DNA of 64,000 nucleotides from Paraglaciecola sp. (GCA_009993955.1 JAACSL010000023.1:1-64000); one strand, 5' to 3'; shown: positions 1-64,000, counted from the stretch's first letter. Numbers and translations are program-made. The notes: generated from the letters alone by a model not told the origin.

Positions 1-223
1 GTCTAGGCTAGAGCGCTGACTGAACGTTAAAACTTATGCAAGGTGTGTCATGTAAAATAGGCTGGGTATTGTATGCTAAGTGGATTGCATATTTATGGCC
101 TGTACTTTGCTGTAAGCTGACAACTAAAAGCCGACAACGTAACATTTTCTTTGCAACACGTGTGTGATTAACCTAGGCAGCAGGTATAACTCATCGTCTG
201 CATCCTATTTTTAGCTAACCGGA

Positions 224-3200
224 TTGATTATGCGAGATCTTGAATTACACACAAACCTCGACCGCTATTACCAGCAAATTAAAGCGGTGATCTTAGATAA
301 GCAACATCCTGTCTCGGGCTTATTACCCGCCAGTACGGCGATCACCACGCATGGTAACTATCAAGATGCTTGGGTGCGTGACAACGTATACAGCATTTTA
401 GCTGTGTGGGGTTTGGCGTTAGCTTATCGACAGCTAGATGATGACGGTGGACGTGGTTACGAGTTAGAGCAAAGCTCGGTGAAGTTGATGCGCGCCCTGT
501 TACGCTCCATGATGGCCCAAGCGCACAAAGTCGAAGCATTCAAAAAGACCCGACATCCCATGGACTCGCTGCATGCCAAGTACGATACCGCCAGCGGTGC
601 CAATGTTGTCGCCGACCATGAGTGGGGGCATTTACAAATAGACGCCACATCGGTGTATTTGTTGATCATGACCCAGATGATCAGCTCTGGTCTGAGCATT
701 ATTTGGACTAACGAAGAAGTGGCGTTTATTCAAAACTTGGTTTATTACATCGAGCGAGCGTATCGCACACCTGATTATGGGATTTGGGAACGTGGGGCTA
801 AAACCAACAGTGGCAGCGTCGAACTCAATGCGAGTTCTCTGGGCATGGCCAAAGCCGCCCTAGAGGCCCTGTCAGGGTTTAATTTGTATGGGGCAAAAGG
901 CGGACAAAGCTCCGTCATTCATGTCATCCCAGATAATATTGCCCAAGCCAATATTACTCTCAGTACCATGCTGCCACGGGAGTCGAATACCAAAGAAATC
1001 GATGCCGCTTTGCTAAGTGTTATTGGCTTTCCCGCCTTTGCGGTGCAAGACAAAAGTTTAAGTGACAAAGTCCGCAGTGAAATTGTGAGTAAGTTAGAAG
1101 GACGTTATGGACTGAAACGATTTTTACGTGACGGTCACCAAACTGTCTTGGAAGAAGAAGGACGGCTACATTACAAGGAGCAAGAACTCAAACAGTTCGA
1201 AAACATCGAATCAGAATGGCCTTTGTTTTTTGCCTATTTATACTTGGATGCCATATTCCGTGATGACAAGGCCAATATTAGCCATTATCGCCAGCGCCTC
1301 GATGCCGTGCTGGTGGAACAAAACGGCCACAAACTTCTACCTGAACTTTATTATGTTCCTATCGAACACATCGAGGCAGAGCGACAAGCCCCCCGCTCCC
1401 AAATGCGTGTAGCCAACGAAAACGTGCCCCTGGTATGGGCGCAAAGTTTGTTTTTATTGGGCATGATGTTAGAAGAGGGCTTGATCTTACCCGGTGATCT
1501 CGATCCCTTGGGGAGACGCCATAACAAACCACGCAAACTGCCCGTTGTGCAGCTGGTTTTTCTGGCGGAAGACGAGGCATTGCAACAGGAATTAGCCACC
1601 CACGGCGTGGCCACCGAAACTTTAGCCGATATTGCCCCCGCCAAGGTATGTTTGCCAGAGGATATCGCTGATGTGCACGCACAAATCGGCCGTTGTGAGC
1701 GCTTGGGACTCAGTGGTCGTTTGCATCGTATACCCAAGAGCTTAACCACCAGTCGCGTGTATTTATTAGAAAAATCCCGGGTGTTATGTATTACCCCCTC
1801 GTTTACCCAGCATGCTTTTTTCCTTAGCTACGACATCAACTTTTTGGTCACACGGTTTAAAAGTGAATTACGTTATTTACATCGTAATTGGACAGAAATG
1901 GGGCGTCCTATTGTCACTGTTTTACTGACCCATCAACTATTGGATGTAGATCGCAGTTCATTTTTCTATCTGATGAAACAAATTGCCACTGGGGAGGTAG
2001 ATGATATTCCTGTGCGCAAAGGAAAAGTGGCCGAATTGATCGCCACCGCGACTCAGGAACGAGTTGATCAGATGCACGGTTTTAGGCTGCCGGAGCGTCC
2101 GTTAACGTCGATTATTGGCCAATCGAAAGGCATGGCCCTCGGTTTGCAACACCAAGAATTGAGTCAGGCTGAACAATTAGAGATTGACCTGATTACTGAT
2201 ACCGCAGAACTGGCGGAGCGTTTATGGCAGTCAGGCAATATTTTTGAGCAAGTTGCCCTCATCGCCGCCTTGGTAAAACGGCAAGGTTTAGACTCGCATG
2301 TGATGTTGCAAGGTGAAGTCAATAAACTCAGTGAACTACTCGACGATGTATACCTACGCGCTGGGCGGGTGCGTTTGTGGTCACTCTTACGTCATGTATC
2401 AGGTTTGTTGGGTAAATCAGACAGCGATCTTGGGCTCGCAGTGAGCGCCATTTTAGTGGCACAAAAGATCATTCACGTGGGGCGCTCATACAGCGATGAT
2501 TCGTTGATTTCACGCCCGCTACTCGATGAGGAATTACTCAATATCATTCGCATGTACAGCCGCGAAGACGTGCGCGATCAAATTCTCACACAAGAAGTGT
2601 TGTTATGTCTGGGTTTATTGATCCGCGCCCGCCCTGAATTATTCAGTGAATTACTGACGATCCGCGTCAGCCACCTGATTATGTTGTTAACCAGCCAGAT
2701 TGCTCGCAGCGAGAGAGTCGCCGCCGACGAGGCCTATGAAATCTTAATGGCGAAGTCGCCTTCTGAAATCCAATTGCGTGTGGAAGCGGTGTTAGAGGAC
2801 TATCAATCGTTAACTGACTTGCCGCAAAAAATGGAGAGATTGCATGCCAAAGTGGATTCGGGAAAACTAAACTGGCAGCAAGATCTTGGTTTAGAGCAGT
2901 TAGTTGTGCCAATCGACGGCTGGTTAGTGTGGCGCCAACATCAAGGCATTATCGATCGCCGTGCCGCCAACTTTAATAATCAAATTTGGTTGATCTTGCA
3001 GCATGCCTCTGGCTTGGTTATTGGCAACAAAATGGACAAACGCAATCGGATCAATAGCGACGTTGTGCTCAGTGATATGACACCAGGAGAAACGGCGTTT
3101 GCGCTGTTGACCGAACACATGCTCAACAACATCCAAGCACCCGAATATCGACAATTGACGATTGAAACCCTCACTGCAGTTGCCAGTTTCTTTGCTCAGA

Positions 3201-3421
3201 ACCCGAGTTTAAAATTACAAGATGCCGTTGTAGTTGACGCTATTATTGGCCACGGTGTTAATCAGGCCTATGTGGCTAAATTTCCAGACAGGGCAAGTAA
3301 GTATATTGAATATAAGGGGCAAGCATGGGAGTATTTCTACACTCTCTCGCCACAGTTCACGACGGGCTTTGTGATTGCCGCGCTCAATCATTTAATTACG
3401 GTGGGTAGTTCAAACGACTAA
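224..3421 (+). CDS. Glycoside hydrolase 15-like / phosphorylase b kinase alpha-beta regulatory subunit-like protein
   Basis: 1065 aa ORF; N-terminal HPVSGLLPAS...YQDAWVRDNVYSILAVWGLALAYR and EWGHLQIDATSVYLL motifs typical of PHKA/PHKB and GH15-like (alpha/alpha)6 domains. Confidence 0.85.
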   Translation: MIMRDLELHTNLDRYYQQIKAVILDKQHPVSGLLPASTAITTHGNYQDAWVRDNVYSILAVWGLALAYRQLDDDGGRGYELEQSSVKLMRALLRSMMAQAHKVEAFKKTRHPMDSLHAKYDTASGANVVADHEWGHLQIDATSVYLLIMTQMISSGLSIIWTNEEVAFIQNLVYYIERAYRTPDYGIWERGAKTNSGSVELNASSLGMAKAALEALSGFNLYGAKGGQSSVIHVIPDNIAQANITLSTMLPRESNTKEIDAALLSVIGFPAFAVQDKSLSDKVRSEIVSKLEGRYGLKRFLRDGHQTVLEEEGRLHYKEQELKQFENIESEWPLFFAYLYLDAIFRDDKANISHYRQRLDAVLVEQNGHKLLPELYYVPIEHIEAERQAPRSQMRVANENVPLVWAQSLFLLGMMLEEGLILPGDLDPLGRRHNKPRKLPVVQLVFLAEDEALQQELATHGVATETLADIAPAKVCLPEDIADVHAQIGRCERLGLSGRLHRIPKSLTTSRVYLLEKSRVLCITPSFTQHAFFLSYDINFLVTRFKSELRYLHRNWTEMGRPIVTVLLTHQLLDVDRSSFFYLMKQIATGEVDDIPVRKGKVAELIATATQERVDQMHGFRLPERPLTSIIGQSKGMALGLQHQELSQAEQLEIDLITDTAELAERLWQSGNIFEQVALIAALVKRQGLDSHVMLQGEVNKLSELLDDVYLRAGRVRLWSLLRHVSGLLGKSDSDLGLAVSAILVAQKIIHVGRSYSDDSLISRPLLDEELLNIIRMYSREDVRDQILTQEVLLCLGLLIRARPELFSELLTIRVSHLIMLLTSQIARSERVAADEAYEILMAKSPSEIQLRVEAVLEDYQSLTDLPQKMERLHAKVDSGKLNWQQDLGLEQLVVPIDGWLVWRQHQGIIDRRAANFNNQIWLILQHASGLVIGNKMDKRNRINSDVVLSDMTPGETAFALLTEHMLNNIQAPEYRQLTIETLTAVASFFAQNPSLKLQDAVVVDAIIGHGVNQAYVAKFPDRASKYIEYKGQAWEYFYTLSPQFTTGFVIAALNHLITVGSSND

Positions 3422-3461
3422 GCCTTGAGCGCCTTTTAGCCCATTTAAAGTAGAGATAAGC

Positions 3462-4079
3462 ATGCCAGATGTAGCAGTATTGTTGGTATTTATTCCCACG
3501 TTTTTCTTGGTTTCTTTGACCCCCGGTTTATGCATGACCTTGGCCATGACCTTAGGGATGACCGTTGGTGTGCGCCGAACGTTGTGGATGATGTGGGGGG
3601 AAATGCTGGGCGTTGCGCTGGTGGCCATTTGCGCGGTGCTGGGCGTTGCTGCACTGATGCTCAATTACCCGAGCATCTTTTGGCTGTTTAAAGCATTGGG
3701 TGCGCTTTATTTGACTTACATTGGTGTAAAAATGTGGCGCAGTACGCCCAATGCACTGACCAACAGCACACTTCCCATCAACCAGCGACGCCGTGCCTTA
3801 CTCATGCAAGGTTTTGTCACAGCGGTGGCCAACCCTAAAGGCTGGGCATTTATGATTTCGCTGTTACCGCCGTTTATCAGTACAGAAAATAACCTTGTTA
3901 TGCAACTTGCCGTATTGGTGGGTATTATCATGTGCAGTGAGTTTGTTTGTATGTTGGCTTATGCCACAGGGGGGAAAGGTTTGCGCAAATTGATTAATAG
4001 AGGCAATAACCTGCGTTTAATGAACCAACTAACCGGTGCTTTGTTAATCGCTGTTGGCATGTGGTTGGTGTTGAGTTAA
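3462..4079 (+). CDS. LysE/RhtB family amino-acid exporter
   Basis: 205 aa hydrophobic protein with TPGLCMTLAMTLGMTVGVRRTLWMMWGE and NPKGWAFMISLLPPFI motifs. Confidence 0.88.
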   Translation: MPDVAVLLVFIPTFFLVSLTPGLCMTLAMTLGMTVGVRRTLWMMWGEMLGVALVAICAVLGVAALMLNYPSIFWLFKALGALYLTYIGVKMWRSTPNALTNSTLPINQRRRALLMQGFVTAVANPKGWAFMISLLPPFISTENNLVMQLAVLVGIIMCSEFVCMLAYATGGKGLRKLINRGNNLRLMNQLTGALLIAVGMWLVLS

Positions 4080-4129
4080 ATAAAGTCAAAGCGTGGCAAC
4101 TAAGCATTAAGCGGAGGATGTTTGGCTCA

Positions 4130-4549
4130 TTAGCTGAAAGGATCGCTGATCTGTTCAAATGCAACCACATAGTAACCGGGGATCAATTGGCTATTCATTT
4201 CGGTATACACCTTATAACGTTTTAGCTCGCCAGCTTTACTCATCATATTTACATCTAAAAATACAAAACTTTCGTCCCCTTCCAAGGCCAGACTGACCTG
4301 TAATTCCCAATGACGCTCTACCACTTTTTGGTAATCTTTATCAGGATATACCTTTTTCCACCACGTTTGTTTGTCGGGTACATCGGCGAGGGTCCAGCCT
4401 AGCTCTTGAATAAATTTGTCATTGACAAAAACGATGGGGTGGTTTGTTGAATTGACAAGATGTTTGCTGACCAACAATGGTAGGGGCAGAATGTTAAAGA
4501 ATTTTTCTGGCAAGCGTGAATTTTGCAAACGATGCATTCCTCTGTTCAC
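4130..4549 (-). CDS. PAS-domain-containing small protein
   Basis: 139 aa; NHPIVFVNDKFIQELGWTLADV...DKDYQKVV resembles PAS/PAC. Confidence 0.6.
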   Translation of the reverse strand: MNRGMHRLQNSRLPEKFFNILPLPLLVSKHLVNSTNHPIVFVNDKFIQELGWTLADVPDKQTWWKKVYPDKDYQKVVERHWELQVSLALEGDESFVFLDVNMMSKAGELKRYKVYTEMNSQLIPGYYVVAFEQISDPFS

Positions 4550-4603
4550 ATGTTCGTCTCTGATTCTAACAAATTATTCTCACAGATGCAGAGACTACGT
4601 TTG

Positions 4604-5563
4604 TTACTGCGCGGTTTGCTCGGCTAAAAACCTTTTGAGTGCATTAACCGTCACCTGAGGATTTTCTTCTTGGGGCACATGGCCGAGTTCTGCAAAAATC
4701 GCCACCCGACTGTTGGCGATGTCTTGATGAAATCGTTCAGCCAAGGAAACGGGGATCAGGTGATCGAGCTGACCCCATAAAATTAGGGTGGGCACAGTGA
4801 TTTCCTTCACTCGAGAGGAGAACTCACCAGGCTGAGTTTGCTCAAAACGCGCCACCAAGGCACCACGATTACCCGCGCGTGTACTGATCTCAAAATAGCG
4901 GTCCACTAAAGCTGGCGTGACCAAAGCAGGATCGCCAAATACATTTTCCACACTGCGTTTTACCACCGAGCGAGGTAAGACAAAACGCATGAGTTTATTT
5001 AGTATCGGGGTTTGTGCGATTTTAAAGGCCAGTGGCAAAGATTCGGCTTCAAAGGGGTAACCACTGGCATCCACCAAAATCAATTGCACAACCCGTTGCG
5101 GGTACAAAACCGTCGTTGCCCAAGCGATATAACCACCGAGGGAGTTACCGCCAAGTGTGACCTGCTCAACACCCAATTGGTCGAGTACAGCCACGACAAA
5201 AGCCGCATAGTGTTCAATAGCATAAAGACCAGTGGGTTCTGGTCCCGTGAGGCCAAAACCCGGTAAGTCAAAGCGGATGACTCGATGTTCGCCTTTTAAC
5301 GCGTCTACCCAGGCATCCCAGGTATGCAACGATGAACTGGTGCCGTGTAACAAGACAATAGGCCGTGGATCGTCGACAGGGCCTTCGTCTCTTAGGTGTA
5401 CTTGCATGCCGTTAATGGCAATAAACTGTGATGGCGGCTTAGCCCAACGGGCACTGAGTTGTTCGACACTGCGATCAGGTTGCCAATTAAGCGCGACAAA
5501 CACAGCAACCACCACCACTAACAAACATAAAACAGCGAAGAACATTTTTAGCAAACGAGACAT
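4604..5563 (-). CDS. Alpha/beta hydrolase with N-terminal membrane anchor
   Basis: VLLHGTSSSLHTWDAW, GGNSLGGYIAW nucleophile elbow, GHVPQEENP catalytic His region. Confidence 0.9.
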   Translation of the reverse strand: MSRLLKMFFAVLCLLVVVVAVFVALNWQPDRSVEQLSARWAKPPSQFIAINGMQVHLRDEGPVDDPRPIVLLHGTSSSLHTWDAWVDALKGEHRVIRFDLPGFGLTGPEPTGLYAIEHYAAFVVAVLDQLGVEQVTLGGNSLGGYIAWATTVLYPQRVVQLILVDASGYPFEAESLPLAFKIAQTPILNKLMRFVLPRSVVKRSVENVFGDPALVTPALVDRYFEISTRAGNRGALVARFEQTQPGEFSSRVKEITVPTLILWGQLDHLIPVSLAERFHQDIANSRVAIFAELGHVPQEENPQVTVNALKRFLAEQTAQ

Positions 5564-5642
5564 GTAGGTTCCTTAGATGTTCAACTTAATTGGTACTGGC
5601 TGACAACGTTCCCTTGGTTCGTCTGCCTCGGCTGTTGCCAGA

Positions 5643-6221
5643 TTACTGTGCTTGGGCAAGGCGTTCAAACTGGTACTGGTTGCGCATCACCTGCTGTGCA
5701 TTTTCATCTATTTCATATTTGGTAAATTGCAGTGACGTGGCAGAACTGACTAAAAAATATCTCGACGTTTCAGCCTCTTTAGTCACTTCAAACTGGAATG
5801 TTGTTAGCTCTCCAGCCTTTTTTACGTCGATGATGGCATAGGTTTCACTGCTTGGTTTATCGGCCCCCGAGGTCCAAACCACCGTAGCAGCATTGAAATC
5901 AAATTGCATGCGTTCATAGGAATATATGGTTTTGTTGGGGCCATCATCAAATACCAAGTGCCAAATGATTTCATTCGGTTTCGACAAGGCAGCAAACAAT
6001 GTGGTTTGCAACGTGACTAACTTGCCTGGTGCGCTGTAGTCATTGTAGATCAGTGTACCTTGCCACTGTCCTTGCAAGGCGGCTACTTCGGGCAACGGTT
6101 TGCTATCGTATAAGGCGAAGGCGGGTGAGATTAACACACTCAACAAGGCGCTTAACATTAACTGACGCATAATATCTCCGGATTTAATTAGGTATGTGGT
6201 GATTACGCCCCGATGCGACAC
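5643..6221 (-). CDS. Hypothetical secreted protein
   Basis: ORF with internal Met start MRQLMLSALLSVLISPAFA (signal peptide-like). Confidence 0.6.
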   Translation of the reverse strand: MSHRGVITTYLIKSGDIMRQLMLSALLSVLISPAFALYDSKPLPEVAALQGQWQGTLIYNDYSAPGKLVTLQTTLFAALSKPNEIIWHLVFDDGPNKTIYSYERMQFDFNAATVVWTSGADKPSSETYAIIDVKKAGELTTFQFEVTKEAETSRYFLVSSATSLQFTKYEIDENAQQVMRNQYQFERLAQAQ

Positions 6222-6367
6222 AGAGATCGCTTAACCCAAATTAGTGCGTAATCCACTCTGCTCATGCCGTTCAATGCTGCACACAACATGAGCGCTAAAA
6301 GTGAGTGAGCAATTTATAAAAAGTTAACTATGCTCAATGACTCAAACAACAGGAAAGGAGTCAGGTC

Positions 6368-6933
6368 ATGCCCATCATCCAATCGAACAAGCTAGGCGTC
6401 AATCAAGCCATTACGTCTAGCGATGATATACTGCAAATCACCCACAATGAAGCCGGTGCCTTAAGGCCTGGTGTGTATGAATTTCAATTGGTAGTGACTG
6501 ACGATTCGGGCAATGTGTCAGCGCCGACAGTGTCGAGAGTTGTGGTGGTGGATGACAAACGCCCTACCGCCGTGCTCGATGCGCCAACTACCGTTGGCTT
6601 TGCCGATGATATTACCCTCAGTGCCAAACGTTCAGTGGATATTGGTGGCAAAATAACGAGCTACGAATGGACCTTGCTCAAACAGCCTTAAAACAGAGTG
6701 TGCTAGGAAGATGGGTGAGCAGCCAGCCACAAATCACCATTACTAGCACGCTGCCCCCGGGGCGATATTGTGTGCAATTAGTGGTGACTGATATCCATGG
6801 CAAGCGTAGTTTGGCGACGCAGCACATCCTGATTATTTCAGCCCCAGCACATTGGTCTCGGTATCTCGCCTATTGCTGTAATTTGCTGTGGCAAAAACTC
6901 GCCATGAGAAAGCCAAAGATAGTCAAACACTGA
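6368..6933 (+). pseudogene. PKD-domain-like protein split by a frameshift
   Basis: ORFs 6368-6691 and 6667-6933 are in different frames; both carry PKD-like GxYxxQLVVTD motifs (PGVYEFQLVVTDDSGN and PGRYCVQLVVTDIHGK). Confidence 0.5.
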
Positions 6934-7024
6934 GGCCCTAGGTCGTGGCGATTACGCTAGATTGGCCTCAATTTGCGTTACAGTCAGACACCATGCAAAC
7001 TTTTAAATCACCCTATGTTTGGCT

Positions 7025-8638
7025 TTAAATCACGCCATTCACAATCGGTTCAAAGGCTGTGAGACTATCAAGCAGGGCGCTGTTACCCAAACCATTTTGT
7101 GGAAATAAGGTCGCAAATTTACCTTGTTCACCATGCAGTGCTAAGTAGTTTAGGATCACGGTTTCAACTAACAAATTGACGTTGTTAGCGGCTGGCGTGG
7201 CACTGGTTTCTACGGAGGCGTCACTGCGCATGTAACCGAGTTGCTGGTGTTTGGCCTGTGCATCCAGATTCGCCCCTAATAATTGAGGGGTACCCGCCGG
7301 GTTGTAAACCAAAAAGAAACTGGCGGCGGTAGATGAATTATCACCGGTCCATACACCTTTACCACGGCCATTGAGGGAATCGTCCACCATGCCGTTGCTG
7401 GCCACCGCGCCATCGCTGCACACATAAAGCATCAGCGGTACACCTTGGCGAGCGGCGTATTCTAAACAGGCGCCCATGCAGCGACCCGCGCGTAAGTCCC
7501 GTAGTTCACCCGTTGAACGATCACCCGTGTGATAATCGAAGCCTCCCATGGTAATGGTACCCGCACCGGCAAAGCCGTTGATCACTAATTTCATCACCGA
7601 GGCGGTTTTTTGAAATTCACCGTCGTTGGCAAATTCCTCGGCCGTAAAGATCCCACTTTCGCCAACGATATTAGTGTCCAATGCGGGATCAAGAGATGAA
7701 GGATCACCAAAACGGTCAGTGATATCAGCGCTTTTTACATAACCACAATTCACCAAGTCTTTGAGCACGTCATCGGTGGTAATTTTACTGTCTACTTTGC
7801 CAAGCTTCATGGCACTGATACGTTGAATGGATTCCATTACCGCCACAGAGTCTTGCTGGCTGAGCAAACCCACTAAATCACCAGTATCCACTAAGCCTGT
7901 GACATCCGAAGGACGGTCAACCTTAGTGGGGCGTTTGCTGCTATCAATCATCATGGCAGGTGCCATAGAGTTGCCACCCGAATCAGAGTTTCGTGAACCA
8001 ATCAGGGTGAGTAAACTGCCGTCAGCACCAACTCGGTTGATGCCATACATGGGGTTGTGGGGGTTATTGCCTGTGTCATTTTCAGAGCGAGCAGGTATTA
8101 CGGCGCCATTAGCATTGGCGCGATGGCTCACAGCAAACTTATCTTGGATCCCCCGTAAAAAGGCACTATCAGCGTGGAAGGCCAATCCTAGTTCGGTATT
8201 GATGAAGTCACTCAAGCCAGTGGTGGGGTTGGCGATAGCCGGTACCATGTCGCCGGGCAAACCCAGTTTGCTATAGCCAGCGGTGCTGAGAAAGTCTAAC
8301 TGACCACCACGGCCACCCACCAATACATTCGAACCTGCAATGTTGGCACCGCCCGCTAAGTCAAACACAATGAAGGGGATTTTGCCTGCGCCTTGTGTGG
8401 CAATACCACAGCTGCTTTTTAAGGCCTCTAAGTCACTGGAAAGGGTGGCATTGGCGCGTCCTGGCGCCGCGAGTAAAGTGAATATAGACCCACTGCACAC
8501 GGTGCCAAGTCCGGCCATAAAACCTTGGGCGATAAAATCGCGTCGGCTGATAGGCTTGTGATGACAACTGTGCAATAAAGGGCTGTTAAGTCCATAAGAC
8601 CGAGTGATTTTTTTCATGTTGAAGTGTCTCCGCGTCAT
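7025..8638 (-). CDS. DUF1501-like Tat-exported protein
   Basis: 537 aa; twin-arginine motif SRRDFIAQGFMAG; FIVFDLAGGANIAGSNVLVGGRGGQ and Gly-rich alkaline-phosphatase-superfamily-like body. Confidence 0.65.
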   Translation of the reverse strand: MTRRHFNMKKITRSYGLNSPLLHSCHHKPISRRDFIAQGFMAGLGTVCSGSIFTLLAAPGRANATLSSDLEALKSSCGIATQGAGKIPFIVFDLAGGANIAGSNVLVGGRGGQLDFLSTAGYSKLGLPGDMVPAIANPTTGLSDFINTELGLAFHADSAFLRGIQDKFAVSHRANANGAVIPARSENDTGNNPHNPMYGINRVGADGSLLTLIGSRNSDSGGNSMAPAMMIDSSKRPTKVDRPSDVTGLVDTGDLVGLLSQQDSVAVMESIQRISAMKLGKVDSKITTDDVLKDLVNCGYVKSADITDRFGDPSSLDPALDTNIVGESGIFTAEEFANDGEFQKTASVMKLVINGFAGAGTITMGGFDYHTGDRSTGELRDLRAGRCMGACLEYAARQGVPLMLYVCSDGAVASNGMVDDSLNGRGKGVWTGDNSSTAASFFLVYNPAGTPQLLGANLDAQAKHQQLGYMRSDASVETSATPAANNVNLLVETVILNYLALHGEQGKFATLFPQNGLGNSALLDSLTAFEPIVNGVI

Positions 8639-8641
8639 GGC

Positions 8642-11128
8642 TTATTGCACCAACAGGGCGGCGCTGCCGAGGGTAGCCGCACACACTGCTTTGACCACCG
8701 TGCGGGTATAGTTGGCGTCGCAAATTTTCCCGCCCGAACAGTCAGTCAGGCGTGTTATCAGGTCATTTAACTCGTTATTGACGGCCGCTTGTTCTGGTTG
8801 ATCAAGCAAGTTCTGGCAGAGCATGCGCTGGCTCAGAACGTTTACTATGGCGTCGCGAGCGGTGGGTGTGAAGGCCGTGCTGGCGGCTTGATTAAAATTA
8901 AAATCAGGGAAGTAAGCGCTGCGTAAACTGCTGGATTCCACCAATTGATCACAATATTTAATCGCCATTTGAGTCACGGCCATTTGGTTAGAAGCAACAA
9001 AGCTGTCTAGGTTGGTTACTGCGGGTAACTGTTGTTTTAATTGTTCAAATGCAGCTTTAACCGCTGAATTAGTTATGGGTACAGTGGTGGCAGCAGCCAT
9101 ACTGGCATTGATTTCAGCGAAGTTACGCATGCCTATTTGCGCCTGTGGCACAAGATCGACACTGGGGGCACGAGCAGGAGGATCTGCTTCCACCACCAAG
9201 TTGCTTTGCTCGCCAAGCCGCGTAAAACTCAGAAAAAATTCATCTTGTTCTGGGCCTTTTTCAAGAGGAATAATGGTGCCCAAGCGGGATAAAGTTTGTC
9301 CTTCTCCTGCTACATAGGCACTCGCAGAAATTTGCCCTTGAAGATTTTTAAACACTTGGCCAACACTGGCTTCACGGCCATTAATGCCAATCCGCATGCC
9401 TTCAATAGGGATGCTACCAATGCTGGCATTGGCATCAAGGGAGACAAAAAATGGTTCACTGAACAGGTAGCTATAACTATCGTACAAACTCACCTCCAGC
9501 ACTACATAGGCTTGAGGGACATCGATAATGTCGCTGACGTTAAACAACAAGAAAAATTTCTGGCCGATACCCACCGCAAAATTCTGGCTGATTTGCTCAG
9601 GAGTCAGCACACGATTGTGAATCGCAACCATACGAATTGAGCCGGCCCAATAGGCTTCTCCTGACACTTCACTGCCGAGCACAAAGGCATAACTATCATT
9701 CCAAGTGCTCAAATCACCGGTCTCGATGCTGTCCACATCGCCGGTAAATTGGCCATTTACATACACTTGCCGACCGTTTATCGGGTTGTAGTTCACCACC
9801 ACATGCTGCAAACTGGCTTGTAAATCCTCATCGGCATCGGCAGTGGTCAGGGCAGGTTGGCCGTCGTTATCGGTGGTGCTGCTGCGTAAACGCATGTCGT
9901 AGGTGTACAACGTTTGCCCAAGGGTAAAGTTGCGGTTTTGTGCACCACCGGAATAGCTGATGATTCTTGCCGGTCCCTCTTGGGTGACATTGGCCGGTAC
10001 TACCCAGGCTTCGATGGCAAATTCACCAGTTGCGGTGATGAGGTCATGCAGTTTTTTGCTGCTGGCCGTGGATCCTTGTGCTTTGCCGTTGACCAGTTGA
10101 ATTCCCCACCCGTTGATCCACGAATACTGGCCATGCAAACTTAAGTTGATGGCAGGTTCGACGCCGCTGGTATCAAAAGCAGTGCTACCACTGCCAGTTT
10201 TAAATTCCCACTTGGCAATCAAATCTTTTTCAAAACGACCGCCGCCGGTGGCGAGGGTGCCGTCAAACAACGATAATGCTTTGCTCGCCACTAAGCTGTT
10301 ATCTAGTTGGGTTAACTCAATGCCATCGGCCATGGTTTGAATGGCGGCCCGCAGTTCTTCAGCCTCGCTGGCGCAATCGCTCCAGCAATTATGAAATTCA
10401 TCACGCAAACGTCCGACAAATCTTGAGTTTACTGGGTTATCTAAGTCTATGCGGGCTTTAGCTGCGGCATAGGCCTCATCGATATCACTGGACGCAAAAT
10501 ACGGCGATATTGGAATCGTGGCTGAGTTGGTGTGGCAGGTTGCGCAATAGGTGGCGAGTGGTGGATATACTGTGCTGGCAAACAAAGCACTGCTCGCAGG
10601 AAAATTTTTGTTGGCCGCGGGTTGTTTAATCGGCGGAGCTTCTAATTGGATTTTGTTGGCGGTATTTTCAACATTCGCCCAGTTACTGATCCAGGTTGTC
10701 ATGATATCGGCGCAGGCTGCCGCGCTGGCTAACCAACAATTGTGACCTCCCGCGACTTTACTGACCAAGGTAGAATCTTGGGGTGAAGCAAGGTTTACCA
10801 AGGCATTGGCTTCACTGTAGGCCAAGTTGATGTCGTCATTGCGAGCAAAAGCAGGGGATTGTTGCCCTTGAATATGACAGGCGCCACAGCGGTCTTTGCC
10901 ACTGATGTTATCCCACAGAGCTAATTTAAACTGTTGCACATCGGCTGTTGCACTTACCGGGCCAGAATATGTCACCGGGTTAGTATCCACTGGGGGAGGA
11001 GCAGGGTTTTGTAGCACCTCGCTGCTGCCACCGCCGCAGGCTGTGAGCCATAAAACACAGCTGCCAACAAGGGCTGTGCGCAGTCTGTGTTTGTTCAAGA
11101 AGTGAAGCGCAAAGGTCGACAAGTGCAT
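8642..11128 (-). CDS. LamG-domain c-type-heme lipoprotein
   Basis: 828 aa; lipobox LTACGGG; CXXCH motifs CGACH and CATCH; LamG-like WSSxx/EAWVVPANVT...GARIISYSGG...YVNGQFTGD. Confidence 0.75.
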   Translation of the reverse strand: MHLSTFALHFLNKHRLRTALVGSCVLWLTACGGGSSEVLQNPAPPPVDTNPVTYSGPVSATADVQQFKLALWDNISGKDRCGACHIQGQQSPAFARNDDINLAYSEANALVNLASPQDSTLVSKVAGGHNCWLASAAACADIMTTWISNWANVENTANKIQLEAPPIKQPAANKNFPASSALFASTVYPPLATYCATCHTNSATIPISPYFASSDIDEAYAAAKARIDLDNPVNSRFVGRLRDEFHNCWSDCASEAEELRAAIQTMADGIELTQLDNSLVASKALSLFDGTLATGGGRFEKDLIAKWEFKTGSGSTAFDTSGVEPAINLSLHGQYSWINGWGIQLVNGKAQGSTASSKKLHDLITATGEFAIEAWVVPANVTQEGPARIISYSGGAQNRNFTLGQTLYTYDMRLRSSTTDNDGQPALTTADADEDLQASLQHVVVNYNPINGRQVYVNGQFTGDVDSIETGDLSTWNDSYAFVLGSEVSGEAYWAGSIRMVAIHNRVLTPEQISQNFAVGIGQKFFLLFNVSDIIDVPQAYVVLEVSLYDSYSYLFSEPFFVSLDANASIGSIPIEGMRIGINGREASVGQVFKNLQGQISASAYVAGEGQTLSRLGTIIPLEKGPEQDEFFLSFTRLGEQSNLVVEADPPARAPSVDLVPQAQIGMRNFAEINASMAAATTVPITNSAVKAAFEQLKQQLPAVTNLDSFVASNQMAVTQMAIKYCDQLVESSSLRSAYFPDFNFNQAASTAFTPTARDAIVNVLSQRMLCQNLLDQPEQAAVNNELNDLITRLTDCSGGKICDANYTRTVVKAVCAATLGSAALLVQ

Positions 11129-11130
11129 GG

Positions 11131-12426
11131 CTATTCTCCTTTGCAGTAAGCGGCAGTATCAGCAAATACCTGTTTTAACTGATAACCACTTTGTTGGAAT
11201 TCTTGAGTAATGGCGGCCAATTCAGCGCGGTCTGTGGCATCTTGTGGGCTACGTAAACATACATTCTCAAATACTTTTTTCACCTGACATTCTGCAAACT
11301 GCTGGCTGCTGGCGAGTTCTTGTCCCATGGATTTTGCTCCACTTCCTTGGGCAGGGAGATTGGTGTCCCAGCCTAAGTTTTTGTTCAAACCTTCACGCCA
11401 GTAATTTGCCCAATCATCATTGTCAGTGACAAAGCCATAAGGAAAGTTATTGCTGTTGATGCGGTATTTACCTTGCACCCGGCTACCGGTTTGCGCATCC
11501 ACTTGACCAGCCGCATGATATTGGATGCTACCGCGCTCACCTTCGGGATCAGCATTAACGTCGTATTGGTAATTGTAATAAGCAAAGGCTTGTGCCAGCG
11601 GATCCATGCCAGCATGACAACCTACACAGGAGTTATTAAAAATTCGACTGTCGCCACCTGGACTGCGACTCACATCTTGGCGAATGCGGTCCGGCGCCCG
11701 ACTGGTATCTTTTAGCCCTTCTAAGTCCGTACACAAGTGATTGATCAAGGTAAAACGCAACATGGCACGATTTGTCCCATCTTTAAAATAGGCTTTGGCT
11801 GCGGCACGTGTCGTCATCACCCCTGCGGTCGCTTCACTGGGTAAACCGATTAAACTTGATTGCTTTGTTGCGTGTAAAACGCGTTTCAGATCGACGCTTT
11901 GTGCATCAAGGGCTAGGTAGTGATCATTATTGCTGTTGCTGTAATTGGGGATGCCACTGATGGGAATGCCATTGTCGGCGGTGGCAGTATAAATAAGATC
12001 AGCAAACAGGATTTCTCGAAAATCCACATCATCTCGCACGATCCCGATGACCGTTGCAGTGTAGTCATTGAGTGGCGCAAATACATCCCCTTCTTCATTT
12101 GTCCAGGGGGTGATCCAGTTTTTTAAGGTCACGTTGTAAAAGGCCGGATCATCCATGGCGATGTAGGCAGCCGCTCTCACCTCACCGCGACTCAGGGCTG
12201 CACTCATGTCATCGAGTACCGCTGCACTCGGTGGAATACCGGCAAGGCGATCGTGCATACGTTTTGCTTGTTGACGCACATCAGCCTGAACCTGAGTGAC
12301 AAACACTAAGCCGAGCATCAGGGCAATAAGGCGTGAGTGTTTGTTAGCTCTGACTCGCCGGTTGCAGCGTTGAAAGCCAATTTGTTGGGGGGCAGATTTC
12401 AAATTGGGTCTCCTCATTAAGTGCAC
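11131..12426 (-). CDS. c-type-heme protein, DUF1588/DUF1585-like
   Basis: 431 aa; NNSCVGCHAGMDPLAQAFAYYNY resembles the heme-binding motif of planctomycete-type PSCyt/DUF1588 proteins. Confidence 0.6.
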   Translation of the reverse strand: MHLMRRPNLKSAPQQIGFQRCNRRVRANKHSRLIALMLGLVFVTQVQADVRQQAKRMHDRLAGIPPSAAVLDDMSAALSRGEVRAAAYIAMDDPAFYNVTLKNWITPWTNEEGDVFAPLNDYTATVIGIVRDDVDFREILFADLIYTATADNGIPISGIPNYSNSNNDHYLALDAQSVDLKRVLHATKQSSLIGLPSEATAGVMTTRAAAKAYFKDGTNRAMLRFTLINHLCTDLEGLKDTSRAPDRIRQDVSRSPGGDSRIFNNSCVGCHAGMDPLAQAFAYYNYQYDVNADPEGERGSIQYHAAGQVDAQTGSRVQGKYRINSNNFPYGFVTDNDDWANYWREGLNKNLGWDTNLPAQGSGAKSMGQELASSQQFAECQVKKVFENVCLRSPQDATDRAELAAITQEFQQSGYQLKQVFADTAAYCKGE

Positions 12427-13102
12427 TGATTAAATGCCTGAGTAAGCCAAAGGTAAATATGTTGAACCGTTCTTGGGTCTTGGCATTTATACCTTTGCCC
12501 GGCGATTTGCACATCGCAAGCTGGGTTATTGCAAAGGAGCACGGCTTCAGCACATTTTAGGCCAAGAAGCATTATCCTGCCTTATGGCCCGCGTTTTGCC
12601 GGGTCGACACCCATTGTTTGTCAATCAAGGTGTGTTGCTTGAGGGCAAAGATGTGGCGAATTACCGACAGTCGCGAGGGTTTTAGTATTGCTTTTAGCCC
12701 AAGGTGCTAAAAATTTGCTGGCAGAATAGGGGCTACCGGCGGTGTCGTGAATTCGCAACAGTAGGTATCGGCTTGCTCAGTCACGCCTATTTTTTAACCG
12801 CCCCTCGCGTGTTTGGGTATTAAAAACTATTACCTAGAATAAGTTGTTGACTTGAGTGAGGCACACCGAACTGTCAGCATCGCTGCGCTATTAGGCAGAA
12901 TGACGAGATTGTCGCTGCAGCCCGACAGTTTAAAACCGTCATATTCGTTGCTAGGCTAAGCTAGCTAAAGGCGATGACATAAAAGTGCTTAGTTCGCCGG
13001 TACTGAGCTGAAAAGCAGGCTTTACCAACGTGCAGAAAAAGCCAAGCAGGCAAGTGATAGGGCAAGCATGCAGCAAGACATAAATGAAACAAGGTAGATA
13101 GT

Positions 13103-15808
13103 GTGATGACGCAACAGCAGACAACAAGAATGCAGCGCTTCGCCGTGATAGTCTGTGGCATCGCTTTGTGGGCTTGTGGTGGCGAACAAGTTATTCCTAA
13201 TAATCAAGAGCCGGACCCAGTTGTGGTTGATGTGCCTGTTGCCTTTATCAAACGACAGTTACCCCTAAACGAAAATGGCGAGTTAATCAGTCAAGACTTG
13301 CGCCAACCAAACGATTTTGTGCCCGGTGCCGCTCTGTTTATCAAAACCCGAGCCTCGGTGAGTGCCGTCGCAAAAAACATCACCGATCGCGCGTTTTTCA
13401 GTGAAGAGCAAGTTACCGCTGCCAGCGAAGCAAACCCTTTACCGGGTTACGATGTCAAAGACTTGGACGTATCTTATGATGGTGCCAGCCTAATTTTTGC
13501 TATGCGTGCGGCACAGATTGAAGACGCCGATGATGATGCGCAACCCACTTGGAATATTTGGCGTTATGAACTAGAAAGCGACAGCCTCAGTCGGGTGATG
13601 GCGGCCGATGCGATAGCGGAAGCAGGGCAAGACACGGCCCCTGTGTTTCTGCCCGATGGTCGCATTGTATTTAGTTCAACTCGTCAGCAAGCCAATCAAG
13701 CTATCTTGCTGGATGAAAACAAACCACAATACCAAAGTGTAGATGAGAGTCGTCGCCGCACCGCGTCGGTGTTGCATGTGATGAATGCTGATGGCAGCAA
13801 TATCCAACAAATTTCGTTTAATCAAAGTCATGATCTTGATCCAACCGTGCTAAGCACGGGCAAAATTTTATTCAGTCGCTGGGATAACGCCGGCAACAAC
13901 AGCAGCATCAACTTATATCAAATGAACGCCGATGGCAGTGAGTTAGAAATAGTTTACGGGCGTCACAGCCATCGTTCTGAGCGTTCAACGCAATTTTTAC
14001 ACTATACCCAAATGCGTGAATTGCCGGATGGACGGGTGATCAGCGCCTTACGTCCCATGCAAAATGATGATTGGGGTGGCGACTACGTTACCGTTGATAT
14101 TCAGCACTATGTCGATCGTCAAACCCCCTTTGCTAACATGGCTGGCACCAGTGCAAGTGCCGAACAAAGTGCGTTATTTGCTGACATCGTGATTGATAGT
14201 CCTGTTTCTCCCAGCGGTAAAATAGCCGCAGTGTATCCACTGTGGGATGGCAGTGGTCGGGTGTTGTACAGTTGGAATCAATGTCGAGTGTGGGATCCTG
14301 AGCCGGCTGAAGGGGAAACATCCCTCATCCTCCCCTGTAATGACAGCTTACTGGCGAATCCAGATATTCAAGCCGCGCCTCTTGCCTATGGGTTGTGGAT
14401 CTATGACCCGCGTGACAATACCCAATTGCCTATTGCCGTGCCTCAGTCAGACGTTATTTACACCGAAGTCCTTGCCCTAAAGGGACGGGCGTTTCCTGCC
14501 GATGCGCAGCAAAGTCCAGCATTTGACCCCGAGCTAGCCTTTGCTTCGTTAGCGCAAGTGCATATTCGCAGTGTTTACGATTTCGCGGGTATCGATAGTT
14601 CAGAGCAAGGTATTGCGGTCTTAGCTGACCCCAGTCAAACCCCTGCGCAAGCGCGTCCTGCGCGATTTTTGCGAATTGTTAAAGCGGTGTCACAACCTGA
14701 TGATGCTACCCGCGACTTTAAAAATTCAGCCTTTGGCCGCAGTAGCAATCAACTGATGCGTGAAATTGTTGGTTATGCCGTGGTTGAACCGGATGGCTCG
14801 GCGCTCTTTACCGTGCCAGTCAACGTGCCATTAGCTTTTAGCGTCTTAGATGCCTTTGGTCAGCGGATCAGCGAACGCCATCAAAACTGGTTGCAGTTTG
14901 CTGCGGGTGAACAACGCACCTGCAATGGCTGCCATAGCCAAATTAGTGAAGCGCCCCATGGGCGAATGGCGGCTGAGGCGGCCAGTATTAATCCGGGTGC
15001 GCCGGCAACAGGGCAGGCATTTTTGCATGCCAACCCTGCGTTGTTTGCTGACATGGGAGAAACCATGGCACAAACTGCGGGGCGAATTAATGGTGTGGCT
15101 TACCCCAGCCCCAACATTGAATTCACTGACATTTGGACGGATCCGGCGCTGCAAACTCCCTCGGCAAGTTATCGCTTAGCTTACGCGGACATGCAATCTG
15201 CGATACCGATTAGTCCCGCCTGCGCAACAACGTGGACACCCTTGTGCCGTATCGAAATTAACTACCCTGTGCACATTCAAGCCTTGTTTGATCTCGATCG
15301 TCCAGTGCTGGCCGAAGACGGCATCAGTGAACAAGCCCAACATCGCTGCACCAGTTGTCATAACAGCGAAGATGCCGCAGGACTGGCACAAGTACCGGCT
15401 GGGCAATTGGATTTACGTGGGCTTGATTCAAGTGATAATCCCGATCACCTGATAAGCTACCGAGAGTTGTTGTTTAATGACAATGAACAAACCTTAGTTG
15501 AAGGTTTGCTGGTGGATCGACTGGTGCCCGTATTGGATAGTAATGGCGATGCCGTTTTTGCCACTGACGATGAAGGTGAGCTAATCCTAGACAGCGAAGG
15601 CAATGCCATTCCCGTCACCACCACGGTGTCTATTAATCCAATTTTATCGGTTAACGGGGCACGCAGCAGCCAAGACTTTTTTGCACTTTTTCAAGACAAC
15701 GGCAGCCACGCACATTGGTTATCACCCGCTGAATTGAAGTTAATGGTTGAATGGTTGGATTTAGGGGGACAATATTACAACAACCCCTTTGTTGCGCCGG
15801 TAAATTGA
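13103..15808 (+). CDS. HzsA-like / PD40 beta-propeller c-type-heme lipoprotein
   Basis: 901 aa; lipobox LWACGG; TolB-type repeats HVMNADGSNIQQISF and LYQMNADGSEL; CNGCH and CTSCH heme motifs; GYAVVEPDGSALFTVPVNVPLAF typical of hydrazine synthase alpha-related proteins. Confidence 0.75.
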   Translation: MMTQQQTTRMQRFAVIVCGIALWACGGEQVIPNNQEPDPVVVDVPVAFIKRQLPLNENGELISQDLRQPNDFVPGAALFIKTRASVSAVAKNITDRAFFSEEQVTAASEANPLPGYDVKDLDVSYDGASLIFAMRAAQIEDADDDAQPTWNIWRYELESDSLSRVMAADAIAEAGQDTAPVFLPDGRIVFSSTRQQANQAILLDENKPQYQSVDESRRRTASVLHVMNADGSNIQQISFNQSHDLDPTVLSTGKILFSRWDNAGNNSSINLYQMNADGSELEIVYGRHSHRSERSTQFLHYTQMRELPDGRVISALRPMQNDDWGGDYVTVDIQHYVDRQTPFANMAGTSASAEQSALFADIVIDSPVSPSGKIAAVYPLWDGSGRVLYSWNQCRVWDPEPAEGETSLILPCNDSLLANPDIQAAPLAYGLWIYDPRDNTQLPIAVPQSDVIYTEVLALKGRAFPADAQQSPAFDPELAFASLAQVHIRSVYDFAGIDSSEQGIAVLADPSQTPAQARPARFLRIVKAVSQPDDATRDFKNSAFGRSSNQLMREIVGYAVVEPDGSALFTVPVNVPLAFSVLDAFGQRISERHQNWLQFAAGEQRTCNGCHSQISEAPHGRMAAEAASINPGAPATGQAFLHANPALFADMGETMAQTAGRINGVAYPSPNIEFTDIWTDPALQTPSASYRLAYADMQSAIPISPACATTWTPLCRIEINYPVHIQALFDLDRPVLAEDGISEQAQHRCTSCHNSEDAAGLAQVPAGQLDLRGLDSSDNPDHLISYRELLFNDNEQTLVEGLLVDRLVPVLDSNGDAVFATDDEGELILDSEGNAIPVTTTVSINPILSVNGARSSQDFFALFQDNGSHAHWLSPAELKLMVEWLDLGGQYYNNPFVAPVN

Positions 15809-16587
15809 TGATTATAAGGACCTTGCTTGCACCACCCTCAAGCCACCATGTTGTGCTGGTGGGCTGGCTGTTGTTGCTGACGCTCTGGAGTTTAGCTTGT
15901 CGTGCAGATGAGCTCGCCCAAGTGCAAATTCAGACTAACTACATAGATATGCGCTCCGGTCCGGCCAGTAGTTATCCGGTGGTTTATGTGGCCGCAAAAG
16001 GTGAATGGTTGAGCGTGATCAAACGTCGCACCAACTGGTTTAAGGTACAAACCATGAAAGGGCAGGCAGGTTGGATCAGTCAATCAGACTTGCATACTAC
16101 GCTGAGCAGCACAGGCGCCCCAGTTCGTTTGGCTGATGGTTCTTTCGATGATTTTACCCAACGTGATGTTGAGTTGAGTGCCATGGCGGGTTCATTTGAT
16201 GGTGTACCTAGTTTAACCGTGGTAGCCGATTGGGTGGCCACTGAAAACATAAATCTAGGCATACGCCTGACACAGGCGGTGGGCAGTTTTTCTGAGAACC
16301 AAGTGGCTATGCTGCAATTGAGCCACACGGCTTTTCCAGAGTGGCGCGTCGCTCCTTATGTCATGCTTGCGGCAGGTAAAATTCGCACCTTGCCCCGAGG
16401 CAGTTTGGTTGACAGCGGTGACGAGGCGCGCAGTGCCAATGTATTGTCTATTGGCCTGGGAATGCGCTACTACCTGAGCCAAAATTTTTTACTCAAACTT
16501 GAATATAACAATTTGTTGGTCAAAACCGACCGCGACAAAAATGAGGAAGTGCCACAATGGACACTAGGTTTCGCCATCTTCTTTTAA
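15751..16587 (+). CDS. SH3-domain plus outer-membrane beta-barrel protein
   Basis: YIDMRSGPASSYPVVYVAAKGEWLSVIKRRTNWFKVQT..GWIS bacterial SH3; C-terminal alternating beta pattern ending in FAIFF. Start probably 15808. Confidence 0.7.
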   Translation: MVGFRGTILQQPLCCAGKLMIIRTLLAPPSSHHVVLVGWLLLLTLWSLACRADELAQVQIQTNYIDMRSGPASSYPVVYVAAKGEWLSVIKRRTNWFKVQTMKGQAGWISQSDLHTTLSSTGAPVRLADGSFDDFTQRDVELSAMAGSFDGVPSLTVVADWVATENINLGIRLTQAVGSFSENQVAMLQLSHTAFPEWRVAPYVMLAAGKIRTLPRGSLVDSGDEARSANVLSIGLGMRYYLSQNFLLKLEYNNLLVKTDRDKNEEVPQWTLGFAIFF

Positions 16588-17192
16588 GCTGTGCAGCGTT
16601 GTTTAATGCAGCGGTGTTTGCCCAACAGACGGATAATTCGGATACCGTGATCACGCCACAGCCAGAACGTCGTGAAATCAGTGAAGCCAATATCGACAGC
16701 GAAAATTTTGAGATAGCCTTGTTTGCAGGGGTGATCAGCATCGAAGATTTTTCGAGTAGCGCGCTGCTCAGTGCCCGTCTGGCCTACCATATTCATGCCA
16801 ATTTTTTTGTTGAGGCAGCCTATGCCCAGGCAACAGCCGGTGAAACCAGTTTTGAGGTGTTAAGTGGCGGCGTGCCCTTACTCAGTGACGACGACCGGAA
16901 ATACCGCTACTACAACCTGAGTGTAGGTTACAACCTCAATGGCGAGACGTTTTTAAGCGATAGATTAGTCCTTAATTCATCAACCTATTTTACCTTGGGT
17001 GCCGGCAGCACAAATTTTGCTGGCGATGAGCATTTTACGGTGTCCCTTGGTGCGGGCTACCGTCTGCTACTTACTGACTATTTAAGTGTGCGCTTGGAAT
17101 TAAGAGACCAATTGTTTAACAGTGAAATCATTGGTCAAAGCAAAACAACCCACAATATCGAATATGGCCTTGGCCTGTCGGTTTTTTTCTAA
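16557..17192 (+). CDS. Outer-membrane beta-barrel protein
   Basis: 211 aa; signal peptide; C-terminal YGLGLSVFF; overlaps previous ORF (operon). Confidence 0.65.
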   Translation: MDTRFRHLLLSCAALFNAAVFAQQTDNSDTVITPQPERREISEANIDSENFEIALFAGVISIEDFSSSALLSARLAYHIHANFFVEAAYAQATAGETSFEVLSGGVPLLSDDDRKYRYYNLSVGYNLNGETFLSDRLVLNSSTYFTLGAGSTNFAGDEHFTVSLGAGYRLLLTDYLSVRLELRDQLFNSEIIGQSKTTHNIEYGLGLSVFF

Positions 17193-17229
17193 TTGCATGT
17201 TAATGAACAGCATTCTGCGAGGACATGTT

Positions 17230-17754
17230 ATGCAGTATTTCTCTACCTTAAAACAGGCTAGGTCGCTCATCACCTTGATGCTGAGCTTAAGCTTGCTGTG
17301 CATCACTGGTGTTCATGCTGCGGATAAAAGTAGCGCCGTCATGGCCGCCGATTTTACCTTAGCCAGCAAAGCCCACGGAAACCTGCGTTTGCAAGAGCAA
17401 ATTGGCTCGGTGGTATTGATCAATTTCTGGGCGTCATGGTGCGGTCCGTGTCGCCAAGAATTGCCTTTATTGGAAGAAATTCAGCAACAGTATGCAGACT
17501 TAGGTTTTACTATTTTCGCCATCAATGTCGACAAAGACTCAAGCAAGGCCGATGTTTTACTGAATGATATTCCGGTGAGTTTTCCGGTGTTGTTTGACCC
17601 CGATTCTAAAGTCAGTGAGTTGTATCAAGTAAAAGCAATGCCAACCACCGTCATTGTCGATCGAGATGGCAAAGTGCGTTTTGCGCATCTGGGTTACAAA
17701 AATGGTGACACGGATAAGTATCAACACATCATCAAAACCTTGTTGCGAGAATAA
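17230..17754 (+). CDS. TlpA-family thiol:disulfide oxidoreductase
   Basis: VVLINFWASWCGPCRQELPLLEEI with WCGPC active site; start set at Met with signal peptide. Confidence 0.9.
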   Translation: MQYFSTLKQARSLITLMLSLSLLCITGVHAADKSSAVMAADFTLASKAHGNLRLQEQIGSVVLINFWASWCGPCRQELPLLEEIQQQYADLGFTIFAINVDKDSSKADVLLNDIPVSFPVLFDPDSKVSELYQVKAMPTTVIVDRDGKVRFAHLGYKNGDTDKYQHIIKTLLRE

Positions 17755-17757
17755 ACC

Positions 17758-18009
17758 ATGCAGCTGCGAACGTTTCCCTGTAAATCTGTTGGCAGAATGT
17801 TGTTGTTCGCCGCATTGGCCCTGTTAAATATTGCCTGTGCATCTATTGAACCTTGGGTGCAACCCTATGAGCGCGACAACTTAGCCGATCCCATCATGGC
17901 CACCAACCGCAACCCGGTGGCGACCTCTTATACTCACCACGCCTACCAAGCACGAGAAGGCGCTCGTGGTGCAGAGGGTGGCGCAGGAGGCGGCTGTGGC
18001 TGTAACTAG
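17758..18009 (+). CDS. DUF4266-type small lipoprotein
   Basis: 83 aa; EPWVQPYERDNLADPIM...HHAYQAREGARGAEGGAGGGCGCN. Confidence 0.85.
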   Translation: MQLRTFPCKSVGRMLLFAALALLNIACASIEPWVQPYERDNLADPIMATNRNPVATSYTHHAYQAREGARGAEGGAGGGCGCN

Positions 18010-19135
18010 ATTTAGTTTGCTGGGCTGTGGAATGGCCTTGACGTGGCTGATGCAAAGCCATGCCGCAGTGCTGCCCCAAGAGCGGGCTGACGCCATGTAC
18101 CATTCCTACAGCGGCGGTGGTGTATCCATTGATGGGCCATCCATCTTGTTGCGTAAACAGATCGGAAACAGTGTGTCGGTGAGTGCCAATTATTATGTGG
18201 ATACCATTTCAGGGGCGTCCATTGATGTCTTGGCTACCGCCAGTCCTTATGCTGAAAAACGCACCGAGCATACTGTTGGCCTAGACTACGTGCGCAATAA
18301 AACGTTAATGAATGTGAGCTATACCAGTAGCGACGAAAATGACTTTAATGCCACCACCTATTCCCTTGGCGTGAGCCAAGATTTTTTTGGTGATCTCACC
18401 ACCCTTAGTCTTGGTTACTCCAAAGGCAGTGATGAGGTGGGCAAACGTGGCGACGAGAGTTTTTCTGAACAAGCTGAACGGCATAATTATCGTTTGGGTT
18501 TAACTCAAGTGATCAGCAAAAACTTTATTGTGGGTTTAAGCTTGGAAAACATTGCTGATCAGGGTTATCTGAACAATCCCTATCGGGCGGTGCGATTTTT
18601 AGAACCTGAGAGTGAACGCGGTTTTCGTTATGAAACCGAGGCCTATCCTAACACACGGACCAGCAATGCTGCGGCCTTAACTGCCAACTATTATTTGCCG
18701 TATCGAGCATCAATTTATGCAGAAGCCCGGCTGTTTAGCGATACTTGGGGAATAGAGGCTGATACCTATAAAGTCGGCTACATTCATACCTTTGGTGATG
18801 ATTGGATTGTAGAACTGCGGGCTCGCCATTACAGCCAAAGTAAAGCTGACTTCTATCAAGACCTCTATCAGCGCAGTGAAGAATTTAACTTCCGGGCTCG
18901 AGATAAAGAGATGAGCACCTTCAGTAATTTGTCATTGGGCTTCAGTGTATCTTATGAGCTGCGCTTTTCTGCCAGCGCTTGGTTGAAGAAAAGTAGCATC
19001 AATCTTGATTTCGACCATGTGGCTTTTGATTACCAAGACTTTCGTAATGTCTTGGCAGATGCCCCCGTGGGGGATGAACCGTTTTATGCATTCTCAGCCA
19101 ATATTACCCGTTTATATCTGTCGGTTTTTTATTAA
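17966..19135 (+). CDS. DUF3570-family outer-membrane protein
   Basis: MYHSYSGGGVSIDGPSILLRKQIGNSVSVSANYYVDTISGASIDVL...; directly follows DUF4266. True start likely inside the overlap. Confidence 0.85.
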   Translation: MVQRVAQEAAVAVTRFSLLGCGMALTWLMQSHAAVLPQERADAMYHSYSGGGVSIDGPSILLRKQIGNSVSVSANYYVDTISGASIDVLATASPYAEKRTEHTVGLDYVRNKTLMNVSYTSSDENDFNATTYSLGVSQDFFGDLTTLSLGYSKGSDEVGKRGDESFSEQAERHNYRLGLTQVISKNFIVGLSLENIADQGYLNNPYRAVRFLEPESERGFRYETEAYPNTRTSNAAALTANYYLPYRASIYAEARLFSDTWGIEADTYKVGYIHTFGDDWIVELRARHYSQSKADFYQDLYQRSEEFNFRARDKEMSTFSNLSLGFSVSYELRFSASAWLKKSSINLDFDHVAFDYQDFRNVLADAPVGDEPFYAFSANITRLYLSVFY

Positions 19136-19186
19136 GACTGCACTGCTATGCATACTTCACAGCCTAATAAGGGTGGCCTGCACAAC

Positions 19187-19789
19187 ATGAACATAAAAAC
19201 GATGACCAAGAACACGATGAGCAAGCAGACTAAAACGCGCAACATGACAGCGACATGGGTGTTACTGACCGTATTACTCAGTCAGCTTTTGTTGAGTGGT
19301 GCCCAGGCCCAGCAACTTGATGCCCCAAAAGCAGATGAGGCCGATGATAATCAACTGGCCAGCCAACTGCAGCAATTGAAAAAAGAGGTGATTGCCCTCA
19401 ATCGCGATTTATTTATTTTGGAAGAAGACTTGTTGTTTCCTTCAAGCACACAAGTCGTGGTGTTTTTGGCTGTGGACGTGGGGGATTATTTTAAACTCGA
19501 CGCCGTTGAGTTGAAAATTGATGAGCAGACGGTGAGCCATTATTTGTATACCGAAAAGCAACAGCTGGCCTTAGCAAAAGGGGGAGTACAAAAACTCCAT
19601 CTCGCCAATTTACCTCAAGGTAAACATGAACTTACCGCGTTTTTTATCGGTGTGGGCCCTCACGATCGAGAATACAAACGTGCCACCACCTTGAGCTTTG
19701 AAAAGGGCAGCGATGCAAAGATGTTAGAGCTCAGGATCACTGACACTACTGCCACCCAACAACCAGAGTTTACGGTTGTCGAGTTATAA
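19187..19789 (+). CDS. Hypothetical exported protein of TPR/Exb operon
   Basis: signal peptide-like N-terminus; QLKKEVIALNRDLFILEEDLLFP; cotranscribed with 19776-28xxx genes. Confidence 0.6.
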   Translation: MNIKTMTKNTMSKQTKTRNMTATWVLLTVLLSQLLLSGAQAQQLDAPKADEADDNQLASQLQQLKKEVIALNRDLFILEEDLLFPSSTQVVVFLAVDVGDYFKLDAVELKIDEQTVSHYLYTEKQQLALAKGGVQKLHLANLPQGKHELTAFFIGVGPHDREYKRATTLSFEKGSDAKMLELRITDTTATQQPEFTVVEL

Positions 19790-21986
19790 AATGAGGTGTC
19801 TCGCTCAGCGCTATTTGCACAAACTATGGCCAAACATACTGCGCGGTGTGGTTATGGCGTTGCTGAGCCTTGGTCTGTGCCACGCCCAACAAGCGTCTGT
19901 ATCATCAGTAAACACAGACCCTAAACAAGTGGTAGTCGAAAAATATTATCAGCAGGCACTCTACGCGTATTTTCAAGGCGATTTTGCCCAAGCCTTGTTG
20001 TACCTTGCCTTGTTAGAGCAGACTACACCCCAAGCCCTCACCTTAGTGCCCACTTATCTGCGCAACGAAGCACTCGAACCACTGTTACTCAAGGGCGCCA
20101 TCAGTTTGGCCTATGGTTTAGAGGATCAGGCCGCGGCTATTTTTCAGCAAAGTCTGCAGCAATATTCCGACTCCGAAAAACGCACATTTGCTTGGTTTTT
20201 ACTGGGCCAGACTTATTATCAGCAAGGGCGTTTTGAGCAAGCCCAACAGGCATTTTTAGCTATAACAGCAGATGACAGTCTCGTTTATCTTGATCAAACA
20301 AGTCGTGACACGCTGCTGTATTCCCAAGCCCAATTGGCCGCATATTTTGGCACTGAAGAACCGGGGGCTTGGCTTAGCAAGTTATCTGCAGACTCCATTT
20401 ATTTGCCGTATCTGCAATACAATCAGGCCTTGGTTTTGTTGCAACAGGGTAAAAGTCAGGAAGCCATTACGCAGTTGCGTCAACTGGCCGAGCCTCAGCA
20501 ATCGAGTTTTGGCGCATTGGTCGATGGTTGGCTCAGCCCTTTGTGGCAGGCCGATGAGCAACGTGATGGCGACACAACGTTGTCACAAGACGAAGAACGT
20601 CGAGGGTTGCGGGATAGAGCAAATCTCAGTCTAGGTTATGTGCTTCTGCAACAAAATCAAGCACCAGAAGCCTACCGAGTATTTGCCAAGGTGCGTCGCG
20701 CCGGACTCGACGGTGATGCTGCCTTACTCGGTTATGGCTGGGCGGCGGCAAAAAATGATGAATTACAAACCGCGTTGGGCATTTGGCAGGCATTGATGCA
20801 GTTGCCCTATGATTCAAGTTTTAGCCTCGAAGCGTATTTAGCGTCGGCCTATGCCTACGAACAAGCCTTTGCCCCTAAACAAGCCGTGCAGGTGCTTGAT
20901 CAAGGTGTGAAACGTTTTAATTCGGCCTTGCAGCAAATACAGCTTGCCAAACAGCAGGTGCAAAAACCTGCATTTATCGTTGCTTTGGCCAATCACATTG
21001 ACGCCCAACGTATGGACGTCCCACCTACTGACGCCCAACGTAGTGAGGTGCAACCACCTGGCTCAGCTAAAACAGGGTTTACTCAGTATGCTGCGCAGCC
21101 AGCAACAACCATACTCAGTCGTGTGGTAGATGCTGTGGTATTAAGCAATGACTTTCGTCAAAAGTTAGATGCAGTAAAACAAAGTGTGCGGATTCAACAA
21201 CAACTTGAGGAATGGCAACAACGCTTAGTCAGTTACCACGTGATGCTGGATGAACGTCAAGCAGCACGCCAAGCAGAGGCAAAAAACATGTTGCAAGACC
21301 GTATTTTTGATCGATTGCCCGCCCTGCAAGCAAAGCGTGATGAACTGAAGCAACAACTTGAAGACAGCAGGTCGCAAAACAGCAGTGTCAGCTTAATGTC
21401 CCCTGAATTTCAGGCGTGGCAACAACGACTAACAGGTGCCAAGCTAACACTGCAAAGAATTCAAAGCCGTCGACAAGCCCTGAACCAAGCACCACTTGAT
21501 GAAGCGTATCAACAACGCTTAGCGCGTATCGAAGGTGTATTAAGTTGGCAAGCGAGTGAGGCTTATCCAGTGAAATACTGGCAAACTCAGCGCCTGCTTA
21601 ACGACGTGGATGACGCCTTATATGAGGCATCAGCGCAACAACAAGATTTACTGAGCGTGATTAATCAGCGCCCGGATTATAGCGCGCAGCGCAACCGAAT
21701 AGAGGGGTTGCAACAGCGAATTGCGCAACAGCAAACCACCACCACCAGTATCCAAAACACCTTGCGTGCTGAACTAACCAAAGCCTTGCACAGCGCTTTG
21801 CAGGAGCAACAAGCTGCGATTGAGGATTATCGAATTCAGGCGCAATTAGCCATGGTGCGTTTACAAGATCAAGCTTTGCAGCAAAATCAACATTCTACCT
21901 TACCTGCTGTGCCCTCAGCTGACATTGGTCGTCCGCCGATGCTGGGATCAGGTCAAAACGAAGTGCAAAGGCAAGACCAACGATGA
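19776..21986 (+). CDS. TPR/coiled-coil exported protein
   Basis: 736 aa; TPR-like N-terminus; long Q-rich coiled-coil C-terminus. Confidence 0.7.
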   Translation: MSSYKMRCLAQRYLHKLWPNILRGVVMALLSLGLCHAQQASVSSVNTDPKQVVVEKYYQQALYAYFQGDFAQALLYLALLEQTTPQALTLVPTYLRNEALEPLLLKGAISLAYGLEDQAAAIFQQSLQQYSDSEKRTFAWFLLGQTYYQQGRFEQAQQAFLAITADDSLVYLDQTSRDTLLYSQAQLAAYFGTEEPGAWLSKLSADSIYLPYLQYNQALVLLQQGKSQEAITQLRQLAEPQQSSFGALVDGWLSPLWQADEQRDGDTTLSQDEERRGLRDRANLSLGYVLLQQNQAPEAYRVFAKVRRAGLDGDAALLGYGWAAAKNDELQTALGIWQALMQLPYDSSFSLEAYLASAYAYEQAFAPKQAVQVLDQGVKRFNSALQQIQLAKQQVQKPAFIVALANHIDAQRMDVPPTDAQRSEVQPPGSAKTGFTQYAAQPATTILSRVVDAVVLSNDFRQKLDAVKQSVRIQQQLEEWQQRLVSYHVMLDERQAARQAEAKNMLQDRIFDRLPALQAKRDELKQQLEDSRSQNSSVSLMSPEFQAWQQRLTGAKLTLQRIQSRRQALNQAPLDEAYQQRLARIEGVLSWQASEAYPVKYWQTQRLLNDVDDALYEASAQQQDLLSVINQRPDYSAQRNRIEGLQQRIAQQQTTTTSIQNTLRAELTKALHSALQEQQAAIEDYRIQAQLAMVRLQDQALQQNQHSTLPAVPSADIGRPPMLGSGQNEVQRQDQR
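21000..21060 (+). repeat. 30-bp imperfect direct repeat inside TPR gene
   Basis: ACGCCCAACGTATGGACGTCCCACCTACTG / ACGCCCAACGTAGTGAGGTGCAACCACCTG. Confidence 0.8.
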
Positions 21987-24900
21987 TGCTAAGAATGAAT
22001 AAACATCTGGTTTTGCTCAGTCTGTTGCTTACCACAGGCTGCTCGTTGTATGACACACCAGAGCCAACACCTAGGCAAGTTGGCATAAGTGCAGAGACCT
22101 TGGGGGATCAGTACTTCCCGCCCCAAGCCTTAGATAACCAGATTTTGGCCAAACCAGCACTAGAAGATTTGCGCCAAGCTTATGCTGATTTGTTGCCCTT
22201 GGTGACTAATGTCGAGATCCGCAAAGCCGTGCAGTTACGCCTAGCCGATCTCAGTGCAGTGTTGGCTGAACAACAATTAGAAAGCGGTATTGTAGCGCCA
22301 CAACAAGGTGTGTTAAGTTCGGCGATAGCACAATATCAAAATCTGCTAAATCAAGCGCTGCCGCCCAGTAATCATATGGAGATTCTGTATCAGCTGGCCA
22401 AAGCCTACGATCAACAAGGTCAGCCAGAAAAAAGTAAAGCCACCCTGGAAGCCTTGTTAACTCAGTACCCGCAAAATCCCTATCTGTCAGAAGCCAATTT
22501 CCGTTTAGGGGAAGAAGCGTTTAGTCGCGGTAATTATCCAGCGGCTATTAAAGCCTACACTACGGTAGTCGATGAAGGTGCACAAAGTGCCTATTTTCCC
22601 ACATCAGCGTATATGCTGGGCTGGAGCTATTTTAAATTGTCACGTTATGCCGACGCCCTGCGTGCTTTCACGTTATTGTTAGACAATAGCCTACCCAACG
22701 ACATTATTGCCCAGCCCTTTTTTACGCAGGTGGATAGCCAGGCGCAAATCGATGCCCTTGGCGTTGGCGACAAACGCTTGGTGAACGATACCTTGCGAGT
22801 CATGAGTTTGATTTTTTCATACCGTGAGGGGCAATACGAGCAGGCTGCAGATAGTTTAATGGCGCATTTTGCCGAGGTTGGCCCCCGCCATTATGAATAT
22901 GTGTTGTACAACCAACTGGCGCAACTTTATCTCAACCAAAGGCGGTTTCGTGAAGGGGCGCAAGTTTATCAACGCTTTGCCCAAACTCATGAGCAGCATT
23001 TTCAAGCCGCGATCTTTGCGGTTAAAGAAATCGACGCCTACATCTTGGGTAAATTCCCCAGTCTGGTACTGCCAGCTAAACAGCAATTTGTTGAACGCTA
23101 CGGCATGCAAGGTGATTTGTGGGGGCAGTGGGGGATTGTGCAACAAGAGTTAGTTGGGCCATTTTTAAATCAATATTTACAAGAACTTGCCCAATTCGAA
23201 CATAGCCGAGCTCAACTGCTGAGCAATAAAGCCACAGCGCAAGTTGATGGGGGACAAACCAAGCAGCAAAGTGAAGCGGTGCAGTTAAGGTTTAAGCCAG
23301 ATGAGCCTGCCTTGACATCAACAGAATTGCAACAACAGGCTAGGCTTGCCTATTTGCAAGCTGCCAAGTGGTACCGTGAATTTTTAGCCACCTTTAGTGA
23401 TGACTCACTCGCCCCGCAAACCTTGTATAACATGGCTGAGGCTTTATTTTCAGCCGGTCAATATGCACAGGCCATCACCGCTTTTGAAGACTATGCCTAT
23501 GGTCAAGACCAGCATCAAGCCCTGAGCCCTGTGCCAAAACACTCATCCTCTTTGCCGCCACCCACACCACCGGTACCCAAGGCAGAGGCAGGCTACGCGG
23601 CCATTTTGGTGTACCGAGATATTCAAATACACGGCGAACCCAACGCGGCCCTCAGCCAAGAGCAGTGGCTAGATTTGCAAATTGTCAGTCAATTACGTTT
23701 TGTGCAACATTTTCCTGAGGATGACCGTGCCTTGGACGTGTTATATGTCAGTATGCAGCAACTGTTTGATTTAGAACGTTATTTGCCAGCGATTGACCTT
23801 GCCCAGCAGGTACAAAGTTGGCAACCCGCGATAGATGCCAAACAACGTTTGGCGAGCCAGTTAGTGATTGCCCATAGTCAATTTGCATTGGCCGATTATG
23901 CTGGCGCTGAAAGCAGCTATCAGCAAGCCTTACTGTTACTTACGGCCAATGATCCAAGACATGCCGACCTCAGTGAGAGCCTAGCGGCGAGCATCTATAA
24001 ACAAGCAGAATTGAACGTTGAACAGCATTATTTGCCCTTAGCTGTGAATGATTTTTTGCGTGTCATCGCCAGTGCCCCAGACAGTGCAATTCGTATTAAC
24101 GCCCAATATGATGCCGCTACCTATCTACTTGAGATGCAAGAATGGCAGCAGGCCATAGAATTGCTTGAAGACTTTCGCCAGCGTTTTCCTCAGCATCCTT
24201 TGCAAGGTGAGCTGGCTGAAAAACTGATCGTCGCCTATCAGCAAAATCAAAATTGGCAGCAAGCAGCAGATGAGCTATTTAGCTTGTGGCAAAGTCAGCC
24301 AAGCAGCACGCAAGGCCAACAAGCGCTGTATGTGGCGGCTCAGTATTATTACAAAATTGGCCAAACCCAACAGGCGCTGGAAGCATTCCGGCACTACGCT
24401 CATGCCTATCCCCAGCCTTTAGCAGAGGCGAACGAAGCACGTTTTGTGCTCAGTGAAATTTATTTGCAGCGCAAGCAAGGTGAGAATCGCCGTTTTTGGT
24501 TGAAGAAAATCATCGCCGCAGACCAACAAGCGGCAGCGGATGTTAATATTGGGCGCAGCGATCGTTCGCGTTTTTTAGCCGCCATGAGTAGCTTGGTGTT
24601 GGCGCAAGATAAGGTGGCCGAATTCAAACAGATTCAATTAACCCTGCCTTTAAAAACCAGTCTCGCTAACAAGAAGCAGGCCTTGAATGACAGCATGGCT
24701 GCCTTACAACGCACTTTGGATTATCAGGTGGTCGATTTTAGTACGGCCGCCCATTACTACATGGCGGATTTGTATGCGCAGTTGGCCAAGGATTTGTTGG
24801 CCTCCAGTAAACCGAAAAATTTAAATGCCCTAGAGTTAGAACAATACGACTTATTGCTTGAGGAGCAGGCATTTCCCTTTGAGGAACAAGCCATTACTCT

Positions 24901-25042
24901 GCATGAATCTAATGTCCAGCGAGCATGGCGCGGTGTCTATGACGATTGGGTGAAGTTGAGTTTCGCGGCCTTACAACAATTATTACCCGCCCGCTATAAC
25001 AAACAAGAACGATTATTGGAGACTCACCTTGAACTGCGTTAA
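21983..25042 (+). CDS. TPR-repeat lipoprotein (BamD/tol-pal YbgF-like repeats)
   Basis: 1019 aa; lipobox LTTGCSLYD; many TPRs such as AKAYDQQGQPEKSKATLEALLTQYPQNPYLSEANFRLGEEAF. Confidence 0.8.
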   Translation: MMLRMNKHLVLLSLLLTTGCSLYDTPEPTPRQVGISAETLGDQYFPPQALDNQILAKPALEDLRQAYADLLPLVTNVEIRKAVQLRLADLSAVLAEQQLESGIVAPQQGVLSSAIAQYQNLLNQALPPSNHMEILYQLAKAYDQQGQPEKSKATLEALLTQYPQNPYLSEANFRLGEEAFSRGNYPAAIKAYTTVVDEGAQSAYFPTSAYMLGWSYFKLSRYADALRAFTLLLDNSLPNDIIAQPFFTQVDSQAQIDALGVGDKRLVNDTLRVMSLIFSYREGQYEQAADSLMAHFAEVGPRHYEYVLYNQLAQLYLNQRRFREGAQVYQRFAQTHEQHFQAAIFAVKEIDAYILGKFPSLVLPAKQQFVERYGMQGDLWGQWGIVQQELVGPFLNQYLQELAQFEHSRAQLLSNKATAQVDGGQTKQQSEAVQLRFKPDEPALTSTELQQQARLAYLQAAKWYREFLATFSDDSLAPQTLYNMAEALFSAGQYAQAITAFEDYAYGQDQHQALSPVPKHSSSLPPPTPPVPKAEAGYAAILVYRDIQIHGEPNAALSQEQWLDLQIVSQLRFVQHFPEDDRALDVLYVSMQQLFDLERYLPAIDLAQQVQSWQPAIDAKQRLASQLVIAHSQFALADYAGAESSYQQALLLLTANDPRHADLSESLAASIYKQAELNVEQHYLPLAVNDFLRVIASAPDSAIRINAQYDAATYLLEMQEWQQAIELLEDFRQRFPQHPLQGELAEKLIVAYQQNQNWQQAADELFSLWQSQPSSTQGQQALYVAAQYYYKIGQTQQALEAFRHYAHAYPQPLAEANEARFVLSEIYLQRKQGENRRFWLKKIIAADQQAAADVNIGRSDRSRFLAAMSSLVLAQDKVAEFKQIQLTLPLKTSLANKKQALNDSMAALQRTLDYQVVDFSTAAHYYMADLYAQLAKDLLASSKPKNLNALELEQYDLLLEEQAFPFEEQAITLHESNVQRAWRGVYDDWVKLSFAALQQLLPARYNKQERLLETHLELR

Positions 25043-25814
25043 GGCGATGCCAAACAGCAAAGCACTCCTGCTGGTATGGATCAGTGTGGCCACCAGTAGC
25101 TGTAGTTTATTGCCCACAGAGGCAGATTCTGTGGCAACTGAACAGGTCGGCAAAAATAAGGTTGAGCTCAACCAAAGTACCTCTGCGCCAGTCGACCCAC
25201 TGACCCAGCAAGTCTTGGTCTTGCAAGCTCAGCCAAATCGCTATTTACAAAATCCCGCCATGCAAACGCTGAGTGACAATGATGCAACGCGCTACCAACA
25301 GGCCATCGCCTTGCAAAAACAGGGTGATAACACTAAAGCCAAAACGATCTTGCTGGCACTTAGCCAAAGCTATCCACAGTTGTCGGGACTTTGGTTGCAG
25401 CTTGCCCAGCTTGTGGGGCCGGGTGAAGACAGCCAACAACAGCGTTATTTACTGAATGCCGTCGAGGCAAACCCAAACAATTATTTTGCCCATAATCGTT
25501 TGGCTTGGTATTGGCGTCAGCATGGTGAATTTAGCCAAGCACTCAAACACTATGAACTGGCCTTGACAGCTTATCCGGCTTTCGCTGAAACTCACTTAAA
25601 TAAAGCGATACTCAACGATCTCTATCTCGGTAATAAACAAGCGGCATTGCAAGGTTATCTGTTATACCAAGCCTTAGTTAGCCAAACAGGTGAACCTGCA
25701 GATAAACAAGTGGCGGGGTGGATTATTGATTTACAACGTCAATTACAAGCCCAGCAAGCTGAATTTAATCGTGTGTCCGGTTCGATCAAGGAGGCAAACA
25801 ATGAATCTAATTAA
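25029..25814 (+). CDS. TPR lipoprotein
   Basis: SSCSLLP lipobox; TPR AHNRLAWYWRQHGEFSQALKHYELALTAYP. Confidence 0.75.
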   Translation: MNCVKAMPNSKALLLVWISVATSSCSLLPTEADSVATEQVGKNKVELNQSTSAPVDPLTQQVLVLQAQPNRYLQNPAMQTLSDNDATRYQQAIALQKQGDNTKAKTILLALSQSYPQLSGLWLQLAQLVGPGEDSQQQRYLLNAVEANPNNYFAHNRLAWYWRQHGEFSQALKHYELALTAYPAFAETHLNKAILNDLYLGNKQAALQGYLLYQALVSQTGEPADKQVAGWIIDLQRQLQAQQAEFNRVSGSIKEANNESN

Positions 25815-26121
25815 GCTTCTGCCGTGGCTATTAAGCATAAGTAGTCTGGGCACCTTGGTGTTGGCTGAGGCTTTGGCTCAGGAAACCCCGGTGGTGATAA
25901 AACTGCAAGACACCATCCGTGGCGATCAGGAGCAACCCAAAGTCTTGAGTATCGTGCCATGGCAAACACCCAGTGTAAAACCACCCTTGCCCAGTCCGAT
26001 TCTTGAGCGGATCAACCTAAAGTTTGCGCCACTCGAACGTGCTGAATTTAGTCGAGAATTACAACAGCTAATTGAAAAAAAACCGGATGACAGTTATACG
26101 CAGCAAAGCGTAGTGCCGTGA
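25801..26121 (+). CDS. Small exported protein of Exb operon
   Basis: ORF track start 25690 shortened to MNLIKLLPWLLSISSLGTLVLAEALA (signal peptide). Confidence 0.6.
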   Translation: MNLIKLLPWLLSISSLGTLVLAEALAQETPVVIKLQDTIRGDQEQPKVLSIVPWQTPSVKPPLPSPILERINLKFAPLERAEFSRELQQLIEKKPDDSYTQQSVVP

Positions 26122-26197
26122 ACATATACCCAACTTGACCAAGCTAAACGGTATAGTACATCCATACCAATACGGGTGAAGACCCTAGGAGAGCAAA

Positions 26198-26863
26198 ATG
26201 TTAGATGTGATAGTGCGATTTTTTCAAGAAGGTGGAGCGTTTATGTTTCCCATTGCCATCGTGCTGGCCTTGGGGGTCGCTATTGCCATTGAGCGCTATA
26301 TTTTTCTGAGTTTAGCCAAACGAGAAAACAAAAACTCGTTTGCGCAAATCGAACCCTTATTAAACAAAAGTAATTATGCCGGCGTGGTCAACTTTGCCAG
26401 TGCCGACAAGGCACCCATTAGTCGCATGATTGGTGCAGGTATCGCCCGTTTAAACCAAAGCCAGCGCCGTGAAGACATTGAATATGCGATGGAAGAAGGT
26501 TTGATGGAAACGACCCCACGCCTAGAAAAACGCACGGCATATTTAGCTACCTTGGCCAATATTTCCACCCTGTTGGGTCTGTTGGGGACCATCATTGGTT
26601 TAATTGCTGCGTTCTCGGCAGTGGCCAGCGCCGATCCCTCAGAGAAGGCAAGTTTATTATCACAAAGTATTTCGGTGGCTATGAACACTACGGCCTTTGG
26701 CCTAATTGCCGCTATTCCTTTGTTGGCTTTTCATGCCGTCTTGCAAACCAAGACCACTGAAATCATCGACAGCATGGAAATGGCTGGGGTGAAATGTTTG
26801 AATTTGTTGATTGCTCGTCAGGATCTAACCACACATTCACGTGCCAGTGATCCACACGCCTAG
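26198..26863 (+). CDS. MotA/TolQ/ExbB proton channel family protein
   Basis: 221 aa; LATLANISTLLGLLGTIIGLIAAFSAVA. Confidence 0.93.
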   Translation: MLDVIVRFFQEGGAFMFPIAIVLALGVAIAIERYIFLSLAKRENKNSFAQIEPLLNKSNYAGVVNFASADKAPISRMIGAGIARLNQSQRREDIEYAMEEGLMETTPRLEKRTAYLATLANISTLLGLLGTIIGLIAAFSAVASADPSEKASLLSQSISVAMNTTAFGLIAAIPLLAFHAVLQTKTTEIIDSMEMAGVKCLNLLIARQDLTTHSRASDPHA

Positions 26864-26890
26864 TCAAGCGAAACAAAGCCGGAGCAGAAA

Positions 26891-27457
26891 ATGGCCAGAG
26901 CTAGCCTGGGACGCAAAAAACTGAAAAAAAGTGATGCTGAGTTAGACATTACCTCCTTCATGAATCTGATGATCGTGTTGGTACCCGTGTTGTTGATGAT
27001 GATGGTGTTTTCACGCATTACGGTCTTGGATCTGAGCTTGCCAGAACTGGGTGAGGCCAGTTCACAGCCTGTTGACGTCAAAGATCAGCGCCTCGAGTTA
27101 GTGGTCAGAGCCGAGAATATTGCCGTGTATTATCCTCAGGGGTATTTGGTAAAAGACATTCCATTGGCCGCAAGGAGCTATGATTACAAGGCGCTGCAAA
27201 CCATTCTTATTCAGATCAAACAGACCCTCTTACAGCAAAATATTGAAAAACGTGCGGCTACGCTGTTGCTCGAAGAAAACATTCCCTATCAAGTGATTGT
27301 GGCCTTGATGGATACCACACGCTCGTATCAAGATGTATTGATAGCAAGCGTGGTAGACGCTGAATTGTTCCCAGAAATATCCCTCGGCGATGCGCCCAGC
27401 GTGGATGCGCCCAGCGTGGATGCGCCCAGCGTGTTGACGCCCACAGGCAATAATTAG
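26891..27457 (+). CDS. ExbD/TolR family biopolymer transporter (first copy)
   Basis: LDITSFMNLMIVLVPVLLMMMVF; ExbD fold; C-terminal DAPSV repeats. Confidence 0.88.
   Translation: MARASLGRKKLKKSDAELDITSFMNLMIVLVPVLLMMMVFSRITVLDLSLPELGEASSQPVDVKDQRLELVVRAENIAVYYPQGYLVKDIPLAARSYDYKALQTILIQIKQTLLQQNIEKRAATLLLEENIPYQVIVALMDTTRSYQDVLIASVVDAELFPEISLGDAPSVDAPSVDAPSVLTPTGNN
27389..27433 (+). repeat. 3 x 15-bp tandem repeat GATGCGCCCAGCGTG encoding (DAPSV)3
   Basis: Exact triplicate in the 3' end of the first exbD-like gene. Confidence 0.97.
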
Positions 27458-27466
27458 GATGATGCG

Positions 27467-28015
27467 ATGAAAAAATCCGCCAGAGCCATGCGCATGGAAC
27501 GTCATCATAAACGCATGTCTAAAGATTCAAAACTGAGCCTTGTATCACTGATGGATATTTTTACCATCTTGGTGTTTTTCTTGATGTTGAATGCTTCCGA
27601 TGTGCAGGTTTTGCAAAACAGTAAAAGCGTTATTTTACCTCAATCGACGGCCAAACAAGCAGCACGAGAAACCCTGCTGTTGGTGGTGAATAACCACGAT
27701 TTAATACTTCAGGGGCGTAAGTTAGCCGATGTGGCAGAATTGCTCGCCAAACCCGATGAAATCATCGCTGAACTTGCCACGGAATTGGCTTATCAACTGG
27801 GTAGATCGAAACAAACGACCCAAGATCTCAATAACAACGCTGACAAAGACGCTGAGATTGGCCGCGCCATTACCATCATGGGAGACAAAAGCATTCCCTA
27901 TGCCTTGCTAAAACGCATTATGCAAACCTGTGCACAAGCAGGGTTTACTGATATTTCCCTTGCTGTGGAGAGCCTCGACGTCGATAGCACAACAACGGCG
28001 GATAATCAGCCATGA
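27467..28015 (+). CDS. ExbD/TolR family biopolymer transporter (second copy)
   Basis: LSLVSLMDIFTILVFFLMLNASD; ILQGRKL...ITIMGDKSIPYALLKRIMQTCAQAGFTDISLAVE. Confidence 0.9.
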   Translation: MKKSARAMRMERHHKRMSKDSKLSLVSLMDIFTILVFFLMLNASDVQVLQNSKSVILPQSTAKQAARETLLLVVNNHDLILQGRKLADVAELLAKPDEIIAELATELAYQLGRSKQTTQDLNNNADKDAEIGRAITIMGDKSIPYALLKRIMQTCAQAGFTDISLAVESLDVDSTTTADNQP

Positions 28016-29046
28016 GTAGTACCATTGAAGCAGCCATGCTGAGTTCTTTGCGTCAAACTCAGCCGGTTCCTGTCTTTGTATCACAATTGCCGTGGTCGTC
28101 GAGCGCGATAGAAAATCGTCGTTTTGGTCAAATTACCTTGGTGGTCTTGGTCTTAACCCTGTTGTTAGCTGCGTTGGTTAAATGGCAAGAACTACCTGAA
28201 CGTCCGCGTGCCGAAAAAGAAAAAGTGCCGCCGCAACTAACACGAATTGTTAAACCTGTGAAAGTGGAACCACCTAAACCCCTTGAACCACCCAAACCAG
28301 TCGTAATACCCGAGCCAGAGGTGAAAAAGCCAGAGCCAGAACGTAAACCACCCCCGCCAGTAAACACACCTGAGGTGACTAAAAAAACGCCTGAGCCAGT
28401 TAAAGTCAAAGTCCCCAGCCAAGCAGAACTGACTGAACTTGCTAAACAAAAAGCGCAACAAAGTGGTTTATTGGCGCTGCAAGATGAGTTGGCCAGCATG
28501 CGTGACAACCTATCGGTGAATAATCTTGCTGCCACAGACAGCATTAAAGGCGCCGGTAGCAGTGACGAAACCCAACGTAAATTTATTGGCAAAACCGTGT
28601 CCAACGCGAGCGGCGGGGTTGATACCAGTCGGTTGAGCACCAACACTGGCTCAAAAGGCGAATTGGCCGAGCGTAAAAATACCGAATACGTGGCACCCAT
28701 TGAGGGCATTGCCTCACTGGCGGCACAACAAGTGAATGAAGAAGAGAGTGTGGTGGGCAATCGCAGCACCGAATCTATTCGTCGTGTTCTCGATACTAAC
28801 AAGGGCGGCATTTACGCCATTTATCGCCGTGCCCTTCGCAACGATGCCAGTTTACAAGGCAAGCTCACCGTCAACTTACAAATTGAAGCCGACGGCACGG
28901 TCTCAGCGATTAAAGTGATCAGCAGCGAACTCAATTCTGCTGAACTAGAGCAAGACCTGATAAACCGGATTAAGTTGATTAATTTCGGTAAACAAGCCGT
29001 CAGCCAAACCCTGTTAGATTATTCATTTAACTTTTTGCCGTTTTAA
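28012..29046 (+). CDS. AgmX/PglI C-terminal domain, TonB-like protein
   Basis: Pro-rich PPKPLEPPKPVVIPEPEVKKPEPERKPPPP spacer; RSTESIRRVLDTNKGGIYAIYRRALRNDASLQGKLTVNLQIEADGTVSAIKV. Confidence 0.85.
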   Translation: MSSTIEAAMLSSLRQTQPVPVFVSQLPWSSSAIENRRFGQITLVVLVLTLLLAALVKWQELPERPRAEKEKVPPQLTRIVKPVKVEPPKPLEPPKPVVIPEPEVKKPEPERKPPPPVNTPEVTKKTPEPVKVKVPSQAELTELAKQKAQQSGLLALQDELASMRDNLSVNNLAATDSIKGAGSSDETQRKFIGKTVSNASGGVDTSRLSTNTGSKGELAERKNTEYVAPIEGIASLAAQQVNEEESVVGNRSTESIRRVLDTNKGGIYAIYRRALRNDASLQGKLTVNLQIEADGTVSAIKVISSELNSAELEQDLINRIKLINFGKQAVSQTLLDYSFNFLPF

Positions 29047-29179
29047 CGAAACATGACAAAAAACGCTGTCACTCCCTAGGCTTGAATCTGTATTGATCAT
29101 CGACGGCTGTCCGGCCCCGGGCAAACACACATTTTGACACTGCTACACGCCGCACCTATTGCTGTGTTAGTGTGGGGCA

Positions 29180-31850
29180 TTAGTGCTCTAAGGTGTTTAT
29201 GCCTTGCAATTCTTTTTCTAGCTGCTTACTTTCATCGGCGCGTGGTTTAACAAATCGCGCTAACGCTAAATACAGAACAGGGGTCAAAAACAGCGTAAAC
29301 AAGACCGCAAAGCCGAGTCCACCAAACACCACCCAGCCAATGGCATTACGTGCTTCGGCCCCCGCCCCACTGGATAAGATAAGCGGTAAACCACCCAAGA
29401 TCGTTGAGATCAAGGTCATGGCAATGGGGCGTAGTCGAATGATAGCCGCTTGTTCAACGGCTTCCCTTACTTGTAAACCTCGGTCCCGCAATTGATCGGC
29501 GAATTCCACCAACAAGATGGCATTTTTAGCGAGGAGACCGATTAACATCACTAGACCAATTTGTGAATAAATATTGATACTGGTGTCGGTGAGAAACAGT
29601 GCGAACAAGGCTGCAGCAATGCCAAACGGTACCGTTAACATCACAACTACTGCACTGTTTACACTCTCGAATTGGGCGGCCAACACCAACAGCACGATGA
29701 CAAAAGCCAAGACATACGTGAGGGTGACTTCTTTAGCAGTTTCTTCATAGGCTAAGGCTTCACCTAAAAACACGAGGCCAATATTCTCCGGTAGTGCTTG
29801 TTCGGCCACACGCGCAATCACGCCAACCGCCTCATCAATGGCCATGTTTTCAGCGAGGGCTAAATCAATTTGAATAGCGCGGCGCTGAGCGTGACGTTCT
29901 AATTCTGCGGCTACCCCTTCTTCACGAATTGTTGCAAGGCTTGACAGGGGAACCAAAGCGCCACCCGTTGATCCCACAAAGAGGTTGGCCAAATCTGAAG
30001 GGTCACTGATGCTAGCGCGAGTGGCTTGCAAAATAATCGGCACACTTTGGTCGCCTACATTTAAGTCGGCAACATCGTCGCCATTAATGGCAGCACGTAA
30101 GGTTGTGGAGATATCATTGAGGGGGAACGTCTAACTCGTCAGCACGCTGGCGGTCAATCTCTACACGTAGCTGCGGTTGGGTAGGTTGATAAGAGATATC
30201 GGGTTTACCAAATTCTGGGTATTCGCGCTCGAGGGCCTGAGAAAACTGTAAGGCAGCCGAGAAAATATCAGCATAGTTTTGCCCGGTTAGGGCAATCTCT
30301 AAGCCACCACCTTGGCCACGTAAACTCAAACTATTGGTGCCAAACGCGCGACCGGGCGCGCCGGGTATCGCCCCTAAGGGCCCACGAATTTGGCTAATGA
30401 TGTCTTGTTGTGGGAGGCTACGCTCACTCCAGTCATTAAGACGAGCCGTGATTGACACAATATTGGGATCCCCTTGCCCCACCACGGTATAAATGGAATC
30501 AATTTCACCTTGCTCAACCAAAGGCTGCAAAATATCTTTCATTTGTATGGCTTGGCGATCCATAAAATTAAGGCCTACGCCATCAGAGCCGCGGGCAAAT
30601 ACCCTGATCACCCCCCGGTCTTCTGAGGGCAATAGTTGATTTTCGAGTTGCCAATACAAGGTACCTGCGCCAATGGCCGCGAGGGTGCTGAGTAAAAAGA
30701 CCAGCCACGCATGCTGCAAACTCCAATGCAAGGCAACCCTGTAGATACTCAGTAACTTATCTCCCAAACGGGTGAGCACGTTACTGGTTGGTGTATTTTT
30801 GGTGGCCAGTTTTGCTGTCAGGGCAGGGACGAGAGATAGAGCGACAAAAGACGATATGATCACCGCTCCAGCCAGTACGCCACCAAATTCACGAAATAAG
30901 CGCCCTGCTGTAGAGGGTAAAAAAGCAATAGGCACAAACACCGCGGTGGTGGCAATAACCGCAAAAAATACCTCTCGTGTGCCAATTACCGGCACGCCGT
31001 TTAAACGCACCATATTTTGTCCATCCGCTGGTCCAAAATACACATCGGCCACGTCACCAATGCGTGTATCTGCCGCAATGATGATGTCTTTGACTTGCTG
31101 GGCGCTGACCGACGTCGCATCGGCACGCACAATCAACTGATGATCGGTGGAGCGAAAACTACCCGCTGGTACATCAAAGGGGGCTTGGCGTAAAACGGCA
31201 GCCACTTGCGAAACGGTTAAGCCATAACTGGTCAAGCGTAGCGGGTCGAGCATCACACGTAAAACACGCTCTCTATCCCCCACCAAACGCACGTCAGCCA
31301 CCCCAGGAATGCTTAAAAATAGTGGCGCCAAGTCTTTATCGATGCGCTCAGTCATGGACTCTAAATCGAGTTGACTACTGGAAATCGCTAAACTTACCAC
31401 CGACTCAGCATTGTTATCAGCCTTGATAATCGCCACTTGCTCAACGTCATCGGGTAGCTCTCTTTGCACACGACTCACAGATTCTCGGGTTTCATTGGCC
31501 GCGTTGTCTAAGTCGATGCCGGGGCGAAACTCAACCACAATACGCGCGCTGTTTTCCTCACTCTGCGCACGGATAGACTTTACGCCACTGACCCGCGCTA
31601 CAGCGCCTTCAAGTTTACTGGTGATCTCGGTGTCTATGGTTTCAGGTGACGCGCCAGGCAAGACCGCTCTAACGGTAATAACTGGGCGATCAACGTCGGG
31701 TAATTCTCGTACTTCAATGGCATTGATGGCCGCCAAACCAGCAATAATGACCAGTAAATTTAAGACGACAATTAAAACAGGTCGGCGAATCGATAAGGAG
31801 GGTAAATCATTGGCCTGCGTATTTGGATTAAAATTCATCTGGGCTCCCAC
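29180..31850 (-). pseudogene. RND efflux permease (HAE1 family), internally deleted and frameshifted
   Basis: ORFs 30114-31850 (N-part) and 29180-30043 (C-part) are consecutive pieces of one RND pump; C5 frameshift at 30121-30125; missing segment after RLNGVPVIG. Confidence 0.85.
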
Positions 31851-32878
31851 TAGGCTTTGGCATAGCTAAGTGTTTGGCCATTGCGTAAACGCTGAATGCC
31901 TTCGGTGATGAGCAATTGTCCTTCTTGCAGCGCCCCATCCACTAAGATACGCCCAGCCAAACGTTGTTTGATGGCCACTTCAATACGTTTTGCTTGTTCA
32001 TTTTCTACTACCCACACATAGGCCCCCGTAGCATCCCACATCAAGGCAACTTCAGGTATTGACGCATACCGAGGGCCTTCGAGGAGCAATTCGACCCGAA
32101 AACTCATGCCAGGACGAAATAAATCCTGACTATTGTCTACCAACGCGCGTACGCGAAATGAGCGATTATTTAAATCTATCCGTGAGTCAATTTGTTCAAT
32201 TTTGGCACTGACAACTTGTTCGGTATTCAACCACGGTACAACCTTCAATGTGGGTTTGGCGCTGAGCATAGGCAGGGCAATTTCCGGTGCATTAAAATTT
32301 ATGTATAGCGCAGAGCGATTGTCGATGGTGGTGATGGGGGGTTGTGTGGTTATTCGATCGCCCACTTCTACATCGGTCAGACCAACAATACCGGCAAAAG
32401 GGGCGCGGACTTGCCTGTCTTGTAATTCAACTTCTGCTTCTTGTACCGCCACCTTGCTAAGATTGTGCAAGGTAATGGCATCATCTAGTTCATTTTGCGG
32501 AATAGCGCCCTGAGCGCGGCTTTGTTTGAGCCTTGTTACTGTGCGCGCCGCATCGTCAGCGCTAATCTTTGCCCGAGCGAGCGCCACTTGTTGACGGCGA
32601 TCGTCCAAATGCAACAAGACTTGGTTTTGCTCCACCTTATCACCGGGTTTAAACAGCACGTCTGTCACCCGGTCGCTGACAGCCGGGTAGAGCAAAACCG
32701 AGTATACCGCTTCTGCTGTGCCGACTGCTTGAATGCGGTCTCGTTGATGTTCAAAAACAAGCGGGGCAACGATGACCTTGCTTGGCGCGGCTGGTGGCTG
32801 TTGGCTGCAGACCTTAAATGAAATCAGGCCGAGTACCACGATTTTAAAAAGAGCGGCAAGGTAAGGTGTCGGTGGCAT
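31850..32878 (-). CDS. RND efflux periplasmic adaptor (MFP) subunit
   Basis: 342 aa; VLLHLDDRRQQVALARAKI...VRAPFAGIVGLTDVEVGDRI. Confidence 0.9.
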   Translation of the reverse strand: MPPTPYLAALFKIVVLGLISFKVCSQQPPAAPSKVIVAPLVFEHQRDRIQAVGTAEAVYSVLLYPAVSDRVTDVLFKPGDKVEQNQVLLHLDDRRQQVALARAKISADDAARTVTRLKQSRAQGAIPQNELDDAITLHNLSKVAVQEAEVELQDRQVRAPFAGIVGLTDVEVGDRITTQPPITTIDNRSALYINFNAPEIALPMLSAKPTLKVVPWLNTEQVVSAKIEQIDSRIDLNNRSFRVRALVDNSQDLFRPGMSFRVELLLEGPRYASIPEVALMWDATGAYVWVVENEQAKRIEVAIKQRLAGRILVDGALQEGQLLITEGIQRLRNGQTLSYAKA

Positions 32879-33071
32879 TCAGGTTCCTGTCATTATTTTT
32901 TGCCCACAGCATGTTTTGTGGACAACTTACTTAATTATTTGATTTTAAAGCGCATTTTACGCTTCACGCAGTAAATTTGATCATAAACCTGGGCAAGAGA
33001 ATAACAGTAAGTAAGTCCTGTGCATCGGTATTGTTTGTCATCAAGGCTTAACCTGCGTAGAATCCGCGGCC

Positions 33072-33460
<389 letters not shown>

Positions 33461-33478
33461 TTTACTTGTGATCATTAA

Positions 33479-33712
33479 ATCATCGAATATCACCATAGTA
33501 ACCATGTATGTATCAACAACTTACAGCGTGAAAAGTACGAATTAATTGACCAGAACTACGTCAATGTGTACTTGCCATTTTTACAACAGGCTCCTTGGCC
33601 CCAGGTGGATTTTGCGAAATTACCTGCCAGTAAAACCCAACATAGACCGCCAGAAAAATTCAACGTTGCGAATGTGCTAAAAGCCTTTCATACGCTGAGT
33701 CAGCGCAGATAA
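33479..33712 (+). pseudogene. 3' fragment of a periplasmic substrate-binding protein, paralogous to 40402-41513
   Basis: Conceptual translation IIEYHHSNHVCINNLQREKYELIDQNYVNVYLPFLQQAPWPQVDFAKLPASK...NVANVLKAF* aligns with IIEYQHGNNVFINNLQREKYELIDQNNVAAYLPFLRQAPWPQVDFAQF of the 40.4 kb gene; no start, in-frame stop just upstream. Confidence 0.9.
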
Positions 33713-33717
33713 ATAAC

Positions 33718-34074
33718 CTAAATAATAAACGGAATCACGCCTGAAACGGGACCAAATAACAATACCAGTGCCAGAAAATAGCGCTTCATCCATCGACGAA
33801 GTGCGGGTATTTTTTCATACGGAGAAAATTGCATGAGAACTAAGAAGAACACAACTAAAAGGAGTATAAAATGCACTGAAAACAAAATGGACTCGGCATC
33901 ACCTACCTCAATTTGGCGGAGAGTAATCGGCATATATACGATGGACATAGCAAACCACAATACTCCCATTGTGATGACTAAAAAATGAAATTTTTTTAAG
34001 CGCATTATATTTCTCCAAACGTCTTGTAAAAAAAACTTACCCGTTAGGATATACCTTGCTGGAAGCGTTAACAA
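33718..34074 (-). CDS. Hypothetical membrane protein
   Basis: 118 aa with three hydrophobic segments; likely start at internal MRLKKFHFLVITMGV. Confidence 0.55.
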   Translation of the reverse strand: MLTLPARYILTGKFFLQDVWRNIMRLKKFHFLVITMGVLWFAMSIVYMPITLRQIEVGDAESILFSVHFILLLVVFFLVLMQFSPYEKIPALRRWMKRYFLALVLLFGPVSGVIPFII

Positions 34075-34149
34075 TCCTCACAGCGCTTTTTACATTTTGC
34101 ACTCGCTGAATAAACAAATCTGGTCTTGTCAGCGATGGTGCGTTTATTA

Positions 34150-34710
34150 ACATTGAGCAAGGGAAAAGAAATGACACTAAACTATCTAGTATTGTTGCTA
34201 TTATGCATATTAAGCTTTGACAGCCTTGCTATGTATGATGATGAAGAAGAAAGAATCGTAGTAAATAGTCAAAGGTATGATCGCGATTTAATTGAGCAGT
34301 TTACTCAAGACTTTTTATCCGACTTTGCGCAACTAAGAGATGATGCAGCACTTATTCAGCAAATTCAGCAAAGCATCGAGAATTCAATTGCAGCATATGA
34401 AAGCGCAGTGAACACAGAATTGGCAAGACAAACTGCATGTAGAAACAGAACCAATGCTCAACTTAATACTTGTCAGCAAATGTTCGACATATTGGTTGGA
34501 GGAATAGGAGCTGGCTGCAGCGTAGTTGGTGGAAGCGTTGTTGTCGGTATTGGTGGCACAGGAGTGGGATTGCCTTTGTCGACAACTGCGGGATTTGCTG
34601 TAGCTGTGGCTTGTACGAAATTAATATCTCAGACCGCCGCGCAATCGGTAAAATCTGCTTGTGAAATGGGCACGATCGAGGATCACATTGATTGTATGGT
34701 CAACGGATAA
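34150..34710 (+). CDS. Hypothetical exported protein with Gly-rich hydrophobic segment
   Basis: MTLNYLVLLLLCILSFDSLA signal; LVGGIGAGCSVVGGSVVVGIGGTGVGLPLSTTAGFAVAVACTKL; four or more Cys. Confidence 0.6.
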   Translation, partial: TLSKGKEMTLNYLVLLLLCILSFDSLAMYDDEEERIVVNSQRYDRDLIEQFTQDFLSDFAQLRDDAALIQQIQQSIENSIAAYESAVNTELARQTACRNRTNAQLNTCQQMFDILVGGIGAGCSVVGGSVVVGIGGTGVGLPLSTTAGFAVAVACTKLISQTAAQSVKSACEMGTIEDHIDCMVNG

Positions 34711-34722
34711 TTGGAATAAACT

Positions 34723-36711
34723 GTGAAAATAAAAGGATTTTTTGCTGCATTTTTATTCATCCTAGCGTGTGCATATTTCTGGGCAGTGGGTTTTCAGGTT
34801 TCAGAAAATCAGCCCGATGTGAAGCTTGAAACATCGCAAACAGCGGCGGCTCTTTTCAGTGACGAAAGCGTCGCCGGTTTTCAACTTGCAGAGAAATGTC
34901 TCACCACTGACTTTGCAAAATATAAAAATTCTTCAGATTTGTTTCTGGTAGAGCTATCAAAACAAGCGTACACCCGCACTATTGAATCGGATAAAAGGCT
35001 AAGTCAAGCAGCGAAAGACAAGTTTGGCAATGACCTAGGATTACAACGTTTTTATAAAAACATCCAACAACGGCATTTGTTACAAGAAACTAAATATAAC
35101 ATTAGTTTTGACAATAATGACTCTTTTAAAACCCTTAGTAGCACCCAGTTAAGTAAAATAGACACCAATCTTGACAGTGGTAAATTAAATCTGTTTCGAG
35201 GTGAGCTGGAGAAACTCCATACAGAATTTACTGATAATATACCCTTTGCAAACAAACAACAGTCGTTGCTTTTGCATGTATTAACTCGCACTTCGTTGCA
35301 AAACAGAGAAGCTTTTGTCGCTTTATATTATGAGCTTGGCTTTCAAATTACACTTTGGCACCTTGCGGAAGCCACGGCCATGGGACTGGATGTTAATACA
35401 TTGCAGGCCATGCTTATCAGAACGGATGACGACACATCACAGCCCTACCATTTCACCAGTAAATACCGCTCAATGAACTTAGCGCTTCATGCGGCGTTAG
35501 TTGACAATTGGGATGCCGTTTTTTTCTGGCTAGATAAAAACGTATCGCCATACTCCAATCTTATTATTGGCAGCCCGCTAGATGTACTGGCTATTTCAGT
35601 CACAAATCAAGCTGAAAAATACAAAATGTATATCGAAGAACTCGTTAAAAAAGGCGTATTACCCGTTCATCAAGCGTCAATTGATACAGTTAATGCAACA
35701 CCATATTCAAGCGGTATGATCCCAAACAAACTGTTCAGTGGTTGGGTGACTCAATTCGAATTGAATGAACTTGAGAAAAGTAAACAATTATTTATAAAGG
35801 AGGTTTTCTCTTTACTAGAATTAAAAGAATATACTGTAGCGATAGACTGCCATGCAGAAGATTTTGAGGCACTGAGAATGCATTTGGCTTCAATTGAGAA
35901 CGACGCTTTAGACGAAACGGTCAGTCTGCTGTTGCTAGGGCAAGAAGAGGCAAAAAATATGTATCAAGTTTTTCTGCAGGATAAAATTTATTGGGCTGAT
36001 GCATTAAATGAACTTGCAAAAAAAGACTTGTTTACAGCCAAAATTGCCATGGACAATATCATGGATCAAATAGATCTATCGGCAATACAAGCTAAATCAA
36101 CTATCAATCAATTGACTCCAGATGACTTGCGCATTTACTCACAAATGACGGACAACAGCGAAAAGAGTTGGGCTGAGCAAAAAACAATTATTGATAATAT
36201 AGACAACCCGAATAAACAAATACTCCTGGCCCTATTGTTAGATCAAGTCATAAAAACAAATCAAAGTGGTGATATTGTTCAAGGGATAATATTAGAAGGT
36301 GCAATAGTCACCTTTGAGCATATCAAAAGCGCGCTGTTGTTAGATAATGTTACCGCATTAAGGGTGCTTTTACAGTATGCAAGTGCTAGTGAGACCAGCG
36401 AGAAAACGGGGAGAAACGCCCTTTGGTATGCGGTAATGATGAAGGCACAAGCTTGCTTTGATCTATTATTAAAATTAAATGTGAATATAGAATCACCAAC
36501 CTTAGGTGGTTCGGATGCACTCGATGTTGCACTTCAGAAAATTTTTCAAGGCGATGAACTAACTTATTTTGCCGATGCACTCTTGCTACACGGCAAAAAA
36601 ATCGAAAATAGTCACCTACAACTTCTTAATGCATTATTGGTAAAAAAGCCAGAGTTTGCCGTCAGTTTCATCAGCAAACATGATATTTCATTTTCAAAGC
36701 CACCTGGCTAA
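34723..36711 (+). CDS. Hypothetical exported/anchored ankyrin-like protein
   Basis: 662 aa; N-terminal hydrophobic anchor; ankyrin-like LLLDNVTALRVLLQYASASETSEKTGRNALWYAVMMKAQACFDLLLKLNVNIE. Confidence 0.6.
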   Translation: MKIKGFFAAFLFILACAYFWAVGFQVSENQPDVKLETSQTAAALFSDESVAGFQLAEKCLTTDFAKYKNSSDLFLVELSKQAYTRTIESDKRLSQAAKDKFGNDLGLQRFYKNIQQRHLLQETKYNISFDNNDSFKTLSSTQLSKIDTNLDSGKLNLFRGELEKLHTEFTDNIPFANKQQSLLLHVLTRTSLQNREAFVALYYELGFQITLWHLAEATAMGLDVNTLQAMLIRTDDDTSQPYHFTSKYRSMNLALHAALVDNWDAVFFWLDKNVSPYSNLIIGSPLDVLAISVTNQAEKYKMYIEELVKKGVLPVHQASIDTVNATPYSSGMIPNKLFSGWVTQFELNELEKSKQLFIKEVFSLLELKEYTVAIDCHAEDFEALRMHLASIENDALDETVSLLLLGQEEAKNMYQVFLQDKIYWADALNELAKKDLFTAKIAMDNIMDQIDLSAIQAKSTINQLTPDDLRIYSQMTDNSEKSWAEQKTIIDNIDNPNKQILLALLLDQVIKTNQSGDIVQGIILEGAIVTFEHIKSALLLDNVTALRVLLQYASASETSEKTGRNALWYAVMMKAQACFDLLLKLNVNIESPTLGGSDALDVALQKIFQGDELTYFADALLLHGKKIENSHLQLLNALLVKKPEFAVSFISKHDISFSKPPG

Positions 36712-37041
36712 GGCATCTGATTTGTAATTCCCTTAATACTGCAAATTAGAATGTGTTTAAGTGTTAAGACGTCCTGCCTTAACTTGATATATTGTGGTAT
36801 GTAACTAACCAGATCTACACTTTCTTATTAGCGATCACATTAGATTTTTTAGGTTTTTTTAGCGAAGTAAAAAGTCGGAGCTAACCGATAAAGCAGCTAC
36901 ATTTGCTTTTGGGATTGCGATAACATTTTGGGCACAAAAAAGTCAAGCATGTTATGTACCACTGAAGAAGCAATTTTCATCTCGTTCAGCTTAATAACCG
37001 AGTATGGTAATAAACACTTCCCTAAATTTGCCCAATCGGGC

Positions 37042-37253
37042 TCATCGAGTGAACGAACTATAACACCGTTTGTTTTCTTGAATCGGCGGACATTTAACCG
37101 TCACAGACGAGCAGTACACACAACGATCACCGGCTAACGGTTTAATGAGTGTGCCATACAAGGTGCATTCGTCATAATACTGACAGGCATCCGTTGGTAT
37201 TACTTCTTTTTACTCATGCCACATGCTGGACAAGTCAGCAAAGACGCTAACAC
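37042..37253 (-). pseudogene. GDCCVxC-domain small cysteine-rich protein, frameshifted
   Basis: Minus strand LLTCPACGMSKK then, one frame over, VIPTDACQYYDECTLYGTLIKPLAGDRCVYCSSVTVKCPPIQENKR*. Confidence 0.8.
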
Positions 37254-37365
37254 TCAATGCTTCATCAATTTCTTGGTCGTTAAGATCTGTTATGCATAAA
37301 TGCAGGTGAAAGTTTTAGACCTTGTTGAGGCGCAAGATATAAATCCTTTGCAGGTATTTATCCCT

Positions 37366-39267
37366 TTAGCCACGATGATTGAGCTGCACATAATTCTCTA
37401 CAAAAGTGGGTATATCCACCCAAGCCAAGGGTTTGCTGAATAGATATCCTTGAACCTTCATGGCACCAATTTTATTTAAGGTCGAGAGCTCTTGTTGTGT
37501 TTCGACCCCTTCAGCCACTACATCGAGTGCCAATAATTGTGCTAGGCCATAGACAGTATTGACTATCGCTTCTTTACTGCTTTGTTGATCGAGTTCGGTG
37601 ATAAAACTTCGGTCAATTTTTAATATATCGATGGGTAAATGTCGCAAATAACTGAGTGATGAATAACCAGTGCCAAAGTCGTCTAATGCGATTTTGATGC
37701 CAGCTTCACGCAATTTCCCCAGTTCTGCTAACACTAAATCCATATCTTTCATAAAGGCGGACTCGGTCACTTCGAGGCGAAGATAGCAGGGTGATAATTC
37801 ATGCGCCGCCAACATGGCTAGGATCCGCTGTGCTAAACCTGCTCCCTCAAACTGTTTAGCAGAAATATTAACGGCAATGTAAAACGAGCTACTCAGACCC
37901 GTTTCTGACAGTAGCGCCTTGCACATCACGAGTGCCTGCTGCAAAACACAATCCCCTAACAATGACATCAATCCACGTTCTTCGGCCAGAGGAATAAACT
38001 CAGCGGGTGATACATGACCGAGCGTCGGGTGATGAAAACGAGCAAGGGCTTCAAAGCCAGTGATTTGCGAATTGCTGGAATCAATAATGGGTTGCAGATG
38101 AGCAGTGACTAAGCCGTTGCTGGTGCCCAATCTCAACTCTTGTACCAGGAGCGCTAGGCGGGTGTTTTTATCTTTTTTAGTGCGATCATAGATGCAAATG
38201 GATTGAGATTTCCGCGCTTCGCGCAGCGCTGTCCAGGCGTAATTAAATAACTCATCGGTGTGTAAGGGATTCAATTCCTTGGAATCAATAGCCCCAATGG
38301 CTAGGGATAAGTAAAGCGTGCTACCTGATTCTAAGGTAAACGATGCTTTGAACAGGTCGTTTAATGCATCACACAAGTTTGTTAGCTTAAGCTCTCCCAA
38401 CATGCCCGTGAGTGCAAACATATCATTGGGTAAACGCGCCAACGTAGCATGCTGCGCCAATCCACCCATGATACGTTGAATGATATTGCGTCGCAGGGCG
38501 TTAATCGTCTCATTGTCTAATGATTCAGCCAAGGCATCAAACTGATTAACACTGAAAAACAGCAGATAAAATGGGCGTTTAGACTCTAACTCGTCTTGTA
38601 AATATTCTCGCAAATAACTCTCATTTGGTAAGCCGCTCCATGCATCAAAAGAGCGGATACTACTGATGTCTGTTTGGGTGCCAGCGAGAACGTGTGTTTC
38701 ACCTTGTTCACCTTGTTCATCGTGTTGGCATACCCCTCGGCACAAAATCCACAGGTAGTTACCGCTACTAGTTTTGATACGGTATTCAACACGTAAGTAT
38801 TGGTCTTCACCTTCAACAACACGCTCAATGGCTTGGCGTAATCGCACAATATCTTTTGGGTGAACTCTGGCAAACCAATGTTGTGCCCGTACACATTGAT
38901 CATGGTTAATATCACCCAACAACGCAAACCAATGAGAGGAAAATTCAATAGAGTCCTTATCCAGACGCCAAATCCAAACCGCGTCATTGGAACCCTCAAT
39001 GACCAAATTTAAGATTTCTGTGCGTTCTTTTACTTTGTCTTCCAACTGCGCTGTCAAGGTGTGCATGTCACTGATACTGCGTCTGACGTTTTCGAGTAAA
39101 AAATTGACTAAAACCGACAGTTTTTGCCCTTGAATTTCGTCTGTATCCACACTCACGTGAATATCAAAGTTATTGTCCAAGGTGTCACAGATCTGATCGC
39201 CAATACTGGCAATGATCCGGCGCATTTCTTGTTCGTTAGAAGAATTCTCAGCCAAACTTAACCACAC
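37366..39267 (-). CDS. PAS-GGDEF(degenerate)-EAL signalling protein
   Basis: PAS region; GGDEF site reads PNDMF in ARLPNDMFALTG; EAL intact FEALARFHHP, DDFGTGYSSLSYLRHLPIDILKIDRSFI. Confidence 0.92.
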   Translation of the reverse strand: MWLSLAENSSNEQEMRRIIASIGDQICDTLDNNFDIHVSVDTDEIQGQKLSVLVNFLLENVRRSISDMHTLTAQLEDKVKERTEILNLVIEGSNDAVWIWRLDKDSIEFSSHWFALLGDINHDQCVRAQHWFARVHPKDIVRLRQAIERVVEGEDQYLRVEYRIKTSSGNYLWILCRGVCQHDEQGEQGETHVLAGTQTDISSIRSFDAWSGLPNESYLREYLQDELESKRPFYLLFFSVNQFDALAESLDNETINALRRNIIQRIMGGLAQHATLARLPNDMFALTGMLGELKLTNLCDALNDLFKASFTLESGSTLYLSLAIGAIDSKELNPLHTDELFNYAWTALREARKSQSICIYDRTKKDKNTRLALLVQELRLGTSNGLVTAHLQPIIDSSNSQITGFEALARFHHPTLGHVSPAEFIPLAEERGLMSLLGDCVLQQALVMCKALLSETGLSSSFYIAVNISAKQFEGAGLAQRILAMLAAHELSPCYLRLEVTESAFMKDMDLVLAELGKLREAGIKIALDDFGTGYSSLSYLRHLPIDILKIDRSFITELDQQSSKEAIVNTVYGLAQLLALDVVAEGVETQQELSTLNKIGAMKVQGYLFSKPLAWVDIPTFVENYVQLNHRG

Positions 39268-39857
39268 TCAATGATGTCAGCAGATGTATTTTTATTCGCT
39301 GCATACGGCCACTGCAATACAAAACAACATTCTCCATCGCCGCGTTTTACACAACGAGCACAGGAAACGGTCAACGATTCATTGTAAAAACCGGCTAGTT
39401 CATGGGCTAAGGCTTTAAAAATACCACACAATAAATTTGCTGAGCGGTACTCGATCTGAATGCTGCCTGGTGCAAGTTGGGTAGCCGAAAATTTGTCGGT
39501 CACTTTTTTACGATCCACCGAATGCTGCAGCCCTGACGCCATAACCGCATGAATAGTGGCCTGACGCATCAGGAAGGCTTCTGAAGACGTGGATATTTCA
39601 AAAAAACGCGGAAACAAACTTTTGGCTTCTTGTAAAAACGCTTTGGCATACAAGGTGTAGATTTGCTGTGCAGGTAAGCCCGTTTCCGCAACGGCGGCGT
39701 GTATCAGTCGCAGACACTCATCGTCAGGGTAATTTTGGTCAATGCGAAAGTTTCGATCGAGCGGAACCCCCGCGCGGGCAAAAACGGCCTGCTTTAACTC
39801 TGTTCCGCCAGTGTTCACCAGCAAATCAACTAATACTTTTTGGATAATGCCTATCAT
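39258..39857 (-). CDS. H-NOX / heme-NO-binding-like sensor
   Basis: MIGIIQKVLVDLLVNTGG...NYPDDECLRLIHAAVAETGLP...IHAVM...IEYRSANLLCGIFKALAHELAGFY..CVKRGDGECCFVL; overlaps downstream EAL gene. Confidence 0.7.
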   Translation of the reverse strand: MIGIIQKVLVDLLVNTGGTELKQAVFARAGVPLDRNFRIDQNYPDDECLRLIHAAVAETGLPAQQIYTLYAKAFLQEAKSLFPRFFEISTSSEAFLMRQATIHAVMASGLQHSVDRKKVTDKFSATQLAPGSIQIEYRSANLLCGIFKALAHELAGFYNESLTVSCARCVKRGDGECCFVLQWPYAANKNTSADIIECG

Positions 39858-40038
39858 TGATGTCGTGATTCTTTCCGTGTAATGAAAGCGTGTTTACAGG
39901 CCTTACACCTTCGTCTGTAGACTTTGAGCATAATACTCAGAAATCTGAAAGTCTATGCAGTTAATTTAAGCTAAGATTTTGAAAAAAATGATAAAAATAT
40001 ATTTAATAAATCATTTAATAAATTTAATAAAAGCTAAA

Positions 40039-40377
40039 TTAGTCTCGCGTTAACACAGATAACAATTCAATTTCGAAAGTGAGGTCGGCGTTCGCCGGGA
40101 TCATGGATCCAATTTGCCGCTCACCATAGGCTAAGTGAGCAGGTACCCAAAGGCGTCGAATGCCGCCAACCTGCATGCCGGCTAAACCTAATATCCAGCC
40201 TTGAATAACCCGTTTATTACTCAGTACACACTCAAACGGTGTATTGCTTTTGTAAGAGGAGTCAAACTCTGAGCCATCTCCAAGCCAACCTCGGTAGTGT
40301 GCTGTGATCAAGGCACCGCGCTGCGCGGTTTTGCCGGTTCCCACTTTTAAATCTTCAATGATTAGCGTTGTTGACAT
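40039..40377 (-). CDS. FKBP-type peptidyl-prolyl cis-trans isomerase
   Basis: GALITAHYRGWLGDGSEFDSSYKSNTPFECVLSNKRVIQGWILGLAGMQVGGIRRLWVPAHLAYGERQIG. Confidence 0.95.
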   Translation of the reverse strand: MSTTLIIEDLKVGTGKTAQRGALITAHYRGWLGDGSEFDSSYKSNTPFECVLSNKRVIQGWILGLAGMQVGGIRRLWVPAHLAYGERQIGSMIPANADLTFEIELLSVLTRD

Positions 40378-40401
40378 AGTTTTTTCACACAGGTTAATGG
40401 T

Positions 40402-41513
40402 TTAAGGGGGCGAAGTAGCTGATAGTGCAATTTGCGCATTGTAAGCAGCAAAAAGATTGGCTACCGTCAATTTTGCTGTGGTTGTTTGTGCATGCAAGCT
40501 GGCAGAAAATTGCGCAAAATCCACTTGCGGCCAAGGTGCTTGCCGTAAAAATGGCAAGTAGGCAGCGACATTGTTTTGGTCAATTAATTCGTACTTTTCA
40601 CGCTGCAAATTGTTGATAAATACGTTGTTGCCGTGTTGATATTCAATGATATTCAGAATGGCGGTGCCGGCCATGAGGAAGTGACCGCCCACTGAAGCGT
40701 TCAACTCGCCACTGTGGATTTTCTCAATGGCGCTGGGTAGCCAGTCGAAACCACCTATTAAAACTTGCTGACCCGCTTTGATCCCCAGTTTGCTGAGCTG
40801 GCGACTCACCGCCAAGGCCATATTGTCACCTGCACACCAATAGGCATTAGTGTGGGGATAACGTTGATGGATGTTAGCAAAACGTTCCTCAATTGCTTGA
40901 GCCCGCCAATACATGGGAAAATTCTGATTTACAATGATGTGCTCGTTAGGTTTGAAGTATTGCTCTAGGTAGGCTTGACGCTCCAGTGACACGGCATCAA
41001 AGTCGCCACCTATGCCAGTCAGGTAAAAGGGTTTATCTGGATAACGTGTTTTAAACTGTGCGTGTAATGCTTGTGTTAATAGTTTGCCACCCGCTTCATT
41101 GTCATAATTGATGGCACCCAGCCAATATTTAAATTTTTGCTGGGGTGAACCCAGTTGCTTGGCTTCATCTGCGGTAAAAGCCTGTTCTAAGGTTACAAAC
41201 GGGATACCTTGGGATTCCAACAAATTGAATGTTTCGAGGCTATTGCCTTGGAACGGCCTGAAAATTAAGTAGTCTGGTTTGTGTTGGCTATGGGCAATTT
41301 TTTCTAACACCATCTTTGAAGCAAAGCGGTTATTATCGCTGTATACCACACTGAGGTTGACATCAACATCCTCGGCAACACTGCCTGCCACGCCACTCCC
41401 ACGTTCCAAAACGTGAGGTTTTTTTCGTCTGGCACCACAAAAGTAATGTTGAGTGTTTCAGCGCTCAGCTTAAGTTGCATGAACACCAAAGCGATTAGGC
41501 AAATAAACTTCAT
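40402..41513 (-). pseudogene. Periplasmic sugar-type substrate-binding protein, apparent frameshift near N-terminus
   Basis: ORF 41304-41519 supplies signal peptide and LNITFVVPDEKNLTFWNVGVAWQAV; ORF 40402-41409 supplies AEDVDVNLSVVYSDNNRF...; they join by a frame change near 41.37 kb. Confidence 0.7.
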
Positions 41514-41613
41514 CAGCAACCTACTACTTCCAAGAAGACTAAAGCCTAATACATCAGCCTTAATTTGCCTATGTATGGCCGCTGTATTTTATTTACTGAG
41601 TGAGCTTTACACC

Positions 41614-42471
41614 TTAAATGCCTTTGTTATGTTGGTCAAAATACGCAAACACGTCTGACCAAAGCGATTGAGCAGCACCATAAAAATAGCCCATGTGCCC
41701 GATGTTTTTCATGCCAATTTGACTGGGTTGCAGGTCTGCACACTCAAGTTTGGCATGGCGGTAATGTGACATAAATGCATCACGTGAGCGAGGCAGTGCC
41801 CAAAGATCGTCGATGGAGTTAACCGCCTTGATGGGCAATGTGACTTGGTCGAATGTATTTTGCATTTCAGGGTAGAGTGGGTCATCGAAAAAGTAGTGGG
41901 GAAAATGACACCAACGTTTCCATTGTTGATAAGCTCCCATTGGTAAGTCCTCGCCCATACCCAATGTGCTCCAGGCGAGATATCCCTTTGCTTTGACAAT
42001 AACCGGCGCAAGCAGATTCCACATGAAGCTCACCCTAATTCTTTCCAATGTTGGCATCCAACCATGCCAGCCGGCTCCCGTGCCAAAGGTATAAGCTGCA
42101 CTAAGTAACGCGTGAGCAGTCAGGCCAATGGCATGGCCGCCATAGGAGTGGCCAACAAGAAAAAGAGGTAAGCCGTGGCTATGTTGATCATGCAGCACCG
42201 CCGCCAAGTCTTTTTCGGCCCAATCGCGATAGTCCATATCAAAACACCGCAGTGTCGCTGGTGCTGATTCACCGATACCGCGATAATCGAAGGTGACAAC
42301 CGTGTAATGTTGACTGACACCGTGTCGGGCGAATTTGCTGTAAAAACCTTGGGCAACGCCGGTTGCACTGGCAATCACAATAATACCTTTAGCGTGTGGA
42401 GCGCGATAAATTCGTGCGCTTAAAGGATAACCATCTGTCGCTGTTATTGTTGTCGTTTTGTAATCCATCAT
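41614..42471 (-). CDS. Alpha/beta fold hydrolase
   Basis: VTFDYRGIGES, LVGHSYGGHAIG nucleophile elbow. Confidence 0.88.
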   Translation of the reverse strand: MMDYKTTTITATDGYPLSARIYRAPHAKGIIVIASATGVAQGFYSKFARHGVSQHYTVVTFDYRGIGESAPATLRCFDMDYRDWAEKDLAAVLHDQHSHGLPLFLVGHSYGGHAIGLTAHALLSAAYTFGTGAGWHGWMPTLERIRVSFMWNLLAPVIVKAKGYLAWSTLGMGEDLPMGAYQQWKRWCHFPHYFFDDPLYPEMQNTFDQVTLPIKAVNSIDDLWALPRSRDAFMSHYRHAKLECADLQPSQIGMKNIGHMGYFYGAAQSLWSDVFAYFDQHNKGI

Positions 42472-42508
42472 CTTTGTCTCGTCACACTGACCATGACGAG
42501 ATGATAAA

Positions 42509-42533
42509 GTATGGAGTACACTCTACAGTCAAG
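42509..42533 (-). promoter_or_regulatory. Putative MerR-family operator/promoter for the 41614-42471 hydrolase gene
   Basis: Minus strand TTGACTGTAGAGTGTACTCCATACTTTATC; GAGT-GT-ACTC dyad next to TTGACT, lying between the hydrolase and the divergent MerR gene. Confidence 0.65.
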
Positions 42534-42567
42534 GGTTTTAATGTTAGCTCGATGAAAAGGGGGCCTT

Positions 42568-42930
42568 GTGCAAGCCAGTGAGTTAGCCAAACGAGCAAAC
42601 GTAGCCAAAGACACGCTGCGTTATTATGAAAAGATCGGATTAATTAGCAAACCACCACGTAATGCCAATGGCTATCGAGACTATCCCGCAGCCTGTTTGG
42701 AAGAACTCAAGTTTATTAAGATGGCGCAGTCAGTGGGTTTCACCATCAATGAAATAAAGCCAGCGATACCCTTCATTGCTAAGCCTGAAACAAATTGTCC
42801 CTTGCTCAGCGACGCCATTAACAATCAGATTCAGCGGATTGAAGAAAAAATAGCTGAGCTACAACAATCAAAATCTACTTTGCAACGTTGGTTAGTGAAG
42901 CTCGGTCGTCCTCGAACTGAGCAGCCATAA
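42568..42930 (+). CDS. MerR-family transcriptional regulator
   Basis: MQASELAKRANVAKDTLRYYEKIGLISKPPRNANGYRDY. Confidence 0.95.
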   Translation: MQASELAKRANVAKDTLRYYEKIGLISKPPRNANGYRDYPAACLEELKFIKMAQSVGFTINEIKPAIPFIAKPETNCPLLSDAINNQIQRIEEKIAELQQSKSTLQRWLVKLGRPRTEQP

Positions 42931-43143
42931 ACGCAGCATTTGCCAAGCCAAGGGTTTGTTTGCAAACAAGGCTTACGCTATGCAGCGATGGCTATAGGCA
43001 TAAAATGACTAAGTCATAGCAAAAGTCTTTTGTTTATTCGCTTGATAAACCCGTTCTGTGCCTACATCACTTAGCTCAATGGCGTTAAGGGGGAACGTGC
43101 CAACGGTGGCAAACTTAGCGCTGGTCAACAATCGGAAACTCAA

Positions 43144-43782
43144 ATGTCTGAATTACTTAATAATTTGCAATGGCGTTATGCGGCTAAAAAAATGAATCCC
43201 AGTAAAGCGGTGAGTCAAGAACACGTGGATTTTATCCTTGAAGCGGTGCGATTGAGCGCCAGTTCAAGCGGTTTGCAGCCTTATGAAGTCATCGTGGTGA
43301 CCAATCCAGAAGTACGCGCCAAGATAGTGCCCCACGCGTGGAACCAAGGGCAGATTACTGATGGTTCACATTTACTGGTATTTGCTGCATGGGACAACTA
43401 TACCCCAGAGCGCATCAATATGATGTTTGACCTGGTCAACGAACAGCGAGGTTTTAAAAATGAAGGCTGGGAAAATTATCGCCAGATGTTGCTGAATAAC
43501 TATCCCAAACGTGATGCTGAAACAAATTACCAACATGCCGCTCGTCAAGCTTACATCGGTTTAGGCTCTGCATTGATTGCGGCCGCTGAATTAAAGGTAG
43601 ATAGCACACCCATGGAAGGTTTTGATCCAGCTAAGGTCGACGAAATTCTCGGCCTGACGGCACGTGGTCTGCGTTCAGTGGTGTTGCTGCCCCTCGGCTA
43701 TCGCGCTGACGAAGGTGACTGGTTAGTTAACTTGAAAAAAGTACGTCGCCCTGCCGAACAATTCATTAGTATGGTTGAATAA
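43144..43782 (+). CDS. Nitroreductase-family NAD(P)H-dependent oxidoreductase
   Basis: WRYAAKKMNPSKAVSQEHVDFILEAVRLSASSSGLQPYEVIVV. Confidence 0.9.
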   Translation: MSELLNNLQWRYAAKKMNPSKAVSQEHVDFILEAVRLSASSSGLQPYEVIVVTNPEVRAKIVPHAWNQGQITDGSHLLVFAAWDNYTPERINMMFDLVNEQRGFKNEGWENYRQMLLNNYPKRDAETNYQHAARQAYIGLGSALIAAAELKVDSTPMEGFDPAKVDEILGLTARGLRSVVLLPLGYRADEGDWLVNLKKVRRPAEQFISMVE

Positions 43783-43793
43783 GCCGCTTTAAC

Positions 43794-43828
43794 AGCCGTT
43801 CTGAGGGCATATTTGCGCCAGAACGGCT
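43794..43828. terminator. Inverted repeat between convergent genes
   Basis: AGCCGTTCT (43794-43802) / AGAACGGCT (43820-43828), 9-bp perfect stem; no strong U-tract. Confidence 0.45.
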
Positions 43829-43845
43829 TGCTCATTTGTTATCAC

Positions 43846-45336
43846 TTAGCGTAAAGAAGCCGTAAATGGTGTGGTAAAATCAGCTTTGGGTAAACGTTGT
43901 GCGTCTTCTTCTCTTATCCGCCAAGCTTGTACAGACATATTGACCACGCCCTCTTTTTTATAAAAACTCACGGTCATAAAGTGCTCTAAGGTGCGCTCAC
44001 ACCAATACGCAGATAAGGGAAACCCGTTTTTTGTACTCACATTAAAACGTTTGTCATATTGCACATCTTGCGGTGCCACACCGGCTATGTTGACTGCCTT
44101 TGGGTCTGGAAATTGTTTTGGTGTACTTTTCGGCGCATCCGTTGCAATACTGTTGACCCCTGTGAGGTTTGACATGGGTGAGGAAACAACTTCAATTAAA
44201 CGCCCGCCTTTTGTGCCTAATTTTACTTGGGCAATGCGGCCAAAATGCACATCACCCGACAACACCACAATATCATGTCCAGTGCTGGCCAGGGCGCTGA
44301 CCAAGTCAGTGTACTGTTTTTTGAAACTCAACAAATTGCGTTCTTGCTCGTTACCTTCGACGATGAGTATTTGAGGGATCACCAAAACACCGGGGCAACG
44401 GAGATTTTGCGCCCAAGCCATTAATTGGCTGAAGCCAGCATTGTCGATAAATTGGGTTTTACTGCGATAACTGCGCAGATCAGCAACACAAAAAGCAATA
44501 TCGTGTTGCTGGTTATCACCCAAATTGAAGGTGTCGATCTTGGTGCTACATTGCACATTATTCACCCCGTCACTTGAAGCCTGCCGCCAAGCGTGACGAA
44601 TTTTGGCGATTTTTAACATAAACAGGGTGGGTACTAAACTGTCGTAGAATGGGTAATCATTCCAATATTCATGATCATCGGGCAGCATCCAAGCACCACC
44701 ACGAGTTAACATACTGCCTAAGGTTTGCCAGTGTTTGGCGTAGTCTTCTGCCACGCGCTGACGCACTTCATTGGTGAGTGGCGACAAAGAATCGAGGCCA
44801 ATGTCTAAATAAACTTGATCACCCACCATAAACTTGATGTCGGGTTGCACACTCATATCACCCCGGTCATATAAAGCTTTGAAAGCGCTGGCCGCGCGAC
44901 CACTATCCCGATGTTCATAAAAACAACTGCTTAACGATACGGTAAAAGGTTTTGTTTTGCTGCTTGGTAAAGCAGTTGGCAGGGTGGTGAAGGTTCCATC
45001 ATTTAAGGTTTGCCAGAGGTCTTTACCCTCATAATCAGGGCCTTCCAAACGTTGAAAAAACTTAACCGTATAACGTTGACCTGCCTGCAAGTTAGTAAAT
45101 ACTCGCTTGTCGTAAAACCTTTGATTTAATCGAGTAATGGGGCGTTGCCAATCTTCAGTACGGATTTCTTGTCTGGCTAACTCAGTACCATCCCGATAGA
45201 TGATCAGCCGTGCGGCTTTGGGTTTACGCAGTGTCCCAAAGAGGGTGCCTGCCCAAACCTCAACACTGTGTTGAGTAACTTTGTGAAACACCAAACTCCA
45301 AACGGAGGTATTGGTTTGAAACTGAACAACTTCCAT
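43846..45336 (-). CDS. PhoD-like alkaline phosphatase / metallophosphatase
   Basis: FMVGDQVYLDIGLD, MLPDDHEYWNDYP, IVVLSGDVHFGRIAQ metal-site motifs. Confidence 0.85.
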   Translation of the reverse strand: MEVVQFQTNTSVWSLVFHKVTQHSVEVWAGTLFGTLRKPKAARLIIYRDGTELARQEIRTEDWQRPITRLNQRFYDKRVFTNLQAGQRYTVKFFQRLEGPDYEGKDLWQTLNDGTFTTLPTALPSSKTKPFTVSLSSCFYEHRDSGRAASAFKALYDRGDMSVQPDIKFMVGDQVYLDIGLDSLSPLTNEVRQRVAEDYAKHWQTLGSMLTRGGAWMLPDDHEYWNDYPFYDSLVPTLFMLKIAKIRHAWRQASSDGVNNVQCSTKIDTFNLGDNQQHDIAFCVADLRSYRSKTQFIDNAGFSQLMAWAQNLRCPGVLVIPQILIVEGNEQERNLLSFKKQYTDLVSALASTGHDIVVLSGDVHFGRIAQVKLGTKGGRLIEVVSSPMSNLTGVNSIATDAPKSTPKQFPDPKAVNIAGVAPQDVQYDKRFNVSTKNGFPLSAYWCERTLEHFMTVSFYKKEGVVNMSVQAWRIREEDAQRLPKADFTTPFTASLR

Positions 45337-45431
45337 GATTTTGCCCTGTAATGCCCAAACTAAGATTAAGCATAGAGGGCATTCGTTGTTTTGGTATTTT
45401 TTTGTTTAGCCAACCGCAGGGGTTTAGCTCA

Positions 45432-47372
45432 TTAGATACTGATGGTGGTGCCATCAAACAGTGGCACGGTCATGGTAAATCCTTCGCTGTAGGTTAGTTT
45501 TTGTTCCTGCAAGATACCGAGTGCAATCTGTTCACCCATACGCAATGATTCAATGTAGTCACTAAAATAATGCACGCCGGCCCAATTACGGCCAATCGCA
45601 ATATTTGACGCGAGTTTATTAAGTTCACCCTCAACGGTCAGGTTGCCGTTTTCAACCGGCACACTGAGTAGTTGGGTGCCGTTGTGGTTTGCCACAAAAG
45701 CTGTTTTTTCATCCCCAGCGAGTTTCAGAGGGTTGGTATGGTCAAAGAAGGCTTTGAGGATGGTGACACAAGCGCCAGCAACGGTTGCATGGCCCGCACC
45801 ATAGGAAGGATGCATGGGTGAGCCTTCTGCAAAGGCCATAGGCAGTAAAAAGTTAAGACCTTCTGGTAGTTGGCCAAGAGGCTCACCTGTTTGGCTATTC
45901 TGGCGGACATTATGGGTATTCACTTCACCCAAGATAGGCAACATTTTTTCCAGCATGACAGCAAGCTCAGGTACTGCCAGTTGCCCCGCCGCTTGTTTGG
46001 TGAGTCTTGCCGCTAGCGCCTCTGGTCTCAATCGTCGATGAATATTAAATTTTTGAAATCTCACTGCCTTTAAGGCACGTGTTGCCACTTCTGTCACCAA
46101 CGACAAAATGTGGGGGCCACCAAAATGTGCAAAGCCTTGCTGATGATCAATATGATCCTCGTCTTGATAAGGAATGCCTGGATCAAGCGGAATACCCTCT
46201 GCCAGCAGCATCAAGCACGCGTTAAGGTAAGCTTGGTTTAAAGCGTCGTAGTGAACATAGGTGGCCAAATCGCGTGGTGTGGTGATGAAGCGTCGTGTAT
46301 GTGTTACGACTGTGCCATCGGGCAGTGTTTGTTGTTGATTGCTGTAGCTTTCGGTTTTGGTTAAATCGGCGGCTTGTTGCACATCATACCAAGCATCCCA
46401 GCTTGTTAAATAATCTTTGTCGGGGCTGGCGATTCTGACACGTTGATCAATATTATTGGCACCAAAAGCGATCAGACCACTGGCTTTTGTCCTGCCTTGT
46501 TCGTTATCGCTACCATTGATGGAGTGATTACCAGCGAGTAAAAACTGAGAAATATACGGACCAATATTATCCCCAGGCGTTTGGCCTCGAAAAAACGTTT
46601 GTCCGTCTAAATTATTTCGCGCTCTGCTTGCTTCTCTTTGGCTAAGATTCTGATGTTGACCTTCTTCAAAAACAAAAACAAGATTGTTTTTTTCCTCATT
46701 AAACCAAGCTAAGTCCTTCAGTTTCTGCAAAAGAGATGAAACAGCGATGGTCCTCCCATCACCGTCCCGCGTTTGCAAGGTATAACTGAGGTCTGCTTCA
46801 TGACCGGCCGCCACAATTTCAGTGAAAGGCACATCTCTGAGCAAAGCTTGCACATAGACTTCTGCCATTTCAGCGGTTAATTCTGCGGAGCCAAATTTGG
46901 GAGCGGGTGGCATACTAACTGATTGTGCGTCTGGCCCTTGTAAATCAAACAATTGTCCCGCAGCCTGACTTTCCCAGGCACGTAGCTTTAAATTGCCTTG
47001 TCCTTTGCCCTGTTTAATCTGCTTTTTGTCATCAGCTAATACCTCGTTGATAAGGGTGTTGGCATGCCATCCCTTACCTACTGGCAAAGGATAACCAGCA
47101 GGTCCCAAAGGCGTATCCTTAAAATCTTGTGGCAAACCACTGTTTATGCCCTTGATAAATTGTTGAAAATGCTTCGGTTTTGACAGCAAGCCACTTGCGT
47201 AATCATGGGGCATGCCTTTGGTAAAACTGGCTAAGTGACTGAGTGTGCCATCTTGATGTCGAAACCGCAGTTCATCACTGTTACTCAGATGAACAGCATG
47301 TAATCTATCATGTGCCATGGTGGCGGCATTGATGCGTATTTCCAAGGCTTGTTGTTTACGCGACTGGCTCAT
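45432..47372 (-). CDS. Vanadium-dependent haloperoxidase
   Basis: FNIHRRLRPEALAARL, HPSYGAGHATVAGACVTILKAFFD and NIAIGRNWAGVHYFSDYIESLRMGEQIAL vanadate-site motifs; start placed at MSQSRKQQ. Confidence 0.92.
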   Translation of the reverse strand: MSQSRKQQALEIRINAATMAHDRLHAVHLSNSDELRFRHQDGTLSHLASFTKGMPHDYASGLLSKPKHFQQFIKGINSGLPQDFKDTPLGPAGYPLPVGKGWHANTLINEVLADDKKQIKQGKGQGNLKLRAWESQAAGQLFDLQGPDAQSVSMPPAPKFGSAELTAEMAEVYVQALLRDVPFTEIVAAGHEADLSYTLQTRDGDGRTIAVSSLLQKLKDLAWFNEEKNNLVFVFEEGQHQNLSQREASRARNNLDGQTFFRGQTPGDNIGPYISQFLLAGNHSINGSDNEQGRTKASGLIAFGANNIDQRVRIASPDKDYLTSWDAWYDVQQAADLTKTESYSNQQQTLPDGTVVTHTRRFITTPRDLATYVHYDALNQAYLNACLMLLAEGIPLDPGIPYQDEDHIDHQQGFAHFGGPHILSLVTEVATRALKAVRFQKFNIHRRLRPEALAARLTKQAAGQLAVPELAVMLEKMLPILGEVNTHNVRQNSQTGEPLGQLPEGLNFLLPMAFAEGSPMHPSYGAGHATVAGACVTILKAFFDHTNPLKLAGDEKTAFVANHNGTQLLSVPVENGNLTVEGELNKLASNIAIGRNWAGVHYFSDYIESLRMGEQIALGILQEQKLTYSEGFTMTVPLFDGTTISI

Positions 47373-47454
47373 GCCCGTACTTCCTGTTGTTAATTTATGC
47401 TCCTTTTTGTAGTGCCGTGGGTCGACGCCATCTCTCAGACAAAAATGGAAAGAT

Positions 47455-48816
47455 TCATTCCTCTGAACCGCTACTCTCTTCCAACGCGGCAGCCAAGGCA
47501 GCATCTTCATCTGCTTGATAGTGTTCTAGTTTTAATCGAGATTTTAATACTTCAGCCTTGGCTTGTTCATAGGCCGCCTCTTTGCTGGAGTAATCAATTT
47601 TTAACTGGATAATTTCGGCCGGGATTTCAATTAAGGCTTTTAAAGCACGAGGCACCATGCTGAGAGCGCCTACAATTTCACTCGGTTGGGTGACCGCATA
47701 GCGGGTTAGGTAACCATCCTTAAATTCAAATTCATATTTATTGTCAGCAAAATAACCTTTGTCCATGGAGATCATACCGACATAATGCGGATCAGAAATT
47801 TCGGCATAATAGCTTTTGATCGGCTCACCTAGCGTCACGCTGCTACCGGGTAGGACGTTACGATATACACTCAAGTCGATCTGCATTTTTCGCCGATACA
47901 TTAGTCCTTGGTGTGTGCCAGTTAGATTAGTCTTTGCCGGTTTAGCTTGAGACAAGGAAACTGAATGCACGACGTAACACAGCTTCTCGGCTGCCAGCGC
48001 TGCGTTAAGTGTAATGATGGGGTCATCTGCATTGGGATCGAGGACAAAGTGATAGGTTTTTTCCTCTATCTTGCATGGTGCTTCATCCGTCTGCTCGTTA
48101 AAGGCGTTGAACGCTGATTTAGAGGTGGCAAAACCAGGCGCTCCCGCAACTGCACCGATGGCTTGGGCAGCAGCAACTACAATTTCGTCAATTTCTCCCT
48201 TGCTACTCACGGTGCCGCCGGATAATAAACCCGCCGCGGTGGTTTTGATGTCAAGTTCATTGCTGGTAGTACCATCGTGTTCGATTTGTGCTAACCACAT
48301 GTGGCTGCTGTCTACGGTGACCTTAGTAGAGAAAGTAAAGGTATCTACCACCGATTTTTTGCCATTGGGTTGTTCGGCGAGTTGTTTGAGCAGATCTTGG
48401 GTGGCAAACAGCTGTTTTTGTAGTTCGTTTTGTTGGTTTTTGACAATGGTTTGTTGTAAACGCGCCAGTTCAATTTCCAGTTCAAACCGTGCTCGGGCAG
48501 TATCAGAGAGCTTGGGCTGTTTTAACGCGCTGCTCAGGGCAGGGATCTGATTTGTCTCGATTTCATCAAAAGCCTTCTGTTTTGCGGCGATTTGGCCTTG
48601 TATTTTACTTAGCTGCGCCGTCAATTTTTCCTTGGTGGCAAATTGGCGTACCAGCTTTATTTCAATATTTTCCTTGGGTAGGCGATACAAAATGCCTTGT
48701 TGAGGTGCACTGTTTTTGGCTATCGAAGTTGATTTGACTATAGAGTGTGTAGACTTACAGCCGCTGAGGATGGCTACTATTATTGTCATCACCATCAAAT
48801 GTTTTACCGTACACAT
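47455..48816 (-). CDS. Hypothetical lipoprotein
   Basis: 453 aa; IVAILSGCKST lipobox; coiled-coil region; no family recognised with certainty. Confidence 0.6.
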   Translation of the reverse strand: MCTVKHLMVMTIIVAILSGCKSTHSIVKSTSIAKNSAPQQGILYRLPKENIEIKLVRQFATKEKLTAQLSKIQGQIAAKQKAFDEIETNQIPALSSALKQPKLSDTARARFELEIELARLQQTIVKNQQNELQKQLFATQDLLKQLAEQPNGKKSVVDTFTFSTKVTVDSSHMWLAQIEHDGTTSNELDIKTTAAGLLSGGTVSSKGEIDEIVVAAAQAIGAVAGAPGFATSKSAFNAFNEQTDEAPCKIEEKTYHFVLDPNADDPIITLNAALAAEKLCYVVHSVSLSQAKPAKTNLTGTHQGLMYRRKMQIDLSVYRNVLPGSSVTLGEPIKSYYAEISDPHYVGMISMDKGYFADNKYEFEFKDGYLTRYAVTQPSEIVGALSMVPRALKALIEIPAEIIQLKIDYSSKEAAYEQAKAEVLKSRLKLEHYQADEDAALAAALEESSGSEE

Positions 48817-48945
48817 AGGGTTTCCTCATTGCTAAAGTTAACTAAGACAAAGTCCTTGGTTACCGCAAATTTGGTAAGCATTGAAACCATAAGACTTAAT
48901 ATCGAAGTGCAATGAGTAACGCTGTTCTCTCAGCTAATGGGCGCA

Positions 48946-51900
48946 TTAACGCAGGTTGATGGTTTCATATTGACGGTTGGACACATTTAAAATAAACCCT
49001 GCCCAATATTTTGGATGGCGATAGGCGCCTTGTTTTGAAAATAGTGTTTGAGTGTGATGCAAGGCATAACTCACATTACCCTTACTCTGTTTTAGAACCT
49101 GATAAAACGTGCTCATGAAAACAGCTGTGGCTTTATCTTGAATGGGCCAGAGTGTGCCAATAACAGAACCTGCACCTTGTGACAAAAAACCACGGGTCAT
49201 ACTGCGCATACCGGAACCTTTATATTGTCGACCTAATAGCGTTTCACACCCACTGATAACAACCAATTGGTTATTAATTGGTTTACTCACGAGTTCACTT
49301 AAACTTAAAAAACCATTTGTAGACTGCCCATTATTGAGCTCGCTAGTGGTTATTAGACCGACATTGTCAGGTTGTTGGGGGTCAAAATAGCCATGTGTCG
49401 AAATATGTAATATGGAAGCATTGCGGCTTTCTGGATCCATTAAAAAGGCATTGTTAGCATCTTTCTGTAGCGCCATTTTTAATCTTAAATGGCCAAAAAG
49501 CTGGCTAATAACTTGCGCTTCTTGCTGGCTTCCAGGTATTGATTTTACGGTGTTGGCGTTGCGCAGTTGGCGCGTCGTTGTTTGACCTTCTTCTTCTTCA
49601 TTTACAAAGCTTGGATCGGCAAATACGGCAATGCTTGCTAACGAGTCTAGGCTGGCTAATGGTATTTCTTGATAGTATTGCGAGGCTGATGATGAGGAAA
49701 CTATTTCGATTCGCTGAATCAGTGGCTTATAACGCCCTGCATCAGCTGATATGTTAAGCGAAGCGAAGGGAATTTCATGCAATCGTCCATCGGGTATGAC
49801 GATTAATTTTTTATATGCGCCACTGTTTAACAAATTCAGTGGGAGCATTTGTGCGGCTAAACGATATTCTATAGCGCGAGAATCACTTACTGTTTTTATG
49901 GTTGTTATATACTCAGCAATTTGCTGAGTTAATGTTTCTTCTGTGCCGATTGTTCTGATTGAAATGTCATCTTTACTAATGATCAGGGCATGCCCTTTTT
50001 TTTCTGTGAAAAAATATCTAATCAACAAATCAGTTTCATGCATGCTCGTTTGTATGGTTTGAAGGGGCAACGCAGTGACTTTGTTGCCTGATAACTTGTC
50101 AATTTGTCGATCTACATTTTGATTTTGCCAGCCTTGTTTCAACCTATTCACATTTTCTGTTAACGAGCGGGTCGCACTATCAATCGTATACAGATTTTTT
50201 TCGGTCTGTGGTGCGAGCGAATAATAATTTTCTAAGATTGAAAAGAGCTTTTCGTTTGATACCCTCCATCTCTCATTTTTCTCCTCAAACATTGAGTCGA
50301 TGTAACTTGCGATGAAACTAAACCTTGCAGCATTCCAAGCTTGCGGATTAGCGACATTGTTAATATTTGCTTGGATTATTTGTATGGCTTTTTTTACAAA
50401 AATATCCTGCCATGTTGAATCGCTGTCATCTTTGTGAATAACAATGAGCAAACGTAATACGGCAAGTTGCTTTATTGGGTATGGAGTGGTTTGGCTGTCT
50501 GCATAATCCTTGTTGTAGTAACTGGTAAAACCGAAGTAAGACGCCATCAAATCAAGATCTTTGATTAATCCCTCTAGTTCACCTTGGGTGATTTTACTGC
50601 TTAGTATCAACGTCAAGGCATCGATTTTTTGCGTGGTTAAAATACGTTTATCGTTGATTACCGCCCGCGCTAATTTCATTGTCAGCGGATGGTCTTTGCG
50701 CGCAAAAGCGGCTTTAGCTTGCTCTACTAGCGTGACGACTTGGTAATAGTCGGCGCTATTTATCAATAGGGTTTGGGCACAGTTATGCCATTTGTCTGTG
50801 TTATTTGGGTCGGCCAGTTCTCGATACATTGATCCAATCATCAAAGCACTACGAGCAATTTCAATTTTACGTGATGAATCAGAACTACATTGCGCATCGG
50901 TCCAAATCAGTGGGCTAGAAATGCGCTCATATTGAGTAATCGATTGTTGGAAATAATGTTTGGCAATAGCAAACTCACCGACGTAGTAGTTTAAAAAACC
51001 CATATTGAATAACATCGGTATGGTTAAATTACGTGCCTTTTCTGGTTCAAGAGCTAGACCAATCTGTAAGTAGTGTTTGGCTTCTGCATAGGCACCACGC
51101 CTAATTAATGAAGTAAACAACTTGTCAATCAACTCAACTTTAAGTGCTAAATAGTTTGTTTGATTAGTGAGTATGCTTAGGGCGGTTTTACTCGCGGTTT
51201 CGGCCTCAGCATGTCTATCGTTAAAATTATAAAATAGCCACAAATTGCTTAACACTTTCGCTTTACTGATAGTATCCAGTTGTTCTAAATATTGTAAGGC
51301 TTGAGCAAATAGCGCTTCAGCATGTTTCTCTGGTGCAGATTGTGTGGTGGTGTGATTCAACAACTTGGTTAATGAAGGTAGACAATAGGTGACGTATTGC
51401 GCTCTGCTTATGCCGTGTTTTTCATCATCACTCAATTCACCCTGATTTCGGCTTAACTCATACAGCGCCTCGGCTAACTGGCTACTTAATACTTGATTTG
51501 ATCGTTCTAAGGCTATTGTGCCCTTGGATGCATAAAGTTGTGCTAACTGGCATTGAAGAATGATGTTGCTGTTTGGATTCCACTTAACAGCGTCAATAAC
51601 TTCATCGACTAATATCCAATTAGTCTTGTTTGCTGCTAGTGAAAATACGTTTAACCAGATGGCCTCGCGAGTGGCGGGCTCAAAACCCACATCGCTTATT
51701 TCTTCACTGATTTTCAAAAGATGGGCTTTCAGGCTTTCGGATTTCTCGGCAGCCAATGCATTCAATTGGGTAAGTATATTTTGATAGTGAATTGATGTGT
51801 CATGACCTAGTGATGTCAGTGTAAATTGGGGGGAAGGTAAGCGATATTCATGCTCAGGTAAGGAAACAGTAACCTCAACTAAAATGGAGTGGGCATAGGG

Positions 51901-52113
51901 TCCAAGCATTAGGGAATATTTGAAAAAAGGTGGTCTAATTTCAGACACTTTGGTTTGGGTTGGCAGATGTTCTTTCACGATTATCGTTGCATTGGGTGCA
52001 AGATTGTCAAAGCTCAACAGGCTGGGTGAGGTCAATTCCCATTGTTGGGAGACGACTTCACCGCGAGCACCAGCGATAAACCAGAAAAGTAAAAACAGTG
52101 AAAGTCTGAACAT
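48946..52113 (-). CDS. Exported TPR-CHAT (caspase-like) protein
   Basis: Start moved to MFRLSLFLLFWFIAGARG (signal peptide); TPR repeats; CHAT domain with catalytic His in ILHISTHGYFD and Cys in LVVISGCETLLGRQYKGSGMRSMTRGFLSQGAGSVIGTLWPI. Confidence 0.93.
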   Translation of the reverse strand: MFRLSLFLLFWFIAGARGEVVSQQWELTSPSLLSFDNLAPNATIIVKEHLPTQTKVSEIRPPFFKYSLMLGPYAHSILVEVTVSLPEHEYRLPSPQFTLTSLGHDTSIHYQNILTQLNALAAEKSESLKAHLLKISEEISDVGFEPATREAIWLNVFSLAANKTNWILVDEVIDAVKWNPNSNIILQCQLAQLYASKGTIALERSNQVLSSQLAEALYELSRNQGELSDDEKHGISRAQYVTYCLPSLTKLLNHTTTQSAPEKHAEALFAQALQYLEQLDTISKAKVLSNLWLFYNFNDRHAEAETASKTALSILTNQTNYLALKVELIDKLFTSLIRRGAYAEAKHYLQIGLALEPEKARNLTIPMLFNMGFLNYYVGEFAIAKHYFQQSITQYERISSPLIWTDAQCSSDSSRKIEIARSALMIGSMYRELADPNNTDKWHNCAQTLLINSADYYQVVTLVEQAKAAFARKDHPLTMKLARAVINDKRILTTQKIDALTLILSSKITQGELEGLIKDLDLMASYFGFTSYYNKDYADSQTTPYPIKQLAVLRLLIVIHKDDSDSTWQDIFVKKAIQIIQANINNVANPQAWNAARFSFIASYIDSMFEEKNERWRVSNEKLFSILENYYSLAPQTEKNLYTIDSATRSLTENVNRLKQGWQNQNVDRQIDKLSGNKVTALPLQTIQTSMHETDLLIRYFFTEKKGHALIISKDDISIRTIGTEETLTQQIAEYITTIKTVSDSRAIEYRLAAQMLPLNLLNSGAYKKLIVIPDGRLHEIPFASLNISADAGRYKPLIQRIEIVSSSSASQYYQEIPLASLDSLASIAVFADPSFVNEEEEGQTTTRQLRNANTVKSIPGSQQEAQVISQLFGHLRLKMALQKDANNAFLMDPESRNASILHISTHGYFDPQQPDNVGLITTSELNNGQSTNGFLSLSELVSKPINNQLVVISGCETLLGRQYKGSGMRSMTRGFLSQGAGSVIGTLWPIQDKATAVFMSTFYQVLKQSKGNVSYALHHTQTLFSKQGAYRHPKYWAGFILNVSNRQYETINLR

Positions 52114-52135
52114 ACAGTCGACTAGAGCTAGGCTG

Positions 52136-52630
52136 CTATGGATAATGTGGCCATGCTTGTTTGGTAATGGCCGATAGGGCTGGATTGACAGTATTTTGCC
52201 AAGTGAGTATGTCACAGATAAGATCACCAGCACCTGGTGTAATAACATCTTTGGGATTACCTATTTTATCAATAATCCTGACTTCCCAATGGCTAATGTG
52301 CCAGCCTTCGAGATCATCAAAAATCATTTCTTTTACTTCTGCAGTATTCAGATTGACAAGCTTTGTTGAGCCACTTGGATCAGGTTGCAAGTTGAGGCGA
52401 GACATCACCAATTCCATCCTGCCATCCCATTCACCTTCAACGGTTTTTTGCGTGAAATATTCTTGACCAACAGAGCCCTGAATTTCCAGTTTACCCGTAA
52501 AACCGTCTTGGGGAATAGGCAGCCAAGCATTGTCAATATCATTATTATTTTCTCGAAAGACGATTTCTTTCGCGGGTGAAGTAGCAGTAGGGGCGTAAAA
52601 ACCTGAGAATTTTATGCGTACATTAGACAT
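52136..52630 (-). CDS. Hypothetical small protein of the sigma/CHAT locus
   Basis: 164 aa beta-rich ORF between CHAT and peroxidase genes; overlaps the peroxidase stop. Confidence 0.65.
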   Translation of the reverse strand: MSNVRIKFSGFYAPTATSPAKEIVFRENNNDIDNAWLPIPQDGFTGKLEIQGSVGQEYFTQKTVEGEWDGRMELVMSRLNLQPDPSGSTKLVNLNTAEVKEMIFDDLEGWHISHWEVRIIDKIGNPKDVITPGAGDLICDILTWQNTVNPALSAITKQAWPHYP

Positions 52631-53960
52631 ATTGTTGCTCCATCTTCATTAATTGCTGATACACGTTAAACATTGTTAGTTTGAAGGGTGAAGAAGCAGA
52701 ACCAGTGTTGCTTGTTTGCAAAAACTCGCCCCATTTCCCCATACATTGTGTGGCATATTCAAAGTTGTATTGTTGATTTTCAAAAACACTATTCGGTGCC
52801 TTTATTATGGCCTTTCTAAGTACATTGTTAACCATAATGCTTCCTAACACCCCAAGACTATTGCCTCCAGTCGATTCCGCTTCTAACAAAAGATATGGCC
52901 ATAAAGGAAGCTGTTCTATGCTTATCTTCCTGCCATTCGCCAAGATAATATTGCCAAGTTCACTTTTACCAAAGTTATCCAAGGGCTCACAATTTAAGGC
53001 GCTAAAATCGCGGTTATGCCGATTTAAATGTTTCAGTGCGTTGCAAAATTCCACACCATTTGCCAACTTAGCTTTTTCACCTGCCTGGAGATTTCTGCAA
53101 ATCACCGATACAACAGGTGAGTTTATTTGCGATTGGACATTTTTCAGCGGGAGAGAAATTTTAGAATCTAGCTGCAAGGCAGGTATATATTTTTTTGTAC
53201 CATGCTCAAAAAAATGTGCCCAATTCACTACTTTTTCAGGTGTGAGTCTCTTTCCAATTTGAAAGAGGTTTCCGGTGTTTGTATCGACACTAGTTCTGGT
53301 TTTGAGTGCATAGCCTTTTCTAACCATACTATGACCAAATCGAAACGCTGCATGACTAAAATAAAAGGGTAGGTCTTGGTCATCAAAGGGCAGGTTAACG
53401 TTTGGCGTCGTTGTTGATGAAAAGTAATAAGAAAATATGTTCTGGTCACTTAGGGCAGCGAGAAAATTCTCTATCACCACTAGTTGAAATGTCTTAGTCA
53501 CCAGTTCTCGAGCATGCTCAAAGCTATTGGCAATTTTTGCTCTGATCAAGATGTTGTGTAGTCGTAACCAAAGTACATGAAGCTGCGAAATCAGCTGATT
53601 TTCATCGTTTCGAGGTTCTGGGATTAGGGCTGTATGCCTGCCATTTTGCTCACATCGATAAAAATCAAAGCCGGTTAAACTGTGCTGTTTATCAACGATG
53701 GTTGTGAGTTTGAAATACCCTTTGTTATCGATACTTTGTCTGACGATATTTTTATCTCTCAGATCATTTCCATAGAGGCTGTCTAAGTTCAACCAAGGTT
53801 GAACCTGACGTTGTTCTGCAGAATGTTTTGTAGCAGGTACGATGTCATGAGCGATCAGTTGACCTATATAGGTAAGCCCAGCTGGAATTTTGGACGCATC
53901 CGAAGACCCGAGGGTCATAGCGATTGCTATGGCTTTGGATTCACTTGATACCCTGTCCAT
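52623..53960 (-). CDS. Animal-type haem peroxidase (peroxidase-cyclooxygenase superfamily)
   Basis: TYIGQLIAHDIVP (distal His), PEPRNDENQLISQLHVLWLRLHN, SHAAFRFGHSMVRKGY (proximal His). Confidence 0.9.
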   Translation of the reverse strand: MDRVSSESKAIAIAMTLGSSDASKIPAGLTYIGQLIAHDIVPATKHSAEQRQVQPWLNLDSLYGNDLRDKNIVRQSIDNKGYFKLTTIVDKQHSLTGFDFYRCEQNGRHTALIPEPRNDENQLISQLHVLWLRLHNILIRAKIANSFEHARELVTKTFQLVVIENFLAALSDQNIFSYYFSSTTTPNVNLPFDDQDLPFYFSHAAFRFGHSMVRKGYALKTRTSVDTNTGNLFQIGKRLTPEKVVNWAHFFEHGTKKYIPALQLDSKISLPLKNVQSQINSPVVSVICRNLQAGEKAKLANGVEFCNALKHLNRHNRDFSALNCEPLDNFGKSELGNIILANGRKISIEQLPLWPYLLLEAESTGGNSLGVLGSIMVNNVLRKAIIKAPNSVFENQQYNFEYATQCMGKWGEFLQTSNTGSASSPFKLTMFNVYQQLMKMEQQYV

Positions 53961-53993
53961 TTGCCGTTCCTTCTGAATTCAGTTCAAGGTTAA

Positions 53994-54644
53994 TTAAGGC
54001 ACTATTTCAATTATCAGCTCTTGTGTTTTGTCGAGTGTGTTTGGGTTTGTTAGCGTAATTTTCAGTTTGCCGACAGAGAGCTGTTTAGTTGCCACAGGGA
54101 GTAGCAAGTCCCCATTATTATTAATACGCAAGTTTGTCGTATCAACAACTGTCCGATTCAAGTGATCGCGAACCGTCACCTGATAACTAAGACTTTCAGT
54201 ATCTTCAGGCTGCAGTATCAACAACGTCGTTTCAGCTAAACTAGACAGGGAATAAGAAGCATCGGTTTGATCTACACCTCTGATGTTAGACACGTATAAG
54301 ACATCAATGGATTGAGATTGCAGCACATTAAGTGGCTGCTCATGATAAACACTCAATAAACTGAAGCCCAGCGTGCACAGTGCAAACGTTGATAAACTTG
54401 CCCACAGAGGCTTGCCAGTAAAGATATACCACCATCTCGAACTGGTGTGCACGGTTTTAAACGTGGCTCTTGGCAAATGCTCCACGAGGACACTTTCAAT
54501 TTCCAATTGCTCCAATAACTCAGGTTTATCAAGCATATACTCTTCAAACTCCAGCGTTTCTTCGGCGCTAAGTTTGCCTTTTAAATAGCGTCTGATGACA
54601 TCATGTTGATTGATGTAGTCAGTATTTATGTTGTTCATACGCAC
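53994..54644 (-). CDS. Putative transmembrane anti-sigma factor
   Basis: 216 aa; RRYLKGKLSAEETLEFEEYMLDKPELLEQLEIE N-terminal helical region, one TM segment LWASLSTFALCTLGFSLLSVY; overlaps sigma gene. Confidence 0.75.
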   Translation of the reverse strand: MRMNNINTDYINQHDVIRRYLKGKLSAEETLEFEEYMLDKPELLEQLEIESVLVEHLPRATFKTVHTSSRWWYIFTGKPLWASLSTFALCTLGFSLLSVYHEQPLNVLQSQSIDVLYVSNIRGVDQTDASYSLSSLAETTLLILQPEDTESLSYQVTVRDHLNRTVVDTTNLRINNNGDLLLPVATKQLSVGKLKITLTNPNTLDKTQELIIEIVP

Positions 54645-55474
54645 CTCGATTCAGGCGAAAACTGCTTACCCTGTATTCCATCGATGTTTGCAGCCTCAAT
54701 GGCAACTAATCGACTGCTTGGTTCAGGCGTTGTTTCTATTAAGTGTTTGGCGACTGGGCTTTCTCTCAGTACATGCAAAAATAAATTGGAGAATATTGGC
54801 GAGGGGGACGAGCCTACTTGCACAGCACTCAATAACAAAACAATGGTTAACAAGTGTGAAAAATCAGTCGGTGTTGATCCCGATCCTGTCGATAATTTCA
54901 GTTCAATCACTTGTTTAAGGCGTTGTCGCGCCCGAAAGAGTACACGATCAAAATGCTCGGCACTTAAACACAATTCCTCGCAGATCTGTGCTTTGGGTTT
55001 ATCGTAAACAAAAAAACGTCTCAGCAAATCACGATCTCTATCGGTGGGCAATTCGCTGATCACTTGCTGCACGACGGCTAAAATTTTCTCGCTGTGCAGG
55101 GCTCGGCTAATATCAAGCTCTGCGTCGGGTATGTGAATGTCGATGTCGTCGACGGAGTGAGTAGCGCGGCGTGATTCTTTGCGAAAGTGGGCGATTAATA
55201 GATTGATGCCCACTTGCCGAATAAAGCCGTTGAGTGCGGCTGGATTGAGTATCTCTCCCAGGCGGGCTTTTTGGATCACAAGTATAAAGGTGTCTTGTGT
55301 GAGATCCTCACTGAGAGTTGGGTTGCTAGTTTGTCGGTTGAGGATGAAAAATAAACCACGATAATAGGTGGAAACGAGTTGTTTTTCGGCGCTTTTATCA
55401 CCATTGGCAATACGCTGTACAAGTGCTTGAGGCGAGTTTTCGACCTTCTCTACTTCCTTAGTATGCATTTTCAA
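54635..55474 (-). CDS. ECF-type RNA polymerase sigma factor with C-terminal extension
   Basis: EDLTQDTFILVIQKAR (region 2), ELPTDRDRDLLRRFFVYDKPKAQICEELCLSAEHFDRVLFRARQRLK (region 4); about 90-residue C-terminal tail with a hydrophobic stretch. Confidence 0.92.
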   Translation of the reverse strand: MKMHTKEVEKVENSPQALVQRIANGDKSAEKQLVSTYYRGLFFILNRQTSNPTLSEDLTQDTFILVIQKARLGEILNPAALNGFIRQVGINLLIAHFRKESRRATHSVDDIDIHIPDAELDISRALHSEKILAVVQQVISELPTDRDRDLLRRFFVYDKPKAQICEELCLSAEHFDRVLFRARQRLKQVIELKLSTGSGSTPTDFSHLLTIVLLLSAVQVGSSPSPIFSNLFLHVLRESPVAKHLIETTPEPSSRLVAIEAANIDGIQGKQFSPESRCV

Positions 55475-55636
55475 CCCTTTGAAATATCAGCTTTTTTAGC
55501 GAATTGAACCAAGACTAATCGAAAAGTAATCCTTACGCAATTCACCGCGTTGCCTATTTCTTTAGCGTGCTTGGTTTTGAGTATCAAGCTGTATTGTTAA
55601 GGGTGGTTTGAATGGTAGTGGGTAATGTCTGGATGG

Positions 55637-55819
55637 TTAGTCAGGTGAGTAATCTTTTTTAACGGGAATCTCGAGGGATGCTTCGACATCGGCTAACTGC
55701 TTAAATATGGTCAGCAAACTGTCGTTAGTTTGCTGTGAATTTTGCTCGGCAAATTCTACTTGTAAACGCAGGAGGGAGTGTTTTATATCACTGATTTTGC
55801 TGGCAAATTTACTTTTCAA
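55637..55819 (-). CDS. Small helical hypothetical protein
   Basis: 60 aa ORF upstream of sigma gene. Confidence 0.3.
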   Translation of the reverse strand: MKSKFASKISDIKHSLLRLQVEFAEQNSQQTNDSLLTIFKQLADVEASLEIPVKKDYSPD

Positions 55820-56040
55820 TTTATTTTCCTACACGACTCGAAAACAGTCTACTACGTCGAAGAAAGCGCTCATCGCAAAAAATCCGCGCACATAATAGCC
55901 AAATAGTTGCTTTATTGATACAGACGAGGCGCAGGTGATGTCGCCTTTGGCACTTACTTTGTCAGTTATCATGTACATCGTCAGGCGGCAAAGGCATGCT
56001 AAGCTGATAATGTATACAGAGATAAAAATGTTGCCACACG

Positions 56041-56104
56041 CGCCCAACATGTGATGTCCAACGCTTGGCGCCTAACATGTGAGGTCCAACGCTTGGCGTC
56101 CAAC
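56041..56104 (+). repeat. 28-bp tandem repeat upstream of hybrid kinase
   Basis: CGCCCAACATGTGATGTCCAACGCTTGG / CGCCTAACATGTGAGGTCCAACGCTTGG / CGTCCAAC; each unit contains CCAA-CGC-TTGG mini-hairpin. Confidence 0.9.
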
Positions 56105-58763
56105 AAACCTAACAAGTGATTTTTTAGTGAAAACTACGTATTACGCGCCTAAACCATTAATTTGGACACGCTTGCAGCGCAAGATTTTTGCCTTGGTTGT
56201 CAGTTTGTTCACCTTAGTTTTTGCCTTGACGTTAATCAGTATCAATCAAGCTGCCTACAACCAAGCGGAGCGTGAATTTATTGCGCGTCTGCTGGTAGGT
56301 AAAAATGTATTCCTGAATGAAATTAATATTGCCAAGGTGCATTTGGATTCGAGTGTTGAAACAATCGCTAAAGATTGGGCTCTGCGCAGTGCGATTGGTC
56401 AAGGCGACGATGTTGATTTGATCAAAAGTGTCTTGTTTAACCATGGTCAACGCATCGATGCCGATATCGCGCTGATACTCGACAAACAGTTTATGTTGAT
56501 TGCGCAGTACGGCAGCGAAGATGTCACGGTGGATAAGTTTTTGGCGCAAAATCTCAATGACAGTCAAAAACAACAAGCTTGGATCACCATGGTTGGTAGC
56601 GAACCTTTTTTGGTGTCTGCTGAGCCTGTGAGAGCGCCTGCCACCATCGGCTGGCTGATTATGGGCAAAAAAATCAATCAAAGTTTCTTACAACGCATCA
56701 AGACCCTCATTTCCCTCGACATCAATTTAGCGGTGCTGAGTCAGCAGCAAGCTCGCTTTGTTTTAGCCACCAACAACAATGCACCACAAATTAGCGAGGA
56801 ATTACTCAAGCTGACCGTGCCAGACAGCGAAAATTTGCTTACCAGCGATACCGCCTCGATGTTAGAAACGGGTGATGTTGTTGCATTGCCGTTTCAACTT
56901 GCGACAGACTCAAGCTCACGTTTTGTGGTGGTGTTGCAAGATTCCATCAGCGTGTGGTTGCATGCTCGCAATTTATTTATGCTGGAATTGTTACCCTTTT
57001 TTATTGTGGGTATTTTGTTAGCTTTATTTGGTTCGTTTTTTATTGCGCGCAGTATTACGCGCCCGGTAGGTAGATTGCTCACAGCTGCAAAATTAATTGC
57101 CAGTGGACAATACGATCAGCGCATTAATGTGTCTGAGCGCAGCGAGTTGGGTGAACTGGCAAAAGCGTTTTCCAATATGCAACGGGCGGTAATGGAAAGA
57201 GAACAAAAAATTACTGATCAAGCTGAAGAGATTAAACAAACCAATAAAATTAAATATCAAATCGACATTGCCCGCAAAGAGCAGCAACTCGCTGCAGAAG
57301 CCACCAATGTTAAAAGCCGTTTTTTAGCCAATGTCAGCCATGAAATACGCACGCCATTGCATTCAATCATTGGCTATTCGGAGATGTTGAATGATCCCGA
57401 TGTGAGTCAGCAGCAAAAACAAGCAGCGTCGCAAGCCATCAACAATGGTGGCCAATACCTGCTCAATATCGTTAATGATGTATTGGATTTATCCAAGATT
57501 GAAGCGGGTAAAATTCAACTTTATAAGATAGACAGCAACTTGATCGCGCTATTAAAAGAAGTCGAGTCATACATGCAGGGTTTTGCGCATGAAAAGAAAC
57601 TGGCGTTTAATTTGAAACTGCATTTCCCCCTACCGCAATTTATCAAAACCGATCCTACACGCTTAAAACAGATTTTGCTGAACTTGTGTAACAATGCCAT
57701 CAAATTCACCGCCAAAGGGCAGGTCGATTTATTGGTGTATTTAGACAGTCAAAAACAACGTTGTATTTTTGTGGTTTCGGATACGGGCCCCGGTATGAGT
57801 GATGAGCAACAGCTGCGTTTATTCACGGCCTTCTCGCAGGGCAATCAAGCCAGCAACCGCCAATACGGTGGCACTGGGCTGGGTTTGTACATCAGCAAAC
57901 AATTAACTGAGCTGTTAGGTGGGCATATCAAAGTAACCAGCCAGGAAAAGCTTGGCAGTCAATTCGCAGTGTATTTGCCCTGTTTGGGGGCGGCAGATGA
58001 TACGTTGCTGACTGGCATGCATGATCTGCCAGAAACCATGGCATTGCCATCACAAACGGCAGTCAATGTTCCGCAACTGGACGCCCATGTGTTGTGTGTG
58101 GACGACAATGATGACAACCGGCGTTTGGTGGCCTATTTATTGGAAAAAACCGGCGCAGTGACCACTTTAGCAGCAAACGGTAAGGAGGCGTTGGCCCTTG
58201 CCAGTCTGCACAGCTTTGACTTGATCTTAATGGATATGCAAATGCCTGAAATGGATGGTTTGCAAGCGACGCAGCAGTTAATCGCCCAGGGCTTTATCGG
58301 GCCGATTGTGATGTTAACGGCTAACAATGACCAAGTGAGTATTAGTCAAACATTGCAAGCAGGAGCCAGTGAACATCTTGCCAAACCCATCGATACCGCT
58401 GCTTTTTATGCAATGCTCAATACTTACCTTGGCGCAAGATCTTATCAGCAAGCCCCGTTGGCAAGTCAGAAATTTACGCAACTCACTCTCTTATATGTGG
58501 CAAGTTTCAGTGAGAAAATCAAGGCTATGCAACATGCCATGAGCCAGCAAGATTGGCCGCAACTAAAACTGCAAATGCATAAAATTAAAGGTTCAGCTGG
58601 GAGCTACGGTTTTCAAGCTATTAGCGAGATCGCTACGCACATTGAAAGTTTGTTAGATCAACAGCAATTTCAATCGGTCAATCAACAACTTAATGCAATG
58701 TGTCAGCTCATGCGTCAAGCAAACGCAGCACGTGAGCTGTCAGTGGAAAGGCTAACAGAATGA
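56079..58763 (+). CDS. Hybrid sensor histidine kinase (sensor-HAMP-HisKA-HATPase-REC-Hpt)
   Basis: FLANVSHEIRTPLHSIIGYSEML, GGTGLGLYISKQL, REC ILMDMQMPEMDGLQA, Hpt MHKIKGSAGSYGF; true start may be GTG at about 56127. Confidence 0.95.
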   Translation: MRSNAWRPTNLTSDFLVKTTYYAPKPLIWTRLQRKIFALVVSLFTLVFALTLISINQAAYNQAEREFIARLLVGKNVFLNEINIAKVHLDSSVETIAKDWALRSAIGQGDDVDLIKSVLFNHGQRIDADIALILDKQFMLIAQYGSEDVTVDKFLAQNLNDSQKQQAWITMVGSEPFLVSAEPVRAPATIGWLIMGKKINQSFLQRIKTLISLDINLAVLSQQQARFVLATNNNAPQISEELLKLTVPDSENLLTSDTASMLETGDVVALPFQLATDSSSRFVVVLQDSISVWLHARNLFMLELLPFFIVGILLALFGSFFIARSITRPVGRLLTAAKLIASGQYDQRINVSERSELGELAKAFSNMQRAVMEREQKITDQAEEIKQTNKIKYQIDIARKEQQLAAEATNVKSRFLANVSHEIRTPLHSIIGYSEMLNDPDVSQQQKQAASQAINNGGQYLLNIVNDVLDLSKIEAGKIQLYKIDSNLIALLKEVESYMQGFAHEKKLAFNLKLHFPLPQFIKTDPTRLKQILLNLCNNAIKFTAKGQVDLLVYLDSQKQRCIFVVSDTGPGMSDEQQLRLFTAFSQGNQASNRQYGGTGLGLYISKQLTELLGGHIKVTSQEKLGSQFAVYLPCLGAADDTLLTGMHDLPETMALPSQTAVNVPQLDAHVLCVDDNDDNRRLVAYLLEKTGAVTTLAANGKEALALASLHSFDLILMDMQMPEMDGLQATQQLIAQGFIGPIVMLTANNDQVSISQTLQAGASEHLAKPIDTAAFYAMLNTYLGARSYQQAPLASQKFTQLTLLYVASFSEKIKAMQHAMSQQDWPQLKLQMHKIKGSAGSYGFQAISEIATHIESLLDQQQFQSVNQQLNAMCQLMRQANAARELSVERLTE

Positions 58764-59608
58764 AGACATACCTGAGCAAACTATGCATGCTGGTGTTGAT
58801 AGTCACTGCGAATAAGGGCTTAACACACGATCGTAATCAGGCCTCAGCAAGATATTTGGCGAATGAAGCGGTGATGGTCAGCGTGGGCAGTCACAAAGTA
58901 CTGTTTGATCCATTTTTTAGCGAAACGTTTGGTATTTACCAAAAAATTCCGGACCCTATGTTAAGCGACATAGAAGCAGCAACCCCACCTTATGATGATA
59001 TCGACCTCATTGTTATCAGCCACGCTCACGCGGATCACTTTGACGCAACTCGAGTATTGGCTTACCTCATTGCCCACCCCTCTACGCATGTGGTAGGCCC
59101 TCAACAGGCTATTGCTGCCATTCGAAAAATCCAAGCCGGGGGAAAGTCACACATACAACTGCACGAAGTCAGTTTGCAAATTGGTCAAGCTGCTGTGCAA
59201 CTTCAGGTCAACGCATTAACCATTGATGCAGTGCGGATCCCGCATGCAGGCTGGCCGAGCCGTGCTGAAGTTGAAAACCTAGTCTTTCGTGTGAGTTTGG
59301 CGCAAGGTGATCACATTTTTCCTGAGCAAATTACCGTCATGCATATGGGAGATGCTGATGCAGATATCGATCATTTTCTGCCTCATCGTCAACATTGGCA
59401 GAGTAAAACCACACATTTGGTGTTTCCGCCCTACTGGTTTTTTGCCAGTGCCGAGGGTAGGGATATTTTGCAGAGTGTTGTGCAAGCTAGACAACAGATT
59501 GGCGTGCATGTCCCCGTTGAAATACCCATGTCATTGCAACAAGGCACGGAAGATTTTTTCAGTCAACCAGGTGAGGTAAGAATCATCGATGTGGGTGCGG
59601 CAAAGTAG
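58760..59608 (+). CDS. MBL-fold metallo-hydrolase
   Basis: IVISHAHADHFDATRV; overlaps hybrid kinase stop. Confidence 0.85.
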   Translation: MKTYLSKLCMLVLIVTANKGLTHDRNQASARYLANEAVMVSVGSHKVLFDPFFSETFGIYQKIPDPMLSDIEAATPPYDDIDLIVISHAHADHFDATRVLAYLIAHPSTHVVGPQQAIAAIRKIQAGGKSHIQLHEVSLQIGQAAVQLQVNALTIDAVRIPHAGWPSRAEVENLVFRVSLAQGDHIFPEQITVMHMGDADADIDHFLPHRQHWQSKTTHLVFPPYWFFASAEGRDILQSVVQARQQIGVHVPVEIPMSLQQGTEDFFSQPGEVRIIDVGAAK

Positions 59609-59645
59609 TTCGAAGAACGCCGCCGCAATTTCATCTGGGCATAAA

Positions 59646-59672
59646 AACTCCGCAGAGGCGGAGTTAATTTTT
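59646..59672 (+). terminator. Rho-independent terminator
   Basis: AACTCCGC-AGAG-GCGGAGTT followed by AATTTTTT. Confidence 0.9.
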
Positions 59673-59698
59673 TATGCTTAGCCGAGTTCTTTGAAGAC

Positions 59699-59869
59699 TT
59701 AAAGTAGTTCTAACTCATCTTCTGGACTTAAACCCAGTTCACTTAATTCTTGTCTGAGTCGCTGACGGTCATGAATTGCTTCAATTTCTCGCCATTTGCG
59801 TTTCGCGGGTTTGGTTTTGGAGGAGCGGCTTTCTACATCAATCATCGACAATAAATCGGACTTATCCAT
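59699..59869 (-). CDS. DUF3545-like small protein
   Basis: 56 aa not in ORF track: MDKSDLLSMIDVESRSSKTKPAKRKWREIEAIHDRQRLRQELSELGLSPEDELELL*. Confidence 0.8.
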   Translation of the reverse strand: MDKSDLLSMIDVESRSSKTKPAKRKWREIEAIHDRQRLRQELSELGLSPEDELELL

Positions 59870-60108
59870 CTGAGACCCCTTTATTATTTAGCGCAGACTT
59901 GATGAATATCGTGACACGATGCTCATCAAAACTCAGTTTTTGTTCGCAAATCAATTACATAAAATGCACTTAATTCCACGACCTTTTACCACATGAGCGA
60001 CAAATTTAGAATACTTTCTTGTACTTTTTATTAACAATAGATGAATAATATGTGACGTTTGTGTGTTGCCCTCAGTGTAAAAACCATGTGTTCATCCGCA
60101 AATGAGTG

Positions 60109-60135
60109 AAAAAAGCCAATGTTAACCATTGGCTT
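60109..60135 (-). terminator. Rho-independent terminator of pgi, overlapping its stop codon
   Basis: Minus strand AAGCCAATGGTTAACATTGGCTTTTTTC. Confidence 0.85.
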
Positions 60136-61765
60136 GTCTGAATTTACTGATCAGTTGATTAGTTGACGCATCAAAGTTTAATGCACTTTCAGTGTTCACT
60201 AACTTGTCTAGTACCTGGTTGCCAAGTTCTTTCCCTAATTCTACTCCCCATTGATCAAAGGAGTTCACACCCCAGATAGCCCCTTGCACAAACACTTTAT
60301 GTTCATAGAGGGCAACTAGTGCGCCTAAAGTACTTGGATCAAGTTGCTGAAATAACAGAGTATTACTTGGTTTATTGCCGGGCATGGTTTTATGTGCAGC
60401 CAAGGAGTCCAAGGTGGCTGCATCAAGATTTTTACTGGCTAAGTCTGCTTTGCATTCAGCCAAGGTTTTGCCTTGCATCAGCGCTTGAGTCTGACCAAAA
60501 CAATTGGAGGCCAACATGGCATGATGGGTTTTATCTTGATTTGGCACATTCAGTGGCAGCATAAAATCTGCTGGTATAAGCAAGGTGCCTTGGTGGATTA
60601 ATTGGTGGAAAGAATGCTGCCCGTTGGTGCCTTCACTACCCCAAATGAGAGGGCCGGTTGGGTAATCAGTCACTTCACTGGCGCCAGCAATGCGCTTGCC
60701 ATTACTTTCCATATCAAGCTGTTGTACATACGCAGGAAAACCTCGTAAGTAGTGATAATAAGGCAGTAGTACATGACTTTGTGCACCAAAAAAGTTGATA
60801 TACCACACCCCCAATAAAGCGAGGATCATCGGTAAATTCTGCTCTACAGGTGCTTGTTGAAAATGTTTGTCCATGGCATACGCACCCTTGAGCAAAGCCT
60901 CATAGTGCTCATAACCAATGGTGAGGGCGATGGGTAAGCCAATGGCTGACCATAAAGAATAACGCCCGCCTACCCAATCCCACATGGGGAAAATATTATC
61001 AGCCGCCATGCCAAAATCTGTGGCCGCTTTGATATTTGAAGACACCGCAACAAAATGCTTGGCAATATCCTTTTGGCTGCCACCTGCCTTGAGGAACCAG
61101 GCTTTTGCTGTGAGGGTATTTTGCAAGGTTTCTTGGGTGGTAAAAGATTTTGACGACATCACCACCAGGGTTTCTTGGTGATCCAAGTTAGCCAGCACAT
61201 CCTGAATATGACAGCCATCTACATTGGCCACATAGTGTACTTTTACGCCTTTATACCAATATGGCTTAAGGGCTTCTGACATGATCTTGGGGCCGAGAAA
61301 CGAACCACCAATGCCAATACTGACTATTTGTGTCAGTGGTTTGCCGGTATAACCCAAGCATTCACCGCGGTGCACTTTATCCACAAAGGCTTTGATTTTT
61401 TGCTGACAAGCTTGCACTTCAGGCATCACATCTTCACCGTCAAGTATCACTGGCTGCCCAGAATAATTGCGCAGTGCTGTGTGCAATACTGCCCGTTTTT
61501 CGGTGTGATTGATGACCTTGCCTTTGAACATGGCATCACGTTTTACGTTTACTTCACAATGTTGCGCTAAACCTTGCAAGGCTTGCATTACGTCGTTGGT
61601 AATCAGGTTTTTGGAATAGTCTAACTCGATACCACAAGCCGCCACGGTATAACGTTGGGCACGTTGTGGATCAGCGGCAAACCAATCGCGCAAGTGTTGC
61701 TGCTTAACTTGGGCGGCTAATGAACTTAGGTGTTGCCAGTGGGATGAATCGGTCAATGCGGTCAT
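60122..61765 (-). CDS. pgi: Glucose-6-phosphate isomerase
   Basis: 547 aa; [47 protein letters not shown] signatures. Confidence 0.98.
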
Positions 61766-61836
61766 AACAGTGCCTTATGTTTGGATCAAGGCCTATTACA
61801 CAGCATACGGTGTAATAGGCTCAAAAAAGAAATGCT

Positions 61837-62790
61837 TTACAAATGGGCTTTCAGCAGGGTTTCGAGTTTCACTTGGTCAATGGCGAAATTGCGAATACCC
61901 TCAGACAGTTTTTCTGTTGCCATGGCGTCTTGATTCATTTCCCAGCGAAATTGAGCTTCGGTAAGGGGCGCACCGGGCTTAGATGTTGCCCCAGTATCCT
62001 TAAGTTTTACCGGCAGTGGTGCCGTTGCTTGCGATAACTCCTCCAATAAACTTGGACCGATGGTGAGACGATCACAACCTGCCAGTTCGGTTATTTCATC
62101 GGTATTGCGGAAACTGGCACCCATGACCACCGTTTTATAACCGTGCTGTTTGTAATAATTATAAATTTTGGTCACCGAGACGACGCCGGGATCTTCAGCA
62201 GGGGCGTAGCTAGATTGGCCAGTTTTCGCTTTGTACCAATCTAAAATACGGCCTACAAATGGTGAAATCAGATAGGCGCCCGCTTCAGCACAGGCTTGGG
62301 CCTGGGCAAAACCAAACAACAAGGTTAGGTTACAGTTGATGCCTTCTTTTTCTAAGTGCTCAGCGGCACGAATACCTTCCCATGTGGAGGCCAGTTTTAT
62401 TAAGATTCGATCTTTACTGACACCCGCATCTTTATACAGGGCGATGAGTTTATGGGCTTTTTCGATGCTTGCCGCTGTGTCGAAAGATAAACGTGCATCG
62501 ACTTCGGTGGAAATACGTCCAGGCACAATATTAACAATGTCAGTACCAATCAGCACAGACAGTTTGTCTCCGGCATCAATAATCTGTTGTTCAACATCAT
62601 TTGATTGTTGTTTTGCCCAAGCAACGGCTTGTTCCACATGTTTTTTATACTGGGGCATTTCTGCCGCTTTAAGCAATAACGAAGGGTTAGTGGTGGCATC
62701 GACGGGTTGATATTTTTTAATGGCTTCGATGTCGCCAGTATCGGCTACTACAGTGGTAATAGCGCGCAATGCTTGTAATTGGTTAGACAT
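61837..62790 (-). CDS. tal: Transaldolase
   Basis: [59 protein letters not shown]; start set at MSNQLQAL. Confidence 0.97.
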
Positions 62791-63043
62791 AAGATCCTCG
62801 AAAGTTGGGCTGCACAGTGACCTAATCTTGTCAAAAAAAACAAGCAAGTCAACGTATTAAGTTGCATAGCTTGGCTTTGTTTGGGATTGATGCAGAGTTT
62901 GTGAACAACCTAGGTAATAAACGCTTTTAAAAGTATGTTTAGAGTATATCCCTTACTGATCGTGTGCCAGTAAAACCCTGAAATTGCCAGCAAAAATAAA
63001 GGCTAGATGAATACTCATAAAATCTTAAAGCATGGAAGCTGGA

Positions 63044-63568
63044 TTAAAACGCGATGCTTACTTGTGCCCCATAAAAAATCTGTCTTTCGCTGCGCCAATA
63101 TTCGCTGTCAAGTTGGCGCGCTCTGACAGAAACCTCAAACCGCAGGTACTCCAGTTTTAACCCTAAACCCAGGCCTGCGTAGCCATCAGGCTCGTTGTGT
63201 TGTGCGTAGTAATCGTCACAACAGTCATAACGCTTGTCGTTTAATATCGATTCACCGAGGTCAAAACCGGCCTCAACGTAGGCAAACACCGTGGAGAAAT
63301 ACCCTAAGCGCAAGCCCACTTCCCAACCTATAAACTCTTCCAAATAACCGGCATCACTGACAACTTCGGCATAGCTAAGGTTGGTTGTGGCTTCGCCACC
63401 CAAATCACTGTTGGCAAAATTAAACTGCTGAGCAATGCCGATACTATTAATCTTATCTGTGTCGTTCACCTCTTGTTTAACAAAAAAACTAAGTCCGTCC
63501 ATGTCTTCCCCCATTGCATGGCTACTCATGCGCATTAAACCCACTACACATAAAAAATGGCGCATCAC
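63044..63568 (-). CDS. Outer-membrane beta-barrel-like hypothetical protein
   Basis: Signal peptide MRHFLCVVGLMRMSSHA; C-terminal IFYGAQVSIAF. Confidence 0.6.
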   Translation of the reverse strand: MMRHFLCVVGLMRMSSHAMGEDMDGLSFFVKQEVNDTDKINSIGIAQQFNFANSDLGGEATTNLSYAEVVSDAGYLEEFIGWEVGLRLGYFSTVFAYVEAGFDLGESILNDKRYDCCDDYYAQHNEPDGYAGLGLGLKLEYLRFEVSVRARQLDSEYWRSERQIFYGAQVSIAF

Positions 63569-63820
63569 ATATTCCTTGATAAGACAGAGCAGCGTTATAG
63601 CGATATTCTATATAAGCCACAAGAACCGCGTTATTAATCTGCGTGTAGAATTACACTGAGCAAAATTAATTTAGCCTGAACAAGTGGTGAATTTAATATT
63701 GAACCCCTTAATTGAATCCTCAGTACAAGATAATCAGTGCACCCGTCTTGTAATCTAAGGCGTAAGCCTCATTACTGAGTCCATGGCTTATTTTTCGCGT
63801 TTTATCATTTAAGGTTATTT

Positions 63821-64000
63821 ATGTTAGTTGTATTGTCACCGGCCAAAAATCTTGATTTTAGCCCGCCAAGCTCTGCTGTATCACACACACAACCGGTAAT
63901 GCTGAGTGAGGCAGAAACGCTGGTTAAACACTGTCGAAAATTGAGCCCCGCCCAACTCAGCTCACTCATGCACATCAGTGATAAACTAGCAGGGCTTAAT
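63821..64000 (+). CDS. yaaA: YaaA-family (DUF328) peroxide stress protein, truncated by window end
   Basis: [60 protein letters not shown]. Confidence 0.93.

Follow-up and report, generated by a model that had tools for sequence, protein, structure and literature searches.

What do the Agl-Glt-type motors of Gammaproteobacteria work on? The core complex is known from this class (Luciano 2011, PMC3169522; Wartel 2013, PMC3858216), and Agl motors move surface complexes by means of the proton-motive force (PMC3858216); specialisation was proposed to follow the cargo, and in both papers the function in Gammaproteobacteria was left open. The question is raised anew by a locus of Paraglaciecola sp. 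(GCA_009993955.1; source genome of 4.16 Mb in 82 contigs), which occupies positions 7025-29046 of a window of 64,000 nucleotides, i.e., the whole stretch of DNA that was analysed. A previous interpretation, made by a model without knowledge of the origin (here called the sequence-only reading), had joined c-heme protein genes and a Tol/Exb-type motor of this region in one supercluster. Eighteen genes were found there, all intact; every gene which it had named was present, and its coordinates were right. They form two modules of nine genes each. In the redox module the genes for the DUF1501-like, LamG/c-heme and DUF1585/1588-like proteins diverge from those for the HzsA-like, SH3-barrel, barrel, TlpA, DUF4266 and DUF3570 proteins; the motor module consists of an exported protein (exp213), three TPR proteins, a small exported protein, ExbB, two ExbD and AgmX. 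Domains were assigned by Pfam and NCBIfam scans, as follows:

7025..8638, minus strand: Tat-exported 537-aa protein, the "DUF1501-like" protein of the sequence-only reading; Tat motif SRRDFI; without Pfam match
8642..11128, minus strand: probable lipoprotein with LamG lectin-like domain (PF13385, E = 3.5e-20) and two CxxCH; lipobox LTAC
11131..12426, minus strand: mono-heme protein with DUF1588/DUF1585-like (PSCyt3/PSD2) C-terminal part; weak PSD2/PSCyt3; one CxxCH
12427..13102, no strand: divergent intergenic region between the redox-module halves; short blocks conserved in congeners
13103..15808, plus strand: HzsA-like PD40 propeller protein with two CxxCH; HZS_alpha (PF18582, E = 6e-14); PD40
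15751..16587, plus strand: SH3 domain and small outer-membrane barrel; PF08239 (SH3_3), 5.8e-11; TIGR04565 weak; C-terminal ..FF
16557..17192, plus strand: outer-membrane beta-barrel, TIGR04565 family (OMP_myx_plus), E = 1.4e-48; C-terminal ..FF
17122..17754, plus strand: TlpA/ResA-type thiol-disulfide protein; PF00578, 1.2e-24; PF08534, 3.9e-24
17758..18009, plus strand: DUF4266 small protein (PF14086, 5.8e-23); C-terminus GGGCGCN (CxC)
17966..19135, plus strand: DUF3570 protein (PF12094, 4.2e-41), probable outer-membrane barrel with SGAS flavinylation motif; C-terminal ..FY
19148..19789, plus strand: exp213, exported, proposed client adaptor of the motor; without family match; tracks the heme module
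19776..21986, plus strand: TPR protein, 736 aa; TPR_16 and others
21983..25042, plus strand: TPR protein, 1019 aa; TPR_16, 3.5e-17; YbgF-like, 3e-24, slightly under cut-off
25029..25814, plus strand: TPR protein, 261 aa, weakly GltE-like; NF033758 (GltE), 1.1e-5, far under cut-off
25798..26121, plus strand: small exported protein, 107 aa; without family match; kept within the motor module
26198..26863, plus strand: ExbB/TolQ/AglR-type proton channel; PF01618, 1.5e-29
26891..27457, plus strand: ExbD/TolR-type protein 1, Asn replacing the axle Asp; PF02472, 2e-10
27467..28015, plus strand: ExbD/TolR-type protein 2, axle Asp invariant; PF02472, 1.8e-16
28012..29046, plus strand: TonB-like force transducer with AgmX/PglI (GltG/GltJ-type) C-terminal domain; NF033768, E = 1.1e-17, over cut-off

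The divergent intergenic region has a counterpart of 607-704 bp in most congeners; none of the Rfam elements matched it. Conserved blocks near 12475 and 12817 were seen in congeners, one of them with an AGGT..ACCT-like inverted pattern.

By its domains and gene content, the motor is probably a gammaproteobacterial Agl-Glt core complex, and the likeness to Agl-Glt noticed in the sequence-only reading was borne out. As in Agl-Glt and Agl-Nfs, according to the available parts of the descriptions (PMC3169522, PMC3858216), an AglR-like ExbB channel, two ExbD-like proteins, a TonB-like protein with an AgmX/PglI domain (NF033768, 63.9 bits versus a cut-off of 40) and TPR proteins stand in one cluster. 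The full GltG and GltJ models stayed under cut-off; the GltE model (NF033758) gave 24.6 bits versus a cut-off of 225 with the 261-aa TPR protein, and the GltD and GltC models matched none of the three TPR proteins. All equivalog scores for TolQ/ExbB, TolR/ExbD and TolA/TonB were under cut-off, as was TonB_C, and a plain TonB or Tol system was ruled out on these scores. There are also differences from the described systems: the core complex is tied here to a nine-gene redox module, which those parts of the two papers do not mention, and none of the myxobacterial Group A genes was among the genes identified. The axle position of the ExbD pair (26891-28015) is Asn or Ser in ExbD1 and Asp in ExbD2 in all aligned orthologs, from heme and non-heme motors, whereas AglQ and AglS of Myxococcus were both described with a conserved Asp (PMC9389320). 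The gammaproteobacterial core complex was stated, in the same available parts of PMC3169522 and PMC3858216, to have an extra conserved gene which is said to be absent from Myxococcales; this gene is possibly exp213. A cluster of Fibrobacter, FSU_2397-2403, is similar by gene description (two TPR proteins, ExbB, two ExbD and TonB in close order) and differs in being more abundant on cellulose and in that no heme module is mentioned in the accessible part of the report (PMC6851124).

The proteins of the redox module have relatives in several known systems, and they deviate from each of them. Among the aligned proteins, the Tat-exported 537-aa protein showed the highest conservation (mean column identity 83%). 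For its label "DUF1501-like" Pfam gave no support, a match being missing in seven orthologs, although a Tat motif is present; PDB contained no meaningful relatives. In the LamG protein the CxxCH motifs at residues 81 and 195 were kept in all orthologs. The DUF1588/DUF1585-like protein, in which CxxCH at residue 267 is conserved, showed weak PSD2 in 8 of 8 orthologs and PSCyt3 in 7 of 8; both of its domains were under the Pfam cut-off (DUF1585, E = 2.6e-5, 24.3 bits versus a gathering score of 25.8; DUF1588, E = 0.059, 14.1 bits versus 27). The combination of DUF1588/DUF1585, LamG and c-heme is reminiscent of planctomycete-type PSCyt/PSD proteins with CBM/LamG, whose function is unknown and for which a carbohydrate link was proposed (PMC5615132); here, in contrast, the domains are below cut-off, the protein is short with a single heme, and the genes occur in Gammaproteobacteria and are tied to a motor.

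For the HzsA-like protein, with conserved CxxCH at residues 607 and 749, the only relative in PDB was the alpha subunit of hydrazine synthase (5c2v/5c2w), with which it aligned at the propeller, the HZS_alpha middle domain and the C-terminus; both proteins have two c-heme sites. The label of an HzsA-like PD40 c-heme protein stood as to HZS_alpha, PD40 and both CxxCH, but not as to the active-site residues of hydrazine synthase: at the aligned positions (5c2v numbering, inferred by offset) there was no Tyr at the ligand of heme alpha-I, and the zinc-ligand Cys was replaced by an invariant His. In hydrazine synthase these are named as Tyr591 and Cys303, the latter not being universal in anammox bacteria (PMC12758564). 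The HzsA equivalog NF052339 reached 43.7 bits versus a cut-off of 800, and genes for beta and gamma subunits were absent from the cluster at 7025-29046. Hydrazine synthase identity was ruled out by the score and the active-site residues. The heme proteins are assumed to be exposed on the outer surface.

The remaining part of the module resembles a flavinylation system. In Chlorobium, ApbE flavinylates the DUF3570 protein at [S/T]GA[S/T], and a thioredoxin-like protein and DUF4266 are found together with DUF3570 (PMC8238504). Here, too, a DUF3570 protein with SGAS (residue 82; motif in 12 of 13 orthologs, a second [S/T]GA[S/T] being absent), DUF4266 with a C-terminal CxC conserved among orthologs, and a thioredoxin-like protein are adjacent. 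In contrast to that system, the cluster is without ApbE and DsbD, its thioredoxin-like protein is of the TlpA type and not PF13899, and the genes are joined to heme genes and a motor. Four ApbE genes were found elsewhere in the source genome; in two cases another DUF4266 gene lies at a distance of about 2 kb or less. The sequence-only reading had assigned TlpA to thiol or cytochrome maturation. The protein is indeed TlpA-like, but since its neighbours are DUF4266 and DUF3570, a substrate of flavinylation, a redox relay appears likelier than cytochrome maturation alone. Outer-membrane-barrel-like C-termini are present in three proteins of the module (SH3-barrel, barrel and DUF3570). Single-sequence structure prediction of the DUF3570 protein was too poor to be used (pLDDT 31).

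The arrangement of the block is not due to chance, because it is preserved among relatives. Twelve further genomes, from three genera, show the 18 genes in unchanged order and orientation: ten congeners plus G023 and G024, which represent two other genera of the family (tblastn versus the loci of relatives; the short SH3-barrel and DUF4266 genes were missed by tblastn in some relatives and recovered by profile). The order of the nine-gene redox module was kept across many families in most of a second set of 20 loci, with exceptions in G356 (trio inverted), G350 (TlpA gene adjoining exp213) and G345 (trio not seen). The position of the motor relative to the redox module varied in this set: downstream, on the opposite side, in inverted orientation or at another place in the genome. 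Two further arrangements were noted. In locus L148 (G046; 5-20 kb) SH3-barrel, barrel, TlpA and DUF3570-like genes come after the motor, and an HzsA-like gene is missing, perhaps an intermediate or a variant; and in two heme-type motors that lie apart from the redox module, a TlpA-like gene lies directly upstream of exp213 (L164 of G082, about 13.8 kb; L165 of G196, about 5.3 kb).

Occurrence of the two modules was compared in sets of genomes from the same genus, order, class and phylum, which overlap in a few genomes. HzsA-like genes were searched by profile (at least 130 bits in the class sample) and AgmX by protein query and then by profile (more than 100 bits in the order sample), in the same sets. 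An HzsA-like gene was present in 12 of 22 genomes of the genus, 20 of 198 of the order, 38 of 274 of the class and 7 of 279 of the phylum. Within the genus, the Paraglaciecola source genome counted in, the 12 genomes also had AgmX, and the other 10 had neither gene. AgmX was found in all 20 HzsA-like genomes of the order versus 10 of the 178 others (p = 2e-20), in 37 of 38 of the class versus 23 of 236 others (p = 9e-29; both by Fisher tests, which ignore kinship, and with the AgmX of one of the 37, G286, being a short fragment only), and in 7 of 7 of the phylum. In the sole exception, G253, AgmX was not found in the genome, the HzsA-like gene is truncated and the genes from SH3-barrel to DUF3570 are missing. 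The DUF1501-like gene was present in 19 of the 20 HzsA-like genomes of the order and in no other of the 198. HzsA-like and AgmX genes were less than about 25 kb apart in 12 of these 20, and five genomes have them on separate contigs. In G037, G082 and G196 the modules are separated by more than 1 Mb of a single contig, and the co-occurrence holds there. As a negative control, genomes with DUF4266 and without HzsA-like showed no association with AgmX (3/29 vs 7/149, p = 0.21). A family-level association test covered about 162 families, a number estimated from family codes; a test of independent pairs comprised six pairs only, with a median p of 0.06.

The motor without the redox module was common, accounting for 10 of the 30 motor genomes of the order sample. 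Thus, heme handling cannot be the general function of the motor, and its occurrence alone in many genomes implies a more general machine; a neighbour common to non-heme motors was looked for and none was found. The sequence-only reading had turned to synteny for the question if heme genes and motor always travel together, and had named their independent occurrence in most relatives as an argument against a joint machine. The answer is one-directional: heme genes occur nearly never without the motor, even where unlinked, but the motor often occurs without heme genes. Comparative genomics makes it highly probable that heme genes and Agl-Glt-type motor are functionally coupled, and, as judged from these distributions, the redox module has relied on the motor in the course of evolution, while the reverse is not so.

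Which part of the motor follows the heme module could be narrowed down. When the heme label is mapped on a tree built from five motor proteins, about 9 changes are needed, and well supported branches force at least 7 of these; a single inherited motor-heme linkage is therefore not supported. With bit scores relative to profiles which were built from heme-type congeners only, exp213 separated heme from non-heme motors (AUC 0.935, p = 3e-6), its neighbour of 736 aa (TPR736) did so weakly (AUC 0.76), and the other motor parts (ExbB, ExbD, AgmX, large TPR protein etc.) showed no separation (AUC 0.49-0.65). Low exp213 scores among the heme-type sequences include some which were cut at locus ends (G043, G040, G182, G061), and that of G036 is shortened. 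The exp213 tree needs 3 changes of the heme label. The ratio of exp213 to motor end branches was 0.94 with the heme module and 1.74 without it (p = 9e-6), suggesting slower evolution of exp213, relative to the motor, together with heme genes; this tree has 186 columns with rough branch lengths, and all these comparisons of exp213, one of nine genes, were made post hoc. No family match was obtained for exp213 (Pfam, NCBIfam), and a structure prediction from a two-row alignment, which showed a helix followed by a strand-rich C-terminal part, was too poor to be used (mean pLDDT 48). Since only exp213, and weakly its TPR neighbour, track the heme module, the data point to exp213 as a candidate client adaptor of the motor. 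The exp213 of Bs31 scores heme-like; from this score, Bs31 is predicted to carry the redox module.

We propose that the block represents one envelope-spanning system of two modules, namely a proton-channel motor with transducer and TPR proteins, and a nine-gene redox module of the outer envelope. The redox proteins would assemble at the outer membrane, and electrons or reducing equivalents would pass among TlpA, DUF4266, the FMN of DUF3570 and the heme proteins. Proton flow through ExbB/ExbD would drive the AgmX transducer and the TPR proteins; exp213 and its TPR neighbour would couple this work to the redox complex, which may be moved, clustered or loaded at the surface, as happens with the cargo of Agl-Glt and Nfs in Myxococcus. 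That the two-module system, the redox assembly and relay, and motor work coupled through exp213 all hold jointly has, in our estimation, about an even chance. Proton-driven work of AgmX and TPR proteins, coupled by exp213 and its TPR neighbour to the redox complex, may well occur, at slightly less than an even chance. More tentative is the reading that the motor acts mechanically on a complex for electron transfer in the outer envelope, composed of heme proteins and a flavinylated barrel, and so would link the proton gradient of the inner membrane to surface redox chemistry via exp213. The substrate of the redox system might be an extracellular polymer, because of the LamG domain and because the TPR-ExbB-ExbD-ExbD-TonB cluster of Fibrobacter was higher on cellulose, as given in the available part of PMC6851124; this is the weakest step of the proposal and a doubtful one. 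Most likely, the redox module is a client complex on which a general Agl-Glt-type machine acts through exp213.

Other explanations must be weighed against a client relationship. Inhabitants of surfaces or insoluble polymers might simply keep both modules as an ecological island, with the redox module working alone. This would agree with the motor being alone in many genomes, where it has no common neighbour, and with modules more than 1 Mb apart; we regard it as unlikely, since the dependence runs one way only and is nearly absolute, no association with the motor is seen in DUF4266 genomes that lack HzsA-like, and exp213 follows the heme module while ExbB, ExbD, AgmX and the large TPR protein do not. 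The motor could also power the display of the heme lipoproteins at the surface, or their loading with cofactor, and then take no part in their work. Several proteins of the redox module are predicted lipoproteins or barrels and need delivery to the outer envelope, and a TlpA-like gene adjoins exp213 in three genomes (G350, G082, G196). However, a secretion-type component (secretin, ATPase) is absent from the cluster, and surface heme lipoproteins elsewhere are not known to need such a motor; an assembly or export function thus appears improbable to a similar degree.

Import of a product or a metal through the barrels, energised by the motor, with the redox module preparing the substrate, e.g., by metal reduction, would be in keeping with the ExbB/ExbD/TonB-like architecture and with the iron transporter VIT1 found in 25 DUF3570-type clusters elsewhere (PMC8238504). 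Against this, a TonB-dependent receptor is absent from the cluster, the domain over cut-off is AgmX/PglI and not TonB_C, and the barrels are small, so that uptake of this type is very unlikely.

Because it was found almost only in motor-carrying genomes across Gammaproteobacteria, the nine-gene set is so far the strongest candidate for the object of the motor's work in this class; the near-absolute, one-directional co-occurrence names a concrete candidate cargo as well as a candidate adaptor, exp213. If the redox module is the client of the motor, this would provide the first functional setting for DUF3570/DUF4266 flavin relays and for HzsA-like cytochromes outside anammox, and a motor of the Agl-Glt class would be tied to redox chemistry and not to motility or polysaccharide transport.

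Some features outside the block were noted in the 64-kb window. Upstream, at 6368-6933, are two short overlapping plus-strand ORFs, the first PKD-like, possibly a broken gene. Downstream, an RND efflux gene is present as two minus-strand ORFs of 287 and 578 aa (29180-31850) and is probably interrupted; a gene for a membrane-fusion protein adjoins (31850-32878), and RNase P RNA of class A is encoded at 33072-33459 on the plus strand. At 48946-53960 the genes for a CHAT-domain protein of 1100 aa and for a protein containing an animal haem peroxidase domain lie close together, and genes for large proteins without Pfam domains adjoin.
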